Positions 1 to 64,000 of a DNA stretch of 64,000 nucleotides are shown in pieces (positions within the stretch are counted from its first letter, which is position 1; the number at the start of each line of letters is the position of its first letter). Made by a program: the position numbers and the translations under genes. Origin of the DNA: Microbacterium sp. zg-Y625 (GTDB lineage: Bacteria; Actinomycetota; Actinomycetes; Actinomycetales; Microbacteriaceae); the NCBI RefSeq assembly GCF_030246925.1, contig NZ_CP126740.1:186001-250000 (forward strand), written 5' to 3'. Below the pieces are notes generated by a model, which searched no databases, was not told where the DNA came from, and saw nothing but the letters and a program-made list of their open reading frames with translations.

Positions 1-538
1 CGAGCACGAGGCCGACACCGCCCGCGTCGGCCCCGGGCAGCTGTCCGAGGCCCGCCGTTCGGGCGGCCTCGGCCGCGGTCACTCCGGGCTGCAGCCACAC
101 TTCGCCGGTGTACCCCGACAGCAGCAGGCGGTCGATGGGTGCGGTCGGCAGCACGTGCACGCGCACCCGGCCGCCGGGCGCTTCGTCGACCCGCAGGTCG
201 TCGAGGGGGCTTGCCCCGCGCGCGAGCGCGCCGAGGGTGTCGGTGTACGCGTCCAGCGCGACGAGCGCCGCGTACGGGCCCGAGAGCCACTCCTCGCCCC
301 GCAGTGGATGCCCGGGCTCGAGGCCCTTGGACGTCGAGGCGACGTCGGCCCATTCCTCCGCGACGGCGACGACTGCCGCGCGGATGCGCCGCAGCAGCGT
401 GCGCCGCTGGGGCAGCGTCAGCTTTCCCCAGAGCGTGGAGCCGGTGCGCAGGTCGTCGATGGCGGCATCCAGGCGCGCGCGGTCCCCCTCGGGCAGGCCC
501 GGATCGGCGTCGCGGGCGGGGGACTCAGCGGATGCCAC
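1..538 (-). CDS. Aldehyde dehydrogenase family protein, N-terminal part (runs off window)
   Basis: The reading frame stays open from a GTG at 538 to the window edge, giving about 179 residues. GAGGAG lies about 9 nt upstream of the GTG, and a -10-like TATGCT lies on the minus strand at 572-567. The early segment WGKLTLPQRRTLLRRIRAAV followed by an AEEWAD helix resembles the start of actinobacterial NAD(P)-dependent aldehyde dehydrogenases, where it forms part of the coenzyme-binding domain. The catalytic Cys and Glu would lie beyond the window, so activity cannot be judged. A degenerate acyl-CoA reductase-like relative is an alternative. Confidence 0.55.
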   Translation of the reverse strand, partial: MASAESPARDADPGLPEGDRARLDAAIDDLRTGSTLWGKLTLPQRRTLLRRIRAAVVAVAEEWADVASTSKGLEPGHPLRGEEWLSGPYAALVALDAYTDTLGALARGASPLDDLRVDEAPGGRVRVHVLPTAPIDRLLLSGYTGEVWLQPGVTAAEAARTAGLGQLPGADAGGVGLVL

Positions 539-657
539 GGGGTGCACTCCTCGGTTCGGGATGTCCAGCATAGGTCGCGGGTGACGGCTGCCCGGGGAGG
601 GGAACGTGCGCCCGCCCGGGGGAGACCGTCGCCTCGCGGCGGCGCGCGCCCGAGTCC

Positions 658-918
658 TCAGATCAGGGACAGCTCGCGCAGCTTGGCCTCGACGTCGATG
701 TCGGCGGGCTCGACGTGGTGTGTGGCGTCGGGGTACACCACGACCGGGATGTTCGTGCGCCCGGAGATCTCGCGCGCGACGTCGGCCGCTGCGGGGTCGG
801 CCTCGAGGTCGATGTACTCGTAGTCCACGCCGAGGACGTCGAGCTGGGCCTTCGTGCGACGGCAGTCGCGGCACCAGTCGGCGCCGAACATCGTGATGGT
901 GGCGGGCTTGTCGGTCAT
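658..918 (-). CDS. Glutaredoxin/mycoredoxin-like thiol-disulfide protein
   Basis: An 86-residue thioredoxin-fold protein. It has the redox motif W-C-R-D-C at residues 15-19, a cis-Pro segment (TNIPVVVYPD) near residue 58, and no signal peptide. The length fits glutaredoxin, NrdH or mycoredoxin proteins, which in actinobacteria reduce mixed disulfides or serve ribonucleotide reductase in the cytoplasm. The CRDC active site differs from the usual C(G/V)xC. TAGGCT at 930-925 sits exactly 6 nt before the ATG, so the transcript is probably leaderless. It is transcribed toward the aldehyde dehydrogenase gene, with a 119-nt gap between them. Confidence 0.85.
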   Translation of the reverse strand: MTDKPATITMFGADWCRDCRRTKAQLDVLGVDYEYIDLEADPAAADVAREISGRTNIPVVVYPDATHHVEPADIDVEAKLRELSLI

Positions 919-959
919 GCCATCAGCCTACGGCCGCTGCCTGGGCGCGGCCCGGAACC

Positions 960-2087
960 TCAGGGATCGGCGTGCTGTCCGACGGCCTGCGGCGCGCGCG
1001 TCGCGGCGGCGGTCGCTGCGCGACGCGGGGCGTAGACGACGAGGGCGTGGAACACGAAGCGCACGACGAAGGCGGCCACCAGGGTGAGGGCGGCGGCGAA
1101 CACGGCGGAGAGGTGGGTGCCCTCCACCAGCAGCCACATCACCGGGATGCGGATGAGCGCTTCGGCGTTGTTGAAGGTGAATGACTTCAGGAATCGGTGT
1201 CGCATGAGCCCCGACTCCGACCGCATGTCGGCGAAGACGAGGTATTCCAGCAGCAGGAAGTTGCCGATGATCGTCAACTCGCTCGCGATGACGGCGGCCA
1301 CGACGTATTCGACGCCCAGGCGCATGAGGCCCCACATGATCACGAGGTTCGCGACGGCACCGAACCCCCCGACGAGGGCGAAGGCCGACATGCGCCCGAA
1401 CCGCAGCATCGTCAGCTGTGTGAGAAAGCGGACGCCCTGCGTGAACGAGGCCTTCGACGCCCCGGCGTGACGCGGCGCGAAGCTGAAGGGCACCTCCGCG
1501 ATGCGCAGCTGCCGGCGGGCGAGCACTTCGAGCAGGATCTTGAAGCCGCGCGGGTGCAGCGCCCCGATGTCGATGGCATCGCGGTTCACCAGGAAGAACC
1601 CGGTCATCGGGTCGGAGCATCCAGCGAGCTTGCGGGGGAACATCGCCTTGGTCAGCAGGTTCGAGGCGCGCGAGACCGTCGTGCGCGTGGCATCCGCCAA
1701 GCCCTTCGAGGTGCCGCCCGCGGCATAGCGCGATGCCACCACGACGTCCACGTCGCCGGCCGCGGCCCGGTCGAGCAGCGAGGGGATCGTCTCGGGTGGA
1801 TGCTGCAGGTCGCCGTCCATGACCAGGCACCACCGCGACCGGGCGGTGGTGAACCCCTCGAGCACCGCCCCGCCCAGACCGTCCGTCGCCGTCTCGCGAT
1901 GCAGCAGGCGCACAGGGAAGGGCGTCGTCGCGGCGGCGGCCCGCACGATCGCCGGGGTGTCGTCGGTGGAGTCGTCGACGAACAGCACCTCGAAGTCCCG
2001 GCCCGCCATGACGTCGCCGATGCGGCGGAGCAGTTCGACGACGTTCGGACCTTCGTTGTAGGTCGGGACGATGATCGTCAGATCCAT
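960..2087 (-). CDS. GT2 glycosyltransferase fused to a GtrA-type membrane domain
   Basis: A 375-residue protein. The ATG at 2087 is preferred because AGGACGA precedes it and the protein then begins at the beta-strand DLTIIVPTYNEG; an in-frame ATG at 2135 lacks this support. Residues 1-230 form a dolichyl-phosphate mannose synthase-like GT-A domain, with a DDSTDDT turn and the metal-binding DGD of LVMDGDLQHPPE. The C-terminal 130 residues contain four hydrophobic helices typical of GtrA. Such fusions usually transfer a sugar from an NDP-sugar to polyprenyl phosphate and may help flip it, for cell-wall glycan decoration. It lies 44 nt downstream of the polysaccharide deacetylase on the same strand, so the two are probably co-transcribed. 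Confidence 0.88.
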   Translation of the reverse strand: MDLTIIVPTYNEGPNVVELLRRIGDVMAGRDFEVLFVDDSTDDTPAIVRAAAATTPFPVRLLHRETATDGLGGAVLEGFTTARSRWCLVMDGDLQHPPETIPSLLDRAAAGDVDVVVASRYAAGGTSKGLADATRTTVSRASNLLTKAMFPRKLAGCSDPMTGFFLVNRDAIDIGALHPRGFKILLEVLARRQLRIAEVPFSFAPRHAGASKASFTQGVRFLTQLTMLRFGRMSAFALVGGFGAVANLVIMWGLMRLGVEYVVAAVIASELTIIGNFLLLEYLVFADMRSESGLMRHRFLKSFTFNNAEALIRIPVMWLLVEGTHLSAVFAAALTLVAAFVVRFVFHALVVYAPRRAATAAATRAPQAVGQHADP

Positions 2088-2131
2088 CGGTCGTCCTGTC
2101 GTCTGGCGGGTGGGTCCTTCAGGGTATCCCG

Positions 2132-3283
2132 TCACCCCACGAGGCGCCTGAGATCGTCCACCGTCATGCCGTAGTCGATGCGGATGCAGGGGAGCGCGAG
2201 CTTGTCGGTGCCGGCCCTGACGTAGCCCTGCTCGATGGTGCGGGCCATCTCGAATCCGGCGAGGCGCAGGCCCTCCTTGGCGGTGCCGTTGTAGTGACCG
2301 AAGGGGTACGCCACGACCTCCGCCGCCCCGAGGATCTGAGCGGATGCCGTCATGTCTGCCGCGATCTGCTCCGGCGACCAGTTGACGATGCGTCCCTGAC
2401 CGTCCGCCCCCGCCTCGTGCATGTCGTGCGTGTGCGAGCGCTGCAGCACATAGGGGTTCGGAGCGGGCTCGGAGCGGAACTTCGTGATGACGAACGACGT
2501 CGCCAGCAGTCCCTTGGCCTCGACGATGGGGGCCGCCAACTCGAGCCAGGTGTGGTGGGCGTCGTCATCGGTGATGATGACGGAGCGGTCGGGCAGGAAC
2601 AGAGCGCCGTCGATGAAGGCGCTGAGCTCGTCCCACGTCGGCAGGTAGAAGCCGTCTGTCGCGAGGTAGTCCATGTGGGCTTCGAAGTCGCCGATGTAGG
2701 CGTAGTTCAGGCGCAGCCAGTCATCCTCGCCCTCGGGGTTCGTCGTGAACTGGTGGTACATGAGGATCGGGATCGCCGCGTCTTCGGCGGCGACCCGCTC
2801 ATGCGTCATCCACGAGCCGTACAGGGTCTGCTGCCGGTCGGCGCACGTGGCGAGCTCCGATCCGTTGACGCGTGCGGCGGTCGTGTAGGCCGTGGCATCC
2901 GTCGCCGTCGCGTACCAGCCAGCGAACACCGCGTCGTCGCGCCGGGGAATGGGGAGGGCGCCGTACAGCGCGCCCTGCGAGACGAGCACCGGGTCGACCT
3001 CGGCGCCGTCGATGGAGAAGGTGACGGCGCAGGCGTTCGCGTCGTCCGTGCCCGCCAGCAGCTGTTCCGCGGGCGTCGAGGCTGCCGGTGCGGGCGTCGG
3101 TGCGGATGCCGGGGAGTCTGCGGGCGGCGTCGCGGGGGAGTCCGCGTCGGCCAGCCGGGGGAGGGCGAGTGCTATGCCGATGACGACGACGGTGGCGGAT
3201 GCCGCGACCAGCAGCAAGGGCCAGAGGCGCCGACGCCGTCTCGTTCGTTTGGTGGCGGCTGCCGAACTGCCCGATCCTGACAT
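2132..3283 (-). CDS. Membrane-anchored polysaccharide deacetylase-like protein (NodB fold)
   Basis: About 383 residues. Of two adjacent ATG codons (3286 and 3283), the second has better spacing to AGGAAG. The N-terminus has a basic stretch, then a TM helix (LWPLLLVAASATVVVIGIAL) and an Ala/Pro-rich linker, so the domain should face outward. Residues about 90-160 resemble an InlB B-repeat-like module (FAGWYATA). The NodB region follows: ITDDDAHHTW replaces the usual TFDDG, SHTHDMH supplies the metal His pair, and AYPFGHYN is the third motif. Family members remove N- or O-acetyl groups from peptidoglycan or other wall glycans. The atypical first motif leaves activity uncertain. Confidence 0.8.
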   Translation of the reverse strand: MSGSGSSAAATKRTRRRRRLWPLLLVAASATVVVIGIALALPRLADADSPATPPADSPASAPTPAPAASTPAEQLLAGTDDANACAVTFSIDGAEVDPVLVSQGALYGALPIPRRDDAVFAGWYATATDATAYTTAARVNGSELATCADRQQTLYGSWMTHERVAAEDAAIPILMYHQFTTNPEGEDDWLRLNYAYIGDFEAHMDYLATDGFYLPTWDELSAFIDGALFLPDRSVIITDDDAHHTWLELAAPIVEAKGLLATSFVITKFRSEPAPNPYVLQRSHTHDMHEAGADGQGRIVNWSPEQIAADMTASAQILGAAEVVAYPFGHYNGTAKEGLRLAGFEMARTIEQGYVRAGTDKLALPCIRIDYGMTVDDLRRLVG

Positions 3284-3377
3284 CATCTTCCTCGCTGCGC
3301 GTCAGCGGCGACGCGCTCCCGCCGATCCTATGGCCCCGGGCGGCGGGGCTTCGGACGGGCGGCAGCGACCGAAGCGC

Positions 3378-3578
3378 CTAGTTCTTTCGGCGTCCTCGGG
3401 CGTCGAAGGCTGCGCCGCAGGCGATGCCGATGGCGACGCCGACCGCGAGCCACAGGGCGAGGTTGTCGGCCGCGATGCCGACCGCCGCTCCCACAGCGAG
3501 ACCGAGGGCGACGCCGATGCCGATGCCGGTTCCCTTGGCTGCGCCTCCGGTCGTTTCAGGGTTCGTTTCGTTGTCCAT
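3378..3578 (-). CDS. Small glycine-rich membrane protein
   Basis: A 66-residue protein from the ATG at 3578 (MDNETNPE); an ATG three codons earlier is also in frame. It has two hydrophobic stretches rich in Gly and Ala (GIGIGVALGLAVGAAVGIAA and LWLAVGVAIGIACGAAF) in a glycine-zipper-like pattern and ends in a basic tail. No enzymatic motif is visible. Similar short proteins are common in actinobacteria without known function. It stands alone between the deacetylase and the ArsR operon. Confidence 0.55.
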   Translation of the reverse strand: MDNETNPETTGGAAKGTGIGIGVALGLAVGAAVGIAADNLALWLAVGVAIGIACGAAFDARGRRKN

Positions 3579-3748
3579 GGGTCCCAACGTACGGAGGGCG
3601 CAGGATCACAGCATCCGCCTGATGGGGGAGGTTTTCGATCTCCCTCGCGCGGGGGAGCGTGTCGTGCACCGACCTCGTGCGTCCACCCCGGCGGCAGTCA
3701 GTGGTGGCGCGACTGATCTACGGAGCTCGCGGATTCACGATCGAGCTC

Positions 3749-3784
3749 TTGACATGCAAGTCGCGACTTGCATATTTTGGGCGA
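3749..3784 (+). promoter_or_regulatory. arsR-VOC promoter with perfect 20-bp palindromic operator
   Basis: A consensus -35 TTGACA (3749-3754) and a -10 TATTTT (3773-3778) are separated by 18 bp. The whole spacer is filled by the perfect palindrome ATGCAAGTCGCGACTTGCAT (3754-3773). The -10 ends 6 nt before the ATG of the ArsR gene, so transcription should begin at or next to the start codon. A dimeric ArsR regulator bound here would block RNA polymerase directly, which predicts autorepression. Confidence 0.8.
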
Positions 3785-4066
3785 ATGGTCGACGTCTACC
3801 GGGCGCTCGCGGATGCGACTCGCCGACAGATCCTCGATCTGCTGGTCGGCCGAGACGGTGTCACGCTGTTCGAGATCTGCAGCCGGCTCGCCGAGTCGGG
3901 CACGGGCTCGTCGCGGCAGGCCATATCTCAACACCTGGGAGTGCTGGAGGAGTGCGGCTTGATCAGCACCGAACGGGTGGGACGCACGAAACTCCACTGG
4001 CTGAACACCGCGCCGTTGCGGGAGATCACCCTGCGATGGCCAATCGACACAAGGGGGACGGACTGA
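3785..4066 (+). CDS. ArsR/SmtB-family transcriptional regulator
   Basis: A 93-residue winged-helix protein. MVDVYRALADATRRQILDLL is the standard ArsR opening, RQAISQHLGVLEECGLI is the recognition helix region, and GRTKLHWLN is the beta-wing. There is no CVC metal-binding motif in helix 3, so it belongs to the non-metal branch often found beside VOC or SRPBCC genes. The ATG at 3785 is chosen because it lies directly at the predicted transcription start. Its stop overlaps the next ATG by one base, so it is co-transcribed with the VOC gene and probably controls it through the palindrome in its own promoter. Confidence 0.9.
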   Translation: MVDVYRALADATRRQILDLLVGRDGVTLFEICSRLAESGTGSSRQAISQHLGVLEECGLISTERVGRTKLHWLNTAPLREITLRWPIDTRGTD

Positions 4067-4458
4067 TGAAAGCACGACTGCACGTCATGAGCGTTTTCGT
4101 GGATGACCAGGAGAAGGCGCTCGCGTTCTATACCGACGTGCTGGGTTTCGTCACGAAGAATGACATTCCGCTGGGCGAGTATCGGTGGCTCACGGTGGTC
4201 GACGCCGACCATCCTGATGGCGTCGAGTTGCTGCTGGAGCCCGATGAGAACCCGGCCGCGAAAACGTACGTGGAGGCGCTCGCCGAGCAGGGCATCCCCT
4301 CGGCATCCTTCGCAGTCGACGATGTGGATGCCTCCTACGCCGAACTCACGGCGCGCGGGGTGCGGTTCGTCCAGCCGCCGACGCCCGGGGGGCCGGTGCG
4401 CACCGCGGTGCTCGATGACACGTGCGGCAATCTCATCCAGCTCGTCAGCCCCGCATGA
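4066..4458 (+). CDS. VOC-superfamily protein (glyoxalase/bleomycin-resistance type)
   Basis: A 130-residue protein made of two beta-alpha-beta-beta-beta modules: residues 1-65 (VFVDDQEKALAFYTDVLGF) and 70-130 (FAVDDVDASYAELTARGV, then the CGNLIQL end). The ATG overlaps the upstream stop by one base and follows GGGGGACGG. VOC proteins include lyases, dioxygenases and drug-sequestering proteins; the substrate cannot be named. The metal ligands are incomplete by eye (His6 and the Glu of VELLLEP are present, Gln replaces the final Glu). The 3' end overlaps the convergent TM2 gene by 14 bp. Confidence 0.88.
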   Translation: MKARLHVMSVFVDDQEKALAFYTDVLGFVTKNDIPLGEYRWLTVVDADHPDGVELLLEPDENPAAKTYVEALAEQGIPSASFAVDDVDASYAELTARGVRFVQPPTPGGPVRTAVLDDTCGNLIQLVSPA

Positions 4459-4873
4459 CCGCGTCGGAAGAGTCGCTGCCGGCGGGTTGAGCTCCGGGAG
4501 CGTTCTCCTCCCGCGTCATCCGGGGGAGGCGGAACAGATCCCCGACCACCCACACGAGAATCGCGATGTGAGGTAGCAGCGAGAGCAGGATCACCGCGTC
4601 GTCTGCGAATGTGGTGGTCCTGCCGGGCGCTGCCCCATCGGAGATGACGTGGGCGATGATCTGTCCGATGAAGATGGTGAGGAAGCCGCCCAGCAAGAGG
4701 AGCCCCAGGGTGAGGCCGCTGCGGTACCGGCGGAGGTAGAACCGGTGCAGGCCCACCGCGCCGCCCAGGAGGGCGAGCACGTATGCGACCCACATGTGCC
4801 TACGTCCGCGCGCGACGTCTGCGGGCAGCACGATGTAGCCGGGGCGCGAGCCGGCAGGCTCTGTGTTCGTCAT
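4445..4873 (-). CDS. TM2-domain membrane protein
   Basis: A 142-residue protein started at the ATG at 4873, which follows AGGAA. The segment YVLALLGGAVGLHRFYLRRY followed by SGLTLGLLLLGGF is the TM2 signature (two helices joined by a short GxHRFY-type turn). A third hydrophobic helix (AILVWVVGDLF) follows, and the tail is hydrophilic. TM2 proteins are widespread membrane proteins of unknown biochemical role. The frame continues upstream of 4873, but that part overlaps the neighbouring promoter region and lacks a start signal. Confidence 0.8.
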   Translation of the reverse strand: MTNTEPAGSRPGYIVLPADVARGRRHMWVAYVLALLGGAVGLHRFYLRRYRSGLTLGLLLLGGFLTIFIGQIIAHVISDGAAPGRTTTFADDAVILLSLLPHIAILVWVVGDLFRLPRMTREENAPGAQPAGSDSSDAVMRG

Positions 4874-4992
4874 GTGGGGTTCCTGTCTGTCGGGAGGGCA
4901 GGTGGCTCGGTGAGGTCGACATTGTCTGTCGGTGAGCCTCTCATCAGGGCAATACTGGCGTGACGAGCCCACCGGCCGGAAGGAGAAATTCG

Positions 4993-5628
4993 ATGCGATC
5001 GACCATCCCGATGGACGCAAACCCGTGGCCGCACGACATGGTGATCTCGGTGGACGACGATCCCCACCAGCTCCTGGCGTTGCTATGGGTTCGAGAGGCA
5101 TGGGGTCTGCGGCCGATCGGTGGTCAGCTTCCTCCTGGGCTCGTGGACCCGCCTGCGCCGGCCGGCGACCCAGAAGATCGTGACGCGTGGGAAGTGGCGT
5201 GGCCGGAGGTGTGGGAGGGCGCCCTCGCCCGCGCTGCTGTGTCCGTTGAGCCGTCCATGTTCGAGGAGCTTGCACGCGCCACGCACGGGTCTGACGAACG
5301 GGGTGAGCTGATTCGCCAGCTACATGGGCCGACCTGGCGAGACCGTTTCGGCGACACCGCGTTCACCGAGGACTATCGTGCGTGGACCGAGGCGCGGTTC
5401 GAAGCACGGCGTGACGATCGACCGCGGTCTCTGGCCGAGTCGCCGGAACACCAGTCGCTGGACGCGCTGATCCGAGCGTGGCGGGTGGGGCTGTCGAAGG
5501 TCATCACCATTCCCTGTCGTGGGGAACACACGCGCATCATCGGCGGCTCGGCGCTCTTGATCACCGAGTCGACTCGCAAAGACCGCGACAGCTACGCAGC
5601 CGCGCTGGGGGCGTTCGCGCAGAGATGA
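4993..5628 (+). CDS. Hypothetical protein, unrecognised family
   Basis: A 211-residue soluble protein from the ATG at 4993, which is backed by a strong AAGGAGA 8 nt upstream; an in-frame ATG at 4960 lacks one. It is acidic and rich in Trp and Asp, with the opening MDANPWPHDMVISVDDDPHQ, a repeated WxVxWPEVW-like patch near residues 65-75, and a C-terminal segment LITESTRKDRDSYAAALGAF. No signal peptide, TM helix or known catalytic motif is visible. It stands alone, upstream of the tRNA-linked region of altered sequence, so it could be accessory DNA. Confidence 0.65.
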   Translation: MRSTIPMDANPWPHDMVISVDDDPHQLLALLWVREAWGLRPIGGQLPPGLVDPPAPAGDPEDRDAWEVAWPEVWEGALARAAVSVEPSMFEELARATHGSDERGELIRQLHGPTWRDRFGDTAFTEDYRAWTEARFEARRDDRPRSLAESPEHQSLDALIRAWRVGLSKVITIPCRGEHTRIIGGSALLITESTRKDRDSYAAALGAFAQR

Positions 5629-5734
5629 GGCTCGCGAACCGGCATCCGCCTCGGGCGTTTCGTCTCGCGCCGCTCGCTGAACGACCGGGGAAATGAAGAA
5701 ACCTCCATGAGTAGAAGCCTCACGAGGGTTTCAG

Positions 5735-5781
5735 TGGCTCCGACGGGCGTCGATCCCGTGACCGCACGATTTTCAGTTGTG
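5735..5781 (-). pseudogene. Partial tRNA-Phe copy (3' half only)
   Basis: This 47-nt stretch matches 6056-6102, the 3' half of the intact tRNA-Phe gene, at 45 of 47 positions. It covers the 3' acceptor strand, T-arm, variable loop and anticodon arm, including the GAA anticodon. Homology stops abruptly inside the anticodon stem; the D-arm and the 5' acceptor strand are absent. Tyrosine recombinases of integrative elements commonly use tRNA 3' halves as attachment sites and leave exactly this kind of duplicate. No integrase gene is visible nearby, so a simple tandem duplication is an alternative. Confidence 0.75.
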
Positions 5782-5993
5782 TTCGCGGGCTCGGTGGGTG
5801 CTCACGAGTGCTTATTCACCGCGTGACTCCGCGGGAGTCGCGCTCGTTGGTGATGGCTGATTTCGGGTGGTTTCAGCCGAGTTCCCGGCCCGGGACCGGC
5901 CCGCACGACGTCCAAGGCGCGATTCATGCGGGCCGCTGAACGCCCGCGCTCTCAGGGGAGCGGTTCAGAAACCGCTTCTCACCAGGGAAAAGC

Positions 5994-6029
5994 GAAACCC
6001 CCGCCATGTAGAAGCTAGGCGAGGGTTTC
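5994..6029 (-). terminator. Terminator of the tRNA Glu-Asp-Phe cluster
   Basis: The arms GAAACCCCCGCC (5994-6005) and GGCGAGGGTTTC (6018-6029) pair over 12 positions with one mismatch around a 12-nt loop. On the minus strand the stem is followed by GCTTTTCCC. It lies 26 nt downstream of the tRNA-Phe 3' end. Confidence 0.7.
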
Positions 6030-6055
6030 TAGGGTGACTGTAACGGTCACCCGTG

Positions 6056-6128
6056 TGGCTCCGACGGGCGTCGATCCCGTGACCTCACGATTTTCAGTCG
6101 TGCGCTCTACCAACTGAGCTACAGAGCC
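6056..6128 (-). tRNA. tRNA-Phe (GAA)
   Basis: A full cloverleaf of 73 nt. The acceptor GGCTCTG pairs with CGGAGCC, the D-arm is GCTC/GAGC, the anticodon stem CACGA/TCGTG holds loop CTGAAAA, and the T-arm is ACGGG/CCCGT. The discriminator is A, and CCA is not encoded. It is the last gene of the minus-strand Glu-Asp-Phe cluster. Confidence 0.97.
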
Positions 6129-6198
6129 GCGCGGCCGTGCGATGACTGCCGCGTCCGAGACGAAGGGCCCTTCCGAAAAAGGGCCCGTCGCTCTGGAG

Positions 6199-6272
6199 CG
6201 ACCCTGACGGGACTTGAACCCGCGACCTCCGCCGTGACAGGGCGGCACGCTAACCAACTGCGCTACAGGGCC
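6199..6272 (-). tRNA. tRNA-Asp (GTC)
   Basis: A 74-nt cloverleaf. The anticodon stem CCGCC/GGCGG holds loop CTGTCAC with anticodon GTC, the T-arm is GCGGG/CCCGT-like with TTCAAGT, and the discriminator is G. The acceptor GGCCCTG/CAGGGTC contains one G-T pair. It lies 21 nt after tRNA-Glu and 70 nt before tRNA-Phe. Confidence 0.97.
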
Positions 6273-6293
6273 ATGCATATTCAATTGTAGGTG

Positions 6294-6366
6294 TGACCCC
6301 AACGGGATTCGAACCCGTGCTACCGCCGTGAAAGGGCGGCGTCCTAGGCCGCTAAACGATGGGGCC
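6294..6366 (-). tRNA. tRNA-Glu (TTC)
   Basis: A 73-nt cloverleaf. The acceptor is GGCCCCA/TGGGGTC, the anticodon stem CCGCC/GGCGG holds loop CTTTCAC with anticodon TTC, the T-loop is TTCGAAT, and the discriminator is A. It is the first gene of the three-tRNA cluster. The order Glu-Asp-Phe is a common actinobacterial arrangement. Confidence 0.97.
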
Positions 6367-6539
6367 GAGTGAACCCTGTGGGACGAACCCGGTGCTCACG
6401 CTTACCGACGCTCAAGCATATGCACTGGTTGGCCAAAACGCCAATCGGGGGCGCGCCGTACCGGTCGGAGGGGTGTTGAGGCGGCACGATGGGCGCGAGG
6501 ATGTGCGCGATGAGCGGGCGGATGCGCCCGAGAAAATCG

Positions 6540-6579
6540 TTGCGGATGTGACTGATGTTGCTACTGTGAAGACGTCTTC
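6540..6579 (+). promoter_or_regulatory. Promoter of the M23 peptidase gene with palindrome at the start point
   Basis: TTGCGG (6540-6545) and TACTGT (6562-6567) are separated by 16 bp. The 12-bp perfect palindrome GAAGACGTCTTC (6568-6579) follows immediately and covers the expected transcription start, so it may be an operator. Confidence 0.45.
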
Positions 6580-6615
6580 GACTCCCCCCGATCTGGCGAA
6601 GAGATGAGGTGCCGC

Positions 6616-8037
6616 GTGCGGTTCACGCGCATCGACGACCCCGAAGAGTGCGGCTGCGCGCCCACCCCCGCCGAGCAGCGCGCCTTCGCGGGCGGCGTCA
6701 CCCGGCGTGGTGCGCTCACCGTCGGCGCGTTCGGTCTCGTGGCTGCGGGCGCTCTGGCCGCCCCGTTCGCCCCGGTCGCATTCGCGATCGCCGGGTACCC
6801 CTCGTGGGACGACGTGCAGCGGGCAAAGGCGAATGAGGCGTCCAAGAACGCCGAGGTCGCCCGCATCGAGCAGCTCATCAACGACCTCACCGCCGACGTC
6901 GCCTACAAGCAGGGCGAAGCCGAGCGCCTGGGACTCGAGTACCAGGCGGCGCAGGAGGCATACGAGGCGGCGGTCGAACGCGCCGACTCCCTGCAGGCCC
7001 AGGCCGACGCCGAAGAGGCCCGCGCCCTCGAGGCCGCGCAGAAGGCCGGACGTGTGGCCTCGCAGCTCTACCGCAACGGCGGCGACGACACCTCGCTGGA
7101 ACTGTTCTTCTCGGGCTCCGCGGCGACGGCCGACGATCTGCTCGCCCGTCTCGGCACGATGGACAAGCTCCTCGCCGCCAACCAGGCCGTCTACACCGAC
7201 GCCGTCATGGCCCGCAACAACGCGCAGAGCCTCAGCGACCAGGCATCCGTCGCCCGAGACGCGCGCGACGAATTGAAGCGCGCAGCCGAGGCCAAGATGG
7301 TCGAGGCTCAGGCAGCGGCCGAGGCGGCCCAGGCGGCCCTCGCCGCTCAGACCGAGCACCTCGGCACGCTGCAGGCGCAGCTCGCCGCCCTCAAGGACAC
7401 CACCGCGCAGACCGTGGCCGGCTACCAGGCCGGCGTCGAAGAAGAGCGCCGCCAGCGCGAGGAGCGCGAGCGCCGCGCCCGCGAAGAAGCCGAACGCCGC
7501 GCCCGTGAAGAGGCCGAGCGCATCGCCAAGGAGAACGCAGCCCGGCCACCGGCCAGTGGCGGCGGCGGCGGAGGCGGCGGTGGCGGCAACTCCGGTGGCG
7601 GTGGCGGCGGCGGTGGCGGCCAGGGCTGGGTGCGGCCGCACGGCGGCTGGATCAGCTCATGGTTCGGCAACCGCGGCACCATCTGCTCCAACGGCTACTG
7701 CAGCGGCAGCGGCCACCGCGGCATCGACTTCGCCAACGGGTGCGGCGCCTACATCTACGCGGCAGCCGCCGGCACGGTGGTCTTCGCGGCCTACAGCGGC
7801 AGCTGGGGCAACTACATCAAGATCGACCACGGCGGCGGCATCGTCACGGGCTACGCCCACATCCGCCCCGGCGGATACGCCGTGGGATACGGCCAGTGGG
7901 TCTCTGCCGGCCAGGTGATCGCCTACGCCGGCAACACGGGTGCATCCGACGGATGCCACCTGCACTTCGAGGTCTACTCCGGCGGCGTCCGCATCGACCC
8001 GGCGCCGTTCCTGGCCAACCGCGGCGTCGGGGTCTGA
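6616..8037 (+). CDS. Secreted M23-family peptidoglycan endopeptidase with coiled coil
   Basis: About 473 residues from the GTG at 6616, which has GAGGTG upstream; an ATG at 6604 in the same frame has no usable ribosome site. VTRRGALTVGAFGLVAAGAL (about residues 28-47) looks like a twin-arginine signal. A long coiled coil follows (residues about 65-310), ending in a highly charged EERRQREERERRAREE-type segment. A poly-Gly linker leads to the LytM/M23 domain (HRGIDFAN, then GYAHI, then HLHFEV), which carries the zinc ligands. The architecture resembles RipA/EnvC-like wall hydrolases or their activators that act in daughter-cell separation. A possible operator sits at its promoter. Confidence 0.9.
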   Translation: MRFTRIDDPEECGCAPTPAEQRAFAGGVTRRGALTVGAFGLVAAGALAAPFAPVAFAIAGYPSWDDVQRAKANEASKNAEVARIEQLINDLTADVAYKQGEAERLGLEYQAAQEAYEAAVERADSLQAQADAEEARALEAAQKAGRVASQLYRNGGDDTSLELFFSGSAATADDLLARLGTMDKLLAANQAVYTDAVMARNNAQSLSDQASVARDARDELKRAAEAKMVEAQAAAEAAQAALAAQTEHLGTLQAQLAALKDTTAQTVAGYQAGVEEERRQREERERRAREEAERRAREEAERIAKENAARPPASGGGGGGGGGGNSGGGGGGGGGQGWVRPHGGWISSWFGNRGTICSNGYCSGSGHRGIDFANGCGAYIYAAAAGTVVFAAYSGSWGNYIKIDHGGGIVTGYAHIRPGGYAVGYGQWVSAGQVIAYAGNTGASDGCHLHFEVYSGGVRIDPAPFLANRGVGV

Positions 8038-8090
8038 CAACGACGAAGGGCGGATGCCGCAGCACCCGCCCCTCGTGAAGACTGCCGTCG

Positions 8091-8624
8091 TCAGACGGTC
8101 TTGGGAGCTTCGCCCTCACCCTGCGTGCGGGTCTGCTCGTCGTGGTCGCGGAAGCGGTCGAACGCCTCGCTCACCAGGCGCTCGGCCTCGGCGGCATCCG
8201 CCCACTCGTCGACCTTGACCCACTTGCCGGGCTCGAGGTCCTTGTAGTGCTCGAAGAAATGGTTGATCTCGCCCTTGGTCCACTCGTCGAGGTCCGAGAC
8301 GTCCTGCACGTGGTCCCAGCGGGGGTCCTTCGCGATGACGGCGACGACCTTGTCGTCTCCGCCGGCCTCGTCGCTCATCTTCAGCACGCCGACGGGACGC
8401 ACGCGCGCCATGACGCCGGGGAACAGATCGCGGTCGAGCAGCACCAGCACATCGAGCGGGTCGCCGTCCTCGCCGAGCGTGTTCTCGAAGAACCCGTAGT
8501 TGGCGGGGTAGCCCATGGGGGTGAACAGCACACGGTCGAGGTAGACGCGGCCGGTGCCGTGGTCGACTTCATACTTCACGCGGCTGCCGCGGGGGATCTC
8601 GATGACGGCGTCGTACGCGCCCAT
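8091..8624 (-). CDS. ppa: Inorganic pyrophosphatase
   Basis: A 177-residue soluble family I pyrophosphatase, the cytoplasmic enzyme that hydrolyses pyrophosphate to two phosphates and so drives biosynthesis. It shows [17 protein letters not shown], the signature [12 protein letters not shown] with the metal-binding Asp residues, and [12 protein letters not shown]. The ATG at 8624 follows AAGGAGC. The frame extends upstream of it without the family's sequence. The length is normal. It is convergent with the M23 gene and divergent from tilS. Confidence 0.97.
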
Positions 8625-8938
8625 TGGTGCTCCTTCGAAGACTGGGGTGGGATGCGGCGACCAGCCTACTCGGGCGGCGTTCGCACCATAACTCCGGTGG
8701 ACCGGGGGTGTTCGGGCGCTGCCGGGCCGGCGCGGGCGATTCTGCCTGTGTTGTGGGCGGCCAGTGGGGTGCTGTGGGTGGGTGCGCGTGCACAACGTCG
8801 CCAACCTGTGGGGGCTGGGGCCCGCAGGGCCGCCGTACGTGCCGGTGGCGGTCGGATCGGCGACGTTGTGCACGCCGGCGCGGTGCGACCGCGGCGAGAC
8901 GGAGGGGGGACGGCGGCCGGGGCCGCTACCGTGGTCGC
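8625..8938. other. Divergent ppa-tilS intergenic region (314 bp)
   Basis: No gene is seen. It holds the start signals of both neighbours and a 17-bp perfect inverted repeat (8786-8802 with 8859-8875). The tilS -10 element TACCGT lies at 8927-8932, exactly 6 nt before the GTG. Confidence 0.6.
8786..8875. repeat. Inverted repeat with 17-bp perfect arms
   Basis: GCGTGCACAACGTCGCC (8786-8802) is exactly complementary to GGCGACGTTGTGCACGC (8859-8875), with a 56-nt G/C-rich spacer. It lies between divergent genes, so it is not an obvious terminator. Comparable long hairpins occur at 41987-42053 and 55021-55069. Confidence 0.8.
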
Positions 8939-9946
8939 GTGCCGTCCCTGAACCCCGCCGTCGCCGAGACCCGCCGCGCCGTCCGCGCCGCGCTGCAGCC
9001 CTTTGCCGATGGCGGCGAGGTGATCGTCGCCCTGAGCGGCGGGGCCGATTCGCTGGCCCTCGCCGCCGCGACCGCGTTCGAGGCGCCCAAGCTGGGTGTG
9101 CGGGTGGCCAGCATCACGGTCGACCACGGGCTGCAGCCCGGTTCGGCCGCCGCCGCGGACAGCGCGGCGGCGGCGGCCGCGGCACTCGGTATCGAGTCCG
9201 CCGTCGTGCGGGTGACGGTCGACCCGGCCGCGCCCGGAGGCCCCGAGGCCGCCGCGCGCGACGCCCGCTACCGCGCTCTCACCGAGGCCGCCGCCGCCCG
9301 CGGTGCCGACGCGGTGCTGCTCGGCCACACTCTCGACGACCAGGCCGAGACCGTGCTGCTGGGCCTCGCGCGCGGTTCGGGCGCGACGAGCCTGGCCGGC
9401 ATGGCACCCGTGCGCCGCGATGACACGACCGGACTGCGGTGGCTGCGCCCGTTTCTGACGGTACGCCGGCAGACCACCCGGGCCGCCTGCGCGGCCGCCG
9501 GCCTCGATCCGTGGGACGACCCCCACAACACCGACCGGCGGTTCGCCCGTGTGCGGGTGCGCGAGACAGTGCTGCCGGTGCTCGAGGCCGAGCTCGGTCC
9601 CGGCGTCGCCGAAGCCCTCGCGCGCACCGCCGAGCAGCTGCGCGAGGATGCCGAGGCGTTCGCCGAGATGATCCACGAGACCATCGAGGACATCGTCGAA
9701 CCCGCAGAGGCCGGCATCGCCGTGTCGACGGCGGCGCTCGCGGCCAACCCGCCGGCGCTGCGCCACCGCATCATCCGCCACGTCGTGGCCAGCGAGTTCG
9801 GTCAGTCGCTCACGCGATCGCAGACCCTCGAGGTCGCGCGCCTGGTCACCGACTGGTCAGGACAGGGGCCGATCGACCTGCCGGGATGCCGCGCCGCCCG
9901 CCGCGGCGGGCTCATCGAGTTCACGGCACCGCCGACGGGAATCTAG
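8939..9946 (+). CDS. tilS: tRNA(Ile)-lysidine synthetase
   Basis: A 335-residue N-type ATP pyrophosphatase that attaches lysine to C34 of tRNA-Ile (CAU), changing its decoding from AUG to AUA. The PP-loop SGGADS occurs at about residues 32-37, with VDHGLQPGS and the [15 protein letters not shown] segment typical of TilS. The C-terminal tRNA-binding extension is short, as in other actinobacteria. The GTG at 8939 is preferred because TACCGT lies 6 nt upstream, implying a leaderless transcript. It is followed after 9 nt by hpt, the usual partner. Confidence 0.95.
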
Positions 9947-9955
9947 ACTCGACGC

Positions 9956-10507
<552 letters not shown>

Positions 10508-10639
10508 GCCGCGGGGCTGTTTAAGCCCTGGGCGAATGCACAGTCCGTTGCTGTCGTCCCGCGATAACCTGAGGCCCTGTCGCCCGTCCCCGTGAACGGG
10601 CTGCTCTCCGTCGAAAGGGACCGGGCGTCGGCCCGCACC

Positions 10640-12643
<2,004 letters not shown>

Positions 12644-12652
12644 GCTCGGGGC

Positions 12653-13243
12653 GTGTCCGTCGATCGTGAGCGCGTCTCGGCCCTGGTGCGCGAGTTGCTC
12701 GTGGCGATCGGGGAGGATCCCGAGCGCCCGGGCCTGCGCCTGACACCGCAGCGCGTCGCCGACACCTATGCGGAGTTCTTCGCCGGTGTCGGCGCCGACC
12801 CGGCTGAGCCCCTCGCGCACACCATCTCGGTGTCGCGGGGTCCGGCGCCCGACACGCTGCCCTCCGGTGCCGTCATGCTGCGCGACATCCGGTTCCGCTC
12901 GGTGTGCGAGCACCACCTGCTGCCCTTCGCCGGTCACGCGCACATCGCGTACCTCCCCGGCGAGCAGGTGGTGGGACTCGGCGCACTGCCGCGCGTGGTC
13001 GACATCCTCGCCGCCCGCCCGCAGGTGCAGGAGCGTCTCGGCGAGCAGGTGGCCGACACGATCGCCGGAGCGATCGATGCCCGCGGAGTGCTCGTCGTCC
13101 TCGACGCGACCCACCAGTGCGTCACGATGCGCGGGGGACGCCAGCCCGACGCCTCCACGGTGACCGTGGCCGCCCGGGGCGACATGGCCGAGCCCGCCGC
13201 GCGCGCCGAGATCATGGCTCTCCTCGCGGGGAGCGGGCGGTGA
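12653..13243 (+). CDS. folE: GTP cyclohydrolase I
   Basis: A 196-residue enzyme that converts GTP to 7,8-dihydroneopterin triphosphate, the first step of folate synthesis. The signature SVCEHHLLPF and the later THQCVTMRG supply the zinc ligands Cys-His-Cys. TAGGCT (12641-12646) lies 6 nt before the GTG, directly after the ftsH stop, so the folate genes can start from their own leaderless promoter. The 3' end overlaps folP by 4 bp. Confidence 0.97.
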   Translation: MSVDRERVSALVRELLVAIGEDPERPGLRLTPQRVADTYAEFFAGVGADPAEPLAHTISVSRGPAPDTLPSGAVMLRDIRFRSVCEHHLLPFAGHAHIAYLPGEQVVGLGALPRVVDILAARPQVQERLGEQVADTIAGAIDARGVLVVLDATHQCVTMRGGRQPDASTVTVAARGDMAEPAARAEIMALLAGSGR

Positions 13244-14067
13244 CCCTCGTGATGGGCATCGTCAACGTCACCCCCGACTCCTTCAGCGACGGCGGACGGT
13301 ACGCCCAGGCGGATGCCGCGATCGCCCACGGTCTGCAGCTGCTCGCCGACGGCGCCGACCTGCTCGACGTCGGCGGCGAATCCACGCGCCCCGGCGCGGA
13401 GCGCGTCGACCCCGCCGTCGAGCGCGATCGGGTGCTGCCCGTCGTCTCGGCCCTCGCCGCCGCGGGCGCCGTGGTGAGCATCGACACCATGAACTCCCAG
13501 ACGGCCGTCGCCGCCGTCCACGCCGGCGCCCGCATCGTCAACGACGTGTCGGGCGGCCTCGCCGACGACAGCATGTTCGCGGCCGTCGCCGGCACCGGCG
13601 CGGAGCTGGCGATCGGCCACTGGCGGGGTCCTTCGACCGAGATGTACGCCCGCGCCGACTACGCCGACGTCACCGGCGAGGTCGTCGCCGAGCTGGCTGC
13701 GCGGGTGGATGCCGCCGAGAGCGCCGGCATCCCGCGCGATCGCCTCATCGTCGACCCCGGCATCGGGTTCGGCAAGCGCGGCGACCAGAACTGGATGCTG
13801 CTGTCGCACCTGCCGCAGGTGGTGGACCTGGGCCTGCGCGTGCTGGTGGGAACCAGCCGCAAGCGCTTCCTCGCCGACGCCCTCGCCGCCGCGGGCGCCG
13901 GCGCCGGAGCGGAGGGTGCCGACGAGCGCCGCCGGGACCTCGCGACCGCCGTCACGAGCTTCCTCGCATCCGCCGACGGCGCGTGGGCCGTGCGGGTGCA
14001 CGATGTGATCGCGACCCGCGACGCGCTGGCCGTGGCCCGCGCCTGGAGAGAGGGAGCAGCACCGTGA
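13240..14067 (+). CDS. folP: Dihydropteroate synthase
   Basis: A 275-residue TIM-barrel enzyme that joins p-aminobenzoate to dihydropterin pyrophosphate; it is the target of sulfonamides. It shows MGIVNVTPDSFSDGG, DVGGESTRPGA, SIDTMNSQTA, NDVSGG, VDPGIGFGK and the GTSRKRFL end motif. The GTG start overlaps the folE stop in a GTGA arrangement, and the stop overlaps folB the same way, indicating translational coupling. Confidence 0.97.
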   Translation: MTLVMGIVNVTPDSFSDGGRYAQADAAIAHGLQLLADGADLLDVGGESTRPGAERVDPAVERDRVLPVVSALAAAGAVVSIDTMNSQTAVAAVHAGARIVNDVSGGLADDSMFAAVAGTGAELAIGHWRGPSTEMYARADYADVTGEVVAELAARVDAAESAGIPRDRLIVDPGIGFGKRGDQNWMLLSHLPQVVDLGLRVLVGTSRKRFLADALAAAGAGAGAEGADERRRDLATAVTSFLASADGAWAVRVHDVIATRDALAVARAWREGAAP

Positions 14068-14435
14068 GCGACCTGGACGAGATCGCCGTCACCGGCATCC
14101 GTGCCTTCGGGCACCACGGGGTGTACGCCGACGAGCGCCGTGACGGCCAGGAGTTCGTCGCCGACGTGGTGCTGTCGCTCGACACCCGCCAGGCTGCCGC
14201 CACCGACGACGTCGCCGACACCGTGCACTACGGCGAACTGGCCGAGGAGGTGGCGGCGATCCTCGCCGGCGAACCCGTCGACCTGCTCGAGACCCTCGCC
14301 GCCCGCATCGCCGACGCCGTGCTCGCCCGCCGGCCGGTGCAGCGCGTCCGCGTGACGGTGCACAAGCCCGCCGCTCCCATCCCGGTGCCCTTCGACGACG
14401 TCACCGTCACGATCATCCGAGGACGGATGCCATGA
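14064..14435 (+). CDS. folB: Dihydroneopterin aldolase
   Basis: A 123-residue enzyme that cleaves dihydroneopterin to 6-hydroxymethyl-dihydropterin and glycolaldehyde. It has the family opening IAVTGIRAFGHHGVYADER, HYGELAEEV, and the conserved Lys in VTVHKPAAPIPVPFDDV. The GTG at 14064 overlaps the folP stop by 4 bp, and its own end overlaps folK. Confidence 0.96.
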   Translation: MSDLDEIAVTGIRAFGHHGVYADERRDGQEFVADVVLSLDTRQAAATDDVADTVHYGELAEEVAAILAGEPVDLLETLAARIADAVLARRPVQRVRVTVHKPAAPIPVPFDDVTVTIIRGRMP

Positions 14436-14986
14436 GCCGCCGACTCGCGCAGGGGTTCAGCTCGACGCACGACAGCGCGGATGCCGCTCCCGTGCGCGCC
14501 GTCGTCGCCCTCGGGGCGAACCTCGGCGACCGCGAGGCGACCATGACCGAGGCGCTGCGCAGCCTCGCACGGCTGCCGCTGACCACCGACGTGGTCGCGT
14601 CGGCGCCCATCGAGACGGTCGCCCTCACCCCCGACGGCCCCGACCCCGACGCGCCCGCCTACCTGAATTCGGTGGCGCTGCTGCAGACCCGACTCGCGCC
14701 CAGCGTGCTGCTGGGATACCTGCACGCCATCGAGGCCGCCCACGGCCGGGCGGCGCGCGAGCCGGGGGCCGCCCGCTGGCAGGACCGTACCCTGGATCTG
14801 GATCTCATCGCCTACGGCGAGGTGCAGAGCGACGACCCCGCGCTGCTGCTCCCGCACCCGCGCGCCGGCGAGCGCGACTTCGTGCTGCGGCCGTGGCTGA
14901 CGGTCGATCCCGACGCACAGCTGCCCGGACAGGGCAGCGTCGCCGAACTGCTGAGCCGTCTGAGTGAGCGGGGGGATGCCTCGTGA
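14432..14986 (+). CDS. folK: HPPK, hydroxymethyl-dihydropterin pyrophosphokinase
   Basis: A 184-residue enzyme that transfers pyrophosphate from ATP to 6-hydroxymethyl-dihydropterin, completing the substrate for FolP. VALGANLGDRE is the N-terminal strand, and RWQDRTLDLDLIAYG carries the metal-binding Asp pair and the signature. An extra N-terminal stretch of about 20 residues precedes the fold. The ATG overlaps the folB stop by 4 bp, and the stop overlaps the next gene. Confidence 0.96.
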   Translation: MSRRLAQGFSSTHDSADAAPVRAVVALGANLGDREATMTEALRSLARLPLTTDVVASAPIETVALTPDGPDPDAPAYLNSVALLQTRLAPSVLLGYLHAIEAAHGRAAREPGAARWQDRTLDLDLIAYGEVQSDDPALLLPHPRAGERDFVLRPWLTVDPDAQLPGQGSVAELLSRLSERGDAS

Positions 14987-15480
14987 AGCGCACCGGGCCG
15001 GCCTCGCTCGTCGTCGCCGCCGTGCTCGGCCTCGGCACCGGGTATCTCGTCGACCAGACGCTCACCGCAACCGGGCGACCCACCTTCACCCCCTCCCTCA
15101 TGCTCCCCGTGCTGCTGGTCGTGCTCGGTGCGATCCTCATCGCGCTGGCCGTGCCGATCGCGCGGGCCACCCGTGATGGGGCTCGGCACACCGGCCGGGC
15201 GGTCAATCCCTTTCAGGCCGTGCGCATCGCCATGCTCGCGAAGGCATCGAGCATCACCGGCGCCGCCGTCACCGGGTTCGCCGGCGGCCTCGGAGTCTTC
15301 GTGGCCACGCGCCCGGCCGACCCCTCGCTAGGCTCGGTGACGACGATCCTCGCGACTGCGATCGGCGGTGCGATCCTGGTGGCGACCGCCCTCGTCGCCG
15401 AGCAGCTGTGCACCATCCGGAAGGACGACGATGACGAACCCCCCGCCCCCGGGCCCGACAGCACTGCCACCCACCACTGA
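14983..15480 (+). CDS. DUF3180 membrane protein
   Basis: A 165-residue protein with four predicted TM helices, in pairs near residues 8-30 and 35-60, then 85-105 and 120-140, and a short acidic tail. Its position directly after folK and its topology match DUF3180, an actinobacterial family without known function that travels with the folate operon. The GTG start overlaps folK by 4 bp. The last 50 nt overlap the following PH-domain gene. Confidence 0.85.
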   Translation: MKRTGPASLVVAAVLGLGTGYLVDQTLTATGRPTFTPSLMLPVLLVVLGAILIALAVPIARATRDGARHTGRAVNPFQAVRIAMLAKASSITGAAVTGFAGGLGVFVATRPADPSLGSVTTILATAIGGAILVATALVAEQLCTIRKDDDDEPPAPGPDSTATHH

Positions 15481-16051
15481 CGCCGCCACCGTAGACCCGA
15501 CGGGCACGGCGGCCACCGACTCGGCCCTCGACGCCGGCACATACGACCGTCTCATCGAGCCGCGGGGCGAGGGCCGGCTGGCACTCGAGCACGGCACCTG
15601 GCACCAGATCTCCCGCAAGTACCTGCGCGTGCAGCTTCTGAGCTACGGCGCGTTCCTGCTGCTCGACATCGTCGCCGTGCTCGTGCTGACGCTGGTGCTG
15701 GATCAGACGTGGGCTCTCATCCCCGGTGGCATCCTCGGCGTGATCCTGCTGTGGACCATTCTGATCCTCCCCCGCCAGGTGCGCGCGATCGGATACCAGC
15801 TGCGCGACGACGACCTGGTGTTCCGTCGCGGCATCCTGTGGCAGCGCATCGTCGCCGTCCCCTACGGGCGGATGCAGCTCGTCGACATCACCCACGGGCC
15901 GCTGGACCGAGGGGTCGGCATCGCCCAGCTGAAGCTCGTCACCGCCGCGGCCACCACGGGCGTGACGATCCCCGGACTGTCGCAGCAGGCCGCAGAGGCG
16001 CTGCGCGATCACCTGATCGCGGTCGCCGAGAGCCGTCGGACGGGACTGTGA
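15431..16051 (+). CDS. Bacterial PH-domain (bPH2) membrane protein
   Basis: A 206-residue protein from the ATG at 15431, which follows AAGGACG and lies inside the end of the DUF3180 gene. A Pro/Thr-rich leader is followed by two TM helices (LLSYGAFLLLDIVAVLVLTL and ALIPGGILGVILLW) and a bPH2 domain (YQLRDDDLVFRRGILWQRIV, RMQLVDITHGPLDRGVGIAQL). Proteins of this type (YdbS/YdbT) form pairs in the membrane of Gram-positive bacteria; their role is unknown. It is coupled to the next gene by a 4-bp overlap. Confidence 0.87.
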   Translation: MTNPPPPGPTALPPTTDAATVDPTGTAATDSALDAGTYDRLIEPRGEGRLALEHGTWHQISRKYLRVQLLSYGAFLLLDIVAVLVLTLVLDQTWALIPGGILGVILLWTILILPRQVRAIGYQLRDDDLVFRRGILWQRIVAVPYGRMQLVDITHGPLDRGVGIAQLKLVTAAATTGVTIPGLSQQAAEALRDHLIAVAESRRTGL

Positions 16052-17955
16052 GCGATCCCGCCGGCACGACCGAGCAGGGGGCCGCCGTGACGGCGCCTCC
16101 GCCGGCGCTCGTGCGCTCGCGGCTGAGCGACGGCGAGTGGCACCGGATGCACCCGCTGAGTCCGCTGCTGCGTGGCGGTCTGGCGCTCATCGTGATCATC
16201 GGCGTCGTCATCGCGAACCTGCGCGATCGCCTCATCGCGATCTTCGTCCCGGGCCTCTCGGGCGGTCAGATCGACACCGAGGAGTGGGAGGAATACGAGG
16301 GGGGTGGCGACCCCATCGACTGGGTGCTCGCCAACAACCTCGTCGTCGTCGCACTGCTGGTCGTGCTCGGTCTCGTGCTGGTGCTGATCGCCGGGTTCTA
16401 CATGTCGTGGCGCTTCCACACCCTCCGCATCACCGACGACGACGTCGAGGTGCGCAGCGGCATCCTCTTCCGCACCCAGCGCCGCGCCCCCCTCGACCGC
16501 GTGCAGGGGGTCAACCTCACCCGTCCGATGATCGCCCGGCTGCTGGGCATGGCAAAGCTCGAGGTCGTGGGCGCGGGCACCGACTCCAACGTGAAGCTCG
16601 AGTACCTCTCGACCGCCAACGCCGAAGCCGTGCGTGCCGACATCCTGCGCCTCGCTTCGGGCCGGCGCCTGGGAAAGGCCGCCGCGACGGCCGCCGCCGC
16701 CGGGTCACTCGCGCAGACGGTGAACCGGGGGCTGACCGGTCTCATCGAGGGCGACGATCAGGCCGCCGAAGCGCCCGAGTCGGTCGTGCACATCCCGGTG
16801 GGGCGGCTGGTGGCATCCCAGATCATCAGCCCCGGCACCGTGATGCTGCTCCTCGGCATCGTCGCGATCATCGTCGGCGCCGTGCTCGGCACGCCCTGGG
16901 TGCTGCTGAGCGTCGTCCCGGCTGTCATCGGCTTCGGAGCGTACTGGGTGCGCCAGATCGTGCGGTCGCTGCGGTACTCCATCGCGCCGACCCCCGATGG
17001 GGTGCGCATAACCTTCGGTCTGCTCACGACGGTCACCGAGATCGTGCCGCCGGGACGGGTGCACGCCCTCGAGGTGAGCCAGTCCGTGCTGTGGCGCCGG
17101 TTCGGGTGGTGGGCCATCAAGATCAACCGGCTCACCGGCCGCAGCGTCTACGACGGCTCGACCGACCAGTTCACCACCGTGCTTCCGGTCGGCACGCTCG
17201 CCGATGTCGAGCGTGTGCTGCAGCTGCTGCTGCCGCAGGTCGCCGGGGCCGACGCGGCGCTGCTGCTGCGGCAGGGCGTCGAGGGGCCGGTCGAGGGCGA
17301 CGAGTACGCGACCACCCCGCGGCGCGCGCGGATCCTCCGCCCGCTGTCGTGGCGGCGCAACGGATTCCGCCTGACCGGCGACCAGCTGCTGCTGCGGCGG
17401 GGCGTCGTGTGGCGCAAGCTCGCGATCCTCCCGCTGGCCCGGCTGCAGAGCATCGGGATCTACCAGGGGCCGATCGACCGGGCGCTGCGCGTCGCTGCCG
17501 TGCGCGGCCACGTCGTCGCCGGTCCGGTGTATGCGAACGTGTCGGCCATCGACCGGGACGACGCCGTGAACCTGCTCGAAGCCGTCGAAGCCGCCGCCGT
17601 GCGGGCGGCTGCCGCCGACCGGTCCCACCGGTGGGCCGGTGAGGCCGGGTCCGCTGCGGAGACCGACGGCGTGCCCGTGCCCGGGTCAGCACCCGAGGGC
17701 GCACCCGAATTCACGCCCGAATCGGTGCCCCAGCCCGAGCCCCGACCCGCGGCCGAACCGGCGCGCGAGCCCGCGCCCGAATGGCTCGCCGAGGGCGCAC
17801 CCGAGACGCCCATCGACGCGGACTCCGCTCCGCCGGCGCCGCTGCATCCGGTTGCGCTTGTGGCCCCCGAGCACCCGGTCATCGTCGTGCCGCCGCCCGC
17901 GGAGCGGCCGGCGCCGCGCGCGCCCGACGCCCACAAGCCGGAGGACCCGCGGTGA
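16048..17955 (+). CDS. Multi-domain bacterial PH-domain membrane protein (YdbT-like)
   Basis: A 635-residue protein beginning at the GTG at 16048. It alternates TM helix pairs with at least two, probably three, bPH2 domains: residues about 130-230 (RFHTLRITDDDVEVRSGILF), 310-400 (YSIAPTPDGVRITFGLL) and 440-530 (GFRLTGDQLLLRRGVVW). The last 110 residues are Pro/Glu/Ala-rich and probably disordered. It is the partner of the preceding single-PH protein; such pairs probably work together in the membrane, although no biochemical function is established. It is coupled to DUF2520 by a 4-bp overlap. Confidence 0.87.
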   Translation: MSDPAGTTEQGAAVTAPPPALVRSRLSDGEWHRMHPLSPLLRGGLALIVIIGVVIANLRDRLIAIFVPGLSGGQIDTEEWEEYEGGGDPIDWVLANNLVVVALLVVLGLVLVLIAGFYMSWRFHTLRITDDDVEVRSGILFRTQRRAPLDRVQGVNLTRPMIARLLGMAKLEVVGAGTDSNVKLEYLSTANAEAVRADILRLASGRRLGKAAATAAAAGSLAQTVNRGLTGLIEGDDQAAEAPESVVHIPVGRLVASQIISPGTVMLLLGIVAIIVGAVLGTPWVLLSVVPAVIGFGAYWVRQIVRSLRYSIAPTPDGVRITFGLLTTVTEIVPPGRVHALEVSQSVLWRRFGWWAIKINRLTGRSVYDGSTDQFTTVLPVGTLADVERVLQLLLPQVAGADAALLLRQGVEGPVEGDEYATTPRRARILRPLSWRRNGFRLTGDQLLLRRGVVWRKLAILPLARLQSIGIYQGPIDRALRVAAVRGHVVAGPVYANVSAIDRDDAVNLLEAVEAAAVRAAAADRSHRWAGEAGSAAETDGVPVPGSAPEGAPEFTPESVPQPEPRPAAEPAREPAPEWLAEGAPETPIDADSAPPAPLHPVALVAPEHPVIVVPPPAERPAPRAPDAHKPEDPR

Positions 17956-18665
17956 ACCGCAGCGCGCGACTCGGCGTCGGCGTGATCGGCGCGGGGCGCG
18001 TGGGCCCCGTGCTCGGCGCGGCCCTCGCCGGCGCCGGACACGCCCTCGTGGGCATCACGCCGGGGTCCGACCCAGACCGCGTCGAGGCGATCCTGCCGGG
18101 CGTTCCGACACTCGACGCCGTCGAGGTCGCGCGCCGCAGCGAACTGGTGATCATCGCCGTCCCTTCCGACGAGCTGCCGGGACTCGTCAGCGGTCTCGCG
18201 GACGTCGGCGCGTGGCAGCCCGGCCAGCTCGTGCTGCACACCGATCCCGCTCACGGGTACGACGTGCTCGCGCCGGCGATGCTCAAGGGGGCCATTCCGC
18301 TCGCCCTGCATCCCGCCATCACCTTCACCGGCACGACCACCGACGTCCGCCAGCTGGTCGGCTCCCACGCGGCAGTGTCCGCCCCGGCGCCGGTGCTGCC
18401 GATCGCGCAGGCCCTCGCCGTCGAACTCGGCTGCGAACCGGTCGTCGTGGCCGAGGCCGACCGTGCCGCCTATGCCGAGGCGATCGCGACGGCGACGGAC
18501 TTCTCGCGGTCGATCGTCGCGCAGGCCGCGGCGCTGCTCGCGCAGGCGGGGGTTCCCGAGCCGGGTTCGTATCTCGCCACGCTCGTGCACTCGACCGTCG
18601 ACCAGGCGCTCACCGCCGCCGGCGAGGCCGCTCCGGGCGACGAGGCGGTTCCGCCGCTGGAGTAG
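17952..18665 (+). CDS. Rossmann-fold protein with DUF2520 domain
   Basis: A 237-residue protein. LGVGVIGAGRVGPVLGAALA is an N-terminal NAD(P)-binding Rossmann motif. The second half (ALHPAITFTGTTTD, then EADRAAYAEAIATATDF) is the DUF2520 helical domain. It resembles 6-phosphogluconate or ketopantoate reductase-like enzymes and often lies upstream of panC in actinobacteria, so a role in pantothenate synthesis has been suggested by context. Here no panC follows; a convergent hydrolase gene begins 10 nt later. Confidence 0.85.
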   Translation: MNRSARLGVGVIGAGRVGPVLGAALAGAGHALVGITPGSDPDRVEAILPGVPTLDAVEVARRSELVIIAVPSDELPGLVSGLADVGAWQPGQLVLHTDPAHGYDVLAPAMLKGAIPLALHPAITFTGTTTDVRQLVGSHAAVSAPAPVLPIAQALAVELGCEPVVVAEADRAAYAEAIATATDFSRSIVAQAAALLAQAGVPEPGSYLATLVHSTVDQALTAAGEAAPGDEAVPPLE

Positions 18666-18675
18666 AGGCGCCGCG

Positions 18676-20244
18676 TCAGCGGAGTGCCACGGCGTGGTGG
18701 TCGGCCGCGCTCGGCGGCTCGTCACGCGGCTTGCGTCCATCGGGCCCCGCGACGGCGACGGCGACCGCCTGCACCACCGGGGCCGCCAGGCCGACCAGAC
18801 GCACGTCGCAGACGAGCGCGCCACGCTCACAGGGAACCGTCCAGCGCAGCGCCGCCGCGTCGGATGCCGTGACGATGCGCGCCGCGAATGGCGCGGCGTC
18901 GGGGCGCACCGGTCCGACCTCGGCGAGTGCCTGCTGCAGGCGCTGCGCACGCACGCCGGCCGGGACGTCGGTCAGCACGTTGCGGGCCAGCAGGTCACCG
19001 GCATCCGTCAACGGACGCCCGGCCCGCAGCAGCTCGTCCAGGCGAGTCGCGGCGTGCACGGTCTCGGGCCAGGGCTGCACGACCGCGGACGGCGCGTCGA
19101 CGCGGCCCAGCACGTCACGCAGCACCGCTGCCGCGATGCGGCCGGCGCGGAACGCGTCGGAGTTGCCGAAGACCACCGCCCCGATACCCGTGGGCGGATG
19201 CCAGCGCATGTGGGACGAGAACCCGGGGAGTCCGCCGGCGTGCTGCACGATGCGGCCGAACCGCCGATCGTGCTCGACCACCAGACCGTAGCCATACCCG
19301 GCGCCGTCCAGGTCTCCGTCGCGGTCGGCGAAGACCGCCCCCGCCGTCGGGATCATCGTGCGAGCCGTCTGCATCTCGCGTCGCGACGCGGCACTCAGAA
19401 TCTCTGGCGCCGTGGGGCGGTCGTCGAAGGCGGAGCCCAGGAAGTGCATCCACGCCGCCACATCGTCGACGGTGCTGAACAGGCTGCCGATGCACGCCAG
19501 CGCCCCCGAGCCGACATAGGGCTCCGCCGCGAACGAGGCGCCCTCGTCGAAGGTGCGAAAGCCCGCCGCCAGATCGGCTCCCGGCAGGTACTCGGCTGCC
19601 GACCAGCGCGTCGCCGTCAGCCCCAGCGGGGCCAGCATCCGCTCGCGCACCACCTCTTCGACCGGGCGACCCGTGACCGCCTCGATCGCCCTGCCGACCA
19701 GCGACTGTCCGATGTTCGAGTACTGGTACTCGGTTCCGGGTGTCGCCGACAGGCGCAGACCGCCGGCGATCAGCGTCGACAGGTGCTCCCACGCGTCGCC
19801 CAGGTGGTCGTCGCCCCACGGATTGTCCTCGGGTAGACCGCTGCGGTTCGACAACAGTGCGTCGAGCGTCACGCGGGCAGTCGAGCCCGCGAACCGCGCC
19901 GCTGCCAGCTGCGGCACGAGGGCGGCCGCGGGCGCATGCAGGTCGAGCAGCCCCTCGTCGCGGAGCGACAGCGCGGTGGCGGCGAGGAAGCTCTTGGACA
20001 TCGATGCGATGCGGAACACGGTGTCGCGCCGGGTGGGGGCGCCGTCGCGCCGCGGTTCACCGAACGACGTCAGCGCCAGGACGCGCCCCCGGTGGGTCAC
20101 CGCCGCGATGCCGGCGGGCGCCGTGCGGGTCGCGTCATCGAGCAGGTGCGTGCCGAGCGCGGCCCGGGCGTGGGCCACCGCGTCGCGCGGCGCCGCGGTG
20201 GGTGCGAGCCCGGCGTCACCGCGGGAGTTGCGGCGCTCGGTCAC
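18676..20244 (-). CDS. Serine hydrolase of the beta-lactamase/DD-peptidase family
   Basis: A 522-residue protein. The start is the GTG at 20244, which overlaps the upstream stop by 4 bp; the frame stays open far upstream but only as antisense of the dipeptidase gene. It has the catalytic tetrad SMSK (FRIASMSKSF), YSN (YQYSNIGQSL) and HAGGLPGF, typical of AmpC/DD-carboxypeptidase-like enzymes (Pfam Beta-lactamase). A C-terminal 150-residue extension is present. No signal peptide is visible, which suggests cytoplasmic cleavage of imported peptides, such as D-aminopeptidase or esterase activity. It is the last gene of the minus-strand peptide operon. Confidence 0.9.
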   Translation of the reverse strand: MTERRNSRGDAGLAPTAAPRDAVAHARAALGTHLLDDATRTAPAGIAAVTHRGRVLALTSFGEPRRDGAPTRRDTVFRIASMSKSFLAATALSLRDEGLLDLHAPAAALVPQLAAARFAGSTARVTLDALLSNRSGLPEDNPWGDDHLGDAWEHLSTLIAGGLRLSATPGTEYQYSNIGQSLVGRAIEAVTGRPVEEVVRERMLAPLGLTATRWSAAEYLPGADLAAGFRTFDEGASFAAEPYVGSGALACIGSLFSTVDDVAAWMHFLGSAFDDRPTAPEILSAASRREMQTARTMIPTAGAVFADRDGDLDGAGYGYGLVVEHDRRFGRIVQHAGGLPGFSSHMRWHPPTGIGAVVFGNSDAFRAGRIAAAVLRDVLGRVDAPSAVVQPWPETVHAATRLDELLRAGRPLTDAGDLLARNVLTDVPAGVRAQRLQQALAEVGPVRPDAAPFAARIVTASDAAALRWTVPCERGALVCDVRLVGLAAPVVQAVAVAVAGPDGRKPRDEPPSAADHHAVALR

Positions 20245-22094
20245 GCGCCCACCCCGACGGTCGTCGCACCGGACAGGTCGATTGCGCGGCGCGCGGCGGC
20301 GACGGCCCGCACCTCTTCGGCGAAGGCTGCCGCCAGCCCCCGGCTGGCGCGGGTGTTGTGCCCGTCGACCAGCCGCGCGGCATCCACCAGCTGCGCCACC
20401 GGCACGTCGCCCGGCGCCGGCGTGGTCGGCTCGGTCCAGCCGAGCAGGTCGTCGGCGCAGACCTCGGGGTGGAACTGCACCCCGCGCACGTGCGCACCCA
20501 GCCGGAAGGCCTGGTTCGCGACCGCTGCGCTCGAGGCGAGCAGCTGCGCCCCCGGGGGGAGCGCGGTGATCATGTCCTGGTGGTTCTCGATCATGGGCGC
20601 CGCGGGCGCGAGCGCCCCGATGACCGGGTCGGCATCTCCGGCGGCGGAGAGGAGGATCTCCGTCGCGCCGCGTTCCTTGGGGCCGAACGACGCGCGCACC
20701 TCGCCGCCGGCGACGTGGGCGAGCAGCTGACCGCCGAGGCAGATGCCCAGCGTCGGCAGGTCGGCGGCGATGGCGTCTGCGGCCAGCCGTCGCTCCTGCG
20801 CGAGCCACGGGGCCCGCTCGTCGTCGTCGGGCATGAGCCCGCCGCCGAGCATCACCAGCCCGTCGTAGCCGCCGAGGTCGGCGGGCAGCCCGTGCGCGCC
20901 GAGCACGACGTCGACGGTCACACCGTCCTCCTCGAGCCAGCCACCGAGCCGGCGGAGTCCCGAGGTCTCGCTGTTCTGCACCACGAGCACGCGGGGCGCG
21001 GGTGCCGCCGGCCGGGCCCGCGCGGTGGTGTCCACCGCCGGCCGCAGGGCGATCGGGGTGGGCCGCGCGGCCCGGCCGTCGAGGAAGGCGAGGTGATCGG
21101 CATCCGAGGCTTCCAACACGCGCAGCACGTTGCCGTGCGCGAGCGCTTCGAGGTCCGGGCGCGACCATCCACGGCGGGCCAGCTCGGCCAGCAGCTGCGG
21201 GTACGTCGAGACGTCGTGCAGGCCCGTCGGCATGGCGTCGGTGCCGTCGTAGTCGGCACCGAGTCCCACGGCGTGCACGCCCGCGACATCGCGGATGTGT
21301 TCGACGTGGTCGGCGACGTCGGCGATGCCCACCTCTGGCGGTGTGCCCTGCGCCCCGGCGAGCACCCAGTCCCGCCGCTCCTGCATGAGGAACGACGGGA
21401 CGAACGCGACCATGACGACTCCTCCGCCCGCACCGATGGCGCGCAGCACGTCGTCGGGCACGTTGCGCGGATGGTCGCAGAGGGTGAGCGCCGCCGAGTG
21501 ACTGACCATCACGGGGCGGATGCTGACCTCGAGCGCGTCGCGCATGGTCGAGGGGGCCACGTGGGAGAGGTCGACGAGCATGCCGATGCGGTTGAGTTCG
21601 CGCACGACCTCGCGGCCGAACTCGGTGAGGCCGCCGTGGCGGGGAAGGTCGGTGGCGGAGTCCGCCCAGTCGGTCGTGCGCGACCACGTGAGGGTCAGAT
21701 ACCGGGCGCCCAGGCGCGCGTACTGGCGCAGCACCCCGAGCGAACCGCCCAGTTGCGCGCCGCCCTCGACGCCGATGAGCGAGGCCACCCGCCCTGACGC
21801 CATCGCGGTGCGCACGTCGTCGGCCGTCCGCGCGAACGCCAGCCGGTCGGGGTGGTCGCCCACGAACCGGTGGACGAAATCGATCTGCTCCAGCGTGGCG
21901 GTCACCTGCTCGGCCGCCGAGAGCACCGGGTCGACCCACACCGACCAGAACTGGCCGCCGACCCCGCCGGCAGCGAGCCGTGGCAGGTCGGTGTGCAGGC
22001 CCGCCGTCGTCTCGCGAAGGCCCGTGCTGTCGTAGTCGTGGTGCTCGCGGCATGCCCACGCGAGGTCGTTGTGGCCGTCGATGACCGGGATCAT
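20241..22094 (-). CDS. M19 membrane-type dipeptidase fused to class I glutamine amidotransferase
   Basis: A 617-residue protein from the ATG at 22094, with AAAGGAC upstream. Residues 1-355 form a renal-dipeptidase-like (M19) zinc hydrolase: VIDGHNDLAW, GVEGGAQLGG, VDLSHVAPSTM, MVSHSAALTLCDHPRN and LGADYDGTD. Residues about 380-590 form a GMP-synthase-like amidotransferase: the nucleophile Cys in LGICLGGQLLAH and the His-Glu pair in VQFHPEV. M19 enzymes cleave dipeptides, often with a D-residue at the C-terminal side. The amidotransferase half could release ammonia from Gln or a gamma-glutamyl compound. The fusion is unusual; no stop or frameshift separates the halves. Confidence 0.88.
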   Translation of the reverse strand: MIPVIDGHNDLAWACREHHDYDSTGLRETTAGLHTDLPRLAAGGVGGQFWSVWVDPVLSAAEQVTATLEQIDFVHRFVGDHPDRLAFARTADDVRTAMASGRVASLIGVEGGAQLGGSLGVLRQYARLGARYLTLTWSRTTDWADSATDLPRHGGLTEFGREVVRELNRIGMLVDLSHVAPSTMRDALEVSIRPVMVSHSAALTLCDHPRNVPDDVLRAIGAGGGVVMVAFVPSFLMQERRDWVLAGAQGTPPEVGIADVADHVEHIRDVAGVHAVGLGADYDGTDAMPTGLHDVSTYPQLLAELARRGWSRPDLEALAHGNVLRVLEASDADHLAFLDGRAARPTPIALRPAVDTTARARPAAPAPRVLVVQNSETSGLRRLGGWLEEDGVTVDVVLGAHGLPADLGGYDGLVMLGGGLMPDDDERAPWLAQERRLAADAIAADLPTLGICLGGQLLAHVAGGEVRASFGPKERGATEILLSAAGDADPVIGALAPAAPMIENHQDMITALPPGAQLLASSAAVANQAFRLGAHVRGVQFHPEVCADDLLGWTEPTTPAPGDVPVAQLVDAARLVDGHNTRASRGLAAAFAEEVRAVAAARRAIDLSGATTVGVGA

Positions 22095-22096
22095 GC

Positions 22097-22972
22097 TCAG
22101 GCCGTCCTTTCGTCGAGGTGACGCTGCATCCGGGCGGTCACGTCGCGATCGACCGGGCAGGGGGCGCCGTCGACCGAGCGCACCGCGGCGGCCCCGCGCG
22201 TGCTGGAGCAGAGCCACAGTGCGTCGGCCCGCAGCAGCTCCGGCACCGTGAGCCGGCGTGTCGCCGCCTTTCTGCCGTCGGCGCGCAGTCCTTCGAAGAG
22301 GTCGGCCTGCGTCGTGCCGGGCAGGATGCCGACGTCGACGGGCGGGGTGACGTACACCCCGTCGATGCGCGCGATGACCGTGGAACTGGGGCCTTCGAGG
22401 ACGAACCCGTCGCTGCTGACGAAGATCACGTCATCGGCGCCGCGGCGACGCGCTTCGCGCAGCGCGGCCATGTTGAGGGCGTAGGAGAGGGTCTTGGCGC
22501 CCTGCAGCAGCCAGGGCGACGTCGTGGCCACGTCGTGGCGGTAGCCGCGGTCCAGCAGCACCACGTCCACCTCGGTCAGGGGACCGGCGGGCCGTGCCGG
22601 GGCGAACCCCAGCAGCCAGCCGGTGGGCGTGCCATCACCGGCCTCGTCGCCGCGCGAGAGCACGAACTTGATGGCGGCGCGCCGGCGCAGGGCGCCCACC
22701 TCGACGGCGGCGGCGAGCACCGCGTGGCGCCAGACGTCGCGCCGCGGGGCGGGAAGGTCCAGCAGCCGGGCGGAGCGCTCGAACCGGTCCAGGTGCGGTT
22801 CGAGGGCCTGCGGCACGCCGTCGACGACCATGACCGTCTCGAAGACGCCGTCACCGCGGGTGGCGCTGAGATCGGTGGCGGTCAGCACCGCGGCGCGCGG
22901 GTCGGCGCGCCGCAGACTCCGCGCCGGATCGGGCTCGGCGAGGTCGAGGACGTAGAGCGCGAGGGGATCCAT
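22097..22972 (-). CDS. Class IV aminotransferase (PabC/D-amino-acid transaminase family)
   Basis: A 291-residue PLP enzyme from the ATG at 22972 (AAGGAA upstream). It shows ATRGDGVFETVMVVDG, the PLP lysine in LLQGAKTLSYALN, and DDVIFVSSDGFVLEG. The fold includes aminodeoxychorismate lyase, branched-chain and D-amino-acid aminotransferases. In this operon, next to an epimerase and dipeptidases, D-amino-acid transamination is a reasonable inference. The reaction cannot be told from sequence alone; pabC function is the main alternative. It is separated from its neighbours by 2 and 14 nt. Confidence 0.85.
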   Translation of the reverse strand: MDPLALYVLDLAEPDPARSLRRADPRAAVLTATDLSATRGDGVFETVMVVDGVPQALEPHLDRFERSARLLDLPAPRRDVWRHAVLAAAVEVGALRRRAAIKFVLSRGDEAGDGTPTGWLLGFAPARPAGPLTEVDVVLLDRGYRHDVATTSPWLLQGAKTLSYALNMAALREARRRGADDVIFVSSDGFVLEGPSSTVIARIDGVYVTPPVDVGILPGTTQADLFEGLRADGRKAATRRLTVPELLRADALWLCSSTRGAAAVRSVDGAPCPVDRDVTARMQRHLDERTA

Positions 22973-22986
22973 GGTTCCTTCCGGTC

Positions 22987-24108
22987 TCAGACCGCGGCGG
23001 CGGTGTCGAACCGCTGGGAGGCGTTGCCGGCGATCCAGTCGGTGTCGACCGCGTGACCCAGACCGGGGGTGGTGGGCACGTCGACCCGTCCGGCCCGGGC
23101 CGTCACCGGGGGCACGATGACGTCGCGGGCATAGTACTTGTCCGACCCTGACACATCGGAGGGCAGTGTGAACCCGGGCAGGGACGACAGCGCCACGTTC
23201 GCCGCGCGCCCGACGCCGAACTCGTGCATGCCGCCGCACCACACCGGAATGCCGGCGTCGCGCGCCACGTCGTGCGCCCGTCGGGCGGTGGTGAGCCCGC
23301 CCATGCGGGAGACCTTGATGTTGAGCACGCGTCCGGCGTCGAGGGCGAGCATGGTCTGCAGGTCCGCGATCTCGACGACGGATTCGTCGAGGCACAGCGG
23401 CGTCTGCAGCTTCGCCTGCAGCCGGGCGTGGGCGAGGAAGTCCCGCGGGGCGTAGGGCTGTTCGATCATCGTCAGGCCGTGCCGGTCCAGTTCACGGAAG
23501 ACATCGGCGGATGCCGCGGTGTCGGGGTACGCGCCGTTCGCGTCGACGTGCAGATCGAGCCCGGGGTGCGCGGCGCGCACCGCGCGCACCGGGGCCACGT
23601 CCCAGCCGGGGGCGATCTTGAGCTTCACGCGCGCGTATCCCGCCGCCACGTGGCGCTGCACCTGGGCGAGCAGGGAGTCGACGTCCGCCTCGATGCCGAG
23701 CGACACCCCGGCGGCCACCGTCGTTCGGCTGCCTCCCAACGCGGCGGCGAGCGAGCGGCCGGTGGCCCGCGCGTACAGGTCCCACGCCGCCGCCGAGAAA
23801 CCCGCCTTCGCGAACTCGTGGCCCCGCACGCGGGACCAGCCGCGCTCGAGCTCTTCCGGCGTCTCCCAGTCCGCGCCGACCACGGTGGGGATGAGGTGGC
23901 GGATGGCCACCGCCCACGCGGTGTCGGTCGTCTCGGAGCAGAAGTACGGGTCGGCGGGTGTGGCGATCTCACCCCACCCCACCGCGCCGTCGGCGTCGGT
24001 CGCCTCCACCAGCACGTGGTCGATCGCCGACTTGCGATGGGAACTCGTCTCGAAGCCGTGGACGAGGGGCAGCCCGACGCGGAACAGTCTCAGCCGTTGC
24101 ACCCTCAC
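22987..24108 (-). CDS. Enolase-superfamily enzyme (N-acylamino acid racemase / dipeptide epimerase type)
   Basis: A 373-residue enzyme of the muconate-lactonising subgroup. The base motif K-x-K occurs in VKLKIAPGWD, the metal ligands in HVDANGAY, MIEQPYAP and LDESV, and the second base Lys in LNIKVSRMGGLT. The local sequence is closest to NSAR/OSBS-like proteins, and the subgroup also contains L-Ala-D/L-Glu epimerases. With no menaquinone genes nearby, racemisation of N-acyl amino acids or epimerisation of dipeptides is the better guess. The GTG at 24108 overlaps the SIS-gene stop by 4 bp and has GGAG upstream. Confidence 0.88.
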   Translation of the reverse strand: MRVQRLRLFRVGLPLVHGFETSSHRKSAIDHVLVEATDADGAVGWGEIATPADPYFCSETTDTAWAVAIRHLIPTVVGADWETPEELERGWSRVRGHEFAKAGFSAAAWDLYARATGRSLAAALGGSRTTVAAGVSLGIEADVDSLLAQVQRHVAAGYARVKLKIAPGWDVAPVRAVRAAHPGLDLHVDANGAYPDTAASADVFRELDRHGLTMIEQPYAPRDFLAHARLQAKLQTPLCLDESVVEIADLQTMLALDAGRVLNIKVSRMGGLTTARRAHDVARDAGIPVWCGGMHEFGVGRAANVALSSLPGFTLPSDVSGSDKYYARDVIVPPVTARAGRVDVPTTPGLGHAVDTDWIAGNASQRFDTAAAV

Positions 24109-24821
24109 TCGTCGCGCTCCGTGTCGTCGCGGTGCGGGCGGTGTCCGTCCCGGGGGTCTGGGTGGTACAGCCCCAGGTCGGCGGCGAACCGGTCGCGTCC
24201 GGCAAGCCGACGGCGAGCCCCTTTCGCGCTGGCGGTGGTGAGGGTGCTGAGCAAGTGGCAGACCGCAGCGACGGCGGTGGGGGAGTCGGCGTACGACGCG
24301 GAATGCGTGTGCACGCGGATGACGGCGGATGCCGATTCGGTCAAGGGCGCCTTCTCGCTGTCGGTGATGAGCACCAGCTGTCCGCCGGCCTCGTGGAAGA
24401 GCTCGCCGAACCGCACGGTCTCTTCGCGGTAGCGGCGCATGGTGAAGACGACCAGCACGTCGGATGCGCGCACGTCGGTGAGCACCGTGAGCGGCGACAG
24501 CGAGCGTCCGTCGACGAGGAACACGTTCGAGAGCGTCGCCGAGAGGTCGGCGTTGAGCAGCTCCGCGTAGGCCGATGTCTTGCCACGGCCGCTGATGTAC
24601 CGCCGCCGGGCACCGAGGATGAGCGCCGCCGCGCGCGAAGCCTCTCCGCTGCGGCTGAGCTGTTCGAAGGTGCGCGCCAACGACCGCGTCTCGGCCTCGA
24701 TCACACGTGCCTGCAAGCCCTCGGCGGAGATGTTGGTGCGGAAGCGCTCGCCGTAGCGTTCTCGGGGCGAGACCAGCGACCGGTCCAGTGCCCCCTCGTC
24801 GTCCTGTGGCCCCTCGGTCAT
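24105..24821 (-). CDS. SIS-domain protein, MurR/RpiR-like but lacking the DNA-binding domain
   Basis: A 238-residue protein. The ATG at 24821 overlaps the acetyltransferase stop by 4 bp and follows AAGGGGTGGG. ISGRGKTSAYAELL and DVLVVFTMRRYREET followed by VLITDSEKAPL are the phosphosugar-binding SIS motifs in the arrangement seen in RpiR/MurR regulators. The roughly 75-residue N-terminal helix-turn-helix of that family is absent: only about 60 residues of linker precede the SIS fold. It may be a ligand-binding or isomerase-like protein rather than a repressor. SIS proteins of this type often sense amino sugars such as MurNAc-6-phosphate. Confidence 0.82.
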   Translation of the reverse strand: MTEGPQDDEGALDRSLVSPRERYGERFRTNISAEGLQARVIEAETRSLARTFEQLSRSGEASRAAALILGARRRYISGRGKTSAYAELLNADLSATLSNVFLVDGRSLSPLTVLTDVRASDVLVVFTMRRYREETVRFGELFHEAGGQLVLITDSEKAPLTESASAVIRVHTHSASYADSPTAVAAVCHLLSTLTTASAKGARRRLAGRDRFAADLGLYHPDPRDGHRPHRDDTERDE

Positions 24822-25609
24822 GACGGCCCCACCCCTTCTCCGGTCGCGCGGGCGTTTCGCACCGCGAGGTATGCCGCCGTGTCGGCCGAGACGCGCCGGC
24901 ACGCCACCAGGACGTGCTCACCGTCGAGCATCGACGTGAGAGCCACGCGCAGGCTGCCGGCGTCGCCATGCGGCTCGGTCGCGAGTGGGAGCCACCGCAC
25001 CTCCACCGAGCCGGCGGGGCCGACCGCGGTGGCGTCTTCGGCCCGCCCCCAGTCGGCGCGCGCGAACGCCGGCGGCTGGAGGCCCCGCAGCGCGACGTGC
25101 GGGTCGTGGTCTCGGCGCAGCACCCACTCCACGACGACCCGATCGGTCCCGGGGCGGTCGTAGTAGTCGGGTGCGAAGGCGATGCCCTCCGCCCGGAGCG
25201 ACGAGAAGTTGAAGTGGGCGTTGCGGGTCAGGAGGGGGTCGAAGGTCCACCGCATGGTGTCGTGGCCCCACTCCAGCGCGATCCGCCGCTGGCAGTCCTT
25301 CAGCATGCGGCCGACGCCCTGGCCCTGGTGGCGGGGGTCCACGACGGCTGCCTGCGAGTAGTGGAAGTCGCGACCTGCGGCATCCCGTGCCGAGAATCCG
25401 TAGGCGAAGCCGATCAGCTCGTCAGCCGGAGTGAAGACGCCGACGGCCGACCCGCCGTTGCGCACGAGGGCACTCAGCAGGTGGGGGTTGACGGAAAGAT
25501 CCCGGTCCTCGTAGCCGAAGACGCGGGAGTACAGCTGCGCCGCGGCGCGGTACGACGCGGCATCTCCCAGGCGCTCCGCGCGGAGGGGGACGGCGAGTGC
25601 GTGAGGCAC
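24818..25609 (-). CDS. GNAT-family acetyltransferase (COG3375-like)
   Basis: A 263-residue protein from the GTG at 25609 (VPHALAVPL). The acetyl-CoA motif occurs in AAVVDPRHQGQGVGRMLK and is followed by EWGHDTMRWTFDPLLTRNA, a segment characteristic of a larger-than-usual GNAT group that appears beside peptide and amino-acid racemase genes. The later part extends past the normal 150-residue GNAT fold. A role in acetylating an amino group of an amino acid or peptide, possibly the substrate of the racemase two genes downstream, is plausible. It is the first gene of the minus-strand operon. Confidence 0.82.
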   Translation of the reverse strand: MPHALAVPLRAERLGDAASYRAAAQLYSRVFGYEDRDLSVNPHLLSALVRNGGSAVGVFTPADELIGFAYGFSARDAAGRDFHYSQAAVVDPRHQGQGVGRMLKDCQRRIALEWGHDTMRWTFDPLLTRNAHFNFSSLRAEGIAFAPDYYDRPGTDRVVVEWVLRRDHDPHVALRGLQPPAFARADWGRAEDATAVGPAGSVEVRWLPLATEPHGDAGSLRVALTSMLDGEHVLVACRRVSADTAAYLAVRNARATGEGVGPS

Positions 25610-25722
25610 AATACGTATCCGATGTTGGAAGGCGGAGGGGCTGCTCGGACCGAAATTATCCAACCTTCCTTGGCAGGGCAAGACTGGATATGTTTCGTAA
25701 AAGGAAAATCTCAAGGGGTCCT
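25610..25722. promoter_or_regulatory. Divergent control region of the peptide-utilisation block
   Basis: This 113-bp gap separates the two operons and is visibly A/T-richer than its surroundings. GTTGGAAGG (about 25624) and CCAACCTTCC (about 25661) form a partial inverted pair that could be a shared regulator site. No clear -35/-10 pair can be assigned by eye. AAGGGG precedes the M20 start. Confidence 0.4.
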
Positions 25723-26856
25723 ATGGACATCGCCTCGGAGCGGGAGACCGCGCTCGGCCGGCTCGAGAGCCTGGTGCGCATCGAATCGCCGTCGCTGGAT
25801 GTGCCCGCCAGCGAGGCGATCGCCGACCTGCTCGGACGGTGGTGGCAGGCCGTGGGCGCGCGCGTGCGCACGGTGCGCACCGACGCCGGCGTCACGCTCA
25901 TCGCCGACCTCGACGGCGCCGGAGCGCCGGCACTGCTGGTGGGTCACGGCGACACGGTGTGGCCCCGCGGCACGCTCGAGACAGATCTGCCGTGGACGGT
26001 CGACGGCGACACCGTGCGCGGCCCCGGCGTCTACGACATGAAGAGCGGACTGGTCGTCATGATCGCGGCGGCCGAGCGCCTCGCCGGCCGCCGGCATCGC
26101 GCCGTGCGGGTGGTGGTGGTCTGCGACGAGGAGATCGGCTCGCCCACCACCCAAGACGTGCTGCGGGATGCCGCCGAGGGCGCCGCCCTCGCGATCGGGT
26201 TCGAGTCCCCCCATCCCGACGGCGCGCTGAAGGTGGGCCGGCGCGGCAGCACCCGGCTGAAGCTCACGGTGCGCGGGCGGGCCGCGCACGCGGCGCTGGA
26301 TCCCCACCGCGGGGTCTCGGCGATCGACGAGCTGGTCGATCAGCTCGTCGCGCTGCGCCGCATCGCCGCGGATCCGCAGCTTGCCACCGAGGTGCTCTGC
26401 AACGTCGGCGCGGTGCGCGGCGGCGGTCGCACCAACGTGGTGCCCGCCGAGGCCGAGGCCGAGATCGGACTGCGTTTCGTCGACCCGCACACCGAGGAGC
26501 GCGTGCTGGAGGCGGTGCGGGGGCTGCAGCCGATCCGTGAGGATGCCGCGGTCGAGTGGACCGTGCTGAGCCGTCGCCCGGCGTGGCAGGCCGGCGCGGC
26601 CGACGAGGCGCTGCTGGCCCGCATCGCCCGACGGGCCGAGCCGCTGGGCCAGCAGATCGAAGGCCGTCCCGCCGCCGGCGCGGGCGACACGAACCAGGTC
26701 GGCAACTTCGGCGTTCCCACCGTCGATGGGTTCGGCCCCCGCGGCGGGGGCGCGCACGCGCTCTCGGAGCACGTGCTGCTCTCCTCCCTCGAGCAGCGCA
26801 TCGATCTGCTGGAGGCGGTGCTGCTCACCGAAGAGCAGGAACACGAACATCCGTAA
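25723..26856 (+). CDS. M20-family metallopeptidase (glutamate carboxypeptidase-like)
   Basis: A 377-residue di-zinc peptidase from the ATG at 25723. The metal ligands are in LLVGHGDTVWP, GVYDMKSG, CDEEIGSPTT, GFESPH and GGGAHALSEHV; the catalytic Glu is the first of the EE pair. The overall pattern resembles carboxypeptidase G2 (glutamate carboxypeptidase), which releases C-terminal Glu from N-acyl or peptide substrates. No signal peptide is present, so it acts inside the cell. It opens the plus-strand operon ahead of the peptide importer. Confidence 0.92.
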   Translation: MDIASERETALGRLESLVRIESPSLDVPASEAIADLLGRWWQAVGARVRTVRTDAGVTLIADLDGAGAPALLVGHGDTVWPRGTLETDLPWTVDGDTVRGPGVYDMKSGLVVMIAAAERLAGRRHRAVRVVVVCDEEIGSPTTQDVLRDAAEGAALAIGFESPHPDGALKVGRRGSTRLKLTVRGRAAHAALDPHRGVSAIDELVDQLVALRRIAADPQLATEVLCNVGAVRGGGRTNVVPAEAEAEIGLRFVDPHTEERVLEAVRGLQPIREDAAVEWTVLSRRPAWQAGAADEALLARIARRAEPLGQQIEGRPAAGAGDTNQVGNFGVPTVDGFGPRGGGAHALSEHVLLSSLEQRIDLLEAVLLTEEQEHEHP

Positions 26857-27147
26857 CGGATCAGCGCTCAGTCATCGATTCGTCCTGCGGCGCCGGCGAG
26901 ACACATTCTGCTGAACCCAGCGACGGCGAGCTGGGCAGTCTGCGTCCTAATGCCGATCCGCGCCGAGGATTGCCCCCTTTTCCGCCGATATTGCGCGCGC
27001 GTCCGGCATGTAACAGTCGTGTGAAATCCCACGTCGGCCGCCGGTATCGGGAACAAATACGTTGACCCCGTCCTCCACGATGGGGTTCTATGTAGTCCAT
27101 CGTCGGCCCCGCGCGCCGAGGCCAGGTTCTCGATGAAAGGAACCCTC
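26857..27147. other. Intergenic region before the peptide-binding protein gene
   Basis: No gene is recognised in these 291 bp. TTGACC at 27062-27067, with the A/T-rich TTCTATGTAG about 18-21 bp downstream, is a possible promoter for the transporter genes, so these may be transcribed independently of the M20 gene. The region is less G+C-rich than its neighbours. Confidence 0.4.
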
Positions 27148-29001
27148 ATGCCCACTCCTCCTCGGACCCGCGCCCGGCAGGCGCTGGGGGTGGTCGCCGC
27201 AGCCGCGCTCATCGCGCTTCCGGTCGGCGCCGCCCACGCCGACTCGACCTCCCCGGCGCGCCTGGACGCCACGGCATCGACGCCGTCGCCCGAAGCCGAC
27301 GCCACGACCTTCCGCATCGCGACGTCCGGCTTCGTCGACACGTTCAACCCGTTCGTCTCCATCTATCTGACGCCGACCAACATCAACCGCTACGTCTACG
27401 AGTACCTCGTGCAGAACAGCGCCGAGGACGGTTCGCCGACCAAGGGCCTGGCCGACAGCTGGGAGGTCGAGGACGGCGGCACGACCTGGGTCTACACGCT
27501 GCAGGACGACCTGGTGTGGTCCGACGACGAGCCGATCACCTCCGAAGACGTCGTCTACACCTATGAGCAGATGATGACGGTGCCCGAGCTGGCGGTCGCC
27601 AACGGCAACCTGGTGTCGAACTTCGAGAGCGTCGAGGCCCCCGACGACAAGACGGTGGTCATCAACCTCAAGACCCCGCAGGCGCCCAACCCCGGCACCG
27701 AGGTGCCGATCGTGCCCGAGCACATCTGGTCGGAGATCGAGGACCCCGCCACGTTCGCCAACGATGCGGATGTCGTCGGTTCGGGTCCGTACCTGCTGGA
27801 GAGCTACAGCGCGAACCAGTCGATCACGCTGCGCGCCAACCCGAACTTCTGGCAGGGCGCCCCCAAGATCGACCGCATCCAGTACGTCTACTACACCAAC
27901 TCCGACGCGCAGGTGCAGGCGCTGCGTGCCGGCGAGGTCGACTTCGTCTCGGGTCTCACCCCCACGCAGCTGCAGGCGCTCGAGGGCGTCGACGGCATCA
28001 CCACCCACTCCGGTGAAGGGCGCCGCTACCACTCCATCAGCATCAACCACGGCACGGTCACCCGCGACGGGCAGCCCTACGGAACCGGCAGCGAAGCACT
28101 GAAGGACGTCAACGTCCGCCAGGCGCTGCGCCTGGGCACCGACACCGAGACGCTGCTCGAGCGCGTGATGGAGGGGCGCGCCGAACCGGCGACCAGCTTC
28201 ATCCCGTCGTCGTTCCCGAAGTGGGCCCTCCCCGCCGACGACGAGGTCATCATGTCGTACGACCCCGAGGCGGCCATGGCAAAGCTCGAGGAAGCGGGCT
28301 GGACCGAGGGGGCGGACGGGATCCGCGAGAAGGACGGCACCCCGCTGCAGCTGCGCCTGCTGGTGGATGCCGACGACCTCACCGAGCAGTCGATCGCCGA
28401 GTACTTCGTGCCGTGGATGGAGGAGATCGGCGTGCGCATCGCGGTGGAGTCCACCGACGGCGACACGATCAGCGCGCGTTCGGTGTCGGGCGACTATGAC
28501 CTCTACTTCAGCGGCTGGAGCATCAACCCCGACCCCGACTACCAGCTCGGGATCAACCTGTGCTCGACCCTTCCGACCGGAACCGACGGCTCCGGCGGCA
28601 CCACCCAGGACGGGTACTGCAACCCGGAGTTCGACGAGCTCTACGCCCAGCAGCGCTCCGAGCTCGACGAGGACGCACGTCGTGAGATCGTCCGCGAGAT
28701 GCTGGCGATGAACTACACCGACACGGCCCAGATCGCCACGTGGTACGCCCACTCGCTCGAGGCCTACCGTTCGGACCGCTTCGACGGCTTCACCCTGCAG
28801 CCGAAGGAGGGCGGCATCATCGCCAGCCAGGCCGGTTACTGGGGCTTCCTCACCGTCGAGCCGGTGGAGGGCGCGCAGCAGGCGGAGGAGGGCGGTGTGC
28901 CGACCGGCCTGATCGTCACGGGTGTGATCGTGGCGCTCGTGATCGCCGGTGCGGTGATCTTCGTCCTGGTGCGCCGGCGCAAGATGGCCGACGTCGAATG
29001 A
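27148..29001 (+). CDS. Peptide ABC transporter substrate-binding protein (SBP family 5), C-terminally anchored
   Basis: A 617-residue protein from the ATG at 27148, preceded by AAAGGA. The signal peptide (GVVAAAALIALPVGAAHA) has no lipobox Cys. The SBP_bac_5 fold follows: YEYLVQNSAEDGSPTKGLAD, WTYTLQ-like strand WVYTLQDDLVWSD, then GSGPYLLESY and LRANPNFWQG. The C-terminus has a membrane helix (GLIVTGVIVALVIAGAVIFV) followed by RRRK, so the protein is held by a C-terminal anchor instead of a lipid. This family binds di- and oligopeptides. Genes for the permeases and ATPases follow in order. Confidence 0.93.
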   Translation: MPTPPRTRARQALGVVAAAALIALPVGAAHADSTSPARLDATASTPSPEADATTFRIATSGFVDTFNPFVSIYLTPTNINRYVYEYLVQNSAEDGSPTKGLADSWEVEDGGTTWVYTLQDDLVWSDDEPITSEDVVYTYEQMMTVPELAVANGNLVSNFESVEAPDDKTVVINLKTPQAPNPGTEVPIVPEHIWSEIEDPATFANDADVVGSGPYLLESYSANQSITLRANPNFWQGAPKIDRIQYVYYTNSDAQVQALRAGEVDFVSGLTPTQLQALEGVDGITTHSGEGRRYHSISINHGTVTRDGQPYGTGSEALKDVNVRQALRLGTDTETLLERVMEGRAEPATSFIPSSFPKWALPADDEVIMSYDPEAAMAKLEEAGWTEGADGIREKDGTPLQLRLLVDADDLTEQSIAEYFVPWMEEIGVRIAVESTDGDTISARSVSGDYDLYFSGWSINPDPDYQLGINLCSTLPTGTDGSGGTTQDGYCNPEFDELYAQQRSELDEDARREIVREMLAMNYTDTAQIATWYAHSLEAYRSDRFDGFTLQPKEGGIIASQAGYWGFLTVEPVEGAQQAEEGGVPTGLIVTGVIVALVIAGAVIFVLVRRRKMADVE

Positions 29002-29074
29002 CCAGCGGGCCGTCGCGGCGATCCGCCGACCGCCGCGGCGGCCCCTGTCCGCCCGTCCTCGAGGGAAGAGCCCC

Positions 29075-30118
29075 ATGACCAGCACGGTGCCGCCCACCGA
29101 GGAGATCCTGCTGGCTGAGACCGGCGCGGGCGCAGCGCCCCGCCGCCTCTCGGCGCTGTCCTACTTCGCCACCAAGGTCGGCGGCGCGGCAGTGAGCATG
29201 GTGATGGTGATCCTCCTCGGATTCTTCGCCTTCAAGGTGCTGCCGGGCGACCCGGTCGCCACCCTCGCCCGCGAACGGCAGCTCAGCAGCGAGCAGATCG
29301 CCCAGCTGCGGCTGCAGATGGGGCTCGACAAGCCGCTGTGGCAGCAGTTCGTCGATTACCTCGTGAACGTCTTCACGCTGAACTTCGGCGAGAGCTACGT
29401 GTACAAGACGTCGGTCTCGTCCCTCATCGGCCAGTACTTCTGGAACACGATCCTGCTCACCGGCACCTCGGCGGTCCTCGCCATCGCGCTCGGGCTCTGG
29501 CTCGGACAGAAGGCGGGCTGGCGGCCGGGGTCGCTGTTCGACAGGATCACCTCGGGCATGGCGCTCGTGCTGTGGTCGGTGCCGACGTTCTGGCTGGCGC
29601 TGATCCTCCTCATGGTCTTCGGTGGCACGCTGCACTGGTTCCCGACCGGCGGCATGACGTCGCCCGACCCGCCCGCCGACCTGTTCGCCCGCATCCTCGA
29701 CGTCGCCGCCCACATGGTGCTGCCGGTGCTGACGATGGTCGCCGTCGTCTACGCGCAGTACGTCATGGTGATGCGCGCCTCGCTCATGGAGGAGAAGAGC
29801 GCGGACTACCTCACCACCGCCCGGGCGAAGGGCCTGCGCGATGACCTCGTGCGCCGTCGCCACGCGGTGCCGAACGCACTGCTGCCGGCGGTCACGCTGA
29901 TGTTCCTGCACATCGGCGGCCTCATCGCCGGTGCGGTGACGGTGGAGACCGTCTTCTCGTGGCCGGGTCTGGGCAAGCTCACCTTCGAAGCGATCAGCGG
30001 CCCCGACCTGCCCCTGCTGCAGGGCACCTTCGTGGTCTTCTCCGCGGTCATCATCGTGATGAACCTCATCGCCGACTTCATCTATCGACGGCTCGACCCG
30101 AGAGTGAGGCGCGGATGA
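29075..30118 (+). CDS. Peptide ABC transporter permease (DppB-like)
   Basis: A 347-residue membrane protein with six TM helices, the DppB/OppB opening LPGDPVATLARERQLSSEQ followed by LRLQMGLDKPL, and the EAA loop YLTTARAKGLRDDLVRRRHA that contacts the ATPase. Helix 5-6 carries GAVTVETVFSWPGLGKL. GGGAAGAG-type sequence precedes the ATG. Its last 4 bp overlap the second permease gene, so the two subunits are translated together. Confidence 0.95.
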   Translation: MTSTVPPTEEILLAETGAGAAPRRLSALSYFATKVGGAAVSMVMVILLGFFAFKVLPGDPVATLARERQLSSEQIAQLRLQMGLDKPLWQQFVDYLVNVFTLNFGESYVYKTSVSSLIGQYFWNTILLTGTSAVLAIALGLWLGQKAGWRPGSLFDRITSGMALVLWSVPTFWLALILLMVFGGTLHWFPTGGMTSPDPPADLFARILDVAAHMVLPVLTMVAVVYAQYVMVMRASLMEEKSADYLTTARAKGLRDDLVRRRHAVPNALLPAVTLMFLHIGGLIAGAVTVETVFSWPGLGKLTFEAISGPDLPLLQGTFVVFSAVIIVMNLIADFIYRRLDPRVRRG

Positions 30119-31026
30119 GCGCGCACGTGGCATCCCGTTCGCCGCGCAGCATGGCGTGGGCGCGGCGCCGTGCGGCGTTCGGCCAGTTCTGCCGGGAGTT
30201 CTCGCGTCAGCGGGCCGGGATGGTGGGGCTGGTGTTCCTCGTGGTCATCATCGCGCTCGCCATGCTCGCGCCGGTGCTGGCGCCGGCCTGGATGCTGGAT
30301 GTGACGAAGGTCATGGACTCGCCCCGGTTCGCTCCGCCTTCGATGGAGCACCCGCTGGGCACCGACCATCAGGGTCGCGAGCTGTGGGTGCGCATGCTGT
30401 GGGGTGCGCAGGTGTCGCTGCTGGTCGGCTTCGCCGCGACCGCCATGTCGATGATCATCGGGACGGTCGTCGGCATTGCGGCCGGGCACTTCACCGGGCT
30501 CTCCGGCGCGCTGCTCATGCGGCTGATCGACTTCTTCCTCGTGCTGCCGTCGCTGATCCTCGCGATCGTGCTGTCGACGGTGCTCTCACGGGGGGTGTGG
30601 ACGATCGTCATCGCCATCGGGCTGACCTCGTGGGCCGGCACTGCCCGCGTGGTGCGCGCGCAGACCCTCTCGGTGGAATCGCGCGACTACGTGGAGCGAT
30701 CACGCGTGCTCGGCGCGGGCCACTGGCACATCATCGTCAAGCACCTGCTCCCCGCCGTGCTGCCGCTCGTGCTGGCCAACACCACCCTCACGGTGGGCTC
30801 GGCGATCATCGCGGAGTCGACGCTGGCCTTCCTCGGATTGGGCGACACGACGCTGCAGTCCTGGGGGGCCGTGCTGCGCAACTCGATGGACGTCTCGGCG
30901 GCCACCAGCGGGTACTGGTGGTACGTCCTCGTGCCCGGCGTCGCGATCGTGATGGTCGTGCTCGCCTTCACCCTGGTGGGCCGCGCCGTGGAGACGATCG
31001 TCAACCCGACACTGCGGAGCCGCTGA
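30115..31026 (+). CDS. Peptide ABC transporter permease (DppC-like)
   Basis: A 303-residue membrane protein. The DppC signature GTDHQGRELWVRMLWGAQVS follows the first TM helix and a periplasm-side segment. The EAA loop is YVERSRVLGAGHWHIIVKHL, and AESTLAFLGLGDTTLQSWG is the conserved final cytoplasmic-membrane motif. It is the heterodimer partner of the preceding permease, overlaps it by 4 bp, and ends 1 nt before the ATPase gene. Confidence 0.95.
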   Translation: MSAHVASRSPRSMAWARRRAAFGQFCREFSRQRAGMVGLVFLVVIIALAMLAPVLAPAWMLDVTKVMDSPRFAPPSMEHPLGTDHQGRELWVRMLWGAQVSLLVGFAATAMSMIIGTVVGIAAGHFTGLSGALLMRLIDFFLVLPSLILAIVLSTVLSRGVWTIVIAIGLTSWAGTARVVRAQTLSVESRDYVERSRVLGAGHWHIIVKHLLPAVLPLVLANTTLTVGSAIIAESTLAFLGLGDTTLQSWGAVLRNSMDVSAATSGYWWYVLVPGVAIVMVVLAFTLVGRAVETIVNPTLRSR

Positions 31027-31027
31027 C

Positions 31028-32686
31028 ATGCCCGACCTCACCTTCGAAGACGTCTCGATCACCTACTCCACCTCCGGCCGGAGCGGCGGCCGCGGCGAGA
31101 TCGCCGCGGTGCGGGGCGTCAACCTCATCCTCCCCGCCGGCGGCACCCTCGGCATCGCCGGGGAGTCGGGCTCCGGCAAGTCCACTCTCGCGATGAGTGT
31201 GCTGCGCCTGCTGCCGAGCAATGCGCGGCTCACCGGGCGGGTGGTGGTGGGCGACACCGACATCACCGAACTCAGCTTCGGCAAGCTGCGGGCGCTCCGC
31301 TGGGCGGATGCCTCGATCGTCTTCCAGGGCGCCATGCACTCGCTGAACCCGGTGCGCACCGTCGGTGCGCAGATCCTCGAAGCGCTCGAACTGCACGTCA
31401 CCGACGCATGGAAGACCGAGGCCGCCCGCAAGGGCAGGGTCGCGGATCTGCTGCGGGCCGTGGACCTTCCGCCGCAGAAGGCGGAGTCGTACCCCCACGA
31501 GCTGTCGGGCGGGCAGAAGCAGCGCATCATGATCGCGATGGCGCTGGCCTGCGAGCCCGAGATCATCATCGCCGATGAGCCCACCACGGCGCTGGACGTC
31601 ATCGTGCAGCAGCAGATCCTCGAGATGATCAGCCGCCTCGTGGTCGAGCGCGGCATCTCGCTCCTCATGATCAGCCACGACCTGTCGGTGCTGGCCACCG
31701 CCTGCCAGCGCATCGCGATCATGCGGGGCGGCGAGGTCGTCGAGGTGGGAGAGGCCCGGACGGTGTGCACGCAGGGGCAGCATCCGTACACGCGACAGCT
31801 GGCCGACGCGTTCCCCACCATCGGCGACCCGGCGTCGCGGCGCAACCCGGTCACCCGGCGGGAACGCGCCGCCGTGGCATCCGACGTGAAGCCGAGCGCC
31901 ATGACCGACGAGGTGCTGCTGGAGGCGAAGGGCCTGAGCGTCACCTTCCACAGCCGCTCGCGGTCCGCCCGCGCGGTGAAGGACGTCGACCTCGTGGTGC
32001 GCCGTGGCGAGATCCTCGCCCTCGTCGGCCAGTCGGGATCGGGGAAGACCACGCTCGCGCGCACCCTCGTCGGCCTGCAGCAGGCCGACCCCGGATCGGT
32101 CGTCCGCTTCCGCGGCCAGGAGCTGCCCCGCAAGGGCAAGGGGCTGCAGGCCTTCCGCAAGGAGGTGCAGATGGTGCTGCAGGACCCCACCGCCGCGCTC
32201 AACCCGAAGCTCAGCGTGTACGAGTCCGTCGCCGAGGGACTGCGGGTGCAGCGCTACCGCGGCGACGAGACCCAGCGCGTGGCGCAGAGCCTCACCGACG
32301 CCGAGCTGACCCCGCCCGAGGACTTCTTCACCGCCATTCCGCAGGAGCTCTCGGGCGGCCAGCGGCAGCGCACCGTGATCGCGGGCGCGCTCGCGGTCGG
32401 GCCGCAGCTGCTGGTCGCCGACGAGCCGGTCGCGTCGCTGGACGCCTCCGCCCGCGGCGAGATCCTCTCCCTGCTGCTGTCGCTGCGCGATCGCCTGGGG
32501 CTCAGCGCGCTCGTGATCACCCACGACCTCGGGCTGGCGTGGAACATCGCCGACACCGTCGCGGTGATGTACCAGGGCGAGATCGTCGAGTACGGCCCCA
32601 CCGAGCAGGTGCTGCTGGACCCGCAGCACGACTACACGCGTCAGCTGCTGGCCGCGGCGCCCACCATCGACCGGACCATCGCGTGA
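31028..32686 (+). CDS. Fused peptide ABC transporter ATPase (DppD-DppF type)
   Basis: A 552-residue protein with two complete nucleotide-binding domains. NBD1 has GESGSGKST, LSGGQKQR and IIIADEPT. NBD2 has GQSGSGKTT, LSGGQRQR and LLVADEPV. Between them lies the oligopeptide-transporter C-terminal extension with HPYTRQLADAFP; a similar DYTRQLLAAAP ends the protein. It energises import of peptides through the two permeases. The fusion of the D and F subunits is common in actinobacteria. The LD-carboxypeptidase gene overlaps its end by 4 bp. Confidence 0.95.
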   Translation: MPDLTFEDVSITYSTSGRSGGRGEIAAVRGVNLILPAGGTLGIAGESGSGKSTLAMSVLRLLPSNARLTGRVVVGDTDITELSFGKLRALRWADASIVFQGAMHSLNPVRTVGAQILEALELHVTDAWKTEAARKGRVADLLRAVDLPPQKAESYPHELSGGQKQRIMIAMALACEPEIIIADEPTTALDVIVQQQILEMISRLVVERGISLLMISHDLSVLATACQRIAIMRGGEVVEVGEARTVCTQGQHPYTRQLADAFPTIGDPASRRNPVTRRERAAVASDVKPSAMTDEVLLEAKGLSVTFHSRSRSARAVKDVDLVVRRGEILALVGQSGSGKTTLARTLVGLQQADPGSVVRFRGQELPRKGKGLQAFRKEVQMVLQDPTAALNPKLSVYESVAEGLRVQRYRGDETQRVAQSLTDAELTPPEDFFTAIPQELSGGQRQRTVIAGALAVGPQLLVADEPVASLDASARGEILSLLLSLRDRLGLSALVITHDLGLAWNIADTVAVMYQGEIVEYGPTEQVLLDPQHDYTRQLLAAAPTIDRTIA

Positions 32687-33657
32687 GTACCGGTGCGCGT
32701 GCGCTCGAGGTCGACCGCGCGGCGTACCTCGCCTCGGCGCCGCTGAAACCGGGGGACCGCGTGCGGTTCGTCTCACCCTCGGGGCCCGGTACCGCGGAGA
32801 GCCTGGAACGGGCGATCGGCTACTACCGCGACTGGGGACTGGACGTGGTGGCGGGCGAGCACGTGCTCGTCCCGCACCCGAGGGCGAGGTACCTCGCCGG
32901 CCCCGATGACGCCCGTCGGCAGGACCTCGTCGACGCCTGGTGCGACCCCGACACCGACGCCGTCGTGTGCCTGCGGGGCGGCTACGGCGCCATGCGGCTG
33001 CTGGACGGCATCGACTGGGCCCACATGCGGCGCTCGGCGCTGCGGCGCGATGGGCGCCCGAAGCTGCTCACCGGTTCGTCGGACGTCACGGCCCTGCACG
33101 AGGCGTTCCGCGTGCACCTGGACGTCCCCACCCTCTTCTGCCCCATGCCGGGCAACGACGTGTTCCGCGATGCTCCGTCGGTGCGCGACGACGTGCGCCG
33201 GTGGCTGTTCGAGCCGTGGGGCGGGCGCAGCATCGTGGGTCCGCGCACCGAGGTGCTCGCTGCGGGCGCCGCGACGGGCAGGTTCACCGGCGGCAACCTC
33301 TCCCTGCTGGCCATGGCGCTCGGGTCGCCCGAGGCGGCGGAGGTGCCCGACGGCATCCTGTTCCTCGAGGACATCGACGAGGACGTCTACCGCCTCGACG
33401 GGTTCCTGCTGCAGCTGCTGCGGGTGGGACGCCTGCGCGGCGCATCGGGGATCGTGCTGGGGTCGTGGCACAAGTGCGCCGAGCCGGATGCCGTCCGCGC
33501 GCTCATGCAGGAGTATCTCGGCGGCCTGGGCGTGCCGGTGCTCTGGGAGCAGGGCTTCGGGCACGATCCCGAGGCCCTCAGCGTGCCGCTCAACGTCGAC
33601 GGCGTGCTGGATGCCGGCGAGTCCGGTGCCCGGCTGACGGTGGGCGGGGCGACATGA
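32683..33657 (+). CDS. S66-family LD-carboxypeptidase
   Basis: A 324-residue cytoplasmic serine peptidase. RFVSPSGPGTAESLERAI starts the fold, the nucleophile Ser lies in LLTGSSDVTALHEA, and the Glu and His of the triad are in FLEDIDEDVYRLDG and GFGHDPEALS. In Gram-negative bacteria the family (LdcA) removes the terminal D-Ala from murein tetrapeptides. Other members (MccF) hydrolyse acylated nucleotide antibiotics. Being translationally coupled to a peptide importer points to imported murein peptides. The GTG at 32683 overlaps the ATPase stop. Confidence 0.9.
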   Translation: MSTGARALEVDRAAYLASAPLKPGDRVRFVSPSGPGTAESLERAIGYYRDWGLDVVAGEHVLVPHPRARYLAGPDDARRQDLVDAWCDPDTDAVVCLRGGYGAMRLLDGIDWAHMRRSALRRDGRPKLLTGSSDVTALHEAFRVHLDVPTLFCPMPGNDVFRDAPSVRDDVRRWLFEPWGGRSIVGPRTEVLAAGAATGRFTGGNLSLLAMALGSPEAAEVPDGILFLEDIDEDVYRLDGFLLQLLRVGRLRGASGIVLGSWHKCAEPDAVRALMQEYLGGLGVPVLWEQGFGHDPEALSVPLNVDGVLDAGESGARLTVGGAT

Positions 33658-34493
33658 GCGTGATCTCGCTGCCGCGGCTGGACCCGCGGGCGCGATGGTC
33701 GGTGCGGGTGCTCGCCGACGATGGCTCGGTGCTGGCCGAGCACGCGCCGGACGAGATGTGCGAGACGGCCAGCGTCGGAAAGGTCTTCCTTCTCATCGAG
33801 GTCGCCCGACGCATCGAGGCGGGCGACGTCGATCCGGATCGTCGTATCGACATCCCCGCCGAGCACGTCGTGGCCGACTCCGGCCTGCTCTACCGCATGC
33901 GTGACCCGCGCCTGAGCGTCCACGACGCCGCGCTGCTGGTGGGCGCGGTCAGCGACAACCTCGCCACCAACGCGCTGCTGGCGCTGTGCGGGCTCGACGC
34001 GGTGCGGGCCGTCGCACCGGCGCTCGGATACGGCAGCACGTCGCTGCACGACTACATCCGCAACGAGCGCACCCCCGACCTGCCGTGGACGCCGTCGTAC
34101 GGCACCGGCGCCGAGCTGGCGGACCTGATGCACCGCCTCGCGGCGGGGAAGGTGATCTCGCCCGCGGTCAGCGATCAGGTGATGACCTGGCTGGCCGCCG
34201 ACACCGACACCTCGATGGTGGCCGACGCGCTGCTGGTGGATCCCCTCGCGCACGCCGAGGCGGAGTATCAGGGGATGCTGCTGCGCCACAAGACCGGATC
34301 GACGTCGTTCGCGCGCATCGACGTCGGGCACCTGCGCGGCCCGGCGGCCGGGGTCTCGTACGCGGTCGCGGCGAACTGGAAGGACTCCCCGCAGGACCTG
34401 CGCGCCCCGGTGCTCGACGCCATGCGGACCATCGGCGAGGGCCTGCGGGCGCACGTCACGGGTCGCGCCCGCGACGACGAGCCGGCGCAGTGA
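33654..34493 (+). CDS. Serine hydrolase with class A beta-lactamase motifs (copy 1)
   Basis: A 279-residue protein with the three motifs of penicillin-recognising enzymes: SVGK (TASVGKVFLL), SDN (VGAVSDNLATN) and KTG (LRHKTGSTSF). It has no signal peptide, so a role against beta-lactams outside the cell is unlikely, and an intracellular peptidase on D-amino-acid peptides fits the operon better. The general-base Glu of true class A enzymes could not be identified. The ATG overlaps the LD-carboxypeptidase stop by 4 bp. It is a clear paralogue of the next gene. Confidence 0.87.
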   Translation: MSVISLPRLDPRARWSVRVLADDGSVLAEHAPDEMCETASVGKVFLLIEVARRIEAGDVDPDRRIDIPAEHVVADSGLLYRMRDPRLSVHDAALLVGAVSDNLATNALLALCGLDAVRAVAPALGYGSTSLHDYIRNERTPDLPWTPSYGTGAELADLMHRLAAGKVISPAVSDQVMTWLAADTDTSMVADALLVDPLAHAEAEYQGMLLRHKTGSTSFARIDVGHLRGPAAGVSYAVAANWKDSPQDLRAPVLDAMRTIGEGLRAHVTGRARDDEPAQ

Positions 34494-34556
34494 GAGCCGT
34501 CGTGAACGGGTCGCGCATCTGGCCGTGCACCGCGACCGCACAGAAAGGGCGGTGGT

Positions 34557-35375
34557 ATGAGCATCGGGTTCGCTGAGGCGGAAGAGGAGATCCCGGGACT
34601 GCGCATCAGCGCGCTCGCCGTGGACCTCGAGGACGACACCGTGGTGTTCGAGCATCGGCCAGAGCTCGTGCTCAACACCGCCAGCGTGGGGAAGGTCTTC
34701 CTGCTGCACCGGCTGCTCACAGAGGTCGACGAGGGCCGGCGCACCCTCGAGGAGACCGTGACCCGGCGTCCCGTCGAGCGCATCGAGGAGTCCGGCCTCT
34801 GGCACCTGCTGCAGGCGGACACGCTCTCGCTGCACGATGTGGCCGTGCTCATCGGTGCGGTGAGCGACAACGCCGCGACCAACACCCTCTGCCGGGTGAT
34901 AGGGCTGCCGGTCGTGCAGGAGCACACACGGGCCCTCGGATACCGCGACTCGGCTCTCGATGACATCGTGCGCTGGCCGCTGCCGCCGGGTGTGCCGCGC
35001 ACGCTCTCGCACGGAACGGCCGCCGAGCTCGTACGGTTCGTGCGGCGGACGGCGCTCGCCGAGGACCTCACCCGGCCGTCGGCCGACCTGCTGCAGCGCT
35101 GGCTCGGGGCAGGGATGGATCTGTCGATGGTGGCGTCGGTGTTCAACCTCGACCCGCTGGCGCACTATGCCTTCGATCGCGACGTCTGGCTGTGGAACAA
35201 GACCGGGACCCTCCTGTCGGTGCGCGCGGACGTGGGTCTCGTGATGTCGCCCACGCGGCGGATCGCCTATGCGGTGCTCATCAACTGGCCGCGCGGCACC
35301 GACTCGCGCGACCGGGCGCTGGCGCTCATGCGCGAGGCCGGCGAGGCGCTCAGGGGTCGGCTGGCGGCTCACTGA
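34557..35375 (+). CDS. Serine hydrolase with class A beta-lactamase motifs (copy 2)
   Basis: A 272-residue paralogue of the preceding protein. It shares NTASVGKVFLLHRLL, LIGAVSDNAATNTLC and WLWNKTGTLLSVRADVG at the same spacing. GGTGGT precedes its ATG after a 63-nt gap. Like copy 1 it lacks an export signal. The tandem pair could form a heterodimer or have split substrate ranges. It is the last gene before lysS. Confidence 0.87.
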   Translation: MSIGFAEAEEEIPGLRISALAVDLEDDTVVFEHRPELVLNTASVGKVFLLHRLLTEVDEGRRTLEETVTRRPVERIEESGLWHLLQADTLSLHDVAVLIGAVSDNAATNTLCRVIGLPVVQEHTRALGYRDSALDDIVRWPLPPGVPRTLSHGTAAELVRFVRRTALAEDLTRPSADLLQRWLGAGMDLSMVASVFNLDPLAHYAFDRDVWLWNKTGTLLSVRADVGLVMSPTRRIAYAVLINWPRGTDSRDRALALMREAGEALRGRLAAH

Positions 35376-35416
35376 CGGTGCCGTCGCAGCCCGGCGGGTC
35401 CACGCGAGCCCGCCGG

Positions 35417-35443
35417 TAGACTGGAAGGCGACTTTCCAAGGAG
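35417..35443 (+). promoter_or_regulatory. lysS promoter -10 and ribosome site
   Basis: TAGACT (35417-35422) is a -10-like element, and AAGGAG (35438-35443) is a ribosome site 6 nt before the GTG. No good -35 is seen. Unlike many genes here, lysS would have a short leader. Confidence 0.5.
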
Positions 35444-35449
35444 CCCCCT

Positions 35450-36976
35450 GTGACTGAACAGCCGTCGTCGACGCCCCCCGAACATGCCCTCGAGGAGGAC
35501 GTGTTCGAGCAGAAGGCCGTGCGGCTGGCCAAGCGCGAACGGCTGATCGCCGAGCGCCAGGATGCCGCCGGTGGCGCCTATCCGGTGTCGGTGCCCGTCA
35601 CCGACACCATTCCGGCGCTGCGTGAGCGGTTCGCCGACCTCGCCCCCGGCGACGAGACCGGTGTCGTCGCCGGAGTCGCCGGCCGCGTGGTCTTCAGCCG
35701 CAACACCGGCAAGCTGTGCTTCGCCTCGCTGCAGGCCGGTGACGGCAGCCGCATCCAGGCGATGGTGTCGCTCGCCGAGGTGGGCGAGGAGTCGCTGCAG
35801 GCGTGGAAGGACCTCGTCGACCTCGGCGACCACGTCTTCGTCAGCGGCCAGGTCATCTCCAGCCGCCGCGGTGAGCTGTCGATCATGGTGCGCGAGTGGG
35901 CGATCGCCGCGAAGGCGCTGCTGCCGCTGCCCAACCTCTACACCGAGCTGAGCGAAGAGAGCCGGGTGCGCTCGCGCTACCTCGACCTCATCACGCGCGC
36001 GCAGGCCCGCGACACGGTGCTGGCGCGCGCCAAGGTGAACGCCAGCCTGCGCGACACCTTCGGCCGGCACGGGTTCGTCGAGGTGGAGACGCCCATGCTG
36101 CAGGTGCAGCACGGCGGCGCCGCCGCCCGCCCGTTCGTGACGCACTCCAACGCGTTCGACACCGACCTGTACCTGCGCATCGCGCCGGAGCTCTTCCTCA
36201 AGCGCGCCGTCGTCGGCGGCATCGACCGGGTGTTCGAGATCAACCGCAACTTCCGCAACGAGGGCGCGGACTCCACCCACAGCCCCGAGTTCGCCATGCT
36301 CGAGGCCTACCAGGCCTACAGCGACTACAACGGCATCGCGGACCTCACCCAGGAGCTCGTCCAGAACGCCGCGATCGCCGTCGCCGGCTCCACCACGGTC
36401 ACCTGGGCCGACGGCACCGAGTACGACCTGGGCGGCGAGTGGGACCGCATCTCGATGTACGAGTCGCTGTCGGCGGCATCCGGGCGCACCATCACGCCGC
36501 AGACGTCCGTCGAGGAGCTCAGCGCCTTCGCGGCCGAGGTCGGCGTCGAGGTGCCGCCGAAGATCGCCACGCACGGCAAGTTCGTCGAAGAGCTGTGGGA
36601 GCACTTCGTCAAGGGCGGTCTGACCCGCCCCACCTTCGTCATGGACTTCCCCGTCGACACGAGCCCGCTCGTACGCGAGCACCGATCGATCCCGGGCGTC
36701 GTGGAGAAGTGGGACCTGTACATCCGCGGCTTCGAGCTGGCCACCGGATACTCCGAGCTCGTCGATCCCGTGATCCAGCGCGAGCGCTTCGTCGAGCAGG
36801 CCAAGCTCGCCGCGCAGGGCGACGACGAGGCGATGCGGGTGGACGAGGAGTTCCTGCGGGCCCTCGAGCACGCCATGCCTCCCACGGGCGGCATGGGCAT
36901 GGGCATCGACCGGCTCATGATGGCGATCACCGGTCTCGGCATCCGCGAGACGATCCTCTTCCCGCTCGTCAAGTAG
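35450..36976 (+). CDS. lysS: Lysine--tRNA ligase, class II
   Basis: A 508-residue cytoplasmic enzyme that charges tRNA-Lys. Residues about 60-170 are the OB-fold anticodon-binding domain ([20 protein letters not shown]). The class II catalytic core follows, with motif 2 ([14 protein letters not shown]) and motif 3 ([15 protein letters not shown]). The length is normal. The GTG start has AAGGAG upstream. It follows the peptide-utilisation block and is convergent with the DUF4192 gene. Confidence 0.98.
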
Positions 36977-37004
36977 CCGCAGCCAGGCGGGCAGCCCATG
37001 CCGG

Positions 37005-38117
37005 TCACCCCGCGCGGAACGCCCAGTCGGGCAGGTGCCCGGCAGCCACGAATGCACGCACGATCTGCGTCAGGCCGTGGCCGGGGTCGAGGTCGGCCGC
37101 CATGCGCGCATACCGATCGGCGTGGGTCGAGCGGCCGAGCGCCCACGACAGCCACGCGCAGGTGGCCAGCGCGCCCGGGCGCGCAGCGCGCGGCGCGAGG
37201 GCGGCAAGGCGCCGGGTGAGGTCGAGCGCCCGGGTGAGTCGGACGGGGTCCGGCCGCGGGCCGTCGCCCCACATGGTCATCGCAAGGTCCGCCGGATACT
37301 CCGCGCCTTCTTCCCACCGGCGCTGCGCTTCCAGCGCGCGGATGCCACGGGGTGCGTCCGCGGCCCACTGCACGATCGCCACATCCCGCAGCGCCGGGCG
37401 TGACAGACACCACAGCAGCAGCGCCGCGTCGAAGGGCGCCAACGCTTCGGGGTCGGCATCGAGACACTGCTCGAAGCACGCCACGACGTCATCGAGTCGC
37501 TCGACCACCGCCAGCGCCTCCGGATGGATGCGCCGGCGCCCCCGTCGCGGGGGGCCTTCGGCCTCGTCTTCGCCCAGGTCCCGCAGCGCCGCACGCACCG
37601 CGCGCAGCGCGGCGGCCACCGCCTCGGCCTGTCTCGGATGGACGGACGGCAGCTCCGCACCGGTCGTCTGATCGCCCGGCGCGGTCGCGACCGGTGCCGG
37701 CAGCGCCAGCGCCGCGAGCGGTCGCCCGCCGCGAGGACAGTCGGGATCGAGGGCGGAGCCCCAGCCGTCGCTCCCGACGCTCAGGGCATCGGTGACGCGC
37801 AGACCGCACGCGTCGGCGGCGCCACGGATGCCGGCCAGCAGCGCCGAGCCGGGCAGGCCCTTCGCGCATGAGTCGTCGGAGAACACCGCCGCGGCCAGTG
37901 CGTCGGCGTGCGGCACGCGGCACACCATTCCGAGGCAGGTGGCGGCGAAGGCGTCGAGATCGGTGCCGTCGCGCGGCAGATCGAGCCGCAGCGCCCCGAT
38001 GCTGCGGGACCCCCGGAAGGGGACCAGCACGAGGCTGCGCACGGGGGTGAACCCGAGCATCGCCGGGAGCAGCGAGAGGAAGTGCGCGGCATCCGCCGCC
38101 TTCACGATCGTGGTCAT
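37005..38117 (-). CDS. DUF4192-family protein
   Basis: A 370-residue protein from the ATG at 38117 (MTTIVKAADAAHFLSLLPAM). The N-terminal region LLPAMLGFTPVRSLVLVPF followed by RLDLPRD is characteristic of DUF4192, an actinobacterial family of unknown function often near lysS. The second half is helical and resembles repeats that measure or scaffold (GALATCAWLSWALGRSTHAD). It has no TM segment. No strong ribosome site is visible. A longer upstream frame exists but lies antisense to the cardiolipin synthase gene. Confidence 0.85.
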   Translation of the reverse strand: MTTIVKAADAAHFLSLLPAMLGFTPVRSLVLVPFRGSRSIGALRLDLPRDGTDLDAFAATCLGMVCRVPHADALAAAVFSDDSCAKGLPGSALLAGIRGAADACGLRVTDALSVGSDGWGSALDPDCPRGGRPLAALALPAPVATAPGDQTTGAELPSVHPRQAEAVAAALRAVRAALRDLGEDEAEGPPRRGRRRIHPEALAVVERLDDVVACFEQCLDADPEALAPFDAALLLWCLSRPALRDVAIVQWAADAPRGIRALEAQRRWEEGAEYPADLAMTMWGDGPRPDPVRLTRALDLTRRLAALAPRAARPGALATCAWLSWALGRSTHADRYARMAADLDPGHGLTQIVRAFVAAGHLPDWAFRAG

Positions 38118-38273
38118 GTCGCCAGCGTGGCGCTCCGGCGCTCCCGGCGTCGGAGCAGCCCGACCCCCGTTGTGGAGGGGGTGCGGAATCAGCCCGCGGT
38201 GCAGGAGCCGCCGCAGCGCACCCGTCCGGACGCGGCGGATCACTCCCGGCGATGCGCGACGTACGATGGAGGC

Positions 38274-38477
38274 ATGGACACTGCCTGGACCGCCGTCGTG
38301 TGGGCTCTGCTTCCCACCCTCGTGGTCGCGGGCCTCTTCTGGTTCGTCCTGCGCGGCATCCTGCGCATGGACCGCACCGAGCGTCGGGTCCATGCCCGCA
38401 TCGAGGCCGAGGAGCGCGCCAAGCGCGGTCTGCCGCCTGTCGCCGGTGACGCGGGAGCCGCGCACAACGCGGGATGA
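38274..38477 (+). CDS. Small single-pass membrane protein
   Basis: A 67-residue protein: one TM helix (AVVWALLPTLVVAGLFWFVL) followed by a basic-acidic amphipathic region RTERRVHARIEAEERAKR. TACGAT (38262-38267) lies exactly 6 nt before the ATG, and GGAGG overlaps that spacer, so both leaderless and leadered translation are possible. It precedes the cardiolipin synthase gene by 45 nt and may be co-expressed. The function is unknown. Confidence 0.75.
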   Translation: MDTAWTAVVWALLPTLVVAGLFWFVLRGILRMDRTERRVHARIEAEERAKRGLPPVAGDAGAAHNAG

Positions 38478-38522
38478 CCGCGGCCCCCGATACGCTGACC
38501 CTGTGAGCAGCGAGGGGGGAAA

Positions 38523-39989
38523 GTGATCAGCATCACTTTCGACTGGACCTGGTGGGTCATCCTCGCCTTCTTCGTGGACCTCATCGTGCGCATCACGGCG
38601 ATCATCGTCATCCCCCGCAATCGCCGCCCCACCGCGGCCATGGCGTGGCTGCTGGCGATCTACTTCATCCCCTTCGTGGGCGTCTTCCTGTTCCTGTTGA
38701 TCGGCAATCCGCGGCTGCCCCGCAAGCGTCGCCTCAAGCAGGACCAGATCAACGAGTACATCCACGAGACGAGCGAGCACCTCGACTTCGGCACGCTGCG
38801 TCCGCACGCTCCCGAGTGGTTCAACGCGGTCGTCACGCTCAACCGCACGCTGGGTGCCCTGCCCCTCGCCGGTGACAACGCCGCGCACCTCATCGCGGAC
38901 TACGAGGCGTCGCTTCGGGAGCAGGCCAAGGCGATCCGCGCGGCGGAGCGCTACGTGCATGTCGAGTACTACATCCTGCAGTCCGACCCCACGACCGATG
39001 ACTTCTTCCGGGCGCTGGAAGAGGCAAGCGCGCGCGGTGTGGTGGTGCGGGTGCTCATGGACCACTGGGCCAACCGGGGAAAGCCCTTCTACAAGCAGAC
39101 CCTCCGCCGGCTCGATGGCATGGGCGCGCATTGCCACCTGATGCTGCCGGTGCAGCCGTTCAAGGGCAAGTACCAGCGCCCTGACCTGCGCAACCACCGC
39201 AAGCTGCTCGTGATCGACGGGGTGGTGGCGTTCGTGGGGTCCCAGAACATCACCGACTCCAGCTACAACCTGCGCCGCAACATCCGCCGGGGCCTGCACT
39301 GGGTCGACCTCATGGTGCGCGTGGAGGGGCCGGTCGTGGCATCCGTCAACGCCGTGTTCCTCTCGGACTGGTACAGCGAGACCGACGAGACGCTGACCGA
39401 GGAGATCGACCTGTTCGAGGTCACGACCGGACCGGGGGACCTGGACTGTCAGATCGTGCCGTCCGGCCCGGGGTTCGAATTCCAGAACAACCTCAAGCTG
39501 TTCCTGAGCTTGATGTACGCGGCCCAGCGCAAGCTCATCATCGTCAGCCCGTACTTCGTGCCCGACGAGTCGGTGCTTCTCGCGATCTCCACCGCATGCC
39601 AGCGCGGCGTAGACGTGCAGATGTTCGTGTCAGAAGAAGGCGATCAGGCGATCGTCTACCACGCCCAGCGCAGCTACTACGAGGCGCTGCTGCGCGCCGG
39701 CGTGCGCATCTGGCTGTACCCGAAGCCCTACATCCTGCACTCGAAGTCGATGACCGTCGACGATGAGGTCGCGGTGATCGGCTCGAGCAACATGGACATG
39801 CGCTCGTTCGGTCTCAACCTCGAGATCTCGATGCTGGTGCGCGGCGAAGAGTTCGTCACGGAGATGCGCGACGTCGAGCAGATGTACCGGGAGCTCAGTC
39901 GGGAGCTCACGCTCGAGGAGTGGGAGCAGCAGCCGTTGCGGTCGACCGTGCTCGACAACCTGGGAAGGCTCACCTCCGCGCTGCAGTGA
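38523..39989 (+). CDS. cls: Cardiolipin synthase (phospholipase D family)
   Basis: A 488-residue enzyme that makes cardiolipin from two phosphatidylglycerol molecules at the membrane. Two N-terminal TM helices (ILAFFVDLIVRITAIIVI and AMAWLLAIYFIPFVGVFLFL) precede two PLD domains with HKD motifs in NHRKLLVIDGVVAFVGSQN and LHSKSMTVDDEVAVIGSSN. GAGGGGGGAAA precedes the GTG start. A TACGCT element lies upstream at about 38490. The length matches bacterial Cls. Confidence 0.95.
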   Translation: MISITFDWTWWVILAFFVDLIVRITAIIVIPRNRRPTAAMAWLLAIYFIPFVGVFLFLLIGNPRLPRKRRLKQDQINEYIHETSEHLDFGTLRPHAPEWFNAVVTLNRTLGALPLAGDNAAHLIADYEASLREQAKAIRAAERYVHVEYYILQSDPTTDDFFRALEEASARGVVVRVLMDHWANRGKPFYKQTLRRLDGMGAHCHLMLPVQPFKGKYQRPDLRNHRKLLVIDGVVAFVGSQNITDSSYNLRRNIRRGLHWVDLMVRVEGPVVASVNAVFLSDWYSETDETLTEEIDLFEVTTGPGDLDCQIVPSGPGFEFQNNLKLFLSLMYAAQRKLIIVSPYFVPDESVLLAISTACQRGVDVQMFVSEEGDQAIVYHAQRSYYEALLRAGVRIWLYPKPYILHSKSMTVDDEVAVIGSSNMDMRSFGLNLEISMLVRGEEFVTEMRDVEQMYRELSRELTLEEWEQQPLRSTVLDNLGRLTSALQ

Positions 39990-40052
39990 GCGTTATCGCG
40001 ATGTGACCGGACTCGGCGGCGGCGCCCAGACAGTCGCGCCAGGATGGATGCC

Positions 40053-40784
40053 ATGACCACCCGAATCGCCTCCACTCTCGCCGGGGGCGGCCTCGCCCTG
40101 CTGCTGATGGCCTCGCTCACCGCCTGCGCCACCGACTCATCCGACCCCACACCTCCGGCAAGCGGGGGCGTCGGCGGAGCGACCGAAGTCGAAGTGGATG
40201 CCGTCTGGCTCGACGGCGGCCGCATGGTGGGTCTCGTGACGCAGGGGTCGTCCTCGTGCGTCCCCATCGCCGACGGCGCCACGCTGTCGGCCGATGGCGC
40301 GCTCGAGGTGACGCTCGTCGAGTCGGCATCCGAGGTCTGCACCGCCGACATGGCGCCGCGGGTGACGGTCGTATCGCTCCCCGACGGCGTCGATCCGTCG
40401 CAGGATCTGCAGATCGACGTCACGGGCGACGGCTACCGCGGGGAGACCGACCTCGACGGCGTCGCGGGGCTCTCCGCGCCGGCGGGCGAGACGGACTACG
40501 CCCCGAGCGCCGGATGGCTGGACGACGGCGCGTTCGCCGTGCTCACGTGGGGCTCCTCGTCGTGCGCGCCGGTCATTCAGGACATTGAGGTGACGGCATC
40601 CGACGCCGTCACGGTGACCTTCGCCGCTCCCGAGCCCGACCGCATGTGCACGATGGACATCGCCCCGCGCGCTGTGCTCGCCTTCCCCGAGGGTGACCTC
40701 GCCGACGACGCGCCGGTCACGCTGACGCTCACCGGCGGCGGTCCGGAGTTCGAGACCCCCGTCACCACGACGATCCTCGGCTGA
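40053..40784 (+). CDS. Putative lipoprotein with internal duplication
   Basis: A 243-residue protein. The signal peptide ends in the lipobox LTAC (cleavage before Cys about residue 25), so it should be lipid-anchored outside. Two tandem domains of roughly 90 residues follow. Each has a W-L-D-(D/G)-G start, a GSSSC motif and a later C-T-x-D-(M/I)-APR motif, suggesting one disulfide per domain. The second domain ends at the C-terminus. The function is unknown. AGGATG lies before the chosen ATG. Confidence 0.8.
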   Translation: MTTRIASTLAGGGLALLLMASLTACATDSSDPTPPASGGVGGATEVEVDAVWLDGGRMVGLVTQGSSSCVPIADGATLSADGALEVTLVESASEVCTADMAPRVTVVSLPDGVDPSQDLQIDVTGDGYRGETDLDGVAGLSAPAGETDYAPSAGWLDDGAFAVLTWGSSSCAPVIQDIEVTASDAVTVTFAAPEPDRMCTMDIAPRAVLAFPEGDLADDAPVTLTLTGGGPEFETPVTTTILG

Positions 40785-41002
40785 CCCCCGCCTCGCCGCG
40801 CCCGCGGCGGCGCGGCGCTGCTCGAGTGTCACGAATGGCGGGTGGCGGAGGGGTCCGACCGTGCGGAAGCGCCACCGGAGCGGCGCGTATCGCTCCGCCG
40901 CGAACACGCGTGGCTCCTGCACAGGGTGCCGATGGCGGGGATCCATCCCCAGAAGGTGTTCCGGGGCTACGGCGGGCAGCCCGCGGATGCCAGGTTGTGG
41001 CC

Positions 41003-41947
41003 ATGCTTCGTCACCCGCTCCCCGAGTTCTCGACGCCGGCGTTCACCACGGCGGATGCCGAAGCGGCCGGCGTGGCACGCTCGAGGCTCCGCGCGGCAGA
41101 TCTCGAGCACCCGTTCCACGGCGTGCACGTCGTCCGTGATGGCCGGCCACCGGTGCTGCGACCCGAGGACGAGATCGTCGCTCGCGCCCGCATCGCGTAC
41201 CTTCGACTCAGTGACGGGGCCTTCTTCTCGCACCTGACGGCCGCGGTCCTGTGGGGCGTGCCCCTTCCTGCCGGCATCCTCCTCGTGCAGGACGAACTCG
41301 ACGTCGGAGTGCTGCATCCCACGCGTCCACCGCGGGCGCGCGGGCTGCGCGGTCATCGCGTACAGCCCGAACACGTACGACTGACCGTGCACCCGGAGCA
41401 CCGGCTCCCGGTGCCGACCCCCGCCAGCACCTGGGCGATGCTCGGCGGCGTGCTCCGGCATCCCTACGATCTCGTGGCGGTCGCGGACGCCCTTGTGAGC
41501 GACCGTCGGTACGACGCCGCGGGCCCCCTCGCCACCCGCGCGCAGCTCGAGGCCGCCGTCTTCACGAAGCGGCGTGTCGGTGTGCGCGCGTTGCGTGAAG
41601 CGCTGGTGCGGGTGCGACCGTGCGTGGCGTCGCGCACAGAGACCTGGACGCGGCTGGTGATCGTGGATGCCGGATTGCCGGAGCCGCTCATCAACCACAC
41701 CGTGGTCGACGGTGGCGGCCGGTTCATCGCGTGCGTGGATCTTGCCTACCCGCAGTGGAAGGTCGCGGTCGAATACGAGGGCGCGCACCATCTCTTCGAC
41801 GCGACGCAGTGGGCGAATGACATCCGCCGATACGAGCGGCTCGCGGCCGAGGGGTGGCGGGTGATCCGCGTCACGAGAGAGGACCTGTTCCGGTATCCCG
41901 AGCGTCTGGTGCTCCGTGTGCGTCGCGCGATTCGTGCCGCGGCCTGA
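41003..41947 (+). CDS. DUF559/Vsr-like nuclease-fold protein
   Basis: A 314-residue protein from the ATG at 41003 (MLRHPLPEFSTPAF). The N-terminal part (FTTADAEAAGVARSRLRAAD, then FHGVHVVRD) is a winged-helix segment like that of AbiEi-type antitoxins. The C-terminal 110 residues form a DUF559/Vsr-type PD-(D/E)xK fold, with VDLAYPQWKVAVEYEGAHH carrying the likely acidic metal ligands. Many actinobacterial genomes carry several copies; the target is unknown. The gene is flanked by inverted repeats and followed at once by a 9-bp tandem repeat. Confidence 0.8.
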   Translation: MLRHPLPEFSTPAFTTADAEAAGVARSRLRAADLEHPFHGVHVVRDGRPPVLRPEDEIVARARIAYLRLSDGAFFSHLTAAVLWGVPLPAGILLVQDELDVGVLHPTRPPRARGLRGHRVQPEHVRLTVHPEHRLPVPTPASTWAMLGGVLRHPYDLVAVADALVSDRRYDAAGPLATRAQLEAAVFTKRRVGVRALREALVRVRPCVASRTETWTRLVIVDAGLPEPLINHTVVDGGGRFIACVDLAYPQWKVAVEYEGAHHLFDATQWANDIRRYERLAAEGWRVIRVTREDLFRYPERLVLRVRRAIRAAA

Positions 41948-41951
41948 GCCG

Positions 41952-41987
41952 CCGCCCGCGCCGCCCGCGCCGCCCGCGCCGCCCGCG
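41952..41987. repeat. Four tandem copies of CCGCCCGCG
   Basis: A 9-bp unit repeated four times without change, beginning 5 nt after the DUF559 stop and running into the hairpin repeat. This is a likely site of slippage. Confidence 0.85.
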
Positions 41988-42053
41988 CTGCTCCGGTGTC
42001 GCACATGGTGGGTGCTCCGCGCCGCGACTGTGCGGACGCGACACTCGAGCAGC
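41987..42053. repeat. Long hairpin between convergent genes
   Basis: GCTGCTCCGGTGTCGC (41987-42002) and GCGACACTCGAGCAGC (42038-42053) pair at 14 of 16 positions around a 35-nt loop. It separates the 3' ends of the DUF559 gene and the convergent XRE gene, so it may act as a two-way terminator. Its outer arm is also the right inverted repeat of the 40817-42053 unit. Confidence 0.7.
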
Positions 42054-42063
42054 CCCGGCCCCG

Positions 42064-42300
42064 TCAGCGCGGGTCGGCGCGCACCAGCAGATCGCCGACC
42101 TCGCAGTCCAGCGCCCGGCACACCGCCGACAGCGTGGAGTACCGGATCGCCCGCGCGCGGTCGTTCTTGAGCACCGAGAGGTTCACCACCGAGACCCCCA
42201 CCAGCTCCGACAGTCGCGCCAGGGTCATGCCCCGCTCGGCGAGCAGCTCGTCCAGCCGGCAGTGGATGCCGGTGGGGCCGTCCTCCTCCGCGGGGCTCAT
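42064..42300 (-). CDS. Small XRE/Cro-type transcriptional regulator
   Basis: A 78-residue protein that is nearly all helix-turn-helix: LDELLAERGMTLARLSELVG, then VNLSVLKNDRARAIRYSTLS, ending with LDCEVGDLLV. This matches the YozG-like regulators that pair with DUF2975 membrane proteins. The ATG overlaps the DUF2975 stop by 4 bp, so both come from one message. It probably represses its own operon through the three tandem sites at 42932-42980. Confidence 0.9.
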   Translation of the reverse strand: MSPAEEDGPTGIHCRLDELLAERGMTLARLSELVGVSVVNLSVLKNDRARAIRYSTLSAVCRALDCEVGDLLVRADPR

Positions 42301-42920
42301 ACGAGGCCCTCGGTCTCGCGCTGCAGGCGGTCGCCGACGGTGAACACGGTCGAGGCGAGCGCCGCGACGAACCCCAGCATCAGCAGCGACGCGAGGTCGA
42401 CCGACATGAGCACGTTGTTGAAGGTGCCGTCCGAGAGAGCGGCGAACGCCCCGTTGGCGGCCATGTTGCCGAGGAACGGGTAGGCCGCAGCACCCAGGAT
42501 CGCGGTGAGGCCGGCGATGGTCACCAGGCGCGTGTTCGTGCGGCTGAACACCCGGTCGCGCAGCACGCTGCGCGACAGCAGCAGCAGGCAGACCACGACG
42601 GTGAGCACCGCCGCCACCATCAGCACCTGCTGGATCACGATCGACCACAGCGACGCCACGGGCAGGTCCGAGACCGTGAGCACTGCCGTGTCGAGCTCGA
42701 CGGCCACATCGGCGCCGTCCACGCCGATGGGGGCGAGGGCGGGGGTGTCGACGAACTCCGCGAGCACCTGAACGCTCTCGGCCGTCAGCACGTCCACGAT
42801 GCGGGCCACCGCAGCGACGACGGTTCCGACCGTGAGGGCCGCCCCCGCGATCATCATGAACATCAATCCGAACCGGTCACCGGTGGACAGGGCGCGCCCC
42901 GTGGCTGTGGCGTGCGACAT
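42297..42920 (-). CDS. DUF2975 membrane protein
   Basis: A 207-residue protein from the ATG at 42920, which has an ideal GGAGGAAA upstream. It has four TM helices (about residues 20-42, 95-118, 130-150 and 175-195) and a conserved SRSVLRDRVFSRTNTRLV loop between helices 2 and 3, which is typical of DUF2975. Such proteins are encoded with small XRE regulators and may form a membrane-linked sensing pair; no biochemical function is known. Confidence 0.87.
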   Translation of the reverse strand: MSHATATGRALSTGDRFGLMFMMIAGAALTVGTVVAAVARIVDVLTAESVQVLAEFVDTPALAPIGVDGADVAVELDTAVLTVSDLPVASLWSIVIQQVLMVAAVLTVVVCLLLLSRSVLRDRVFSRTNTRLVTIAGLTAILGAAAYPFLGNMAANGAFAALSDGTFNNVLMSVDLASLLMLGFVAALASTVFTVGDRLQRETEGLV

Positions 42921-42931
42921 GGTTTCCTCCA

Positions 42932-42980
42932 TAACGATTGTCGTTAATATCGATCATCGTTACAGTATCGATTCTCGATA
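42932..42980 (-). promoter_or_regulatory. Three tandem operator-like sites upstream of DUF2975-XRE
   Basis: Three 15-bp inverted repeats share the pattern TAWCGA-N3-TCGWTA: TAACGATTGTCGTTA (42932-42946), TATCGATCATCGTTA (42948-42962) and TATCGATTCTCGATA (42966-42980). They begin 16 and 18 bp apart and end 12 bp before the DUF2975 start codon. The spacing would place dimers on nearly one face of the helix. The small XRE protein of the same operon is the natural candidate to bind. Confidence 0.75.
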
Positions 42981-43105
42981 TGTCCGTCAACAGCGGACCG
43001 GGCCGACGCCGGCATCCGCCCGTGGCGAACAACGGGCATAGGGGGACCCTCCGGTCGTTACCCTTTTTGGTAAGCGCCAGAACTGTGCGCTTGGAGGAGT
43101 CGACG

Positions 43106-45631
43106 ATGTTCGAGAGATTCACGGACCGTGCCCGTCGTGTGGTTGTGCTCGCCCAAGAAGAGGCGAAGATGCTCAACCACAACTACATCGGTACCGAGCA
43201 CATCCTGCTCGGCCTCATTCACGAGGGCGAGGGTGTCGCCGCGAAGGCGCTGGAGTCGCTCGGTATCTCGCTCGACGCTGTGCGCGAGCAGGTGCAGGAC
43301 ATCATCGGGCAGGGCCAGCAGCAGCCGACGGGACACATCCCGTTCACGCCGCGGGCCAAGAAGGTGCTCGAGCTGTCCCTGCGCGAGGCGCTGCAGCTCG
43401 GCCACAACTACATCGGCACCGAGCACATCCTGCTCGGTCTCATCCGCGAGGGTGAGGGCGTCGCCGCGCAGGTACTCGTCAAGCTCGGCGCAGACCTCAA
43501 CAAGGTGCGCCAGCAGGTCATCCAGCTGCTGAGCGGCTACCAGGGCAAGGAGCCCGCAGGTGTCGCCGCCGGCCCCGGCGAGCAGAACGCGCCCGCCCAG
43601 GGTGGATCGGCGGTGCTCGACCAATTCGGGCGCAACCTCACCCAGGCCGCGCGCGACAACAAGCTCGACCCGGTGATCGGGCGCGAGAAGGAGATCGAGC
43701 GGGTCATGCAGATCCTCTCCCGCCGGTCGAAGAACAACCCCGTCCTCATCGGCGAGCCCGGCGTCGGCAAGACCGCCGTCGTCGAGGGCCTCGCGCAGGC
43801 CATCGTCAAGAACGAGGTGCCCGAGACGCTGAAGGACAAGCAGGTCTACTCGCTCGACCTCGGGTCGCTCATCGCCGGGTCCCGCTACCGCGGTGACTTC
43901 GAGGAGCGTCTGAAGAAGGTCACCAAGGAGATCCGCACCCGCGGCGACATCATCGTGTTCATCGACGAGATCCACACGCTCGTCGGCGCCGGTGCGGCCG
44001 AGGGCGCGATCGATGCGGCATCCATCCTCAAGCCGCTGCTCGCCCGTGGCGAGCTGCAGACCATCGGCGCGACCACGCTGGATGAGTACCGCAAGCACTT
44101 CGAGAAGGATGCCGCGCTGGAGCGCCGCTTCCAGCCGATCCAGGTCGCCGAGCCGAGCCTGCCCCACGCGATCAACATCCTGAAGGGGCTTCGCGACCGC
44201 TACGAGGCGCACCACAAGGTGCAGATCACCGACGGCGCGATCGTCGCGGCAGCGAACCTCGCCGACCGCTACGTCAGCGACCGGTTCCTCCCCGACAAGG
44301 CCATCGACCTGATCGACGAGGCCGGCGCCCGCCTGCGTCTGTCGATCCTGTCGAGCCCTCCGGAGCTGCGCGAGTTCGACGACAAGATCGCCAAGGTCCG
44401 CGAGGACAAGGAGCGCGCCAGCGAGGACCAGGACTTCGAGAAGGCCGCCGCCCTGCGCGACGAGGAGAAGTCTCTGCTCGCCGAGCGTCTGCGCCTCGAG
44501 AAGCAGTGGCGCTCGGGTGACGTCGCCAGCCACGCGGTCGTCGACGAGGGCCTGATCGCCGAGGTGCTCGCACAGGCCACCGGCATCCCGGTGTTCAAGC
44601 TGACCGAAGAGGAGTCCAGCCGACTGGTCTTCATGGAGAAGGCGCTGCACCAGCGCGTCATCGGCCAGGACGAGGCGATCGCGGCGCTGTCGCGCACGAT
44701 CCGTCGTCAGCGCGCCGGCCTCAAGGACCCCAAGCGTCCCTCGGGCTCGTTCATCTTCGCCGGCCCCACGGGCGTCGGAAAGACCGAGCTCGCCAAGGCG
44801 CTCGCGGAGTTCCTCTTCGACGACGAGGGTGCGCTGATCTCGCTCGACATGAGCGAGTTCGGTGAGAAGCACACCGTCTCCCGCCTGTTCGGAGCCCCTC
44901 CCGGGTTCGTCGGGTTCGAAGAGGGTGGCCAGCTCACCGAGAAGGTGCGCCGCAAGCCGTTCTCGGTCGTGCTCTTCGACGAGATCGAGAAGGCCCACCC
45001 GGACATCTTCAACTCGCTGCTGCAGATCCTGGAGGAGGGACGCCTGACCGACGGTCAGGGTCGCGTCATCGACTTCAAGAACACCGTGATCATCATGACG
45101 ACGAACCTCGGTTCGTCGGCGATCGCGGGCGGCCCTGTGGGCTTCCAGGTCGAGGGCAACGCCCAGACCTCGTACGACCGCATGAAGGGCAAGGTCGACG
45201 AGGAGCTGAAGCGTCACTTCAAGCCCGAGTTCCTCAACCGTCTCGACGACATCATCGTGTTCCCGCAGCTGAACAAGGACGAGCTTCGTCAGATCGTCGG
45301 CCTGTTCACCAAGCGGCTGGCCGAGCGCCTGCTCGACCGTGACATGACGGTGGAGCTGTCGCCCGAGGCGACCGACCGCCTCATCGAGATCGGCTTCGAC
45401 CCGACCCTCGGTGCCCGGCCGCTGCGCCGTGCCATGCAGCGCGAGATCGAGGACCAGCTCAGCGAGCGCATCCTGCACGGTCAGCTCAACGCGGGCGACC
45501 ACGTGAAGGTCGGTTCCGACGCCAACGGCTTCACCTTCGAGAGCGCCCCGCGCGGCGAGAAGGTCGCGGTCGGAGTCGGCACCGCCGGTGAGATCACCGC
45601 GACGCCCGACATCATCGCCGGCGCGGAGTAA
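43106..45631 (+). CDS. clpC: ATP-dependent Clp protease ATP-binding subunit ClpC
   Basis: An 841-residue HSP100 unfoldase that feeds proteins to ClpP. The N-domain has two Clp_N repeats, each with [13 protein letters not shown](H/R)EGEG. D1 has Walker A GEPGVGKT and Walker [12 protein letters not shown]. The UVR-type middle domain has the [18 protein letters not shown] coiled coil. D2 has [14 protein letters not shown] and the C-terminal [19 protein letters not shown]. The ATG at 43106 follows TTGGAGGAG. A short TTACC/GGTAA inverted pair lies in the leader (43057-43074), but no ClgR site was recognised. Confidence 0.98.
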
Positions 45632-45659
45632 CACCCCGGCCCACGGGCCAGCAACAGAC

Positions 45660-45689
45660 GAGAGCGGATGCCACCCGGCATCCGCTCTC
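45660..45689. terminator. Two-way terminator hairpin after clpC
   Basis: GAGAGCGGATGCC (45660-45672) and GGCATCCGCTCTC (45677-45689) pair perfectly over 13 bp around a 4-nt loop. It lies between the 3' ends of clpC and the convergent transglutaminase gene. There is no T-run, as is usual in this G+C range. Confidence 0.75.
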
Positions 45690-45697
45690 GCTGTCTG

Positions 45698-46579
45698 TCA
45701 GCCCTCGATCGGAGCGACGTCGACCTGCACGCGCAGGCTCGAGTTCTTCGCCTCGGTGAAGATGATGCCCTTCACGGGCGACACGTCGCCGTAGTCGCGC
45801 CCCCACGCGACCGTGACGTACCGGTCGTTCGCCCACTGGTCGTTGGTGGGGTCGATCGCCAGCCACTCGTCGGTGCCGGGAACCCACACCGCAAGCCAGG
45901 CGTGGGAGGCATCGGCGCCGAAGACCCGCTGCTTGCCCGGCGGCGGCTGGGTGGCGAGGTACCCGCTGACGTAGCGCGCGGCCACGCCGTGGGCGCGCAG
46001 GCACGCGAGCGCCAGATGCGCGAAGTCCTGGCAGACCCCCGCCCGCGCCCGCAGCACGTCGGAGACCGTGCTGGTGACGGTGGTCGCCGTGCCGTCGTAC
46101 GCGAAGTCCGCGTGGATGCGGCGCATGAGGTCTGTGGCCGCCTCGCCGAGCGGGCGACCGGGCGTGAGGGATGCCGCGGCGTACTCCGTCGCCTCGGCCA
46201 CATGGGCCGCGCGGGGCGACTCCAGGGCGTACTCCACGGCGCGCCAGGCGCCGGGCACCTCGGGGTGGTGCAGGGGGCGTGCCCGCTCCCACGGCTGGGC
46301 GAGCGCCGATTCGTCGTACGTCGGCGCCTGCACCTCGACGTCGCCGGCTGCCTCGATCACGAGCGTGCCGTGCGGCTGGGTGAGGTGGAAATACGTCGCG
46401 GCGTTGCCGAAGTAGTCCACATCGGGGTCGATGTCGCCGGGCGGCGGCTGCACCGTGACGGCGTGGTCATGCACCTGCTGCCACGGCAGGTCGCGGGGGA
46501 CGAGGTGGTACAGGCCCACGCTGTCTTCGACCTGGTCGCTGTACGTGTAGGTCGTGCGGTGCCAGACGCGGTATCTCAT
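45698..46579 (-). CDS. Transglutaminase-like cysteine peptidase-fold protein
   Basis: A 293-residue protein. An N-terminal beta domain (MRYRVWHRTTYTYSDQVE, then PRDLPWQQV) typical of Transglut_N is followed by the catalytic domain with Cys in AGVCQDFAHLAL, His in DASHAWLAVWVP and Asp in LAIDPTNDQW. These usually act as cysteine proteases or amidases rather than cross-linkers. Its start overlaps the ATP-grasp/alpha-E stop by 4 bp. This trio of domains recurs across bacteria and is thought to form a peptide-making and peptide-processing unit. Confidence 0.92.
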   Translation of the reverse strand: MRYRVWHRTTYTYSDQVEDSVGLYHLVPRDLPWQQVHDHAVTVQPPPGDIDPDVDYFGNAATYFHLTQPHGTLVIEAAGDVEVQAPTYDESALAQPWERARPLHHPEVPGAWRAVEYALESPRAAHVAEATEYAAASLTPGRPLGEAATDLMRRIHADFAYDGTATTVTSTVSDVLRARAGVCQDFAHLALACLRAHGVAARYVSGYLATQPPPGKQRVFGADASHAWLAVWVPGTDEWLAIDPTNDQWANDRYVTVAWGRDYGDVSPVKGIIFTEAKNSSLRVQVDVAPIEG

Positions 46580-49086
46580 GCGACCGTCCGCTCCTCGATG
46601 AGGGCGAGCTCGGACAGCGGCAGCGGCGGCGGTCCGCTCTCGAACTGCACGTGCGCGACCGCGTCGGCGAGCTGCTCGAGCTGGGCGACCGTGTTGACGA
46701 GGAACTCCGTCAGTGCCGGGCGGTGCTCGCCGTCGGTCGCCGTGAGCGCGGTCACGTCGACGTGCTCGAGGGCCGTCTCGAGGTGCTCGAGCAGGCGCTC
46801 CGGTCGGGTGGAGCCGGTCGAGGCGGGCATGGCGGCGAGGTGCGTGCGCATCGCCCCCAGCGAGAACGCGAGCGACCGCGGGTTGTCGCGGTCCGACAGC
46901 AGCAGCTCCAGCGCGTCGGCGGTGCGCACCGATCCGCGGTACCGGCGCCGGTAGGTGACGATGCTCTCCGCGACCGTGAGGGTCGCCTCCAGCACCTCGC
47001 GGTCGGCGCGGTAGGCGCGGCGGCGGGTGGTGGTCGCCATCATCAGATGGCACAGCTGCAGGCCGCGCTCGAGGTGGCGACCCGCCTCGATCATGTGCCA
47101 CCCGGGGTCGCGCATCATGTTCGCCGTCACGCCCTGCAGCGACAGCACGGCGGTCAGCATGCGGCCGGCGGACTCCGCGGTGCGGTGCGCGTGCGGGGCG
47201 GAGCGAAGCGCGCGCGCCGCCCGGTCGACGTTCGAGAAGACGCGCCAGGTGTCGCCCGAGAGCTGATCGCGCACGCCTTCGAGGGCATCGCGCAGCCGGG
47301 CGATCGCGTGCGCCGCGCTGCCGCTGCGGTCGGCATCCAGCAGCAGCGAGCGCAGTTCGGCGTCGGGGTCGGGCAGGCGGATGCCGGCGAGGCGCTGCAG
47401 TGCCGCCAGCAGCACGCCGGTGCTCTCGGCGGCCTGCGCGCTGTGACGGCGGCTGAGCTGTTCCAGCTGGTGGTGCGCGGTCAGCAGCAGGCGCAGCATG
47501 TCCTCGGCCCGCTCCGCGTAGCGCCCCGCCCAGAACATGTCGGCCAGCGCGCGGGGTGCGAGAGTCGGCACCGTGGGGCCGATCTCCGGCGGCGCGCTCT
47601 CGACGAGTCCCTGGTCGGGATCGTCCGGCGCGGCCTTCAGCACCCAGACGTCCTTCGTCACCGGGCCGGTCTCTTCGCCCGCGCGCACGGTGGCCAGTCC
47701 GCCCACGAGGGGGCGGTACGCCGAGCCGTAGCGCAGCGTGAAGCTGCGGAACACGACCGGGCGGGCAGCGGCGCGCGTCCGGTCGGCCCAGACCGGCGCC
47801 TGCGACAGCGGAAGCACGTCCTGGCCGACGTAGCGATGCGGGGCCGCGGTGATGAGCGCGGCGAGCTCCGCCGCCGGCAGGTCCGCCAGCAGGGCGCGGG
47901 GCTCGTCGATCGTCCGCACGAGGAGAGTGGGGTCATCGGACGCGAGGCGGTCGAGCACCTGCTCGCGCGCGTCGGGGTCACCGCACCACCAGGTCGGCAC
48001 CGACGGCAGTCGCAGCTGCTCGCCCAGCAGCGCTTCACAGGCGGCCGGGAGGAAGGGCATGAGTCCGGGGTTCTCGAGCACGCCCGCGCCGAGCCCGTTG
48101 ACCAGGCGCACCCGGCCGCGCCGCACCGCCTCGGTCAGGCCGGCGACGCCCAGCCGGGAGTCGGCACGCAGCTCGAGCGGATCGCACCACTCGGCATCCA
48201 CTCGTCGCACGATGACGTCGACGCGCTCGCGCGGCCGGGCGTGCGGCCAGCCGGCGGGTTTCATCCACACCCAGCCGTCGCGCACGACCAGGTCGCTGCC
48301 CTGCACGAGCGGCATGCCGAGTGCGTTGGCGAGGAAGGCCTGGTCGAACGCCGTCTCGGAGTGCGGGCCGGGGGTGAGCACGACCACGTGCGGAGAGGCG
48401 ACTCCGGGAGCGCTGTCGAGCAGCGCGGCGCGCAGAGCCGAGAAGTACGGCTCCATGCGGTGCAGATCGCTGCCCTGGTAGAGGTCGGGGAGCACCTGCG
48501 CGATGACCCGGCGGTTCTGCATGGCGAACCCGAGTCCTGACGGCGCCTGCACGCGGTCGGCCAGCACGTGCCAGTCTCCGTCGGCGTCGCGCCCCAGGTC
48601 GGCGGCCGACAGCACGAGCGGCTGCGTGTTCGCAGCGCCCGGCCGGGCCACGGGCCTGGCGAAGCCGGAGTGGCCGAAGATGCATGCGGACGGGACGACG
48701 CCGGATGCCAGAAGGGTCTGGGGCCCGTAGAGGTCGCTGAGCACGGCGTTGAGCAGCTCGGCGCGCTGCGCGAGTCCCACGTCGAGCCGCGCCCACGTCG
48801 GGGCGTCGATGACGAGCGGCATCGGGTCCAGCTGCCAGGGCTGCGCCCCGGCCTCGGCAGTCACGTAGGTGACGCCGTCGTCGGCGAGGAAGCGTCTGAT
48901 CTCCCCCTCGACGCGGCGCAGCTCGTCGGGAGTGAGGGCGAGGGCGAGGTCCGCCATGGCCTTCCATCCGGGGCGCAGACCGCCGTCGGGAGAGACGACT
49001 TCGTCGTATCGGCTGACGACGCCGGGCAGGGAGAACGGCAGCGTCGGCTCGCTCACCGCTGTCGCATAGTCACGCAGCACACTCAC
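46576..49086 (-). CDS. Circularly permuted ATP-grasp type 2 protein fused to alpha-E domain
   Basis: 836 residues from the GTG at 49086, which lies 8 nt after AGGAGGT; the open frame upstream lacks family sequence. Residues 1-480 are the permuted ATP-grasp (DUF404/DUF407) domain: LYGPQTLLASGVVPSACIFG, LTPGPHSETAFDQAFLANAL and RVRLVNGLGAGVLENPGLM. Residues about 510-830 are the alpha-E helical domain (ADMFWAGRYAERAEDMLRLL). In many bacteria these are two adjacent genes. ATP-grasp enzymes form peptide or amide bonds, so a peptide product processed by the coupled transglutaminase is inferred. The product is unknown. Confidence 0.9.
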   Translation of the reverse strand: MSVLRDYATAVSEPTLPFSLPGVVSRYDEVVSPDGGLRPGWKAMADLALALTPDELRRVEGEIRRFLADDGVTYVTAEAGAQPWQLDPMPLVIDAPTWARLDVGLAQRAELLNAVLSDLYGPQTLLASGVVPSACIFGHSGFARPVARPGAANTQPLVLSAADLGRDADGDWHVLADRVQAPSGLGFAMQNRRVIAQVLPDLYQGSDLHRMEPYFSALRAALLDSAPGVASPHVVVLTPGPHSETAFDQAFLANALGMPLVQGSDLVVRDGWVWMKPAGWPHARPRERVDVIVRRVDAEWCDPLELRADSRLGVAGLTEAVRRGRVRLVNGLGAGVLENPGLMPFLPAACEALLGEQLRLPSVPTWWCGDPDAREQVLDRLASDDPTLLVRTIDEPRALLADLPAAELAALITAAPHRYVGQDVLPLSQAPVWADRTRAAARPVVFRSFTLRYGSAYRPLVGGLATVRAGEETGPVTKDVWVLKAAPDDPDQGLVESAPPEIGPTVPTLAPRALADMFWAGRYAERAEDMLRLLLTAHHQLEQLSRRHSAQAAESTGVLLAALQRLAGIRLPDPDAELRSLLLDADRSGSAAHAIARLRDALEGVRDQLSGDTWRVFSNVDRAARALRSAPHAHRTAESAGRMLTAVLSLQGVTANMMRDPGWHMIEAGRHLERGLQLCHLMMATTTRRRAYRADREVLEATLTVAESIVTYRRRYRGSVRTADALELLLSDRDNPRSLAFSLGAMRTHLAAMPASTGSTRPERLLEHLETALEHVDVTALTATDGEHRPALTEFLVNTVAQLEQLADAVAHVQFESGPPPLPLSELALIEERTVA

Positions 49087-49224
49087 GCCTGCGGACCTCC
49101 TCCGGTTCGGGGGCAGCGGCGCCGGGCGGCGGGCGTGGTTCGAATTTACCGGAGGACCGCCGCGCCCGCCGCCCACGACCCCGCCGCCCACGGCGCCGTC
49201 GTCCTTCCCGGATAAAGTGGGACG

Positions 49225-49725
49225 GTGACCAGCTTCACCGTCCGTGCCGCCCGAACGTCCGACGTGCGGGGCATCATGGCGATGCTGGAGCCGTATGTGC
49301 AGCGGCGGATCCTGCTGGGCAAGGACATCGTGGTGCTGTTCGAATCGGTGCAGCAGTTCGTGGTCGCCGAGGCGGACGGTGAGCTCGTGGGGTGCGGTGC
49401 TCTGCACGTCATGTGGGAGGACCTGGGTGAGGTGCGCACCCTGATCGTCGTCGACGAGTGGCTGCACCGCGGCGTCGGGCGCGCCATCGTCGACCGCCTC
49501 GAAGACGACGCACGCGCGCTCGGCCTCTCGCGGCTGTTCTGCCTCACGTTCGAGGTGGACTTCTTCCGCGCCCGCGGGTTCGCGCCGATCGGCGAGCACA
49601 TCGTCGACCCCGACGTCTACTCGCAGCTGCTGCGCAGCCCCGATGAGGGGATCGCGGAGTTCCTCGACCTGGCGCACGTCAAGCCGAACACCCTCGGCAA
49701 CACGCGCATGCTCAAGCAGCTGTAG
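49225..49725 (+). CDS. argA: Amino-acid N-acetyltransferase (N-acetylglutamate synthase, short type)
   Basis: A 166-residue GNAT protein of the short actinobacterial NAGS type, which acetylates glutamate to start arginine synthesis. It shows IMAMLEPYVQRRILLGKD, LHVMWEDLGEVRTLIV, the acetyl-CoA loop RGVGRAIVDRLEDDARALG and LTFEVDFFRARGF. TAAAGT (49213-49218) lies exactly 6 nt before the GTG, so the message is probably leaderless. It stands alone. A related acetyltransferase with another amino-acid substrate remains possible. Confidence 0.88.
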   Translation: MTSFTVRAARTSDVRGIMAMLEPYVQRRILLGKDIVVLFESVQQFVVAEADGELVGCGALHVMWEDLGEVRTLIVVDEWLHRGVGRAIVDRLEDDARALGLSRLFCLTFEVDFFRARGFAPIGEHIVDPDVYSQLLRSPDEGIAEFLDLAHVKPNTLGNTRMLKQL

Positions 49726-49774
49726 CGGGCGCGCCCCCGGGCCGTGGCGGCACCCGCGACGTAGCCTTGTACCC

Positions 49775-50452
49775 ATGTCCGAACCCGTCCGTCGCAGGCA
49801 TTCGCCCGCCGTCTACCGCCGTCGTCGGCTGACGGTGCTGCTGGTCGTCATCGTCGTGATCGTCGGGATCGTGCTGCTGGTGTGGCAGCCGTGGAACGCC
49901 GACGCGAGTCAGACCGACCCGAGTCCCGACCCGGCGCCGTCGGCCTCGTCGTCGCCCGGAGGCGCGGCCACCGCCACGCCCCTTCCGAGCCCCACGGCGT
50001 CGCAGGCAGAGCCAGAGGCTGACGCGCCGGAGGGCGACGCCGCCGTGGCCTGCACGGCAGGCATGGTGGAGGTCGCCGGCATCACCGACAAGGAGACCTA
50101 TGCCGCGGGCGAGAACCCGCAGCTGTCGATCTCGCTGACCAACACCGGTGGGGTTCCGTGCACGATCAACGTGGGCACGACGACGCAGACCTTCATGGTC
50201 AGCAGTGGCGACGATGTCTGGTGGCGCTCGACCGACTGCCAGACGGAGCCGAGCGACCAGACGGTCACGGTCGACGCTGGACAGACCGTCACCAGCGTCA
50301 CCCCCCTCACCTGGGACCGCACTCGCTCGTCTGTCTCGACGTGCGGTGACGTCGACCGGCAGACGGCCCCCGGCGGTGGGTCGTCGTTCCACCTGAAGGT
50401 CTCGATCGGCGGGGTGGAGTCGTCGGGCAGTCGACAGTTCGTCCTCAACTGA
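49775..50452 (+). CDS. Membrane-anchored extracytoplasmic protein, DUF4232-like
   Basis: A 225-residue protein. A basic N-terminus is followed by a single TM helix (LTVLLVVIVVIVGIVLLVW), a Pro/Ser/Ala-rich spacer (residues about 45-90), and an immunoglobulin-like beta domain with ISLTNTGGVPCTINVGTTTQ and a late Cys (STCGDVDRQ). The anchor faces the domain outward. TAGCCT lies 7 nt before the ATG. The function is unknown. Confidence 0.75.
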   Translation: MSEPVRRRHSPAVYRRRRLTVLLVVIVVIVGIVLLVWQPWNADASQTDPSPDPAPSASSSPGGAATATPLPSPTASQAEPEADAPEGDAAVACTAGMVEVAGITDKETYAAGENPQLSISLTNTGGVPCTINVGTTTQTFMVSSGDDVWWRSTDCQTEPSDQTVTVDAGQTVTSVTPLTWDRTRSSVSTCGDVDRQTAPGGGSSFHLKVSIGGVESSGSRQFVLN

Positions 50453-50531
50453 TCTGCCGGGGGGCTTGATCTGAGAGCTTTCTCATGCATGTCCCCCAAA
50501 GAGGGGACAGCCCCCGGTCGTGAGCGTGGAC

Positions 50532-50690
50532 TATTCTGGACCCAGCTCCCGCACGTCGTCCCCGCTGTCCCCAGCAGTTGAGTGCAACCCTCCCCAGAGT
50601 TGCACACCGGGAACTTCCGACGGCGGTGAGCGTTGGGCCCTCTCGAGTCACCCAGTCCCCAATGGGCGGCCCGAGAGGGCCCTCTCTTTC
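50532..50690 (+). ncRNA. Candidate structured RNA with terminal hairpin
   Basis: In the 258-bp gap between two genes, a -10-like TATTCT (50532-50537) is followed by a stem GTGCAAC/GTTGCAC (50582-50605) with a C-rich loop. A strong hairpin, GGGCCCTCTCG (50635-50645) with CGAGAGGGCCC (50672-50682), follows and is trailed by TCTCTTTC. An earlier stem GTCCCC/GGGGAC lies near 50491-50510. No known RNA family was recognised. It could instead be a terminator cluster after the upstream gene. Confidence 0.3.
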
Positions 50691-50710
50691 GCTCTCGGTA
50701 GGCTGGGGGG

Positions 50711-51130
50711 ATGGCCGGCAAGAAGAAGGCGAAGCGCTCGCCGTCCGAGTTCCGCAACCCGCAGCTGCAAGACGCGCTGCAGACGCAGGACATGGCCGCG
50801 ATCGCGTTCGCGTTGCGCCACGGGCCGACCGTCGTGCCGCTGATGCGGCCCGGTCAGCGCGACAACCCGCTCGACGTGGGCGAGGTCTGGACGTACCGCG
50901 ACCCGCGCACCGGCGATGTCGCGCTGCTGCTGTTCAGCGACGCCGTCCACAAGCCGGCGACCCTGCCGCCCGGGGTCGCACTGCAGTCCCCGGCCTGGTT
51001 GCGCGCCTTTCTCAGCGCCCACGAGGAGGAGATCACCACGGTGTTCTTCGACATCGCCGGGCCGCATCCGCTGCAGGCATCGCCCGCCGATCTCATCGCG
51101 GCGCTGGATGCCGAAGCCCCCGCCGAGTGA
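50711..51130 (+). CDS. SseB-like small protein, function unknown
   Basis: A 139-residue protein. After a Lys-rich start it contains LQDALQTQDMAAIAFALRHG, then VALLLFSDAVHKPATLPPGVALQSPAWLRAFL, a pattern reminiscent of SseB N-terminal domain proteins, but the match is weak by eye. No TM or signal sequence is seen. TAGGCT (50699-50704) lies exactly 6 nt before the ATG, so it is probably leaderless. It converges with radA, 6 nt apart. Confidence 0.7.
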   Translation: MAGKKKAKRSPSEFRNPQLQDALQTQDMAAIAFALRHGPTVVPLMRPGQRDNPLDVGEVWTYRDPRTGDVALLLFSDAVHKPATLPPGVALQSPAWLRAFLSAHEEEITTVFFDIAGPHPLQASPADLIAALDAEAPAE

Positions 51131-51136
51131 GCCGGG

Positions 51137-52501
51137 TCAGAACTCGGGTTCGTCGCCGGGGCCGGGTCGGTGCAGGCGCGGCAGGTCGCGCAACGCGTCT
51201 CGCAGGGTGCGGCAGCGCGCGTCGAGCACCGTGCGATAGCCGAGGCGTGCAGCCTCGCTGCGGCGCTGGTCGGTCTGGGTCACCGCGCGGATCTCGCCCG
51301 CCAGGCTGAGTTCCCCGATGGCGGCGACCTTCGCCGGCAGCGCGCGGTCGCTCACGGCGCTCGCGACGGCCAGCGCGATCGCGAGATCGGCCGCCGGCTC
51401 GGTGAGCCGCACACCGCCGACGGTGGACACGTAGACGTCCTGGTCGGAAACCGTGATGCCGGCCTTCTTCTCGAGCACCGCGAGGATCATCGCGACGCGG
51501 GCGCCGTCGACCCCGCTGACGATGCGCCGCGGGTTCGGAGCCCCGGTCTTCATGGTCAGCGCCTGCACCTCTACCGGCAGCGCCCGGCGGCCCTCCAGGG
51601 CGACGGTCACGCAGGTGCCCGCCTCGCGGGAGCCGTGACCGAGGAACAGCGCGCTGGGATCGGAGACCTCGGTGATGCCGGCGCCGGTCATGTCGAAGCA
51701 CCCCACCTCATCGGTGGCGCCGAAGCGGTTCTTCAGCGCCCGCACGAAGCGCAGCGACGTCTGCCGGTCGCCCTCGAAGTGGCAGACGACGTCGACGAGG
51801 TGCTCGAGGATGCGCGGGCCCGCGATCGACCCGTCCTTCGTCACGTGCCCCACGATGATGACGGGCAGGTCACGCTCTTTGGCGACGCGGATGAGAGTGG
51901 ATGCCACCTCGCGCACCTGCCCGGGGTGCCCCGCCATGCCGTCGGACATCGACGATGACACCGTCTGCACCGAGTCGACGATGAGCAGCTGCGGCTTCAC
52001 CTCGTCGACGTGCCCCAGGATCGTGGCGAGGTCGGTCTCGCTCGCGAGATAGAGCTCGTCGTGCAGGGCCCCGGTGCGCTCGGCGCGCAGGCGCACCTGC
52101 CCGAGTGATTCCTCGGCGCTGACGTACAGCACGCGCCGGCCCACCCGCGCGCTCTGCGCCGCGACCTCGGTGAGCAGCGTCGACTTGCCGACCCCCGGCT
52201 CGCCGGACAAGAGGATCGCCGCGCCCGGGACGAGACCGCCGCCCAGCACCCGGTCGAACTCGCCGATGCCGCTGGTGGTGCGGGCCGCCTCTTGCGTCTG
52301 CACCTGCGTGATGGGCCGGGCCGCGCGTGCGGCTCCGGGAGCGACCGGGGTGATGGTGCGGACGATGCCGGTCTGCTCGGCCCCTTCGACCACCGTGCCC
52401 CACTGCTGGCACTCGCCGCAGCGGCCGACCCACTTCAGGGTCGTCCAGCCGCACTCCGTGCATCGGTACGGTGCGGCGGTCGTGGGGCGTCGGGTGGCCA
52501 T
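51137..52501 (-). CDS. radA: DNA repair protein RadA
   Basis: A 454-residue RecA-like ATPase that helps process branched recombination intermediates. It has an N-terminal zinc finger (YRCTECGWTTLKWVGRCGEC), Walker A GEPGVGKSTLL, the RadA-specific KNRFG motif in RALKNRFGATDEVG, and a C-terminal Lon-like domain (GARVAMILAVLEKKAG, then ASAVSDRALPAKVAAIGEL). TAGCCT (52513-52508) lies 6 nt before the ATG. The length is normal. Confidence 0.97.
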   Translation of the reverse strand: MATRRPTTAAPYRCTECGWTTLKWVGRCGECQQWGTVVEGAEQTGIVRTITPVAPGAARAARPITQVQTQEAARTTSGIGEFDRVLGGGLVPGAAILLSGEPGVGKSTLLTEVAAQSARVGRRVLYVSAEESLGQVRLRAERTGALHDELYLASETDLATILGHVDEVKPQLLIVDSVQTVSSSMSDGMAGHPGQVREVASTLIRVAKERDLPVIIVGHVTKDGSIAGPRILEHLVDVVCHFEGDRQTSLRFVRALKNRFGATDEVGCFDMTGAGITEVSDPSALFLGHGSREAGTCVTVALEGRRALPVEVQALTMKTGAPNPRRIVSGVDGARVAMILAVLEKKAGITVSDQDVYVSTVGGVRLTEPAADLAIALAVASAVSDRALPAKVAAIGELSLAGEIRAVTQTDQRRSEAARLGYRTVLDARCRTLRDALRDLPRLHRPGPGDEPEF

Positions 52502-52571
52502 GCCTTCAGGCTATGCGGAGCCGCCGACACCGGCGGCATCCATCCCACAGGTGGCGGCAGGCCGCCCGCGG

Positions 52572-53525
52572 TCAGGCGCGCAGATCATCGGCGACGCGGC
52601 GCAGGGCGTCGGCCGAACGGCGGAACAGGCCGAGCTCGCTCGGCGAGAACGACGTCTCGCGGATCGGCTTCGCGCCGCTCGCGCTGACGATCGACGGCAC
52701 CGAGAGGGCGACGCCCGAGACGCCGTGGAAGTCGTCGAGCACCGTCGACACCGGCATCACCGCGTGCTCGTCGTGCAGGATCGCCTCGACGATGCGCGCG
52801 CTGGTGATGCCGATGGCGTAGTTCGTGGCGCCCTTTCCCTGGATGACCTTGTACGCCGCGTCGCGCACGTCCACCGCGATCTGGTCGAGCTCGTCGACCG
52901 TCATGCGCGGGTGGCCCTCGGTCTCCCAGTCGAGGATCGGGACGGTGCCGATGAAGGCCTTCGACCACAGCGGGAACTCGGTGTCGCCGTGCTCGCCCAC
53001 GATGTAGGCGTGCACGCTGGAGGACGAGACGCCGGCGCGCTGGGCGAGCTTCCAGCGCAGGCGCGAGGTGTCGAGCACCGTACCCGAGGAGAAGATGCGC
53101 TCGGGCGGAAGGCCCGTCGCCTCCTGGGCGAGCACCGTGAGCACGTCGCAGGGGTTGGTGACGATGACGAAGACGGCCTTCGGCGCCACCTCGAGCAGCT
53201 GCGGCACGATGGACTTGAGGATGTTGGCGTTGGTGCCGGCGAGCTCGATGCGCGTCTGCCCGGGCTTCTGCTTCGCGCCTGCGGTGATGACGATGACGTG
53301 CGAGCCTTCGGCGACGGAGATGTCGGCGCCGCCGATGATGTCGCTCGTGCCGGTGAACTGGGTGCCGTGGGCGAGGTCGAGCACCTCGGCCTCGGTCTTC
53401 TCCGCCGCGATGTCGTACAGCGCGACGTGGCGCGCCGATCCGCGGATCAGGGCCGCATAGGCGGTGGACGAGCCGACGCTGCCGGCGCCGACGACGGTCA
53501 GTTTCGAATTCTCGATCGCGCTCAT
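52572..53525 (-). CDS. ldh: L-lactate dehydrogenase
   Basis: A 317-residue NAD-dependent enzyme that interconverts pyruvate and L-lactate. It shows [19 protein letters not shown] at the N-terminus, [16 protein letters not shown] (substrate-binding Arg), [13 protein letters not shown], and the active-site His in [15 protein letters not shown]. The residue pattern favours LDH over malate dehydrogenase (Gln in the specificity loop). A partial leaderless-type signal (AAGACT) lies near the ATG. It is monocistronic between radA and the MFS gene. Confidence 0.95.
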
Positions 53526-53588
53526 GGGCCTCAGTCTTGCAGGGGAGGATGCCGCTGACTACCGGTGCACCGAACGACAGTGCCGGCG

Positions 53589-54986
53589 TCAAGATGCGGC
53601 GGCCCCGGCGCCGGTCGCGGCGGCGGGAGCGCGCGGCGGATTGCGGATGCCGAAGAACGACACGAGCCCGCCGGCGGCCATGAGCGCCGCCGTCGCCAGC
53701 GCGGCGCGGTGGAAGCCCCCGAGGTTGAGGGACCCCCCGACGATGGCGGCCAGCATGGCGATGACGATGAGGCCGGCGACGCGCGATACGGCGTTGTTGA
53801 CCGCCGACGCGATGCCGGAGCGAGCCGGCTCGATGGCGCCCAGGATCGCAGCGGTCAGCGGAGACACGGTGACCGCGAGGCCCAGGCCGAACACGATCAT
53901 GCTGGGCAGCACCTGCCACCAGTAGTCGAAGTCCGCCGAGACCGTCAGCAGCAGCAGCGACCCGGCGGCCATGAGCAGCGGCCCCACGGTCATGAACAGG
54001 CGGGGACCGAGGCGCCCGGCCAGCGCTCCGATCGGGGAGCTCAGCACCACGAGCAGAACCGTCGTCGGAATGGTGGCCAGACCCGCCAGCGTCGCTGACA
54101 GTCCGGCGCCCTGCTGCAGGTACACCCCGACCACGAAGCCGTTGAGGGTCAGCGCGCCGTAGATGAACGCGGTGGCGACGTTGCCGGTCCAGAAATTGCG
54201 CACCCGGAAGAGACCCAGGGGCAGGATCGGGTGCCGTGTCGTGCGCTGACGCACCAGGAAGGCGGCGAACAGCGCGATTCCCAGCGCCAGCGGCATCCAG
54301 ATCGCCGGGGACCCCCACCCCAGATTCGGCTGCTCGATGAGGGCGAACACCATGCCGCCCAGGCCCAGGGTGCACAGCATCGCACCGGTCCAGTCGATCG
54401 CGGCATCCTCGCGGCGCACGTCGCGGAGGGCCAGGCGGGGGAGCAGCCACAGGGTCACCGCGATCGGAACGATGTTGACCACGAAGGCGAAGCGCCACGA
54501 CAGGTAGTCGACGAACAGGCCGCCCACGAGCGGCCCGCCGATGGTGGCAGCCGTCGTCAATGCCGTCCAGATGCCGATGGCGCGGGCTTGGAGAGGACCG
54601 CGCATGCTCGAAGTGATGAGAGCGAGGGAGCTGGGGACGAGGAAGGCCCCGGCCGCGCCCTGCACCGCGCGGGCGATGATGAGGGTCACCGGATCCGGGG
54701 CGAGGGAGATGGCGACGGATGCCACCCCGAATCCGATCAGTCCGATGCGCAGCACCAGGATGCGGCCGAAGGCGTCGCTCACCGAGCCCGCCAGCAGAAT
54801 GAGTGAGCCGAGGGTGATGAGGTACGCGTCGACGGTCCACTGCTGGGTGGTCAGGCCTCCGCCGAGGTCGCGGCCGATGGCGGGGAGGGCCACGTTGACG
54901 ATGCTGCCGTCGAGGAACGCCACGAACGAGGCGAGCACCGCGATGGTCACGACCAGTCGCTGCTGGCGGTCCATCGTCTCGGGCAT
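53589..54986 (-). CDS. MFS transporter, DHA2 (14-TM) drug:H+ antiporter family
   Basis: A 465-residue membrane protein with about 14 hydrophobic helices. FLDGSIVNVALPAIGRDLGG is the first-helix motif of DHA2 transporters, and GSVSDAFGRILVLRIGLIGF is motif A in the loop between helices 2 and 3. These export drugs or dyes with proton influx; the substrate is not predictable. TAGCGT (54998-54993) is exactly 6 nt before the ATG. The gene is transcribed toward ldh, with no visible dedicated regulator. Confidence 0.92.
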   Translation of the reverse strand: MPETMDRQQRLVVTIAVLASFVAFLDGSIVNVALPAIGRDLGGGLTTQQWTVDAYLITLGSLILLAGSVSDAFGRILVLRIGLIGFGVASVAISLAPDPVTLIIARAVQGAAGAFLVPSSLALITSSMRGPLQARAIGIWTALTTAATIGGPLVGGLFVDYLSWRFAFVVNIVPIAVTLWLLPRLALRDVRREDAAIDWTGAMLCTLGLGGMVFALIEQPNLGWGSPAIWMPLALGIALFAAFLVRQRTTRHPILPLGLFRVRNFWTGNVATAFIYGALTLNGFVVGVYLQQGAGLSATLAGLATIPTTVLLVVLSSPIGALAGRLGPRLFMTVGPLLMAAGSLLLLTVSADFDYWWQVLPSMIVFGLGLAVTVSPLTAAILGAIEPARSGIASAVNNAVSRVAGLIVIAMLAAIVGGSLNLGGFHRAALATAALMAAGGLVSFFGIRNPPRAPAAATGAGAAAS

Positions 54987-55020
54987 GCGCCCACGCTAGA
55001 CCCGCGGTTGGGGTGCTGGG

Positions 55021-55069
55021 GTGGCAGTTGTTGTCGCCTGTGGGGGGCCAGAGCGACAGCAACTGCCAC
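55021..55069. repeat. Inverted repeat with 17-bp arms
   Basis: GTGGCAGTTGTTGTCGC (55021-55037) pairs with GCGACAGCAACTGCCAC (55053-55069) at 16 of 17 positions (the exception allows a G-U pair), with a 15-nt loop. It lies between the MFS promoter and the SDR terminator. Its loop begins CTGTGGGGG, which also occurs in the 8786-8875 repeat. Confidence 0.8.
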
Positions 55070-55098
55070 ATGAACGCGACCGAACGCGTTCAGGGGAG

Positions 55099-55131
55099 GG
55101 TGTCGGATGCCAGGGGGTGGCATCCGACACC
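55099..55131 (-). terminator. Terminator after the SDR gene
   Basis: GGTGTCGGATGCC (55099-55111) and GGCATCCGACACC (55119-55131) form a 13-bp perfect stem with a 7-nt loop, 6 nt beyond the SDR stop codon. Confidence 0.75.
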
Positions 55132-55136
55132 GGGGA

Positions 55137-55937
55137 TCACTTCTGGTCGGCCCAGCTCCAGATGTCATCGCCGCGCAGCGACGCGTCGGCGCCGCCGTCG
55201 TTGTAGATGACCTGGCCGGCGAGGTGGGTGTTCTCCGGGCTCGTCAGCCAGATCAGCAGGTTCGCGATCGACTCGGGCGGCTGGTGGTAGTTCAGCGGCA
55301 TGGGGACCGAGGCGTCCACCATCGCGGCGCCCTCGGGCGTCTTCAGCAGGTCGGCGGTCATCGGCGTGATGACGGTGCCGGGCGCCACCGCGTTCAGGGG
55401 GATGCCGGCGCCGGCCCAGGCGGGCGTGATCGACTCCCGGCGCACCCAGCGCGACAGCGCACGCTTGGACGACGGGTAGACGAGGTAACCGATCTGCGGG
55501 CCCTGGGCGGCGAGGCCCTCGGCGATCTCGAGTGCGCGTGCCTCATCGCCGGCGAGGGCGGCCTCGACCATCTCGGGGGAGTTGGTCTGCAACGACGCCA
55601 TCGACGAGACGACCGCGACGCGGGGGGCGTCGGACTTCGTCAGCGCGGGCAGCAGGGCCTCGAGGAACTCGGTGACGCCGAAGAAGTTCACCGAGATGGT
55701 CTTGGCGATCGGCGCCGAGATGCCGGCGCAGGCGATGACCGCGTCGACGGTGCCGCCGGCGAGCTCGACGGCCTTCGCCGCGGCATCGGTGCGCCCTGCG
55801 GGCATGGACAGGTCGGCCTCGACGTCGGCATTGCGCAGGTCGACTCCGATGACGCGCTCGCCGCGGTCACGCAGCAGCTGAGCGGTGGTGGCGCCGATGC
55901 CGGATGCTGATCCGGTGACGACATAGGTGCGGGGCAT
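55137..55937 (-). CDS. Short-chain dehydrogenase/reductase
   Basis: A 266-residue NAD(P)-dependent oxidoreductase from the ATG at 55937, preceded by AAAGGAGG. It shows the cofactor motif VVTGSASGIGATTAQ, an acidic residue in GVDLRNADVEAD that favours NAD, ACAGIS, and the catalytic Tyr-Lys in VYPSSKRALS. The sequence resembles the 3-alpha-hydroxysteroid/coniferyl-alcohol dehydrogenase group, although the substrate is unknown. It lies 41 nt downstream of a MarR gene on the same strand, which probably regulates it. Confidence 0.92.
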   Translation of the reverse strand: MPRTYVVTGSASGIGATTAQLLRDRGERVIGVDLRNADVEADLSMPAGRTDAAAKAVELAGGTVDAVIACAGISAPIAKTISVNFFGVTEFLEALLPALTKSDAPRVAVVSSMASLQTNSPEMVEAALAGDEARALEIAEGLAAQGPQIGYLVYPSSKRALSRWVRRESITPAWAGAGIPLNAVAPGTVITPMTADLLKTPEGAAMVDASVPMPLNYHQPPESIANLLIWLTSPENTHLAGQVIYNDGGADASLRGDDIWSWADQK

Positions 55938-55978
55938 GGTTGCCTCCTTTGTGTTTCGGGCCTCGGGTGGGGCCGTCT

Positions 55979-56482
55979 TCAGGCCGACGGGTCGTCGGAC
56001 GTGGGTGCGCCGGGCTGATCGGCGTCGGTGCCGATGGCGGCTTCGACGAACCGGGCGGTGAGGGCGGCGAAGCGGCCGCGCTCCGCGGCATCCCACCCCC
56101 GCATCGCCTCGTCGACCATCTCGCGACCGCGCTGGACCAGGAGGGCGAACACGTGCTCGCCTTCCGGGGAGAGCGCGACGATGCTCGCACGCCCGTCGTC
56201 GGGATCGGGCGATTTGGTCACAAGTCCGGCCGTCTCGAGGCGGGCGAGCTGCTTGCTCATGGTGGGCCGGGTCAGCCGCAGATCGGCGGCGAGGTCGCCC
56301 GCGCGAATCGGACCGACCCGGCCCAGGGTGTAGATGGGGCGGATGTCGCCGGCATCGATGGTCAGTCCCGCTTCACGGGCGACAACAGTCTGCCGCGTGA
56401 GCGAGGTCCACTGGGCCATCAACTGCGTCAGCGACGTCAGGAGGACCCCTTCCGGGGTGGGGTCCGCCGTCGTCCCATCCAT
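55979..56482 (-). CDS. MarR-family transcriptional regulator
   Basis: A 167-residue winged-helix regulator. GPIRAGDLAADLRLTRPTMS and KQLARLETAGLVTKSPDPDD, followed by GRASIVALSPEG, form the recognition helix and wing. TAGAGT (56494-56489) lies exactly 6 nt before the ATG, so the message is probably leaderless. It is co-directional with the SDR gene, suggesting a two-gene operon responding to a phenolic or similar small ligand. No clear palindrome was found at its own promoter. Confidence 0.92.
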   Translation of the reverse strand: MDGTTADPTPEGVLLTSLTQLMAQWTSLTRQTVVAREAGLTIDAGDIRPIYTLGRVGPIRAGDLAADLRLTRPTMSKQLARLETAGLVTKSPDPDDGRASIVALSPEGEHVFALLVQRGREMVDEAMRGWDAAERGRFAALTARFVEAAIGTDADQPGAPTSDDPSA

Positions 56483-56588
56483 GATCAGACTCTACGCCGA
56501 GTGGTTGCCCCAGGCAACTAAGAGGAGGCTGTCCTGGCCAGGCCGGCTCGATTGGCGGCGTCGGCCCGTCTCGCGTACGATTGTCCGC

Positions 56589-56679
56589 GGTGACGTGTCC
56601 GAGCGGCCGAAGGTGCAACTCTCGAAAAGTTGTGTAGGGTAACCCCCTACCGTGGGTTCAAATCCCACCGTCACCGCCA
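56589..56679 (+). tRNA. tRNA-Ser (CGA)
   Basis: A class II tRNA with the acceptor GGTGACG/CGTCACC, anticodon stem CAACT/AGTTG with loop CTCGAAA (anticodon CGA), a long variable arm (GTAGGGTAACCCCCTAC), and T-arm GTGGG/CCCAC. The discriminator is G. The 3' CCA (56677-56679) is encoded, unlike the three other tRNA genes here. Confidence 0.97.
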
Positions 56680-56682
56680 CTG

Positions 56683-56712
56683 AAAACCCCTGCTGCGGCG
56701 GGGGTTTTCTTC
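56683..56712 (+). terminator. Rho-independent terminator of tRNA-Ser
   Basis: AAAACCCC (56683-56690) and GGGGTTTT (56701-56708) form an 8-bp stem with a 10-nt loop, followed by CTTCTTG. It begins 4 nt after the tRNA CCA end. Confidence 0.9.
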
Positions 56713-56742
56713 TTGTTCGGGCTGTCCCCGCAGCGGCGGCGG

Positions 56743-57228
56743 TCAGGGTGCCAGAGCGAGCTCGAAGCACAGCGACCTGGGCATCGACGCGACGTAGGGC
56801 TCGTACACGGGGATCGGCGTGAATCCTGCGGCCGTGTACAGCGCGATCGATTCGGGTTGCGGCCTCCCGGTCTGCAGGATGACGCGGCGTGCGCCCTCCG
56901 CACGGGCTCGTTCGATGACAGCGGCCGTCAGGGCCCGGCCGACGCCCCGGCGCCGTGCCACGGCGGGCACGATGAGCCGCTTGAGCTCGACGTCCGCGCC
57001 GAGGCGGCGAAGCATGACGTGCCCGAGCGGCGTGCCGTCCTCATCGAGCGCGAGGAAGGTCGCGATGACGTCGTCGGGGCGCACGCGCAGTGCCTCCCTG
57101 CGCGCCGCGGTGAGTTCCGGATCCTCGCCGGTCGTCACCGGCCCGTACCGAACGGTCAGCTCGTCGTCCAACATCCCGCGCAGCGCGACGGCGCGCGCGT
57201 CGTCGACGGGGACCTTCTCGATGCGCAC
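56743..57228 (-). CDS. GNAT-family N-acetyltransferase
   Basis: A 161-residue protein started at the GTG at 57228, with GGGGAAG a few bases upstream. The acetyl-CoA loop occurs in LIVPAVARRRGVGRALTAAV, followed by ARRVILQTGRPQPESIALYT and AGFTPIPVYEPY. The substrate is unknown; the pattern fits small-molecule or antibiotic-tailoring acetyltransferases as well as housekeeping ones. The neighbouring tRNA-Ser is convergent to it. Confidence 0.88.
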   Translation of the reverse strand: MRIEKVPVDDARAVALRGMLDDELTVRYGPVTTGEDPELTAARREALRVRPDDVIATFLALDEDGTPLGHVMLRRLGADVELKRLIVPAVARRRGVGRALTAAVIERARAEGARRVILQTGRPQPESIALYTAAGFTPIPVYEPYVASMPRSLCFELALAP

Positions 57229-57375
57229 AGCCACTTCCCCATCCTGCAACGCACGCGGCGTCGACGTCGACCGTGCGGATGCGCCGGGGCGCCCTCGTGG
57301 AACTCGACCGCGCGAAAACGGGTTCAATAGAGGCGAAGACTGTCGAGTGCATCGCGATCGAGGGGCGAAACCCGC
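57229..57375. other. Short divergent intergenic region
   Basis: No gene is seen in 147 bp. The right half becomes A/T-richer (GGTTCAATAGAGG, about 57320), which may be the promoter of the low-G+C membrane gene that follows. Confidence 0.35.
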
Positions 57376-57900
57376 ATGGTGGCCATAATCATTGTGCTCG
57401 GCGCAATCAGTGTCATGACGACGTCACTGTGGTCCAGCATCGGGCCGGAGCATGGGGCTTTCCCTTTTTGTGTTGCCCTCATGTCGTTCGCATTCCCTAT
57501 TTTCATAGGCGCCGAACTGGCAAAGAGGATTCCGGCAGGAGCTTTCAGGATCTCAGCCCGAAGCAACCGCTTGTTCGCCGCTCTTGGTGTGAAGGTTTTC
57601 GACCGGATTCTCACATTCATCCGATGGAACGCCCTCGTGCTGAACATGCGAAAGCCTGTCACCAAGCCGTCCGACTTGCAGCAGCTGGCCTTCGACTTGC
57701 GATCAGCGGCAGTTGGTCATGGCTGTGGCTTGCTCGTCCACGTCGTCATCGCTGCGATTGCCCTGTCTGCGGGCTATATGGAAGCCTCGCTGTGGATTCT
57801 TCTTCCATCAGTACCGCTCCATGCATATCCGATCATGCTTCAGCTGGTAAATCTTCGTCGGATAGACGGAATCCATGAGGCGCGAGGATCTCGGGCGTAA
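57376..57900 (+). CDS. Low-G+C membrane protein, weakly like glycosyl-diaponeurosporenoate acyltransferase (CrtO) family
   Basis: A 174-residue protein with three or four hydrophobic segments. The C-terminal LLPSVPLHAYPIMLQLVNLR resembles the N-x-YP-x-x-LQRYN-R motif of the CrtO-type acyltransferase family and its uncharacterised relatives. The match is partial, so the function is left open. Base composition is clearly lower in G+C than its neighbours, and codons such as ATA and TTG are frequent, which suggests acquisition from outside. It lies 0.7 kb from tRNA-Ser. No strong ribosome site precedes the ATG, so a later start is possible. Confidence 0.6.
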   Translation: MVAIIIVLGAISVMTTSLWSSIGPEHGAFPFCVALMSFAFPIFIGAELAKRIPAGAFRISARSNRLFAALGVKVFDRILTFIRWNALVLNMRKPVTKPSDLQQLAFDLRSAAVGHGCGLLVHVVIAAIALSAGYMEASLWILLPSVPLHAYPIMLQLVNLRRIDGIHEARGSRA

Positions 57901-58154
57901 CTCAGTCCCTCGCCCGCGCCGTCCGGCCGGCGGAATCCTCGCCGAGGAAGCTGCCGCCTGGGTCCGAGATCAGCGTTGCGGTGCACTGCCGCACCTCGAG
58001 CCGGGGTGCGATCGGGGCGCCCGCCCCGCCGCGCCGTCGCCTCCGTGGTGCGTCGAGAGTTGCGCCCGCGAGGGGATATCCTCGCTCGGGGCGTATACAG
58101 CGCCCTCGTGCCCGGCGCGTCGCCGCCACGTCCTCCGGTAAGAGAAGGTCACAC
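57901..58154. other. Intergenic region upstream of DUF808
   Basis: No gene is recognised in 254 bp. TATACA near 58098 could be a -10 element for the DUF808 gene, with no matching -35. GAAGGTC before 58155 is its ribosome site. Confidence 0.35.
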
Positions 58155-59051
58155 ATGTCGGTCGGACTCCTCGCCGTCGTCGATGACATCCTGACAGCCG
58201 CGCTCAAAGCCAGCGCGAAGACCGCGGGCGTCGTGATCGACGACGCCGCGGTGACACCTCAGTACGTGCAGGGGATCACCCCCGCCCGCGAACTGCCCGT
58301 CGTGTGGAAGATCGCCCTCGGCAGCCTCGTCAACAAGTTCGTCATCATCATCCCGATCGCGCTTCTGCTCACCGCGTTCGCGCCGTGGGTGCTGCCGTTC
58401 CTTCTGATCATCGGAGGCGGCTTCCTCTGTTACGAGGGGGCGGAGAAGGTCCTCGAGTGGTTCGGTAAGCACCACGCGCACGCCGACGACGAGCCGCGCG
58501 ATGAGAAGAAGCTTGTGCTCGGCGCGGTGCGCACGGACCTCATCCTCAGCACCGAGATCATGCTCATCTCCCTCGCGAACCTGGACCCGGACTTCGGCAT
58601 CTGGATGACGCTCGGCGCGCTGGTGGTCATCGGTCTCGCGATGACGATCGTCGTCTACGGAGCCGTTGCGCTGCTGGTCAAGATCGACGACGTCGGGCTG
58701 CGGCTCATGAAGAGCGCGTCGCGCCGCGTGCGGCGCACCGGCGTGCGGATCGTCGCCTCCATGCCCGCCGTCTTCCGGGTCATCAGCGTCATCGGCACCG
58801 TGGCCATGCTCTGGGTCGGTGGCCACCTCGTGATCGCGAATCTCGCGGAGACGCTGTGGGCGGGACCCTACGACCTCCTGCACTTGGCGACCCACGCGGT
58901 CGAAGCCGCGGGTCCCGTCGTCGTCTGGGTCGTGGACACGCTGATCTCCGCCGTCTTCGGCCTCGCCCTCGGACTGGTCATCGTCCTCGTCATCGCCGGC
59001 ATCTCCCGAGTGGTGAAGCGCCCGGCGGCGGCGCCGCACACCACCGCATAG
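58155..59051 (+). CDS. DUF808 (YedI-like) membrane protein
   Basis: A 298-residue protein. The N-terminus MSVGLLAVVDDILTAALKAS followed by GVVIDDAAVTPQYVQG, and the segment GFLCYEGAEKVLEWFGKHHA, are signatures of DUF808. About six TM helices follow in pairs. The family is widespread and uncharacterised; E. coli YedI is a member. GAAGGTC precedes the ATG. It is convergent with the hydrolase gene, 23 nt apart. Confidence 0.92.
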   Translation: MSVGLLAVVDDILTAALKASAKTAGVVIDDAAVTPQYVQGITPARELPVVWKIALGSLVNKFVIIIPIALLLTAFAPWVLPFLLIIGGGFLCYEGAEKVLEWFGKHHAHADDEPRDEKKLVLGAVRTDLILSTEIMLISLANLDPDFGIWMTLGALVVIGLAMTIVVYGAVALLVKIDDVGLRLMKSASRRVRRTGVRIVASMPAVFRVISVIGTVAMLWVGGHLVIANLAETLWAGPYDLLHLATHAVEAAGPVVVWVVDTLISAVFGLALGLVIVLVIAGISRVVKRPAAAPHTTA

Positions 59052-59074
59052 TCTGCGCCCGAGACCGCGGTGCT

Positions 59075-59992
59075 CTAGGCGCTCGCGGGGAACCTGGCGT
59101 CCTGAGGGGCGAGCCCGGTGACGAACTCGAGGATCGCGGCAGCCATGGCCTCCGGAGCCTCGAGGGCGACGTAGTGGCCCACCCCCTCGAGCTCGACGTG
59201 CGCGATCGGCCCGTCGACGATCTGCTCGAGGGTCGTCGCGGTGAAGCGTCCGCCGAAGCCGCCGATGGCAAGAGCGGGCACCTGCAGGGGAGTCGCGCTG
59301 CGGGAGCGGAAATCCTCGCCCTCCGACAGCATCGACCGATACAGGCCCGCCGCGCCGTTCCACCCACCCTCGCGCGCGTAGCCGCGGCTGAACTCCTCGA
59401 CGTCCGAACTGCTGATCGATCCCGCCACGGCCGTCATCGAGGGGAACGCCCACGTCTCCAGCAACTCGCGTTCGCGGCCGGTGAAGAGCATGCGAGCGAT
59501 ACCCGGCGCCGCCAGCACGCCGATATGCCACGAGCCGCCGTGCGTGATGTCGCCGAAGGCTTCCAGGCCGAACCCCGCAAGACCCATCTCCACCGCGGTG
59601 ATGCTCCGCACGTCTTCCGGGTGGTCGCTCGCCAGCCGGTACAGGGTGCCGCCGCCGATGTCCTGCCCGACGACGTGCACGGGGCCGATGCCGAGGGTGG
59701 CGATCAGCGCATGCACATCCTCCGCGGCCGTGGTGCTCGAGAAGTCCTCTTCGGCGACAGCGGAGTCCCCGAAGCCGCGCAGGTCCACGGCGTAGACGCG
59801 CAGTCGTGACGACAAGAGCGGGATGACCTTGTGGAAGGCCCACCAGGATTCCGGGAACCCGTGCAAGAGGACGATCGGCGGTGCGCCGGCATCCCCGGTA
59901 GATACATAGTGCAGGGTCGTGCCGTTCACTTCCGCCGTGTGGTGTTCGACCTGCGGGATCGATGCGCCATGGGGTGCGCGCGTCGCGTTCAT
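59075..59992 (-). CDS. Alpha/beta-hydrolase, epoxide hydrolase/dehalogenase type
   Basis: A 305-residue protein from the ATG at 59992, preceded by AGGAGC. It shows the oxyanion motif LLHGFPESWWAF, the nucleophile elbow VVGQDIGGGTLY with Asp in the place of Ser, and the catalytic His in GVGHYVALEAPEAM. The Asp nucleophile points to epoxide hydrolases, haloalkane or fluoroacetate dehalogenases. It is divergent from a MarR gene that shares its control region, so it probably responds to the ligand of that repressor. Confidence 0.92.
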   Translation of the reverse strand: MNATRAPHGASIPQVEHHTAEVNGTTLHYVSTGDAGAPPIVLLHGFPESWWAFHKVIPLLSSRLRVYAVDLRGFGDSAVAEEDFSSTTAAEDVHALIATLGIGPVHVVGQDIGGGTLYRLASDHPEDVRSITAVEMGLAGFGLEAFGDITHGGSWHIGVLAAPGIARMLFTGRERELLETWAFPSMTAVAGSISSSDVEEFSRGYAREGGWNGAAGLYRSMLSEGEDFRSRSATPLQVPALAIGGFGGRFTATTLEQIVDGPIAHVELEGVGHYVALEAPEAMAAAILEFVTGLAPQDARFPASA

Positions 59993-60013
59993 GTCGTGCT
60001 CCTGTTCTCGGAA

Positions 60014-60081
60014 TGACAACCGGGTTGTCAAGATAGATCTTGACAACCGTGTTGTCAAGATCTCGTGTCCCGCGGTACCGT
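60014..60081. promoter_or_regulatory. Divergent promoters embedded in two MarR-type operators
   Basis: Two similar palindromes lie in tandem: TGACAACCGGGTTGTCA (60014-60030) and TTGACAACCGTGTTGTCAA (60040-60058). For the plus-strand MarR gene, -35 TTGTCA (60052-60057) and -10 TACCGT (60076-60081) are 18 bp apart, and the -10 ends 6 nt before the GTG. For the hydrolase, -35 TTGACA (60058-60053) and -10 TATCTT (60035-60030) are 17 bp apart. Binding of one protein would silence both genes. Confidence 0.82.
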
Positions 60082-60087
60082 CGACGC

Positions 60088-60540
60088 GTGGAGAAGATGA
60101 CCGGCGCCCGCTTCGCCCAGCTGCTGTACCGCTCCTTCGACGCGATGGTCGACGCCGTTCAGGGGGACCTCGCGCGCGAGGGTCACGCCGACCTCAGCGT
60201 CGCCCATGAGTTCGCGATGCAGGCGATCGACGGGGGAGCCGCGAATGCGGCGGAACTCGCCAGGGCCCTCGGTGTCACCCGTCAGGCTGCCGCCAAGACG
60301 ATCGCGGCCCTCGAGGCACTGGACTACGTCGAGCGCACGTCGGACCCGGCTGACGCGCGCCGCAAACGCCTCGTCGTCACCGAGCGCGGCCACGACGCCA
60401 TCGCCATCGGCGCCCGCGGGTTCGACTCCCTCTATCAGCGGTGGCGCGATGCGGTCGGCAGGGAGAACGCGGATGCCGTCATCGAGGCGCTCGAGGCGAT
60501 CACGGCGCCGAACGGCGTGCGGGGATCGAGCGTCGGGTAG
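60088..60540 (+). CDS. MarR-family transcriptional regulator
   Basis: A 150-residue winged-helix protein. The GTG at 60088 is preferred because the -10 TACCGT lies 6 nt upstream, giving a leaderless message; an ATG at 60097 is an alternative. ANAAELARALGVTRQAAAKT is the recognition helix, and SDPADARRKRLVVTERGHDA is the wing. It probably represses itself and the divergent alpha/beta-hydrolase through the two palindromes between them. Confidence 0.92.
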   Translation: MEKMTGARFAQLLYRSFDAMVDAVQGDLAREGHADLSVAHEFAMQAIDGGAANAAELARALGVTRQAAAKTIAALEALDYVERTSDPADARRKRLVVTERGHDAIAIGARGFDSLYQRWRDAVGRENADAVIEALEAITAPNGVRGSSVG

Positions 60541-60563
60541 TCGACGACGCGGCGGCAGGCGCC

Positions 60564-61238
60564 TCAGTGACGGGGGAACGTTCCGCGGGACAGTCGCCGC
60601 GTGAGCGACTTCGCCGCGGCGCGGAGAAGGGGAGCGATCTTGCCGGCGTCGAACCCTTCGGGTCCGCTGAAGACACAGATCTCGCCCTCGACCTGACTGC
60701 CGGGCTCTCCGAAGACGCACGATGCGCAGGACACACCGCCGCCTGCCTGGGCGTCCCCACCCCGCCCCTGGCCACTGAGCGGCTGCGGGTGACGGTCCAC
60801 GACGATCACGTCGGGCGCCGCGTGATGCGCCGGGAGTCGCGCTCCCACCCGTATTCCGGACGGAATACCGCTGCGGCCGCGCAGGACCGAGACGCAGACG
60901 AGCTCATCCCCGTCAAGGATGCCGAGGTGAACGCCCTCCCCGGTGCGCTCTCGCAGTTCGAGCATGGCCGGGAGTGCAGCGACGCGCAGGTCGCGTGGGT
61001 CCCGCGCCAACTGGCCCAGCTCGAACACCCGCAGTCCCAGGTGGAGGATCCGCCCGTCTCGTTCGAGGTATCCGTGCTCGACGAGCGCCGCCGCGACTCG
61101 GGACACGGTGGACTTCGGCAGGCCGGAGCGGCGGGCGAGCTCCGACAGGCTGACCCCGCCATCGTCCGCGTCGAACGCCCGCAGAACCCCGGTGACACGG
61201 TCGAGCACACTCAGGGAGTCGCCGCCGTCGGCGTCCAT
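60564..61238 (-). CDS. IclR-family regulator with damaged effector domain
   Basis: 224 residues from the ATG at 61238. The DNA-binding half is intact (SLSVLDRVTGVLRAFDADDG, LARRSGLPKSTVSRVAAAL). In the ligand domain the sequence departs from the family after GARLPAHHAA and rejoins it at GEICVFSGPEGFDAGKIAPL. The segment between is short, rich in Gly and Gln, and unlike IclR proteins, consistent with frameshifts or a deletion. It is about 25 residues shorter than its neighbour. It may still bind DNA without normal ligand response. The start overlaps the stop of the second IclR gene by one base. Confidence 0.75.
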   Translation of the reverse strand: MDADGGDSLSVLDRVTGVLRAFDADDGGVSLSELARRSGLPKSTVSRVAAALVEHGYLERDGRILHLGLRVFELGQLARDPRDLRVAALPAMLELRERTGEGVHLGILDGDELVCVSVLRGRSGIPSGIRVGARLPAHHAAPDVIVVDRHPQPLSGQGRGGDAQAGGGVSCASCVFGEPGSQVEGEICVFSGPEGFDAGKIAPLLRAAAKSLTRRLSRGTFPRH

Positions 61239-61993
61239 CAGTGGGTCGCCGACGCCAGGCGACGCGTCAGCACCAGCGCGGCGTGGCGCACGAGCGGCGC
61301 TATCCGCCGCGGGTCCATGTCGTCGACGGGGCCGGCAGCGGAGATCGCCGCGACAGGCACGCGGTCGGGGGAGAGGACAGGGCTTGCCACTCCCACCACA
61401 CCCGGGAACGTCTCGCACCGGTCCAGAGCCACACCGTCCGCGCGGATGCTCGGGAACTCCCGCTCGAGCAGGTCGCGCTGACGAGCATCGAGATGCGCGC
61501 CGATGTGCGTCCCGCCGATCTCATCCAGCGTGAATGCCAGGACGGCCTTGCCCAAGGCCGTGGTCGCCGATGGCACCCGCGCTCCTGCTCGCGACGGTGA
61601 CGGATGCAGCCGTCCCTGCACGGAGATGACCGAGAGCATGTCGCTCCCCTCGCGCACCGCGACATTGAGGTGTTCGCCTGTCGCGTTGTACAGCTCCGCG
61701 AGGACCGGCATCGCCGCCGCGCGAAGGCGGCGCGGCGTGGACGCGCGCGCCCCGAACTCGAACAGCCGCAACCCGATCTCGACCTGTCGGTCTGTACGCG
61801 TGAGGTACCGCTGCCGGACCAGCTCGCCCACCAGACGCGACACCGTCGACTTCGGCAGGCCGGTGCAGACAGCGAGCTGAGCGATCGTGGTCGATCCCCC
61901 CGCCTCGCGTACGGCGTTGAGGATGGAGAGGATGCGGTCGAGCACCGATACGCGCTCGCATCCGACAGCGGAACGCATGTGTGGAGTATCCAT
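61238..61993 (-). CDS. IclR-family transcriptional regulator
   Basis: About 251 residues if begun at the ATG at 61993; ATGs at 61978 and 62059 are also possible and none has a good ribosome site. The HTH domain is VLDRILSILNAVREAGGSTT followed by LAVCTGLPKSTVSRLVGELV. The effector domain is complete (SATTALGKAVLAFTLDE, GVVGVASPVLSPDRVPVAAI, LVRHAALVLTRRL). It lies 115 nt downstream of the ThuA-domain gene and is coupled to the damaged IclR gene, so both may regulate sugar-related functions nearby. Confidence 0.88.
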   Translation of the reverse strand: MDTPHMRSAVGCERVSVLDRILSILNAVREAGGSTTIAQLAVCTGLPKSTVSRLVGELVRQRYLTRTDRQVEIGLRLFEFGARASTPRRLRAAAMPVLAELYNATGEHLNVAVREGSDMLSVISVQGRLHPSPSRAGARVPSATTALGKAVLAFTLDEIGGTHIGAHLDARQRDLLEREFPSIRADGVALDRCETFPGVVGVASPVLSPDRVPVAAISAAGPVDDMDPRRIAPLVRHAALVLTRRLASATH

Positions 61994-62108
61994 CCGGTCG
62001 CGTACCGGACCCGAAACGTCCCACTGAGTGGAACGACCGAGGGCTCGGGCAGACGTCATGCCTGCCCGAGCCCCCGATGCGCACCTCAGCGAGGGGCGCT
62101 CACAGCCG

Positions 62109-64000
62109 TCATCCTGCGCAGAAGGGGGAGACGCCCATGGTGCTTTCGATGCCGGCGAGGACGTGCTGTTTGAAGAACTCGTCTCCGGGCAGGGGTGCGT
62201 CCGTCCACGCGGCGACGTCGTGGCCGAGGGTGGTCAGCCATGCTTTGGAGCCGTCGTAGTACTGGCACCAGCTCACGGGGTGTTCTGCCCCGTGGCCATC
62301 GGGTCGCACCTCGCTTGTGGCCTGGTCGACTTCGAGGAGCACGTTGACGTTGGACGGGTAGGGGCGGAGGTTGTACCACTCGTCCTTGAAGGGCCAGGTC
62401 TCCGGCATGAACGACGTGGAGACGTCCTTGTCGTTGATGACTTCGACGGTTCCCTCACGGTTCGGACCGTGGTTGAGGAAGTTCGCTCCGCCGAGCAGGC
62501 CCTCGTAGTACGGCCAGTCGTATTCGGCGCCGAACGCGTTGTGGATGCCGACGAAGCCGCCGCCGTCACGGAGGTAGGCGGTCAACCGGTCCTGAGCGGC
62601 GTTGTCGAACGTGTCCCGGTTTCCGCTGAGGTTGATGACCGTGTGGTAACGCTCCAGGTCCGTGAACTCGGCCAGGTCCTCGGTGTAGTCCACCTTGATG
62701 CCGCGTTCTTCGAGCCAGGCCTTGAGCGCGGCCTGCGCGATGTTGTTCTCACCCAACGGCGGGTTCACACCGGCCGGCAGCGCCGTGCCCAGGTGGGCGT
62801 GACGCGGACCCGCGGTGCGGCTCCAGATCAGGACGCGCTTCTCCTCGCCCTCGACCCACCCGTTCCCACCATCGGTGTAACACTCCGGATCAATCCCACG
62901 ACACACCCCGTAGTAGGCCCCGTAATCCGTCACCACCGTCTCGGTGAATGTCTCGCCGTTGCGCTGTCCCGTCACCGTCACGGTGACCGATCCCGCCGCT
63001 AGCGGCATCACCCGCGAGTTGAGGGAGGCAGCCACGGTCGCGCCGGGGCGCACGTTCGCGAACGACTTCGATCCGAACGACGCCTGCACCTTCACGGAGA
63101 CCGGTACATCGGAGGGGTTGCGCACCGATACCGAGAGGTACGCCTTGGACGAGAGCGTGCGCGGCGTGACCGTCACCTCGGGGGCATCCGTCGCCGGCGC
63201 GCAGAAGGGGGAGACGCCCATGGTGCTTTCGATGCCGGCGAGGACGTGCTGTTTGAAGAACTCGTCTCCGGGCAGGGGTGCGTCCGTCCACGCGGCGACG
63301 TCGTGGCCGAGGGTGGTCAGCCATGCTTTGGAGCCGTCGTAGTACTGGCACCAGCTCACGGGGTGTTCTGCCCCGTGGCCATCGGGTCGCACCTCGCTTG
63401 TGGCCTGGTCGACTTCGAGGAGCACGTTGACGTTGGACGGGTAGGGGCGGAGGTTGTACCACTCGTCCTTGAAGGGCCAGGTCTCCGGCATGAACGACGT
63501 GGAGACGTCCTTGTCGTTGATGACTTCGACGGTTCCCTCACGGTTCGGACCGTGGTTGAGGAAGTTCGCTCCGCCGAGCAGGCCCTCGTAGTACGGCCAG
63601 TCGTATTCGGCGCCGAACGCGTTGTGGATGCCGACGAAGCCGCCGCCGTCACGGAGGTAGGCGGTCAACCGGTCCTGAGCGGCGTTGTCGAACGTGTCCC
63701 GGTTTCCGCTGAGGTTGATGACCGTGTGGTAACGCTCCAGGTCCGTGAACTCGGCCAGGTCCTCGGTGTAGTCCACCTTGATGCCGCGTTCTTCGAGCCA
63801 GGCCTTGAGCGCGGCCTGCGCGATGTTGTTCTCACCCAACGGCGGGTTCACACCGGCCGGCAGCGCCGTGCCCAGGTGGGCGTGACGCGGACCCGCGGTG
63901 CGGCTCCAGATCAGGACGCGCTTCTCCTCGCCCTCGACCCACCCGTTCCCACCATCGGTGTAACACTCCGGATCAATCCCACGACACACCCCGTAGGTGG
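62109..64000 (-). CDS. ThuA-domain protein with duplicated ThuA modules, 5' end missing
   Basis: About 630 residues are visible; the frame is open at the right edge. The order is ThuA module, beta-rich linker of about 90 residues (TVTPRTLSSKAYLSVSVRNP), ThuA module, stop. Each ThuA module (about 265 residues) has KRVLIWSRTAGPRHAHLG, GGGFVGIHNAFGAEYDWPYY and GHDVAAWTDAPLPGDEFFKQ. ThuA proteins belong to the class I amidotransferase-like fold and act on glycoside or trehalose-related sugars, in at least some cases on 3-keto-sugars. Conserved Cys residues and the Ig-like linker suggest an exported protein. The modules are identical in amino-acid sequence. Two IclR genes follow. Confidence 0.88.
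   Translation of the reverse strand, partial: TYGVCRGIDPECYTDGGNGWVEGEEKRVLIWSRTAGPRHAHLGTALPAGVNPPLGENNIAQAALKAWLEERGIKVDYTEDLAEFTDLERYHTVINLSGNRDTFDNAAQDRLTAYLRDGGGFVGIHNAFGAEYDWPYYEGLLGGANFLNHGPNREGTVEVINDKDVSTSFMPETWPFKDEWYNLRPYPSNVNVLLEVDQATSEVRPDGHGAEHPVSWCQYYDGSKAWLTTLGHDVAAWTDAPLPGDEFFKQHVLAGIESTMGVSPFCAPATDAPEVTVTPRTLSSKAYLSVSVRNPSDVPVSVKVQASFGSKSFANVRPGATVAASLNSRVMPLAAGSVTVTVTGQRNGETFTETVVTDYGAYYGVCRGIDPECYTDGGNGWVEGEEKRVLIWSRTAGPRHAHLGTALPAGVNPPLGENNIAQAALKAWLEERGIKVDYTEDLAEFTDLERYHTVINLSGNRDTFDNAAQDRLTAYLRDGGGFVGIHNAFGAEYDWPYYEGLLGGANFLNHGPNREGTVEVINDKDVSTSFMPETWPFKDEWYNLRPYPSNVNVLLEVDQATSEVRPDGHGAEHPVSWCQYYDGSKAWLTTLGHDVAAWTDAPLPGDEFFKQHVLAGIESTMGVSPFCAG
62118..62913. repeat. Internal direct repeat, copy 1 (about 796 bp)
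   Basis: This stretch matches 63201-63996 base for base as far as I could compare, with an offset of exactly 1083 bp (361 codons). It covers the C-terminal ThuA module. Identity stops at CCGTAG in both copies. Confidence 0.9.
63201..63996. repeat. Internal direct repeat, copy 2 (about 796 bp)
   Basis: The second copy of the 796-bp direct repeat, encoding the preceding ThuA module. The sequence differs from copy 1 only after 63996, 4 nt before the window edge. Further copies could follow beyond it. Confidence 0.9.

Follow-up and report, generated by a model that had tools for sequence, protein, structure and literature searches.

We propose that a block of 14 genes in Microbacterium sp. zg-Y625 is a co-regulated locus by which the cell lives on D-residue-containing peptides; these would be imported and hydrolysed, and their D-amino acids converted to the L form or to keto acids. 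Judged from sequence, we give this reading a probability of about 0.7. The block occupies positions 18676-35375 of the window, the 64,000-nucleotide stretch of DNA that was analysed, and is flanked by DUF2520 and lysS (Table 1). Six genes run leftward (GNAT, SIS, enolase, class IV aminotransferase, M19-glutamine-amidotransferase fusion, class C-like serine hydrolase) and eight rightward (M20, family 5 solute-binding protein, two permeases, double ABC ATPase, S66, two class A-like serine hydrolases). An initial annotation of this DNA had listed 14 genes of these families between DUF2520 and lysS, and its coordinates and Pfam families all match. It had also read 4-bp overlaps of gene ends as a sign that each half is one unit. 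Such overlaps join six adjacent gene pairs, but the rightward arm probably comprises two transcription units: a gap of 291 bp separates M20 from the solute-binding protein gene, which has an operator-like site of its own. DUF2520 and lysS are 16.8 kb apart in the window genome, and in 11/11 other genomes checked their distance is 87 bp to 2.4 kb; relatives of the genus do not carry the block at this position, and it is therefore an insertion. The G+C content of the block (71.6%; window, 70.5%) shows no marked anomaly, and a search for consensus promoters and terminators gave nothing exceeding chance.

Table 1. Genes and operator-like sites of the block (positions in the window)
Feature	Position	Strand	Basis
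Class C-like (S12/AmpH/D-peptidase type) serine hydrolase, no export signal seen	18676..20244	-	PF00144 171 bits
M19 dipeptidase fused to class I glutamine-amidotransferase domain	20241..22094	-	PF01244 372 bits; PF00117 55 bits
Class IV aminotransferase, probable D-amino-acid transaminase (aminodeoxychorismate-lyase-like)	22097..22972	-	NF005888; PDB 5k3w
N-succinylamino-acid racemase (NSAR), NSAR/OSBS family, block-type subgroup	22987..24108	-	TIGR01928; PDB N-acylamino acid racemases; catalytic positions; subgroup signature
SIS-domain protein, RpiR/MurR fold, without DNA-binding domain, 238 aa	24105..24821	-	PF01380; fold match
GNAT N-acyltransferase, putative D-amino-acid N-acyltransferase	24818..25609	-	PF00583; GNAT fold; position upstream of NSAR
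Operator-like palindrome, GNAT promoter	25611..25623	.	2 mismatches to ATACG-N3-CGTAT
Operator-like palindrome, M20 promoter, 77 bp from GNAT site	25688..25700	.	2 mismatches
M20 hydrolase, carboxypeptidase-G2-like, putative N-acyl-L-amino-acid deacylase	25723..26856	+	PF01546; PDB 1cg2
Operator-like palindrome upstream of importer operon	26849..26861	.	2 mismatches
Family 5 solute-binding protein	27148..29001	+	PF00496 301 bits; signal-like segment and C-terminal membrane segment
DppB/OppB-type permease	29075..30118	+	PF00528, PF19300
DppC/OppC-type permease	30115..31026	+	PF00528, PF12911
Double ABC ATPase, DppD-DppF in one chain	31028..32686	+	two ABC_tran stretches, oligo_HPY
S66 LD-carboxypeptidase, LdcA-like	32683..33657	+	PF02016/PF17676; PDB ranking
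Class A-like serine hydrolase a, no export signal seen	33654..34493	+	PF13354 118 bits
Class A-like serine hydrolase b, no export signal seen	34557..35375	+	PF13354 102 bits

Neighbourhoods were compared in 80 of 311 relatives. Each view spanned no more than 21 kb and some lay at the end of a contig, absence meaning not in view. A core of GNAT, SIS, NSAR and M20 genes stands alone in many actinomycetes, including Kribbella and Pseudonocardia. The shell around it consists of the Dpp importer, S66, M19 with the amidotransferase domain, the serine hydrolases and either the aminotransferase or a D-amino-acid-dehydrogenase-like enzyme. The importer is in view in 28/80 loci; the core is often without it, so peptide uptake would not be part of the basic function of the core. 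Next to the Kribbella core lie a gamma-glutamyltransferase and an amidohydrolase (an Amidohydro_3 protein), and the Pseudoclavibacter-type block contains a C45 acyltransferase/hydrolase. With regard to the single pathway that had been envisaged at first, the comparison cuts both ways. The genes scatter, in that the core may be alone, the shell is located apart in one genome (G057) and DUF2520 adjoins the block in only 2/80 named loci; co-occurrence and a shared palindrome nevertheless support a single pathway. S66 is present in 10/16 genomes with a block-type NSAR versus 3/283 others (Fisher P=1.6e-12; block-type set chosen by eye, hydrolase a cut at 48% identity, and the 59-bit SIS match of G051 excluded from the 23). 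Two genomes (G191, G266) retain SIS, dehydrogenase, M19, amidotransferase, importer and class A-like hydrolases, with no GNAT, NSAR or M20 seen within 20 kb and no NSAR genome-wide at E 1e-45.

The palindrome, ATACG-N3-CGTAT, occurs 107 times at up to two mismatches in 63 GNAT/M20 regions versus 5.5 expected, although it was derived from these same regions, and the 63 regions and 51 pair distances are not independent, many loci being close relatives. Importer promoters offer a more independent test: a site lies within 320 bp upstream of the first importer gene in 27/29 loci, window included, versus 2.9 expected. None was found before the permeases (0/29 and 0/29) or the ATPases (0/27), and the frequencies at up to two mismatches before M19 (2/32), the class C hydrolase (1/31), NSAR (4/80) and SIS (2/65) are near expectation. 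Site counts for eight other palindromes ranged from 0 to 18, and nine 20 kb loci of canonical NSARs contained no site at one mismatch. The position of the palindrome before GNAT, M20 and importer genes suggests that core and shell are probably one regulon, and the motif would then be a means of catching its real regulator. A genome-wide regulon in the window genome was rejected: scanning at one mismatch gave 10 places versus 6 for the reversed control, and the window's own sites carry two mismatches each.

How might such a locus operate? We infer the reactions and substrates from the observed gene content, catalytic positions, arrangement, co-occurrence and palindrome. The Dpp-type importer would bring short peptides into the cell, where the cytosolic S66, the class C- and class A-like serine hydrolases and M19 with its amidotransferase domain would degrade them to free amino acids; the amidotransferase domain possibly cleaves gamma-D-glutamyl or isoglutamine amide bonds. 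Along one route GNAT would acylate the D-amino acid, NSAR would racemise the N-acyl amino acid and M20 would deacylate the L form, rendering the D-to-L conversion irreversible. Along the other, the D-transaminase, or in relatives the dehydrogenase-like enzyme, would yield a keto acid. D-Glu and D-Ala would in this way end up as L-amino or keto acids. The SIS protein, lacking a helix-turn-helix, may sense or assist, and a regulator would bind the palindromic sites. The initial annotation had suggested scavenging of D-residue-containing peptides, and gene content, co-occurrence and palindrome lend support to a functional unit for their uptake and breakdown. Murein stem peptides as the likeliest source and D-Glu as the main N-acylation substrate are our best guesses. 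The former is a matter of family resemblance and is suggested because S66 is LdcA-like and a PBP4-type domain is in frame with hydrolase b in one locus (L129); the latter because M20 is closest to carboxypeptidase G2 and because of the two genes beside the Kribbella core. It is possible, if somewhat doubtful, that the locus instead handles N-acyl-D-amino acids of the environment, or D-peptides from sources other than murein (antibiotic peptides, poly-gamma-glutamate, aged proteins), as the solitary core of Kribbella, Pseudonocardia and others, the Kribbella neighbours and the C45 enzyme might indicate, whereas two shell components, the LdcA-type S66 and the PBP4-type domain, favour stem peptides of murein. 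If the proposed use of D-residue peptides is correct, actinomycetes have a defined enzyme set, with a testable reaction order, for assimilating the D-amino acids of peptides, for example those derived from peptidoglycan. All the enzyme types are familiar; the combination and the shared control site may be new, and no account of the locus was found in the open-licence PMC literature. We tentatively speculate that this is an unnamed, widespread actinomycete route that replaces dipeptide epimerisation in the use of murein peptides. Once stem peptides had been reduced to D-Glu and D-Ala in free form, conversion of D to L under one operator would fall to a distinct racemase subgroup of N-acyl-glutamate type, together with a dedicated GNAT, a CPG2-like deacylase and a DNA-binding-free SIS protein of RpiR fold; the SIS protein would then represent a novel type of sensor or enzyme for N-acyl amino acids.

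The enolase-superfamily gene had been annotated as of NSAR or dipeptide-epimerase type, and only the first half of this assignment stands. By its scores the enzyme is an NSAR/OSBS-family racemase and not a dipeptide epimerase: it reaches 275 bits with TIGR01928 (o-succinylbenzoate synthase; cut-off 200.65) and about 57 bits with two L-Ala-D/L-Glu epimerase models (cut-offs 343 and 500), and among PDB chains N-acylamino acid racemases rank best (280-290 bits versus 92 for the epimerase 1jpm). The Lys pair and metal ligands (K162, K164, D189, N191, E216, D241, K265, R268) are kept in 94/94 aligned NSAR sequences, at least seven of which are one genome under two loci, the NSAR of G168 being left out; in the block enzymes such motif residues would have catalytic roles. 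The active site of these enzymes is lined by the 20s loop, and the block-type subgroup bears the signature His24/His295/Phe297, which, if our reading is right, sets it apart from the NSARs studied so far. It was found in 16/299 family genomes (set chosen by eye, at least 57% identity). An apparent SIS-NSAR fusion in L117 proved to be an out-of-frame read. These results bear on the likeness to the B. subtilis dppB-E/ykfA-D locus that had been noted initially. Both have a Dpp importer and an S66-type LD-carboxypeptidase beside an enolase-superfamily enzyme (PMC2954226), and the enolase might by analogy epimerise L-Ala-D-Glu, so that murein peptides are recycled the Bacillus way. We consider this unlikely: the scores are those of a racemase and not of a YkfB-type epimerase, the constant partners of the enolase are GNAT and M20, and the Pfam matches of the 14 block genes include no NlpC/P60 (YkfC type) and no DppA, an absence that had been remarked at the outset. 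Unlike in B. subtilis, D-residues would here be handled as free amino acids and not as the dipeptide. The Dgc pathway runs via acetyl intermediates, and GNAT would presumably take the place of DgcN, given what we take the family of DgcN to be. The block enolase reaches only 97 bits against a DgcA equivalog cut-off of 400. DgcN-DgcA, which the proposed route resembles in this respect, is described as racemising acidic D-amino acids irreversibly (PMC12363236 and PMC10845958).

The partners of the racemase recur with it. GNAT lies upstream of NSAR in 78/80 named actinomycete loci, a divergent M20 is present in 66/80 (the 14 others include contig ends and M20 genes placed otherwise), the helix-turn-helix-less SIS protein in 69/80 (some of the 11 others at contig ends), and all three in 62/80. 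The GNAT model (pLDDT 94.5) has a GNAT fold with generic fold matches, and no specific NCBIfam model matched. The closest PDB chain to M20 is 1cg2, carboxypeptidase G2 (100 bits), and six assumed metal/catalytic positions are kept in 75/75 aligned sequences, some genomes being counted under two loci here and for the other block enzymes below; M20 is under the cut-off of every model among the 25 listed of 43, and no desuccinylase model was passed. GNAT, NSAR and M20, which the initial annotation had not linked to one another, would match a known irreversible route in which D is acylated, racemised and deacylated as L. Sakai et al. reportedly described it in 2006 in Geobacillus kaustophilus, with a GNAT acyltransferase, an NSAR and an L-specific deacylase. 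As there, GNAT, NSAR and a putative deacylase are encoded together; the block differs in its separate NSAR subgroup, CPG2-like M20, added SIS protein, shared operator-like site and shell for peptide import and hydrolysis. A GNAT relative lies near the canonical NSAR in 5/9 loci, and in the window genome it is 37% identical over 151 columns. A review (PMC8762209) credits a GNAT-related enzyme acylating D-Phe/Tyr/Trp to Sakai 2006. The MurR-type assignment of the SIS protein was correct as to fold: the model (pLDDT 86.7) best matches the RpiR isomerase domain 3sho, with MurR also high. SIS domains of this kind have the motif S-x-S-G-x-T; the SIS domain alone was found, an N-terminal helix-turn-helix being absent (G003, with a stop codon in its SIS, was left out of the alignment). 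Although the family is named 'MurR/RpiR transcriptional regulator', PF01380 stands alone, with no DNA-binding domain, in 120/120 of the matches listed of 626.

The class IV aminotransferase is a probable D-amino-acid transaminase by its closest PDB chain, 5k3w (CpuTA1; 249 bits). It passes NF005888 (aminodeoxychorismate lyase) with 283 bits and does not pass the D-transaminase models (69 and 54 bits); its PLP lysine, K160, is kept in 37/37 aligned sequences of the fold IV family. CpuTA1 of Curtobacterium acts on D-amino acids (PMC5131300), and Rv0812 is both lyase and D-transaminase (PMC8105722). The block enzyme shares their fold IV family, and its physiological role would differ: it belongs to a proposed D-peptide locus and is replaceable by the dehydrogenase-like enzyme (177 bits versus 383 for the cut-off of the best model). 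The aminotransferase is found in 29/80 loci, the dehydrogenase-like enzyme in 5/80 and both in 0/80. In both L110 and L115 the aminotransferase is set apart and has an exact operator of its own. Taken at their names, TIGR01928 and NF005888, both over cut-off, would place the two enzymes in cofactor synthesis, as menaquinone OSBS and folate aminodeoxychorismate lyase whose location is incidental. This is very improbable. The genome holds a dedicated MenC-type gene (2569832; 470 bits, over cut-off), for which reason the enolase was rejected as the cell's OSBS, and a second aminotransferase, 49% identical, that also passes the lyase model; the limited spread of the block-type NSAR and the separate operators of L110 and L115 likewise speak against it.

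In the shell, the solute-binding protein has N-terminal and C-terminal hydrophobic segments by hydropathy, here and in 11 relatives. No N-terminal hydrophobic segment was seen by hydropathy window in S66, M19, M20 or the three serine hydrolases, the latter as first described. S66 is the sole PF02016 match of the genome, and its Ser-Glu-His is kept in 24/24 aligned sequences. By PDB ranking it is of the LdcA type rather than the MccF type, the latter being rejected: PA5198, which we take to be LdcA, and murein tetrapeptide carboxypeptidase chains score 92-95 bits, MccF and MccF-like chains at most 60. The fused dipeptidase reported initially is indeed a fusion, and its partner can now be specified as a class I glutamine-amidotransferase domain. 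The closest PDB chain of M19 is 3id7 (348 bits). M19 and the amidotransferase occur together in 33/33 named loci that have one or the other near NSAR, as a fusion in 12 and separately in 21; the amidotransferase is apart from M19 in G049 and G112. Five of the 33 M19 loci have no importer in the expected place (in L096 it is inverted; others include short contigs), and M19 relatives occur in 61/299 family genomes, mostly without the block. The class C-like hydrolase keeps S-x-x-K, Y-x-N and H-x-G in 32/32 aligned sequences and reaches 88 bits against the AmpH cut-off of 266. Hydrolase a keeps S-x-x-K, SDN and KTG in 14/14 and has a Glu at the presumed class A Glu166 place in only 8/14 (alignment-dependent); the motifs of hydrolase b are kept in 13/13, the single class A-like genes of G081 and G285 being entered in both rows. 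A resistance or self-immunity island, with S66 as MccF-like immunity and the class A/C beta-lactamase folds directed at beta-lactams, is barely credible even though the S66 family includes MccF, given the LdcA-type ranking, serine hydrolases far under beta-lactamase model cut-offs and without export signal, the inconstant Glu166 and the catabolic core conserved alongside. Hydrolases a and b are paralogues, 38% identical, and in L129 the PBP4-type domain shares one frame with hydrolase b.

We propose that the 14 genes of the block serve a pathway in which D-residue peptides would be imported and hydrolysed in the cytosol, the freed D-amino acids being disposed of either via N-acyl racemisation or via deamination. 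The divergent block claimed in the initial annotation was found with all its genes in a source genome of 3.26 Mb on a single contig, of which the window represents positions 186001-250000. The arms are separated by 113 bp, six gene pairs overlap by 4 bp, and 291 bp lie between the M20 and solute-binding protein genes. Permeases aside, hydropathy reveals a strongly hydrophobic start in the solute-binding protein only. This protein, like 11 relatives, also carries a C-terminal hydrophobic segment reminiscent of a membrane anchor (hydropathy only).

Location and composition of the features discussed
Feature	Position	Strand	Content
Block	18676-35375		14 genes in two divergent arms
Leftward arm, from gap outward		-	GNAT, SIS, enolase, class IV aminotransferase, M19 fused to class I glutamine-amidotransferase domain, class C-like serine hydrolase
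SIS protein	24105-24821	-	
Rightward arm		+	M20, family 5 solute-binding protein, two permeases, double ATPase, S66, two class A-like serine hydrolases
Solute-binding protein	27148-29001	+	
Operator-like sites	25611, 25688, 26849		two mismatches each
Canonical NSAR, same genome	3024330 (genome)		
Hydrolase b with PBP4/S13 domain, locus L129	15216-17285 (L129)		

The reading of the block as D-peptide uptake and breakdown, taken from that annotation, receives partial support and is corrected as to the enolase, which had been considered of NSAR/dipeptide-epimerase type. The protein exceeds the cut-off of TIGR01928 (275 bits versus 200.65), falls far below those of two L-Ala-D/L-Glu epimerase models (about 57 bits; cut-offs 343 and 500) and of the DgcA model (97 bits; cut-off 400), and has N-acylamino acid racemases as its best solved relatives, which identifies it on sequence grounds as an NSAR/OSBS enzyme. 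The same genome harbors a separate MenC-type gene (470 bits) and a second NSAR of canonical type, 46% identical to that of the block, near which lies a GNAT related to the block GNAT (37% identity over 151 columns). The assumed catalytic positions are retained in 94/94 aligned block-type sequences, which display a signature of S23, H24 and H295 (94/94) and F297 (93/94); at these places nine canonical NSARs show F and G (9/9) and L and T (8/9). As the signature positions presumably sit within loops lining the active site, the block-type subgroup probably has a substrate range of its own.

A scan of named genomes yielded 311 relatives, the best 80 of which were retained, from Microbacterium, Leifsonia, Leucobacter, Pseudoclavibacter, Gordonia, Acidipropionibacterium, Kribbella, Nesterenkonia, Cryobacterium, Pseudonocardia, Cellulomonas and other genera. 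Of these 80 loci, 78 have GNAT 5' of NSAR on the same strand, 69 contain SIS, 66 have a divergent M20, and 62 combine GNAT, divergent M20 and SIS. Pairwise divergences of the four core proteins across 45 loci correlate with r of 0.82 to 0.90, values that shared descent alone could produce. Sakai et al. 2006 are credited with an irreversible D-to-L route via GNAT, NSAR and a deacylase, and the core presents the same combination, with M20 as the putative deacylase. The closest solved relative of M20 is carboxypeptidase G2 (100 bits); none of the curated models listed reached its cut-off. A GNAT-related enzyme makes N-acetyl- and N-succinyl-D-Phe, -Tyr or -Trp, according to a review whose reference list names the pathway (PMC8762209). 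Near the core, a gamma-glutamyltransferase is encoded in 6 and an Amidohydro_3 protein in 12 of the best 80 loci, one of the latter distant and on the opposite strand. Given these two neighbors, the carboxypeptidase-G2-like M20 and two extra histidines, D-Glu is the likeliest main core substrate. In Kribbella the gamma-glutamyltransferase gene is located past M20; Kribbella, Pseudonocardia and Haloactinopolyspora are among the genera in which an Amidohydro_3 protein (PRK09061-like, under its cut-off) follows 3' of NSAR (L091, L101, L123 and other loci).

How are the remaining genes, the shell, connected to this core? M19 and the amidotransferase domain accompany each other in all 33 of the best 80 loci having either near NSAR, fused in 12 and separate in 21. 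Outside blocks the pairing fails: M19 relatives occur in 61 of the 299 family genomes (E 1e-60), and the amidotransferase is found apart from M19 in G049 and G112. Beside NSAR, 29 of the best 80 loci carry an aminotransferase on the same strand and five an FAD enzyme (177 bits with its best model, D-amino acid dehydrogenase, whose cut-off is 383), never both, and seven M19-bearing loci have neither. The block aminotransferase exceeds the cut-off of an aminodeoxychorismate-lyase model, but its closest solved relative, CpuTA1, acts on D-alanine (PMC5131300), and Rv0812, which shares this fold, performs both the lyase and the D-transaminase reaction (PMC8105722). Block-type NSAR is present in 16/299 family genomes, and with it S66 (10/16 versus 3/283 others), SIS (15/16 versus 8/283), the amidotransferase (10/16 versus 4/283) and a close form of hydrolase a, one of the class A-like enzymes (9/16 versus 2/283); generic relatives of the latter occur in 217/299, hence specificity is confined to the close form. 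Canonical NSAR exhibits no such link in this set (S66, P=0.49; SIS, P=0.61).

Two family genomes, G191 and G266, hold SIS, dehydrogenase, M19, amidotransferase, importer and both class A-like hydrolases in one place, with no GNAT, NSAR or M20 in the 20 kb covered and NSAR missing from the whole genome at E 1e-45, a pattern that would be expected from joint loss of one pathway, the dehydrogenase standing in. In G057 the core is on one contig and the shell on another. The neighborhood in Microbacterium sp. Se63.02b (L080) may contain M19, amidotransferase, aminotransferase and S66 in duplicate, and Pseudoclavibacter-type blocks (L015-L018) enclose an extra Lrp/AsnC regulator, a C45 acyltransferase/hydrolase and a C39-like peptidase. 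In L129, the open frame of hydrolase b, the other class A-like enzyme, runs on to encode a domain of PBP4/S13 D-Ala-D-Ala carboxypeptidase type (TIGR00666 over cut-off); frames of similar length occur in G091, G232 and L130. Because of the L129 domain and the LdcA-like S66, murein stem peptides are the likeliest peptide source. The enzyme kinds and the D-to-L route are already known; no description of the joined system, the racemase subgroup, the SIS partner or the operator was found in open-licence papers.

The arms also share an operator-like palindrome, ATACG-N3-CGTAT. Allowing up to two mismatches, 63 GNAT/M20 divergent regions contain 107 sites versus 5.5 expected from shuffles; 61 regions have a site and 41 at least two. 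Among palindrome pairs, 38/51 are 64-66, 75-77 or 86-87 bp apart (the loci are relatives, hence not independent), steps of about one DNA turn. The palindrome recurs within 320 bp 5' of the first importer gene in 27/29 loci (2.9 expected), or 17/29 at one mismatch (0.15 expected), and precedes the first permeases in 0/29, the second permeases in 0/29 and the ATPases in 0/27. Exact sites precede the separately placed aminotransferase genes of L110 and L115. In L084 and L090, a palindrome site separates GNAT from a divergent S66 gene. At one mismatch, nine canonical-NSAR loci of 20 kb each contained no site, and a scan of the whole genome of the window gave no clear regulon; a regulator gene for the palindrome was not found.

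The position of the block points most readily to an insertion at the DUF2520/lysS site, since block-type racemase is absent from all six same-genus genomes compared. The two flanking genes are 16.8 kb apart in the window versus 87 bp to 2.4 kb in 11/11 other genomes, those six included. The genus of the window is probably Microbacterium. The neighborhood comparison proposed in the initial annotation had a mixed outcome; DUF2520 adjoins the block in only 2 of the best 80 loci, L058 and L068, each from Microbacterium. A related block sits at another place in G245 and G043, whose own DUF2520 and lysS are still close together.

The SIS protein is predicted to adopt the fold of the RpiR/MurR isomerase domain (3sho, 7en5) and lacks a DNA-binding domain; the SIS domain stands alone in 120/120 homologues listed, of 626 matches. 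R129, R130 and Y131 are invariant across 37 SIS sequences, at the place where, we assume, SIS proteins carry the phosphosugar-binding S-x-S-G-x-T. Public databases often give homologues without a helix-turn-helix the name ‘MurR/RpiR family transcriptional regulator’, although those listed consist of the SIS domain only. Three loci from genus g47 genomes (L131-L133) lack block-type NSAR and encode a SIS protein of 44% identity; nearby, the same strand carries a gene whose product matches the class C-like hydrolase at 36%.
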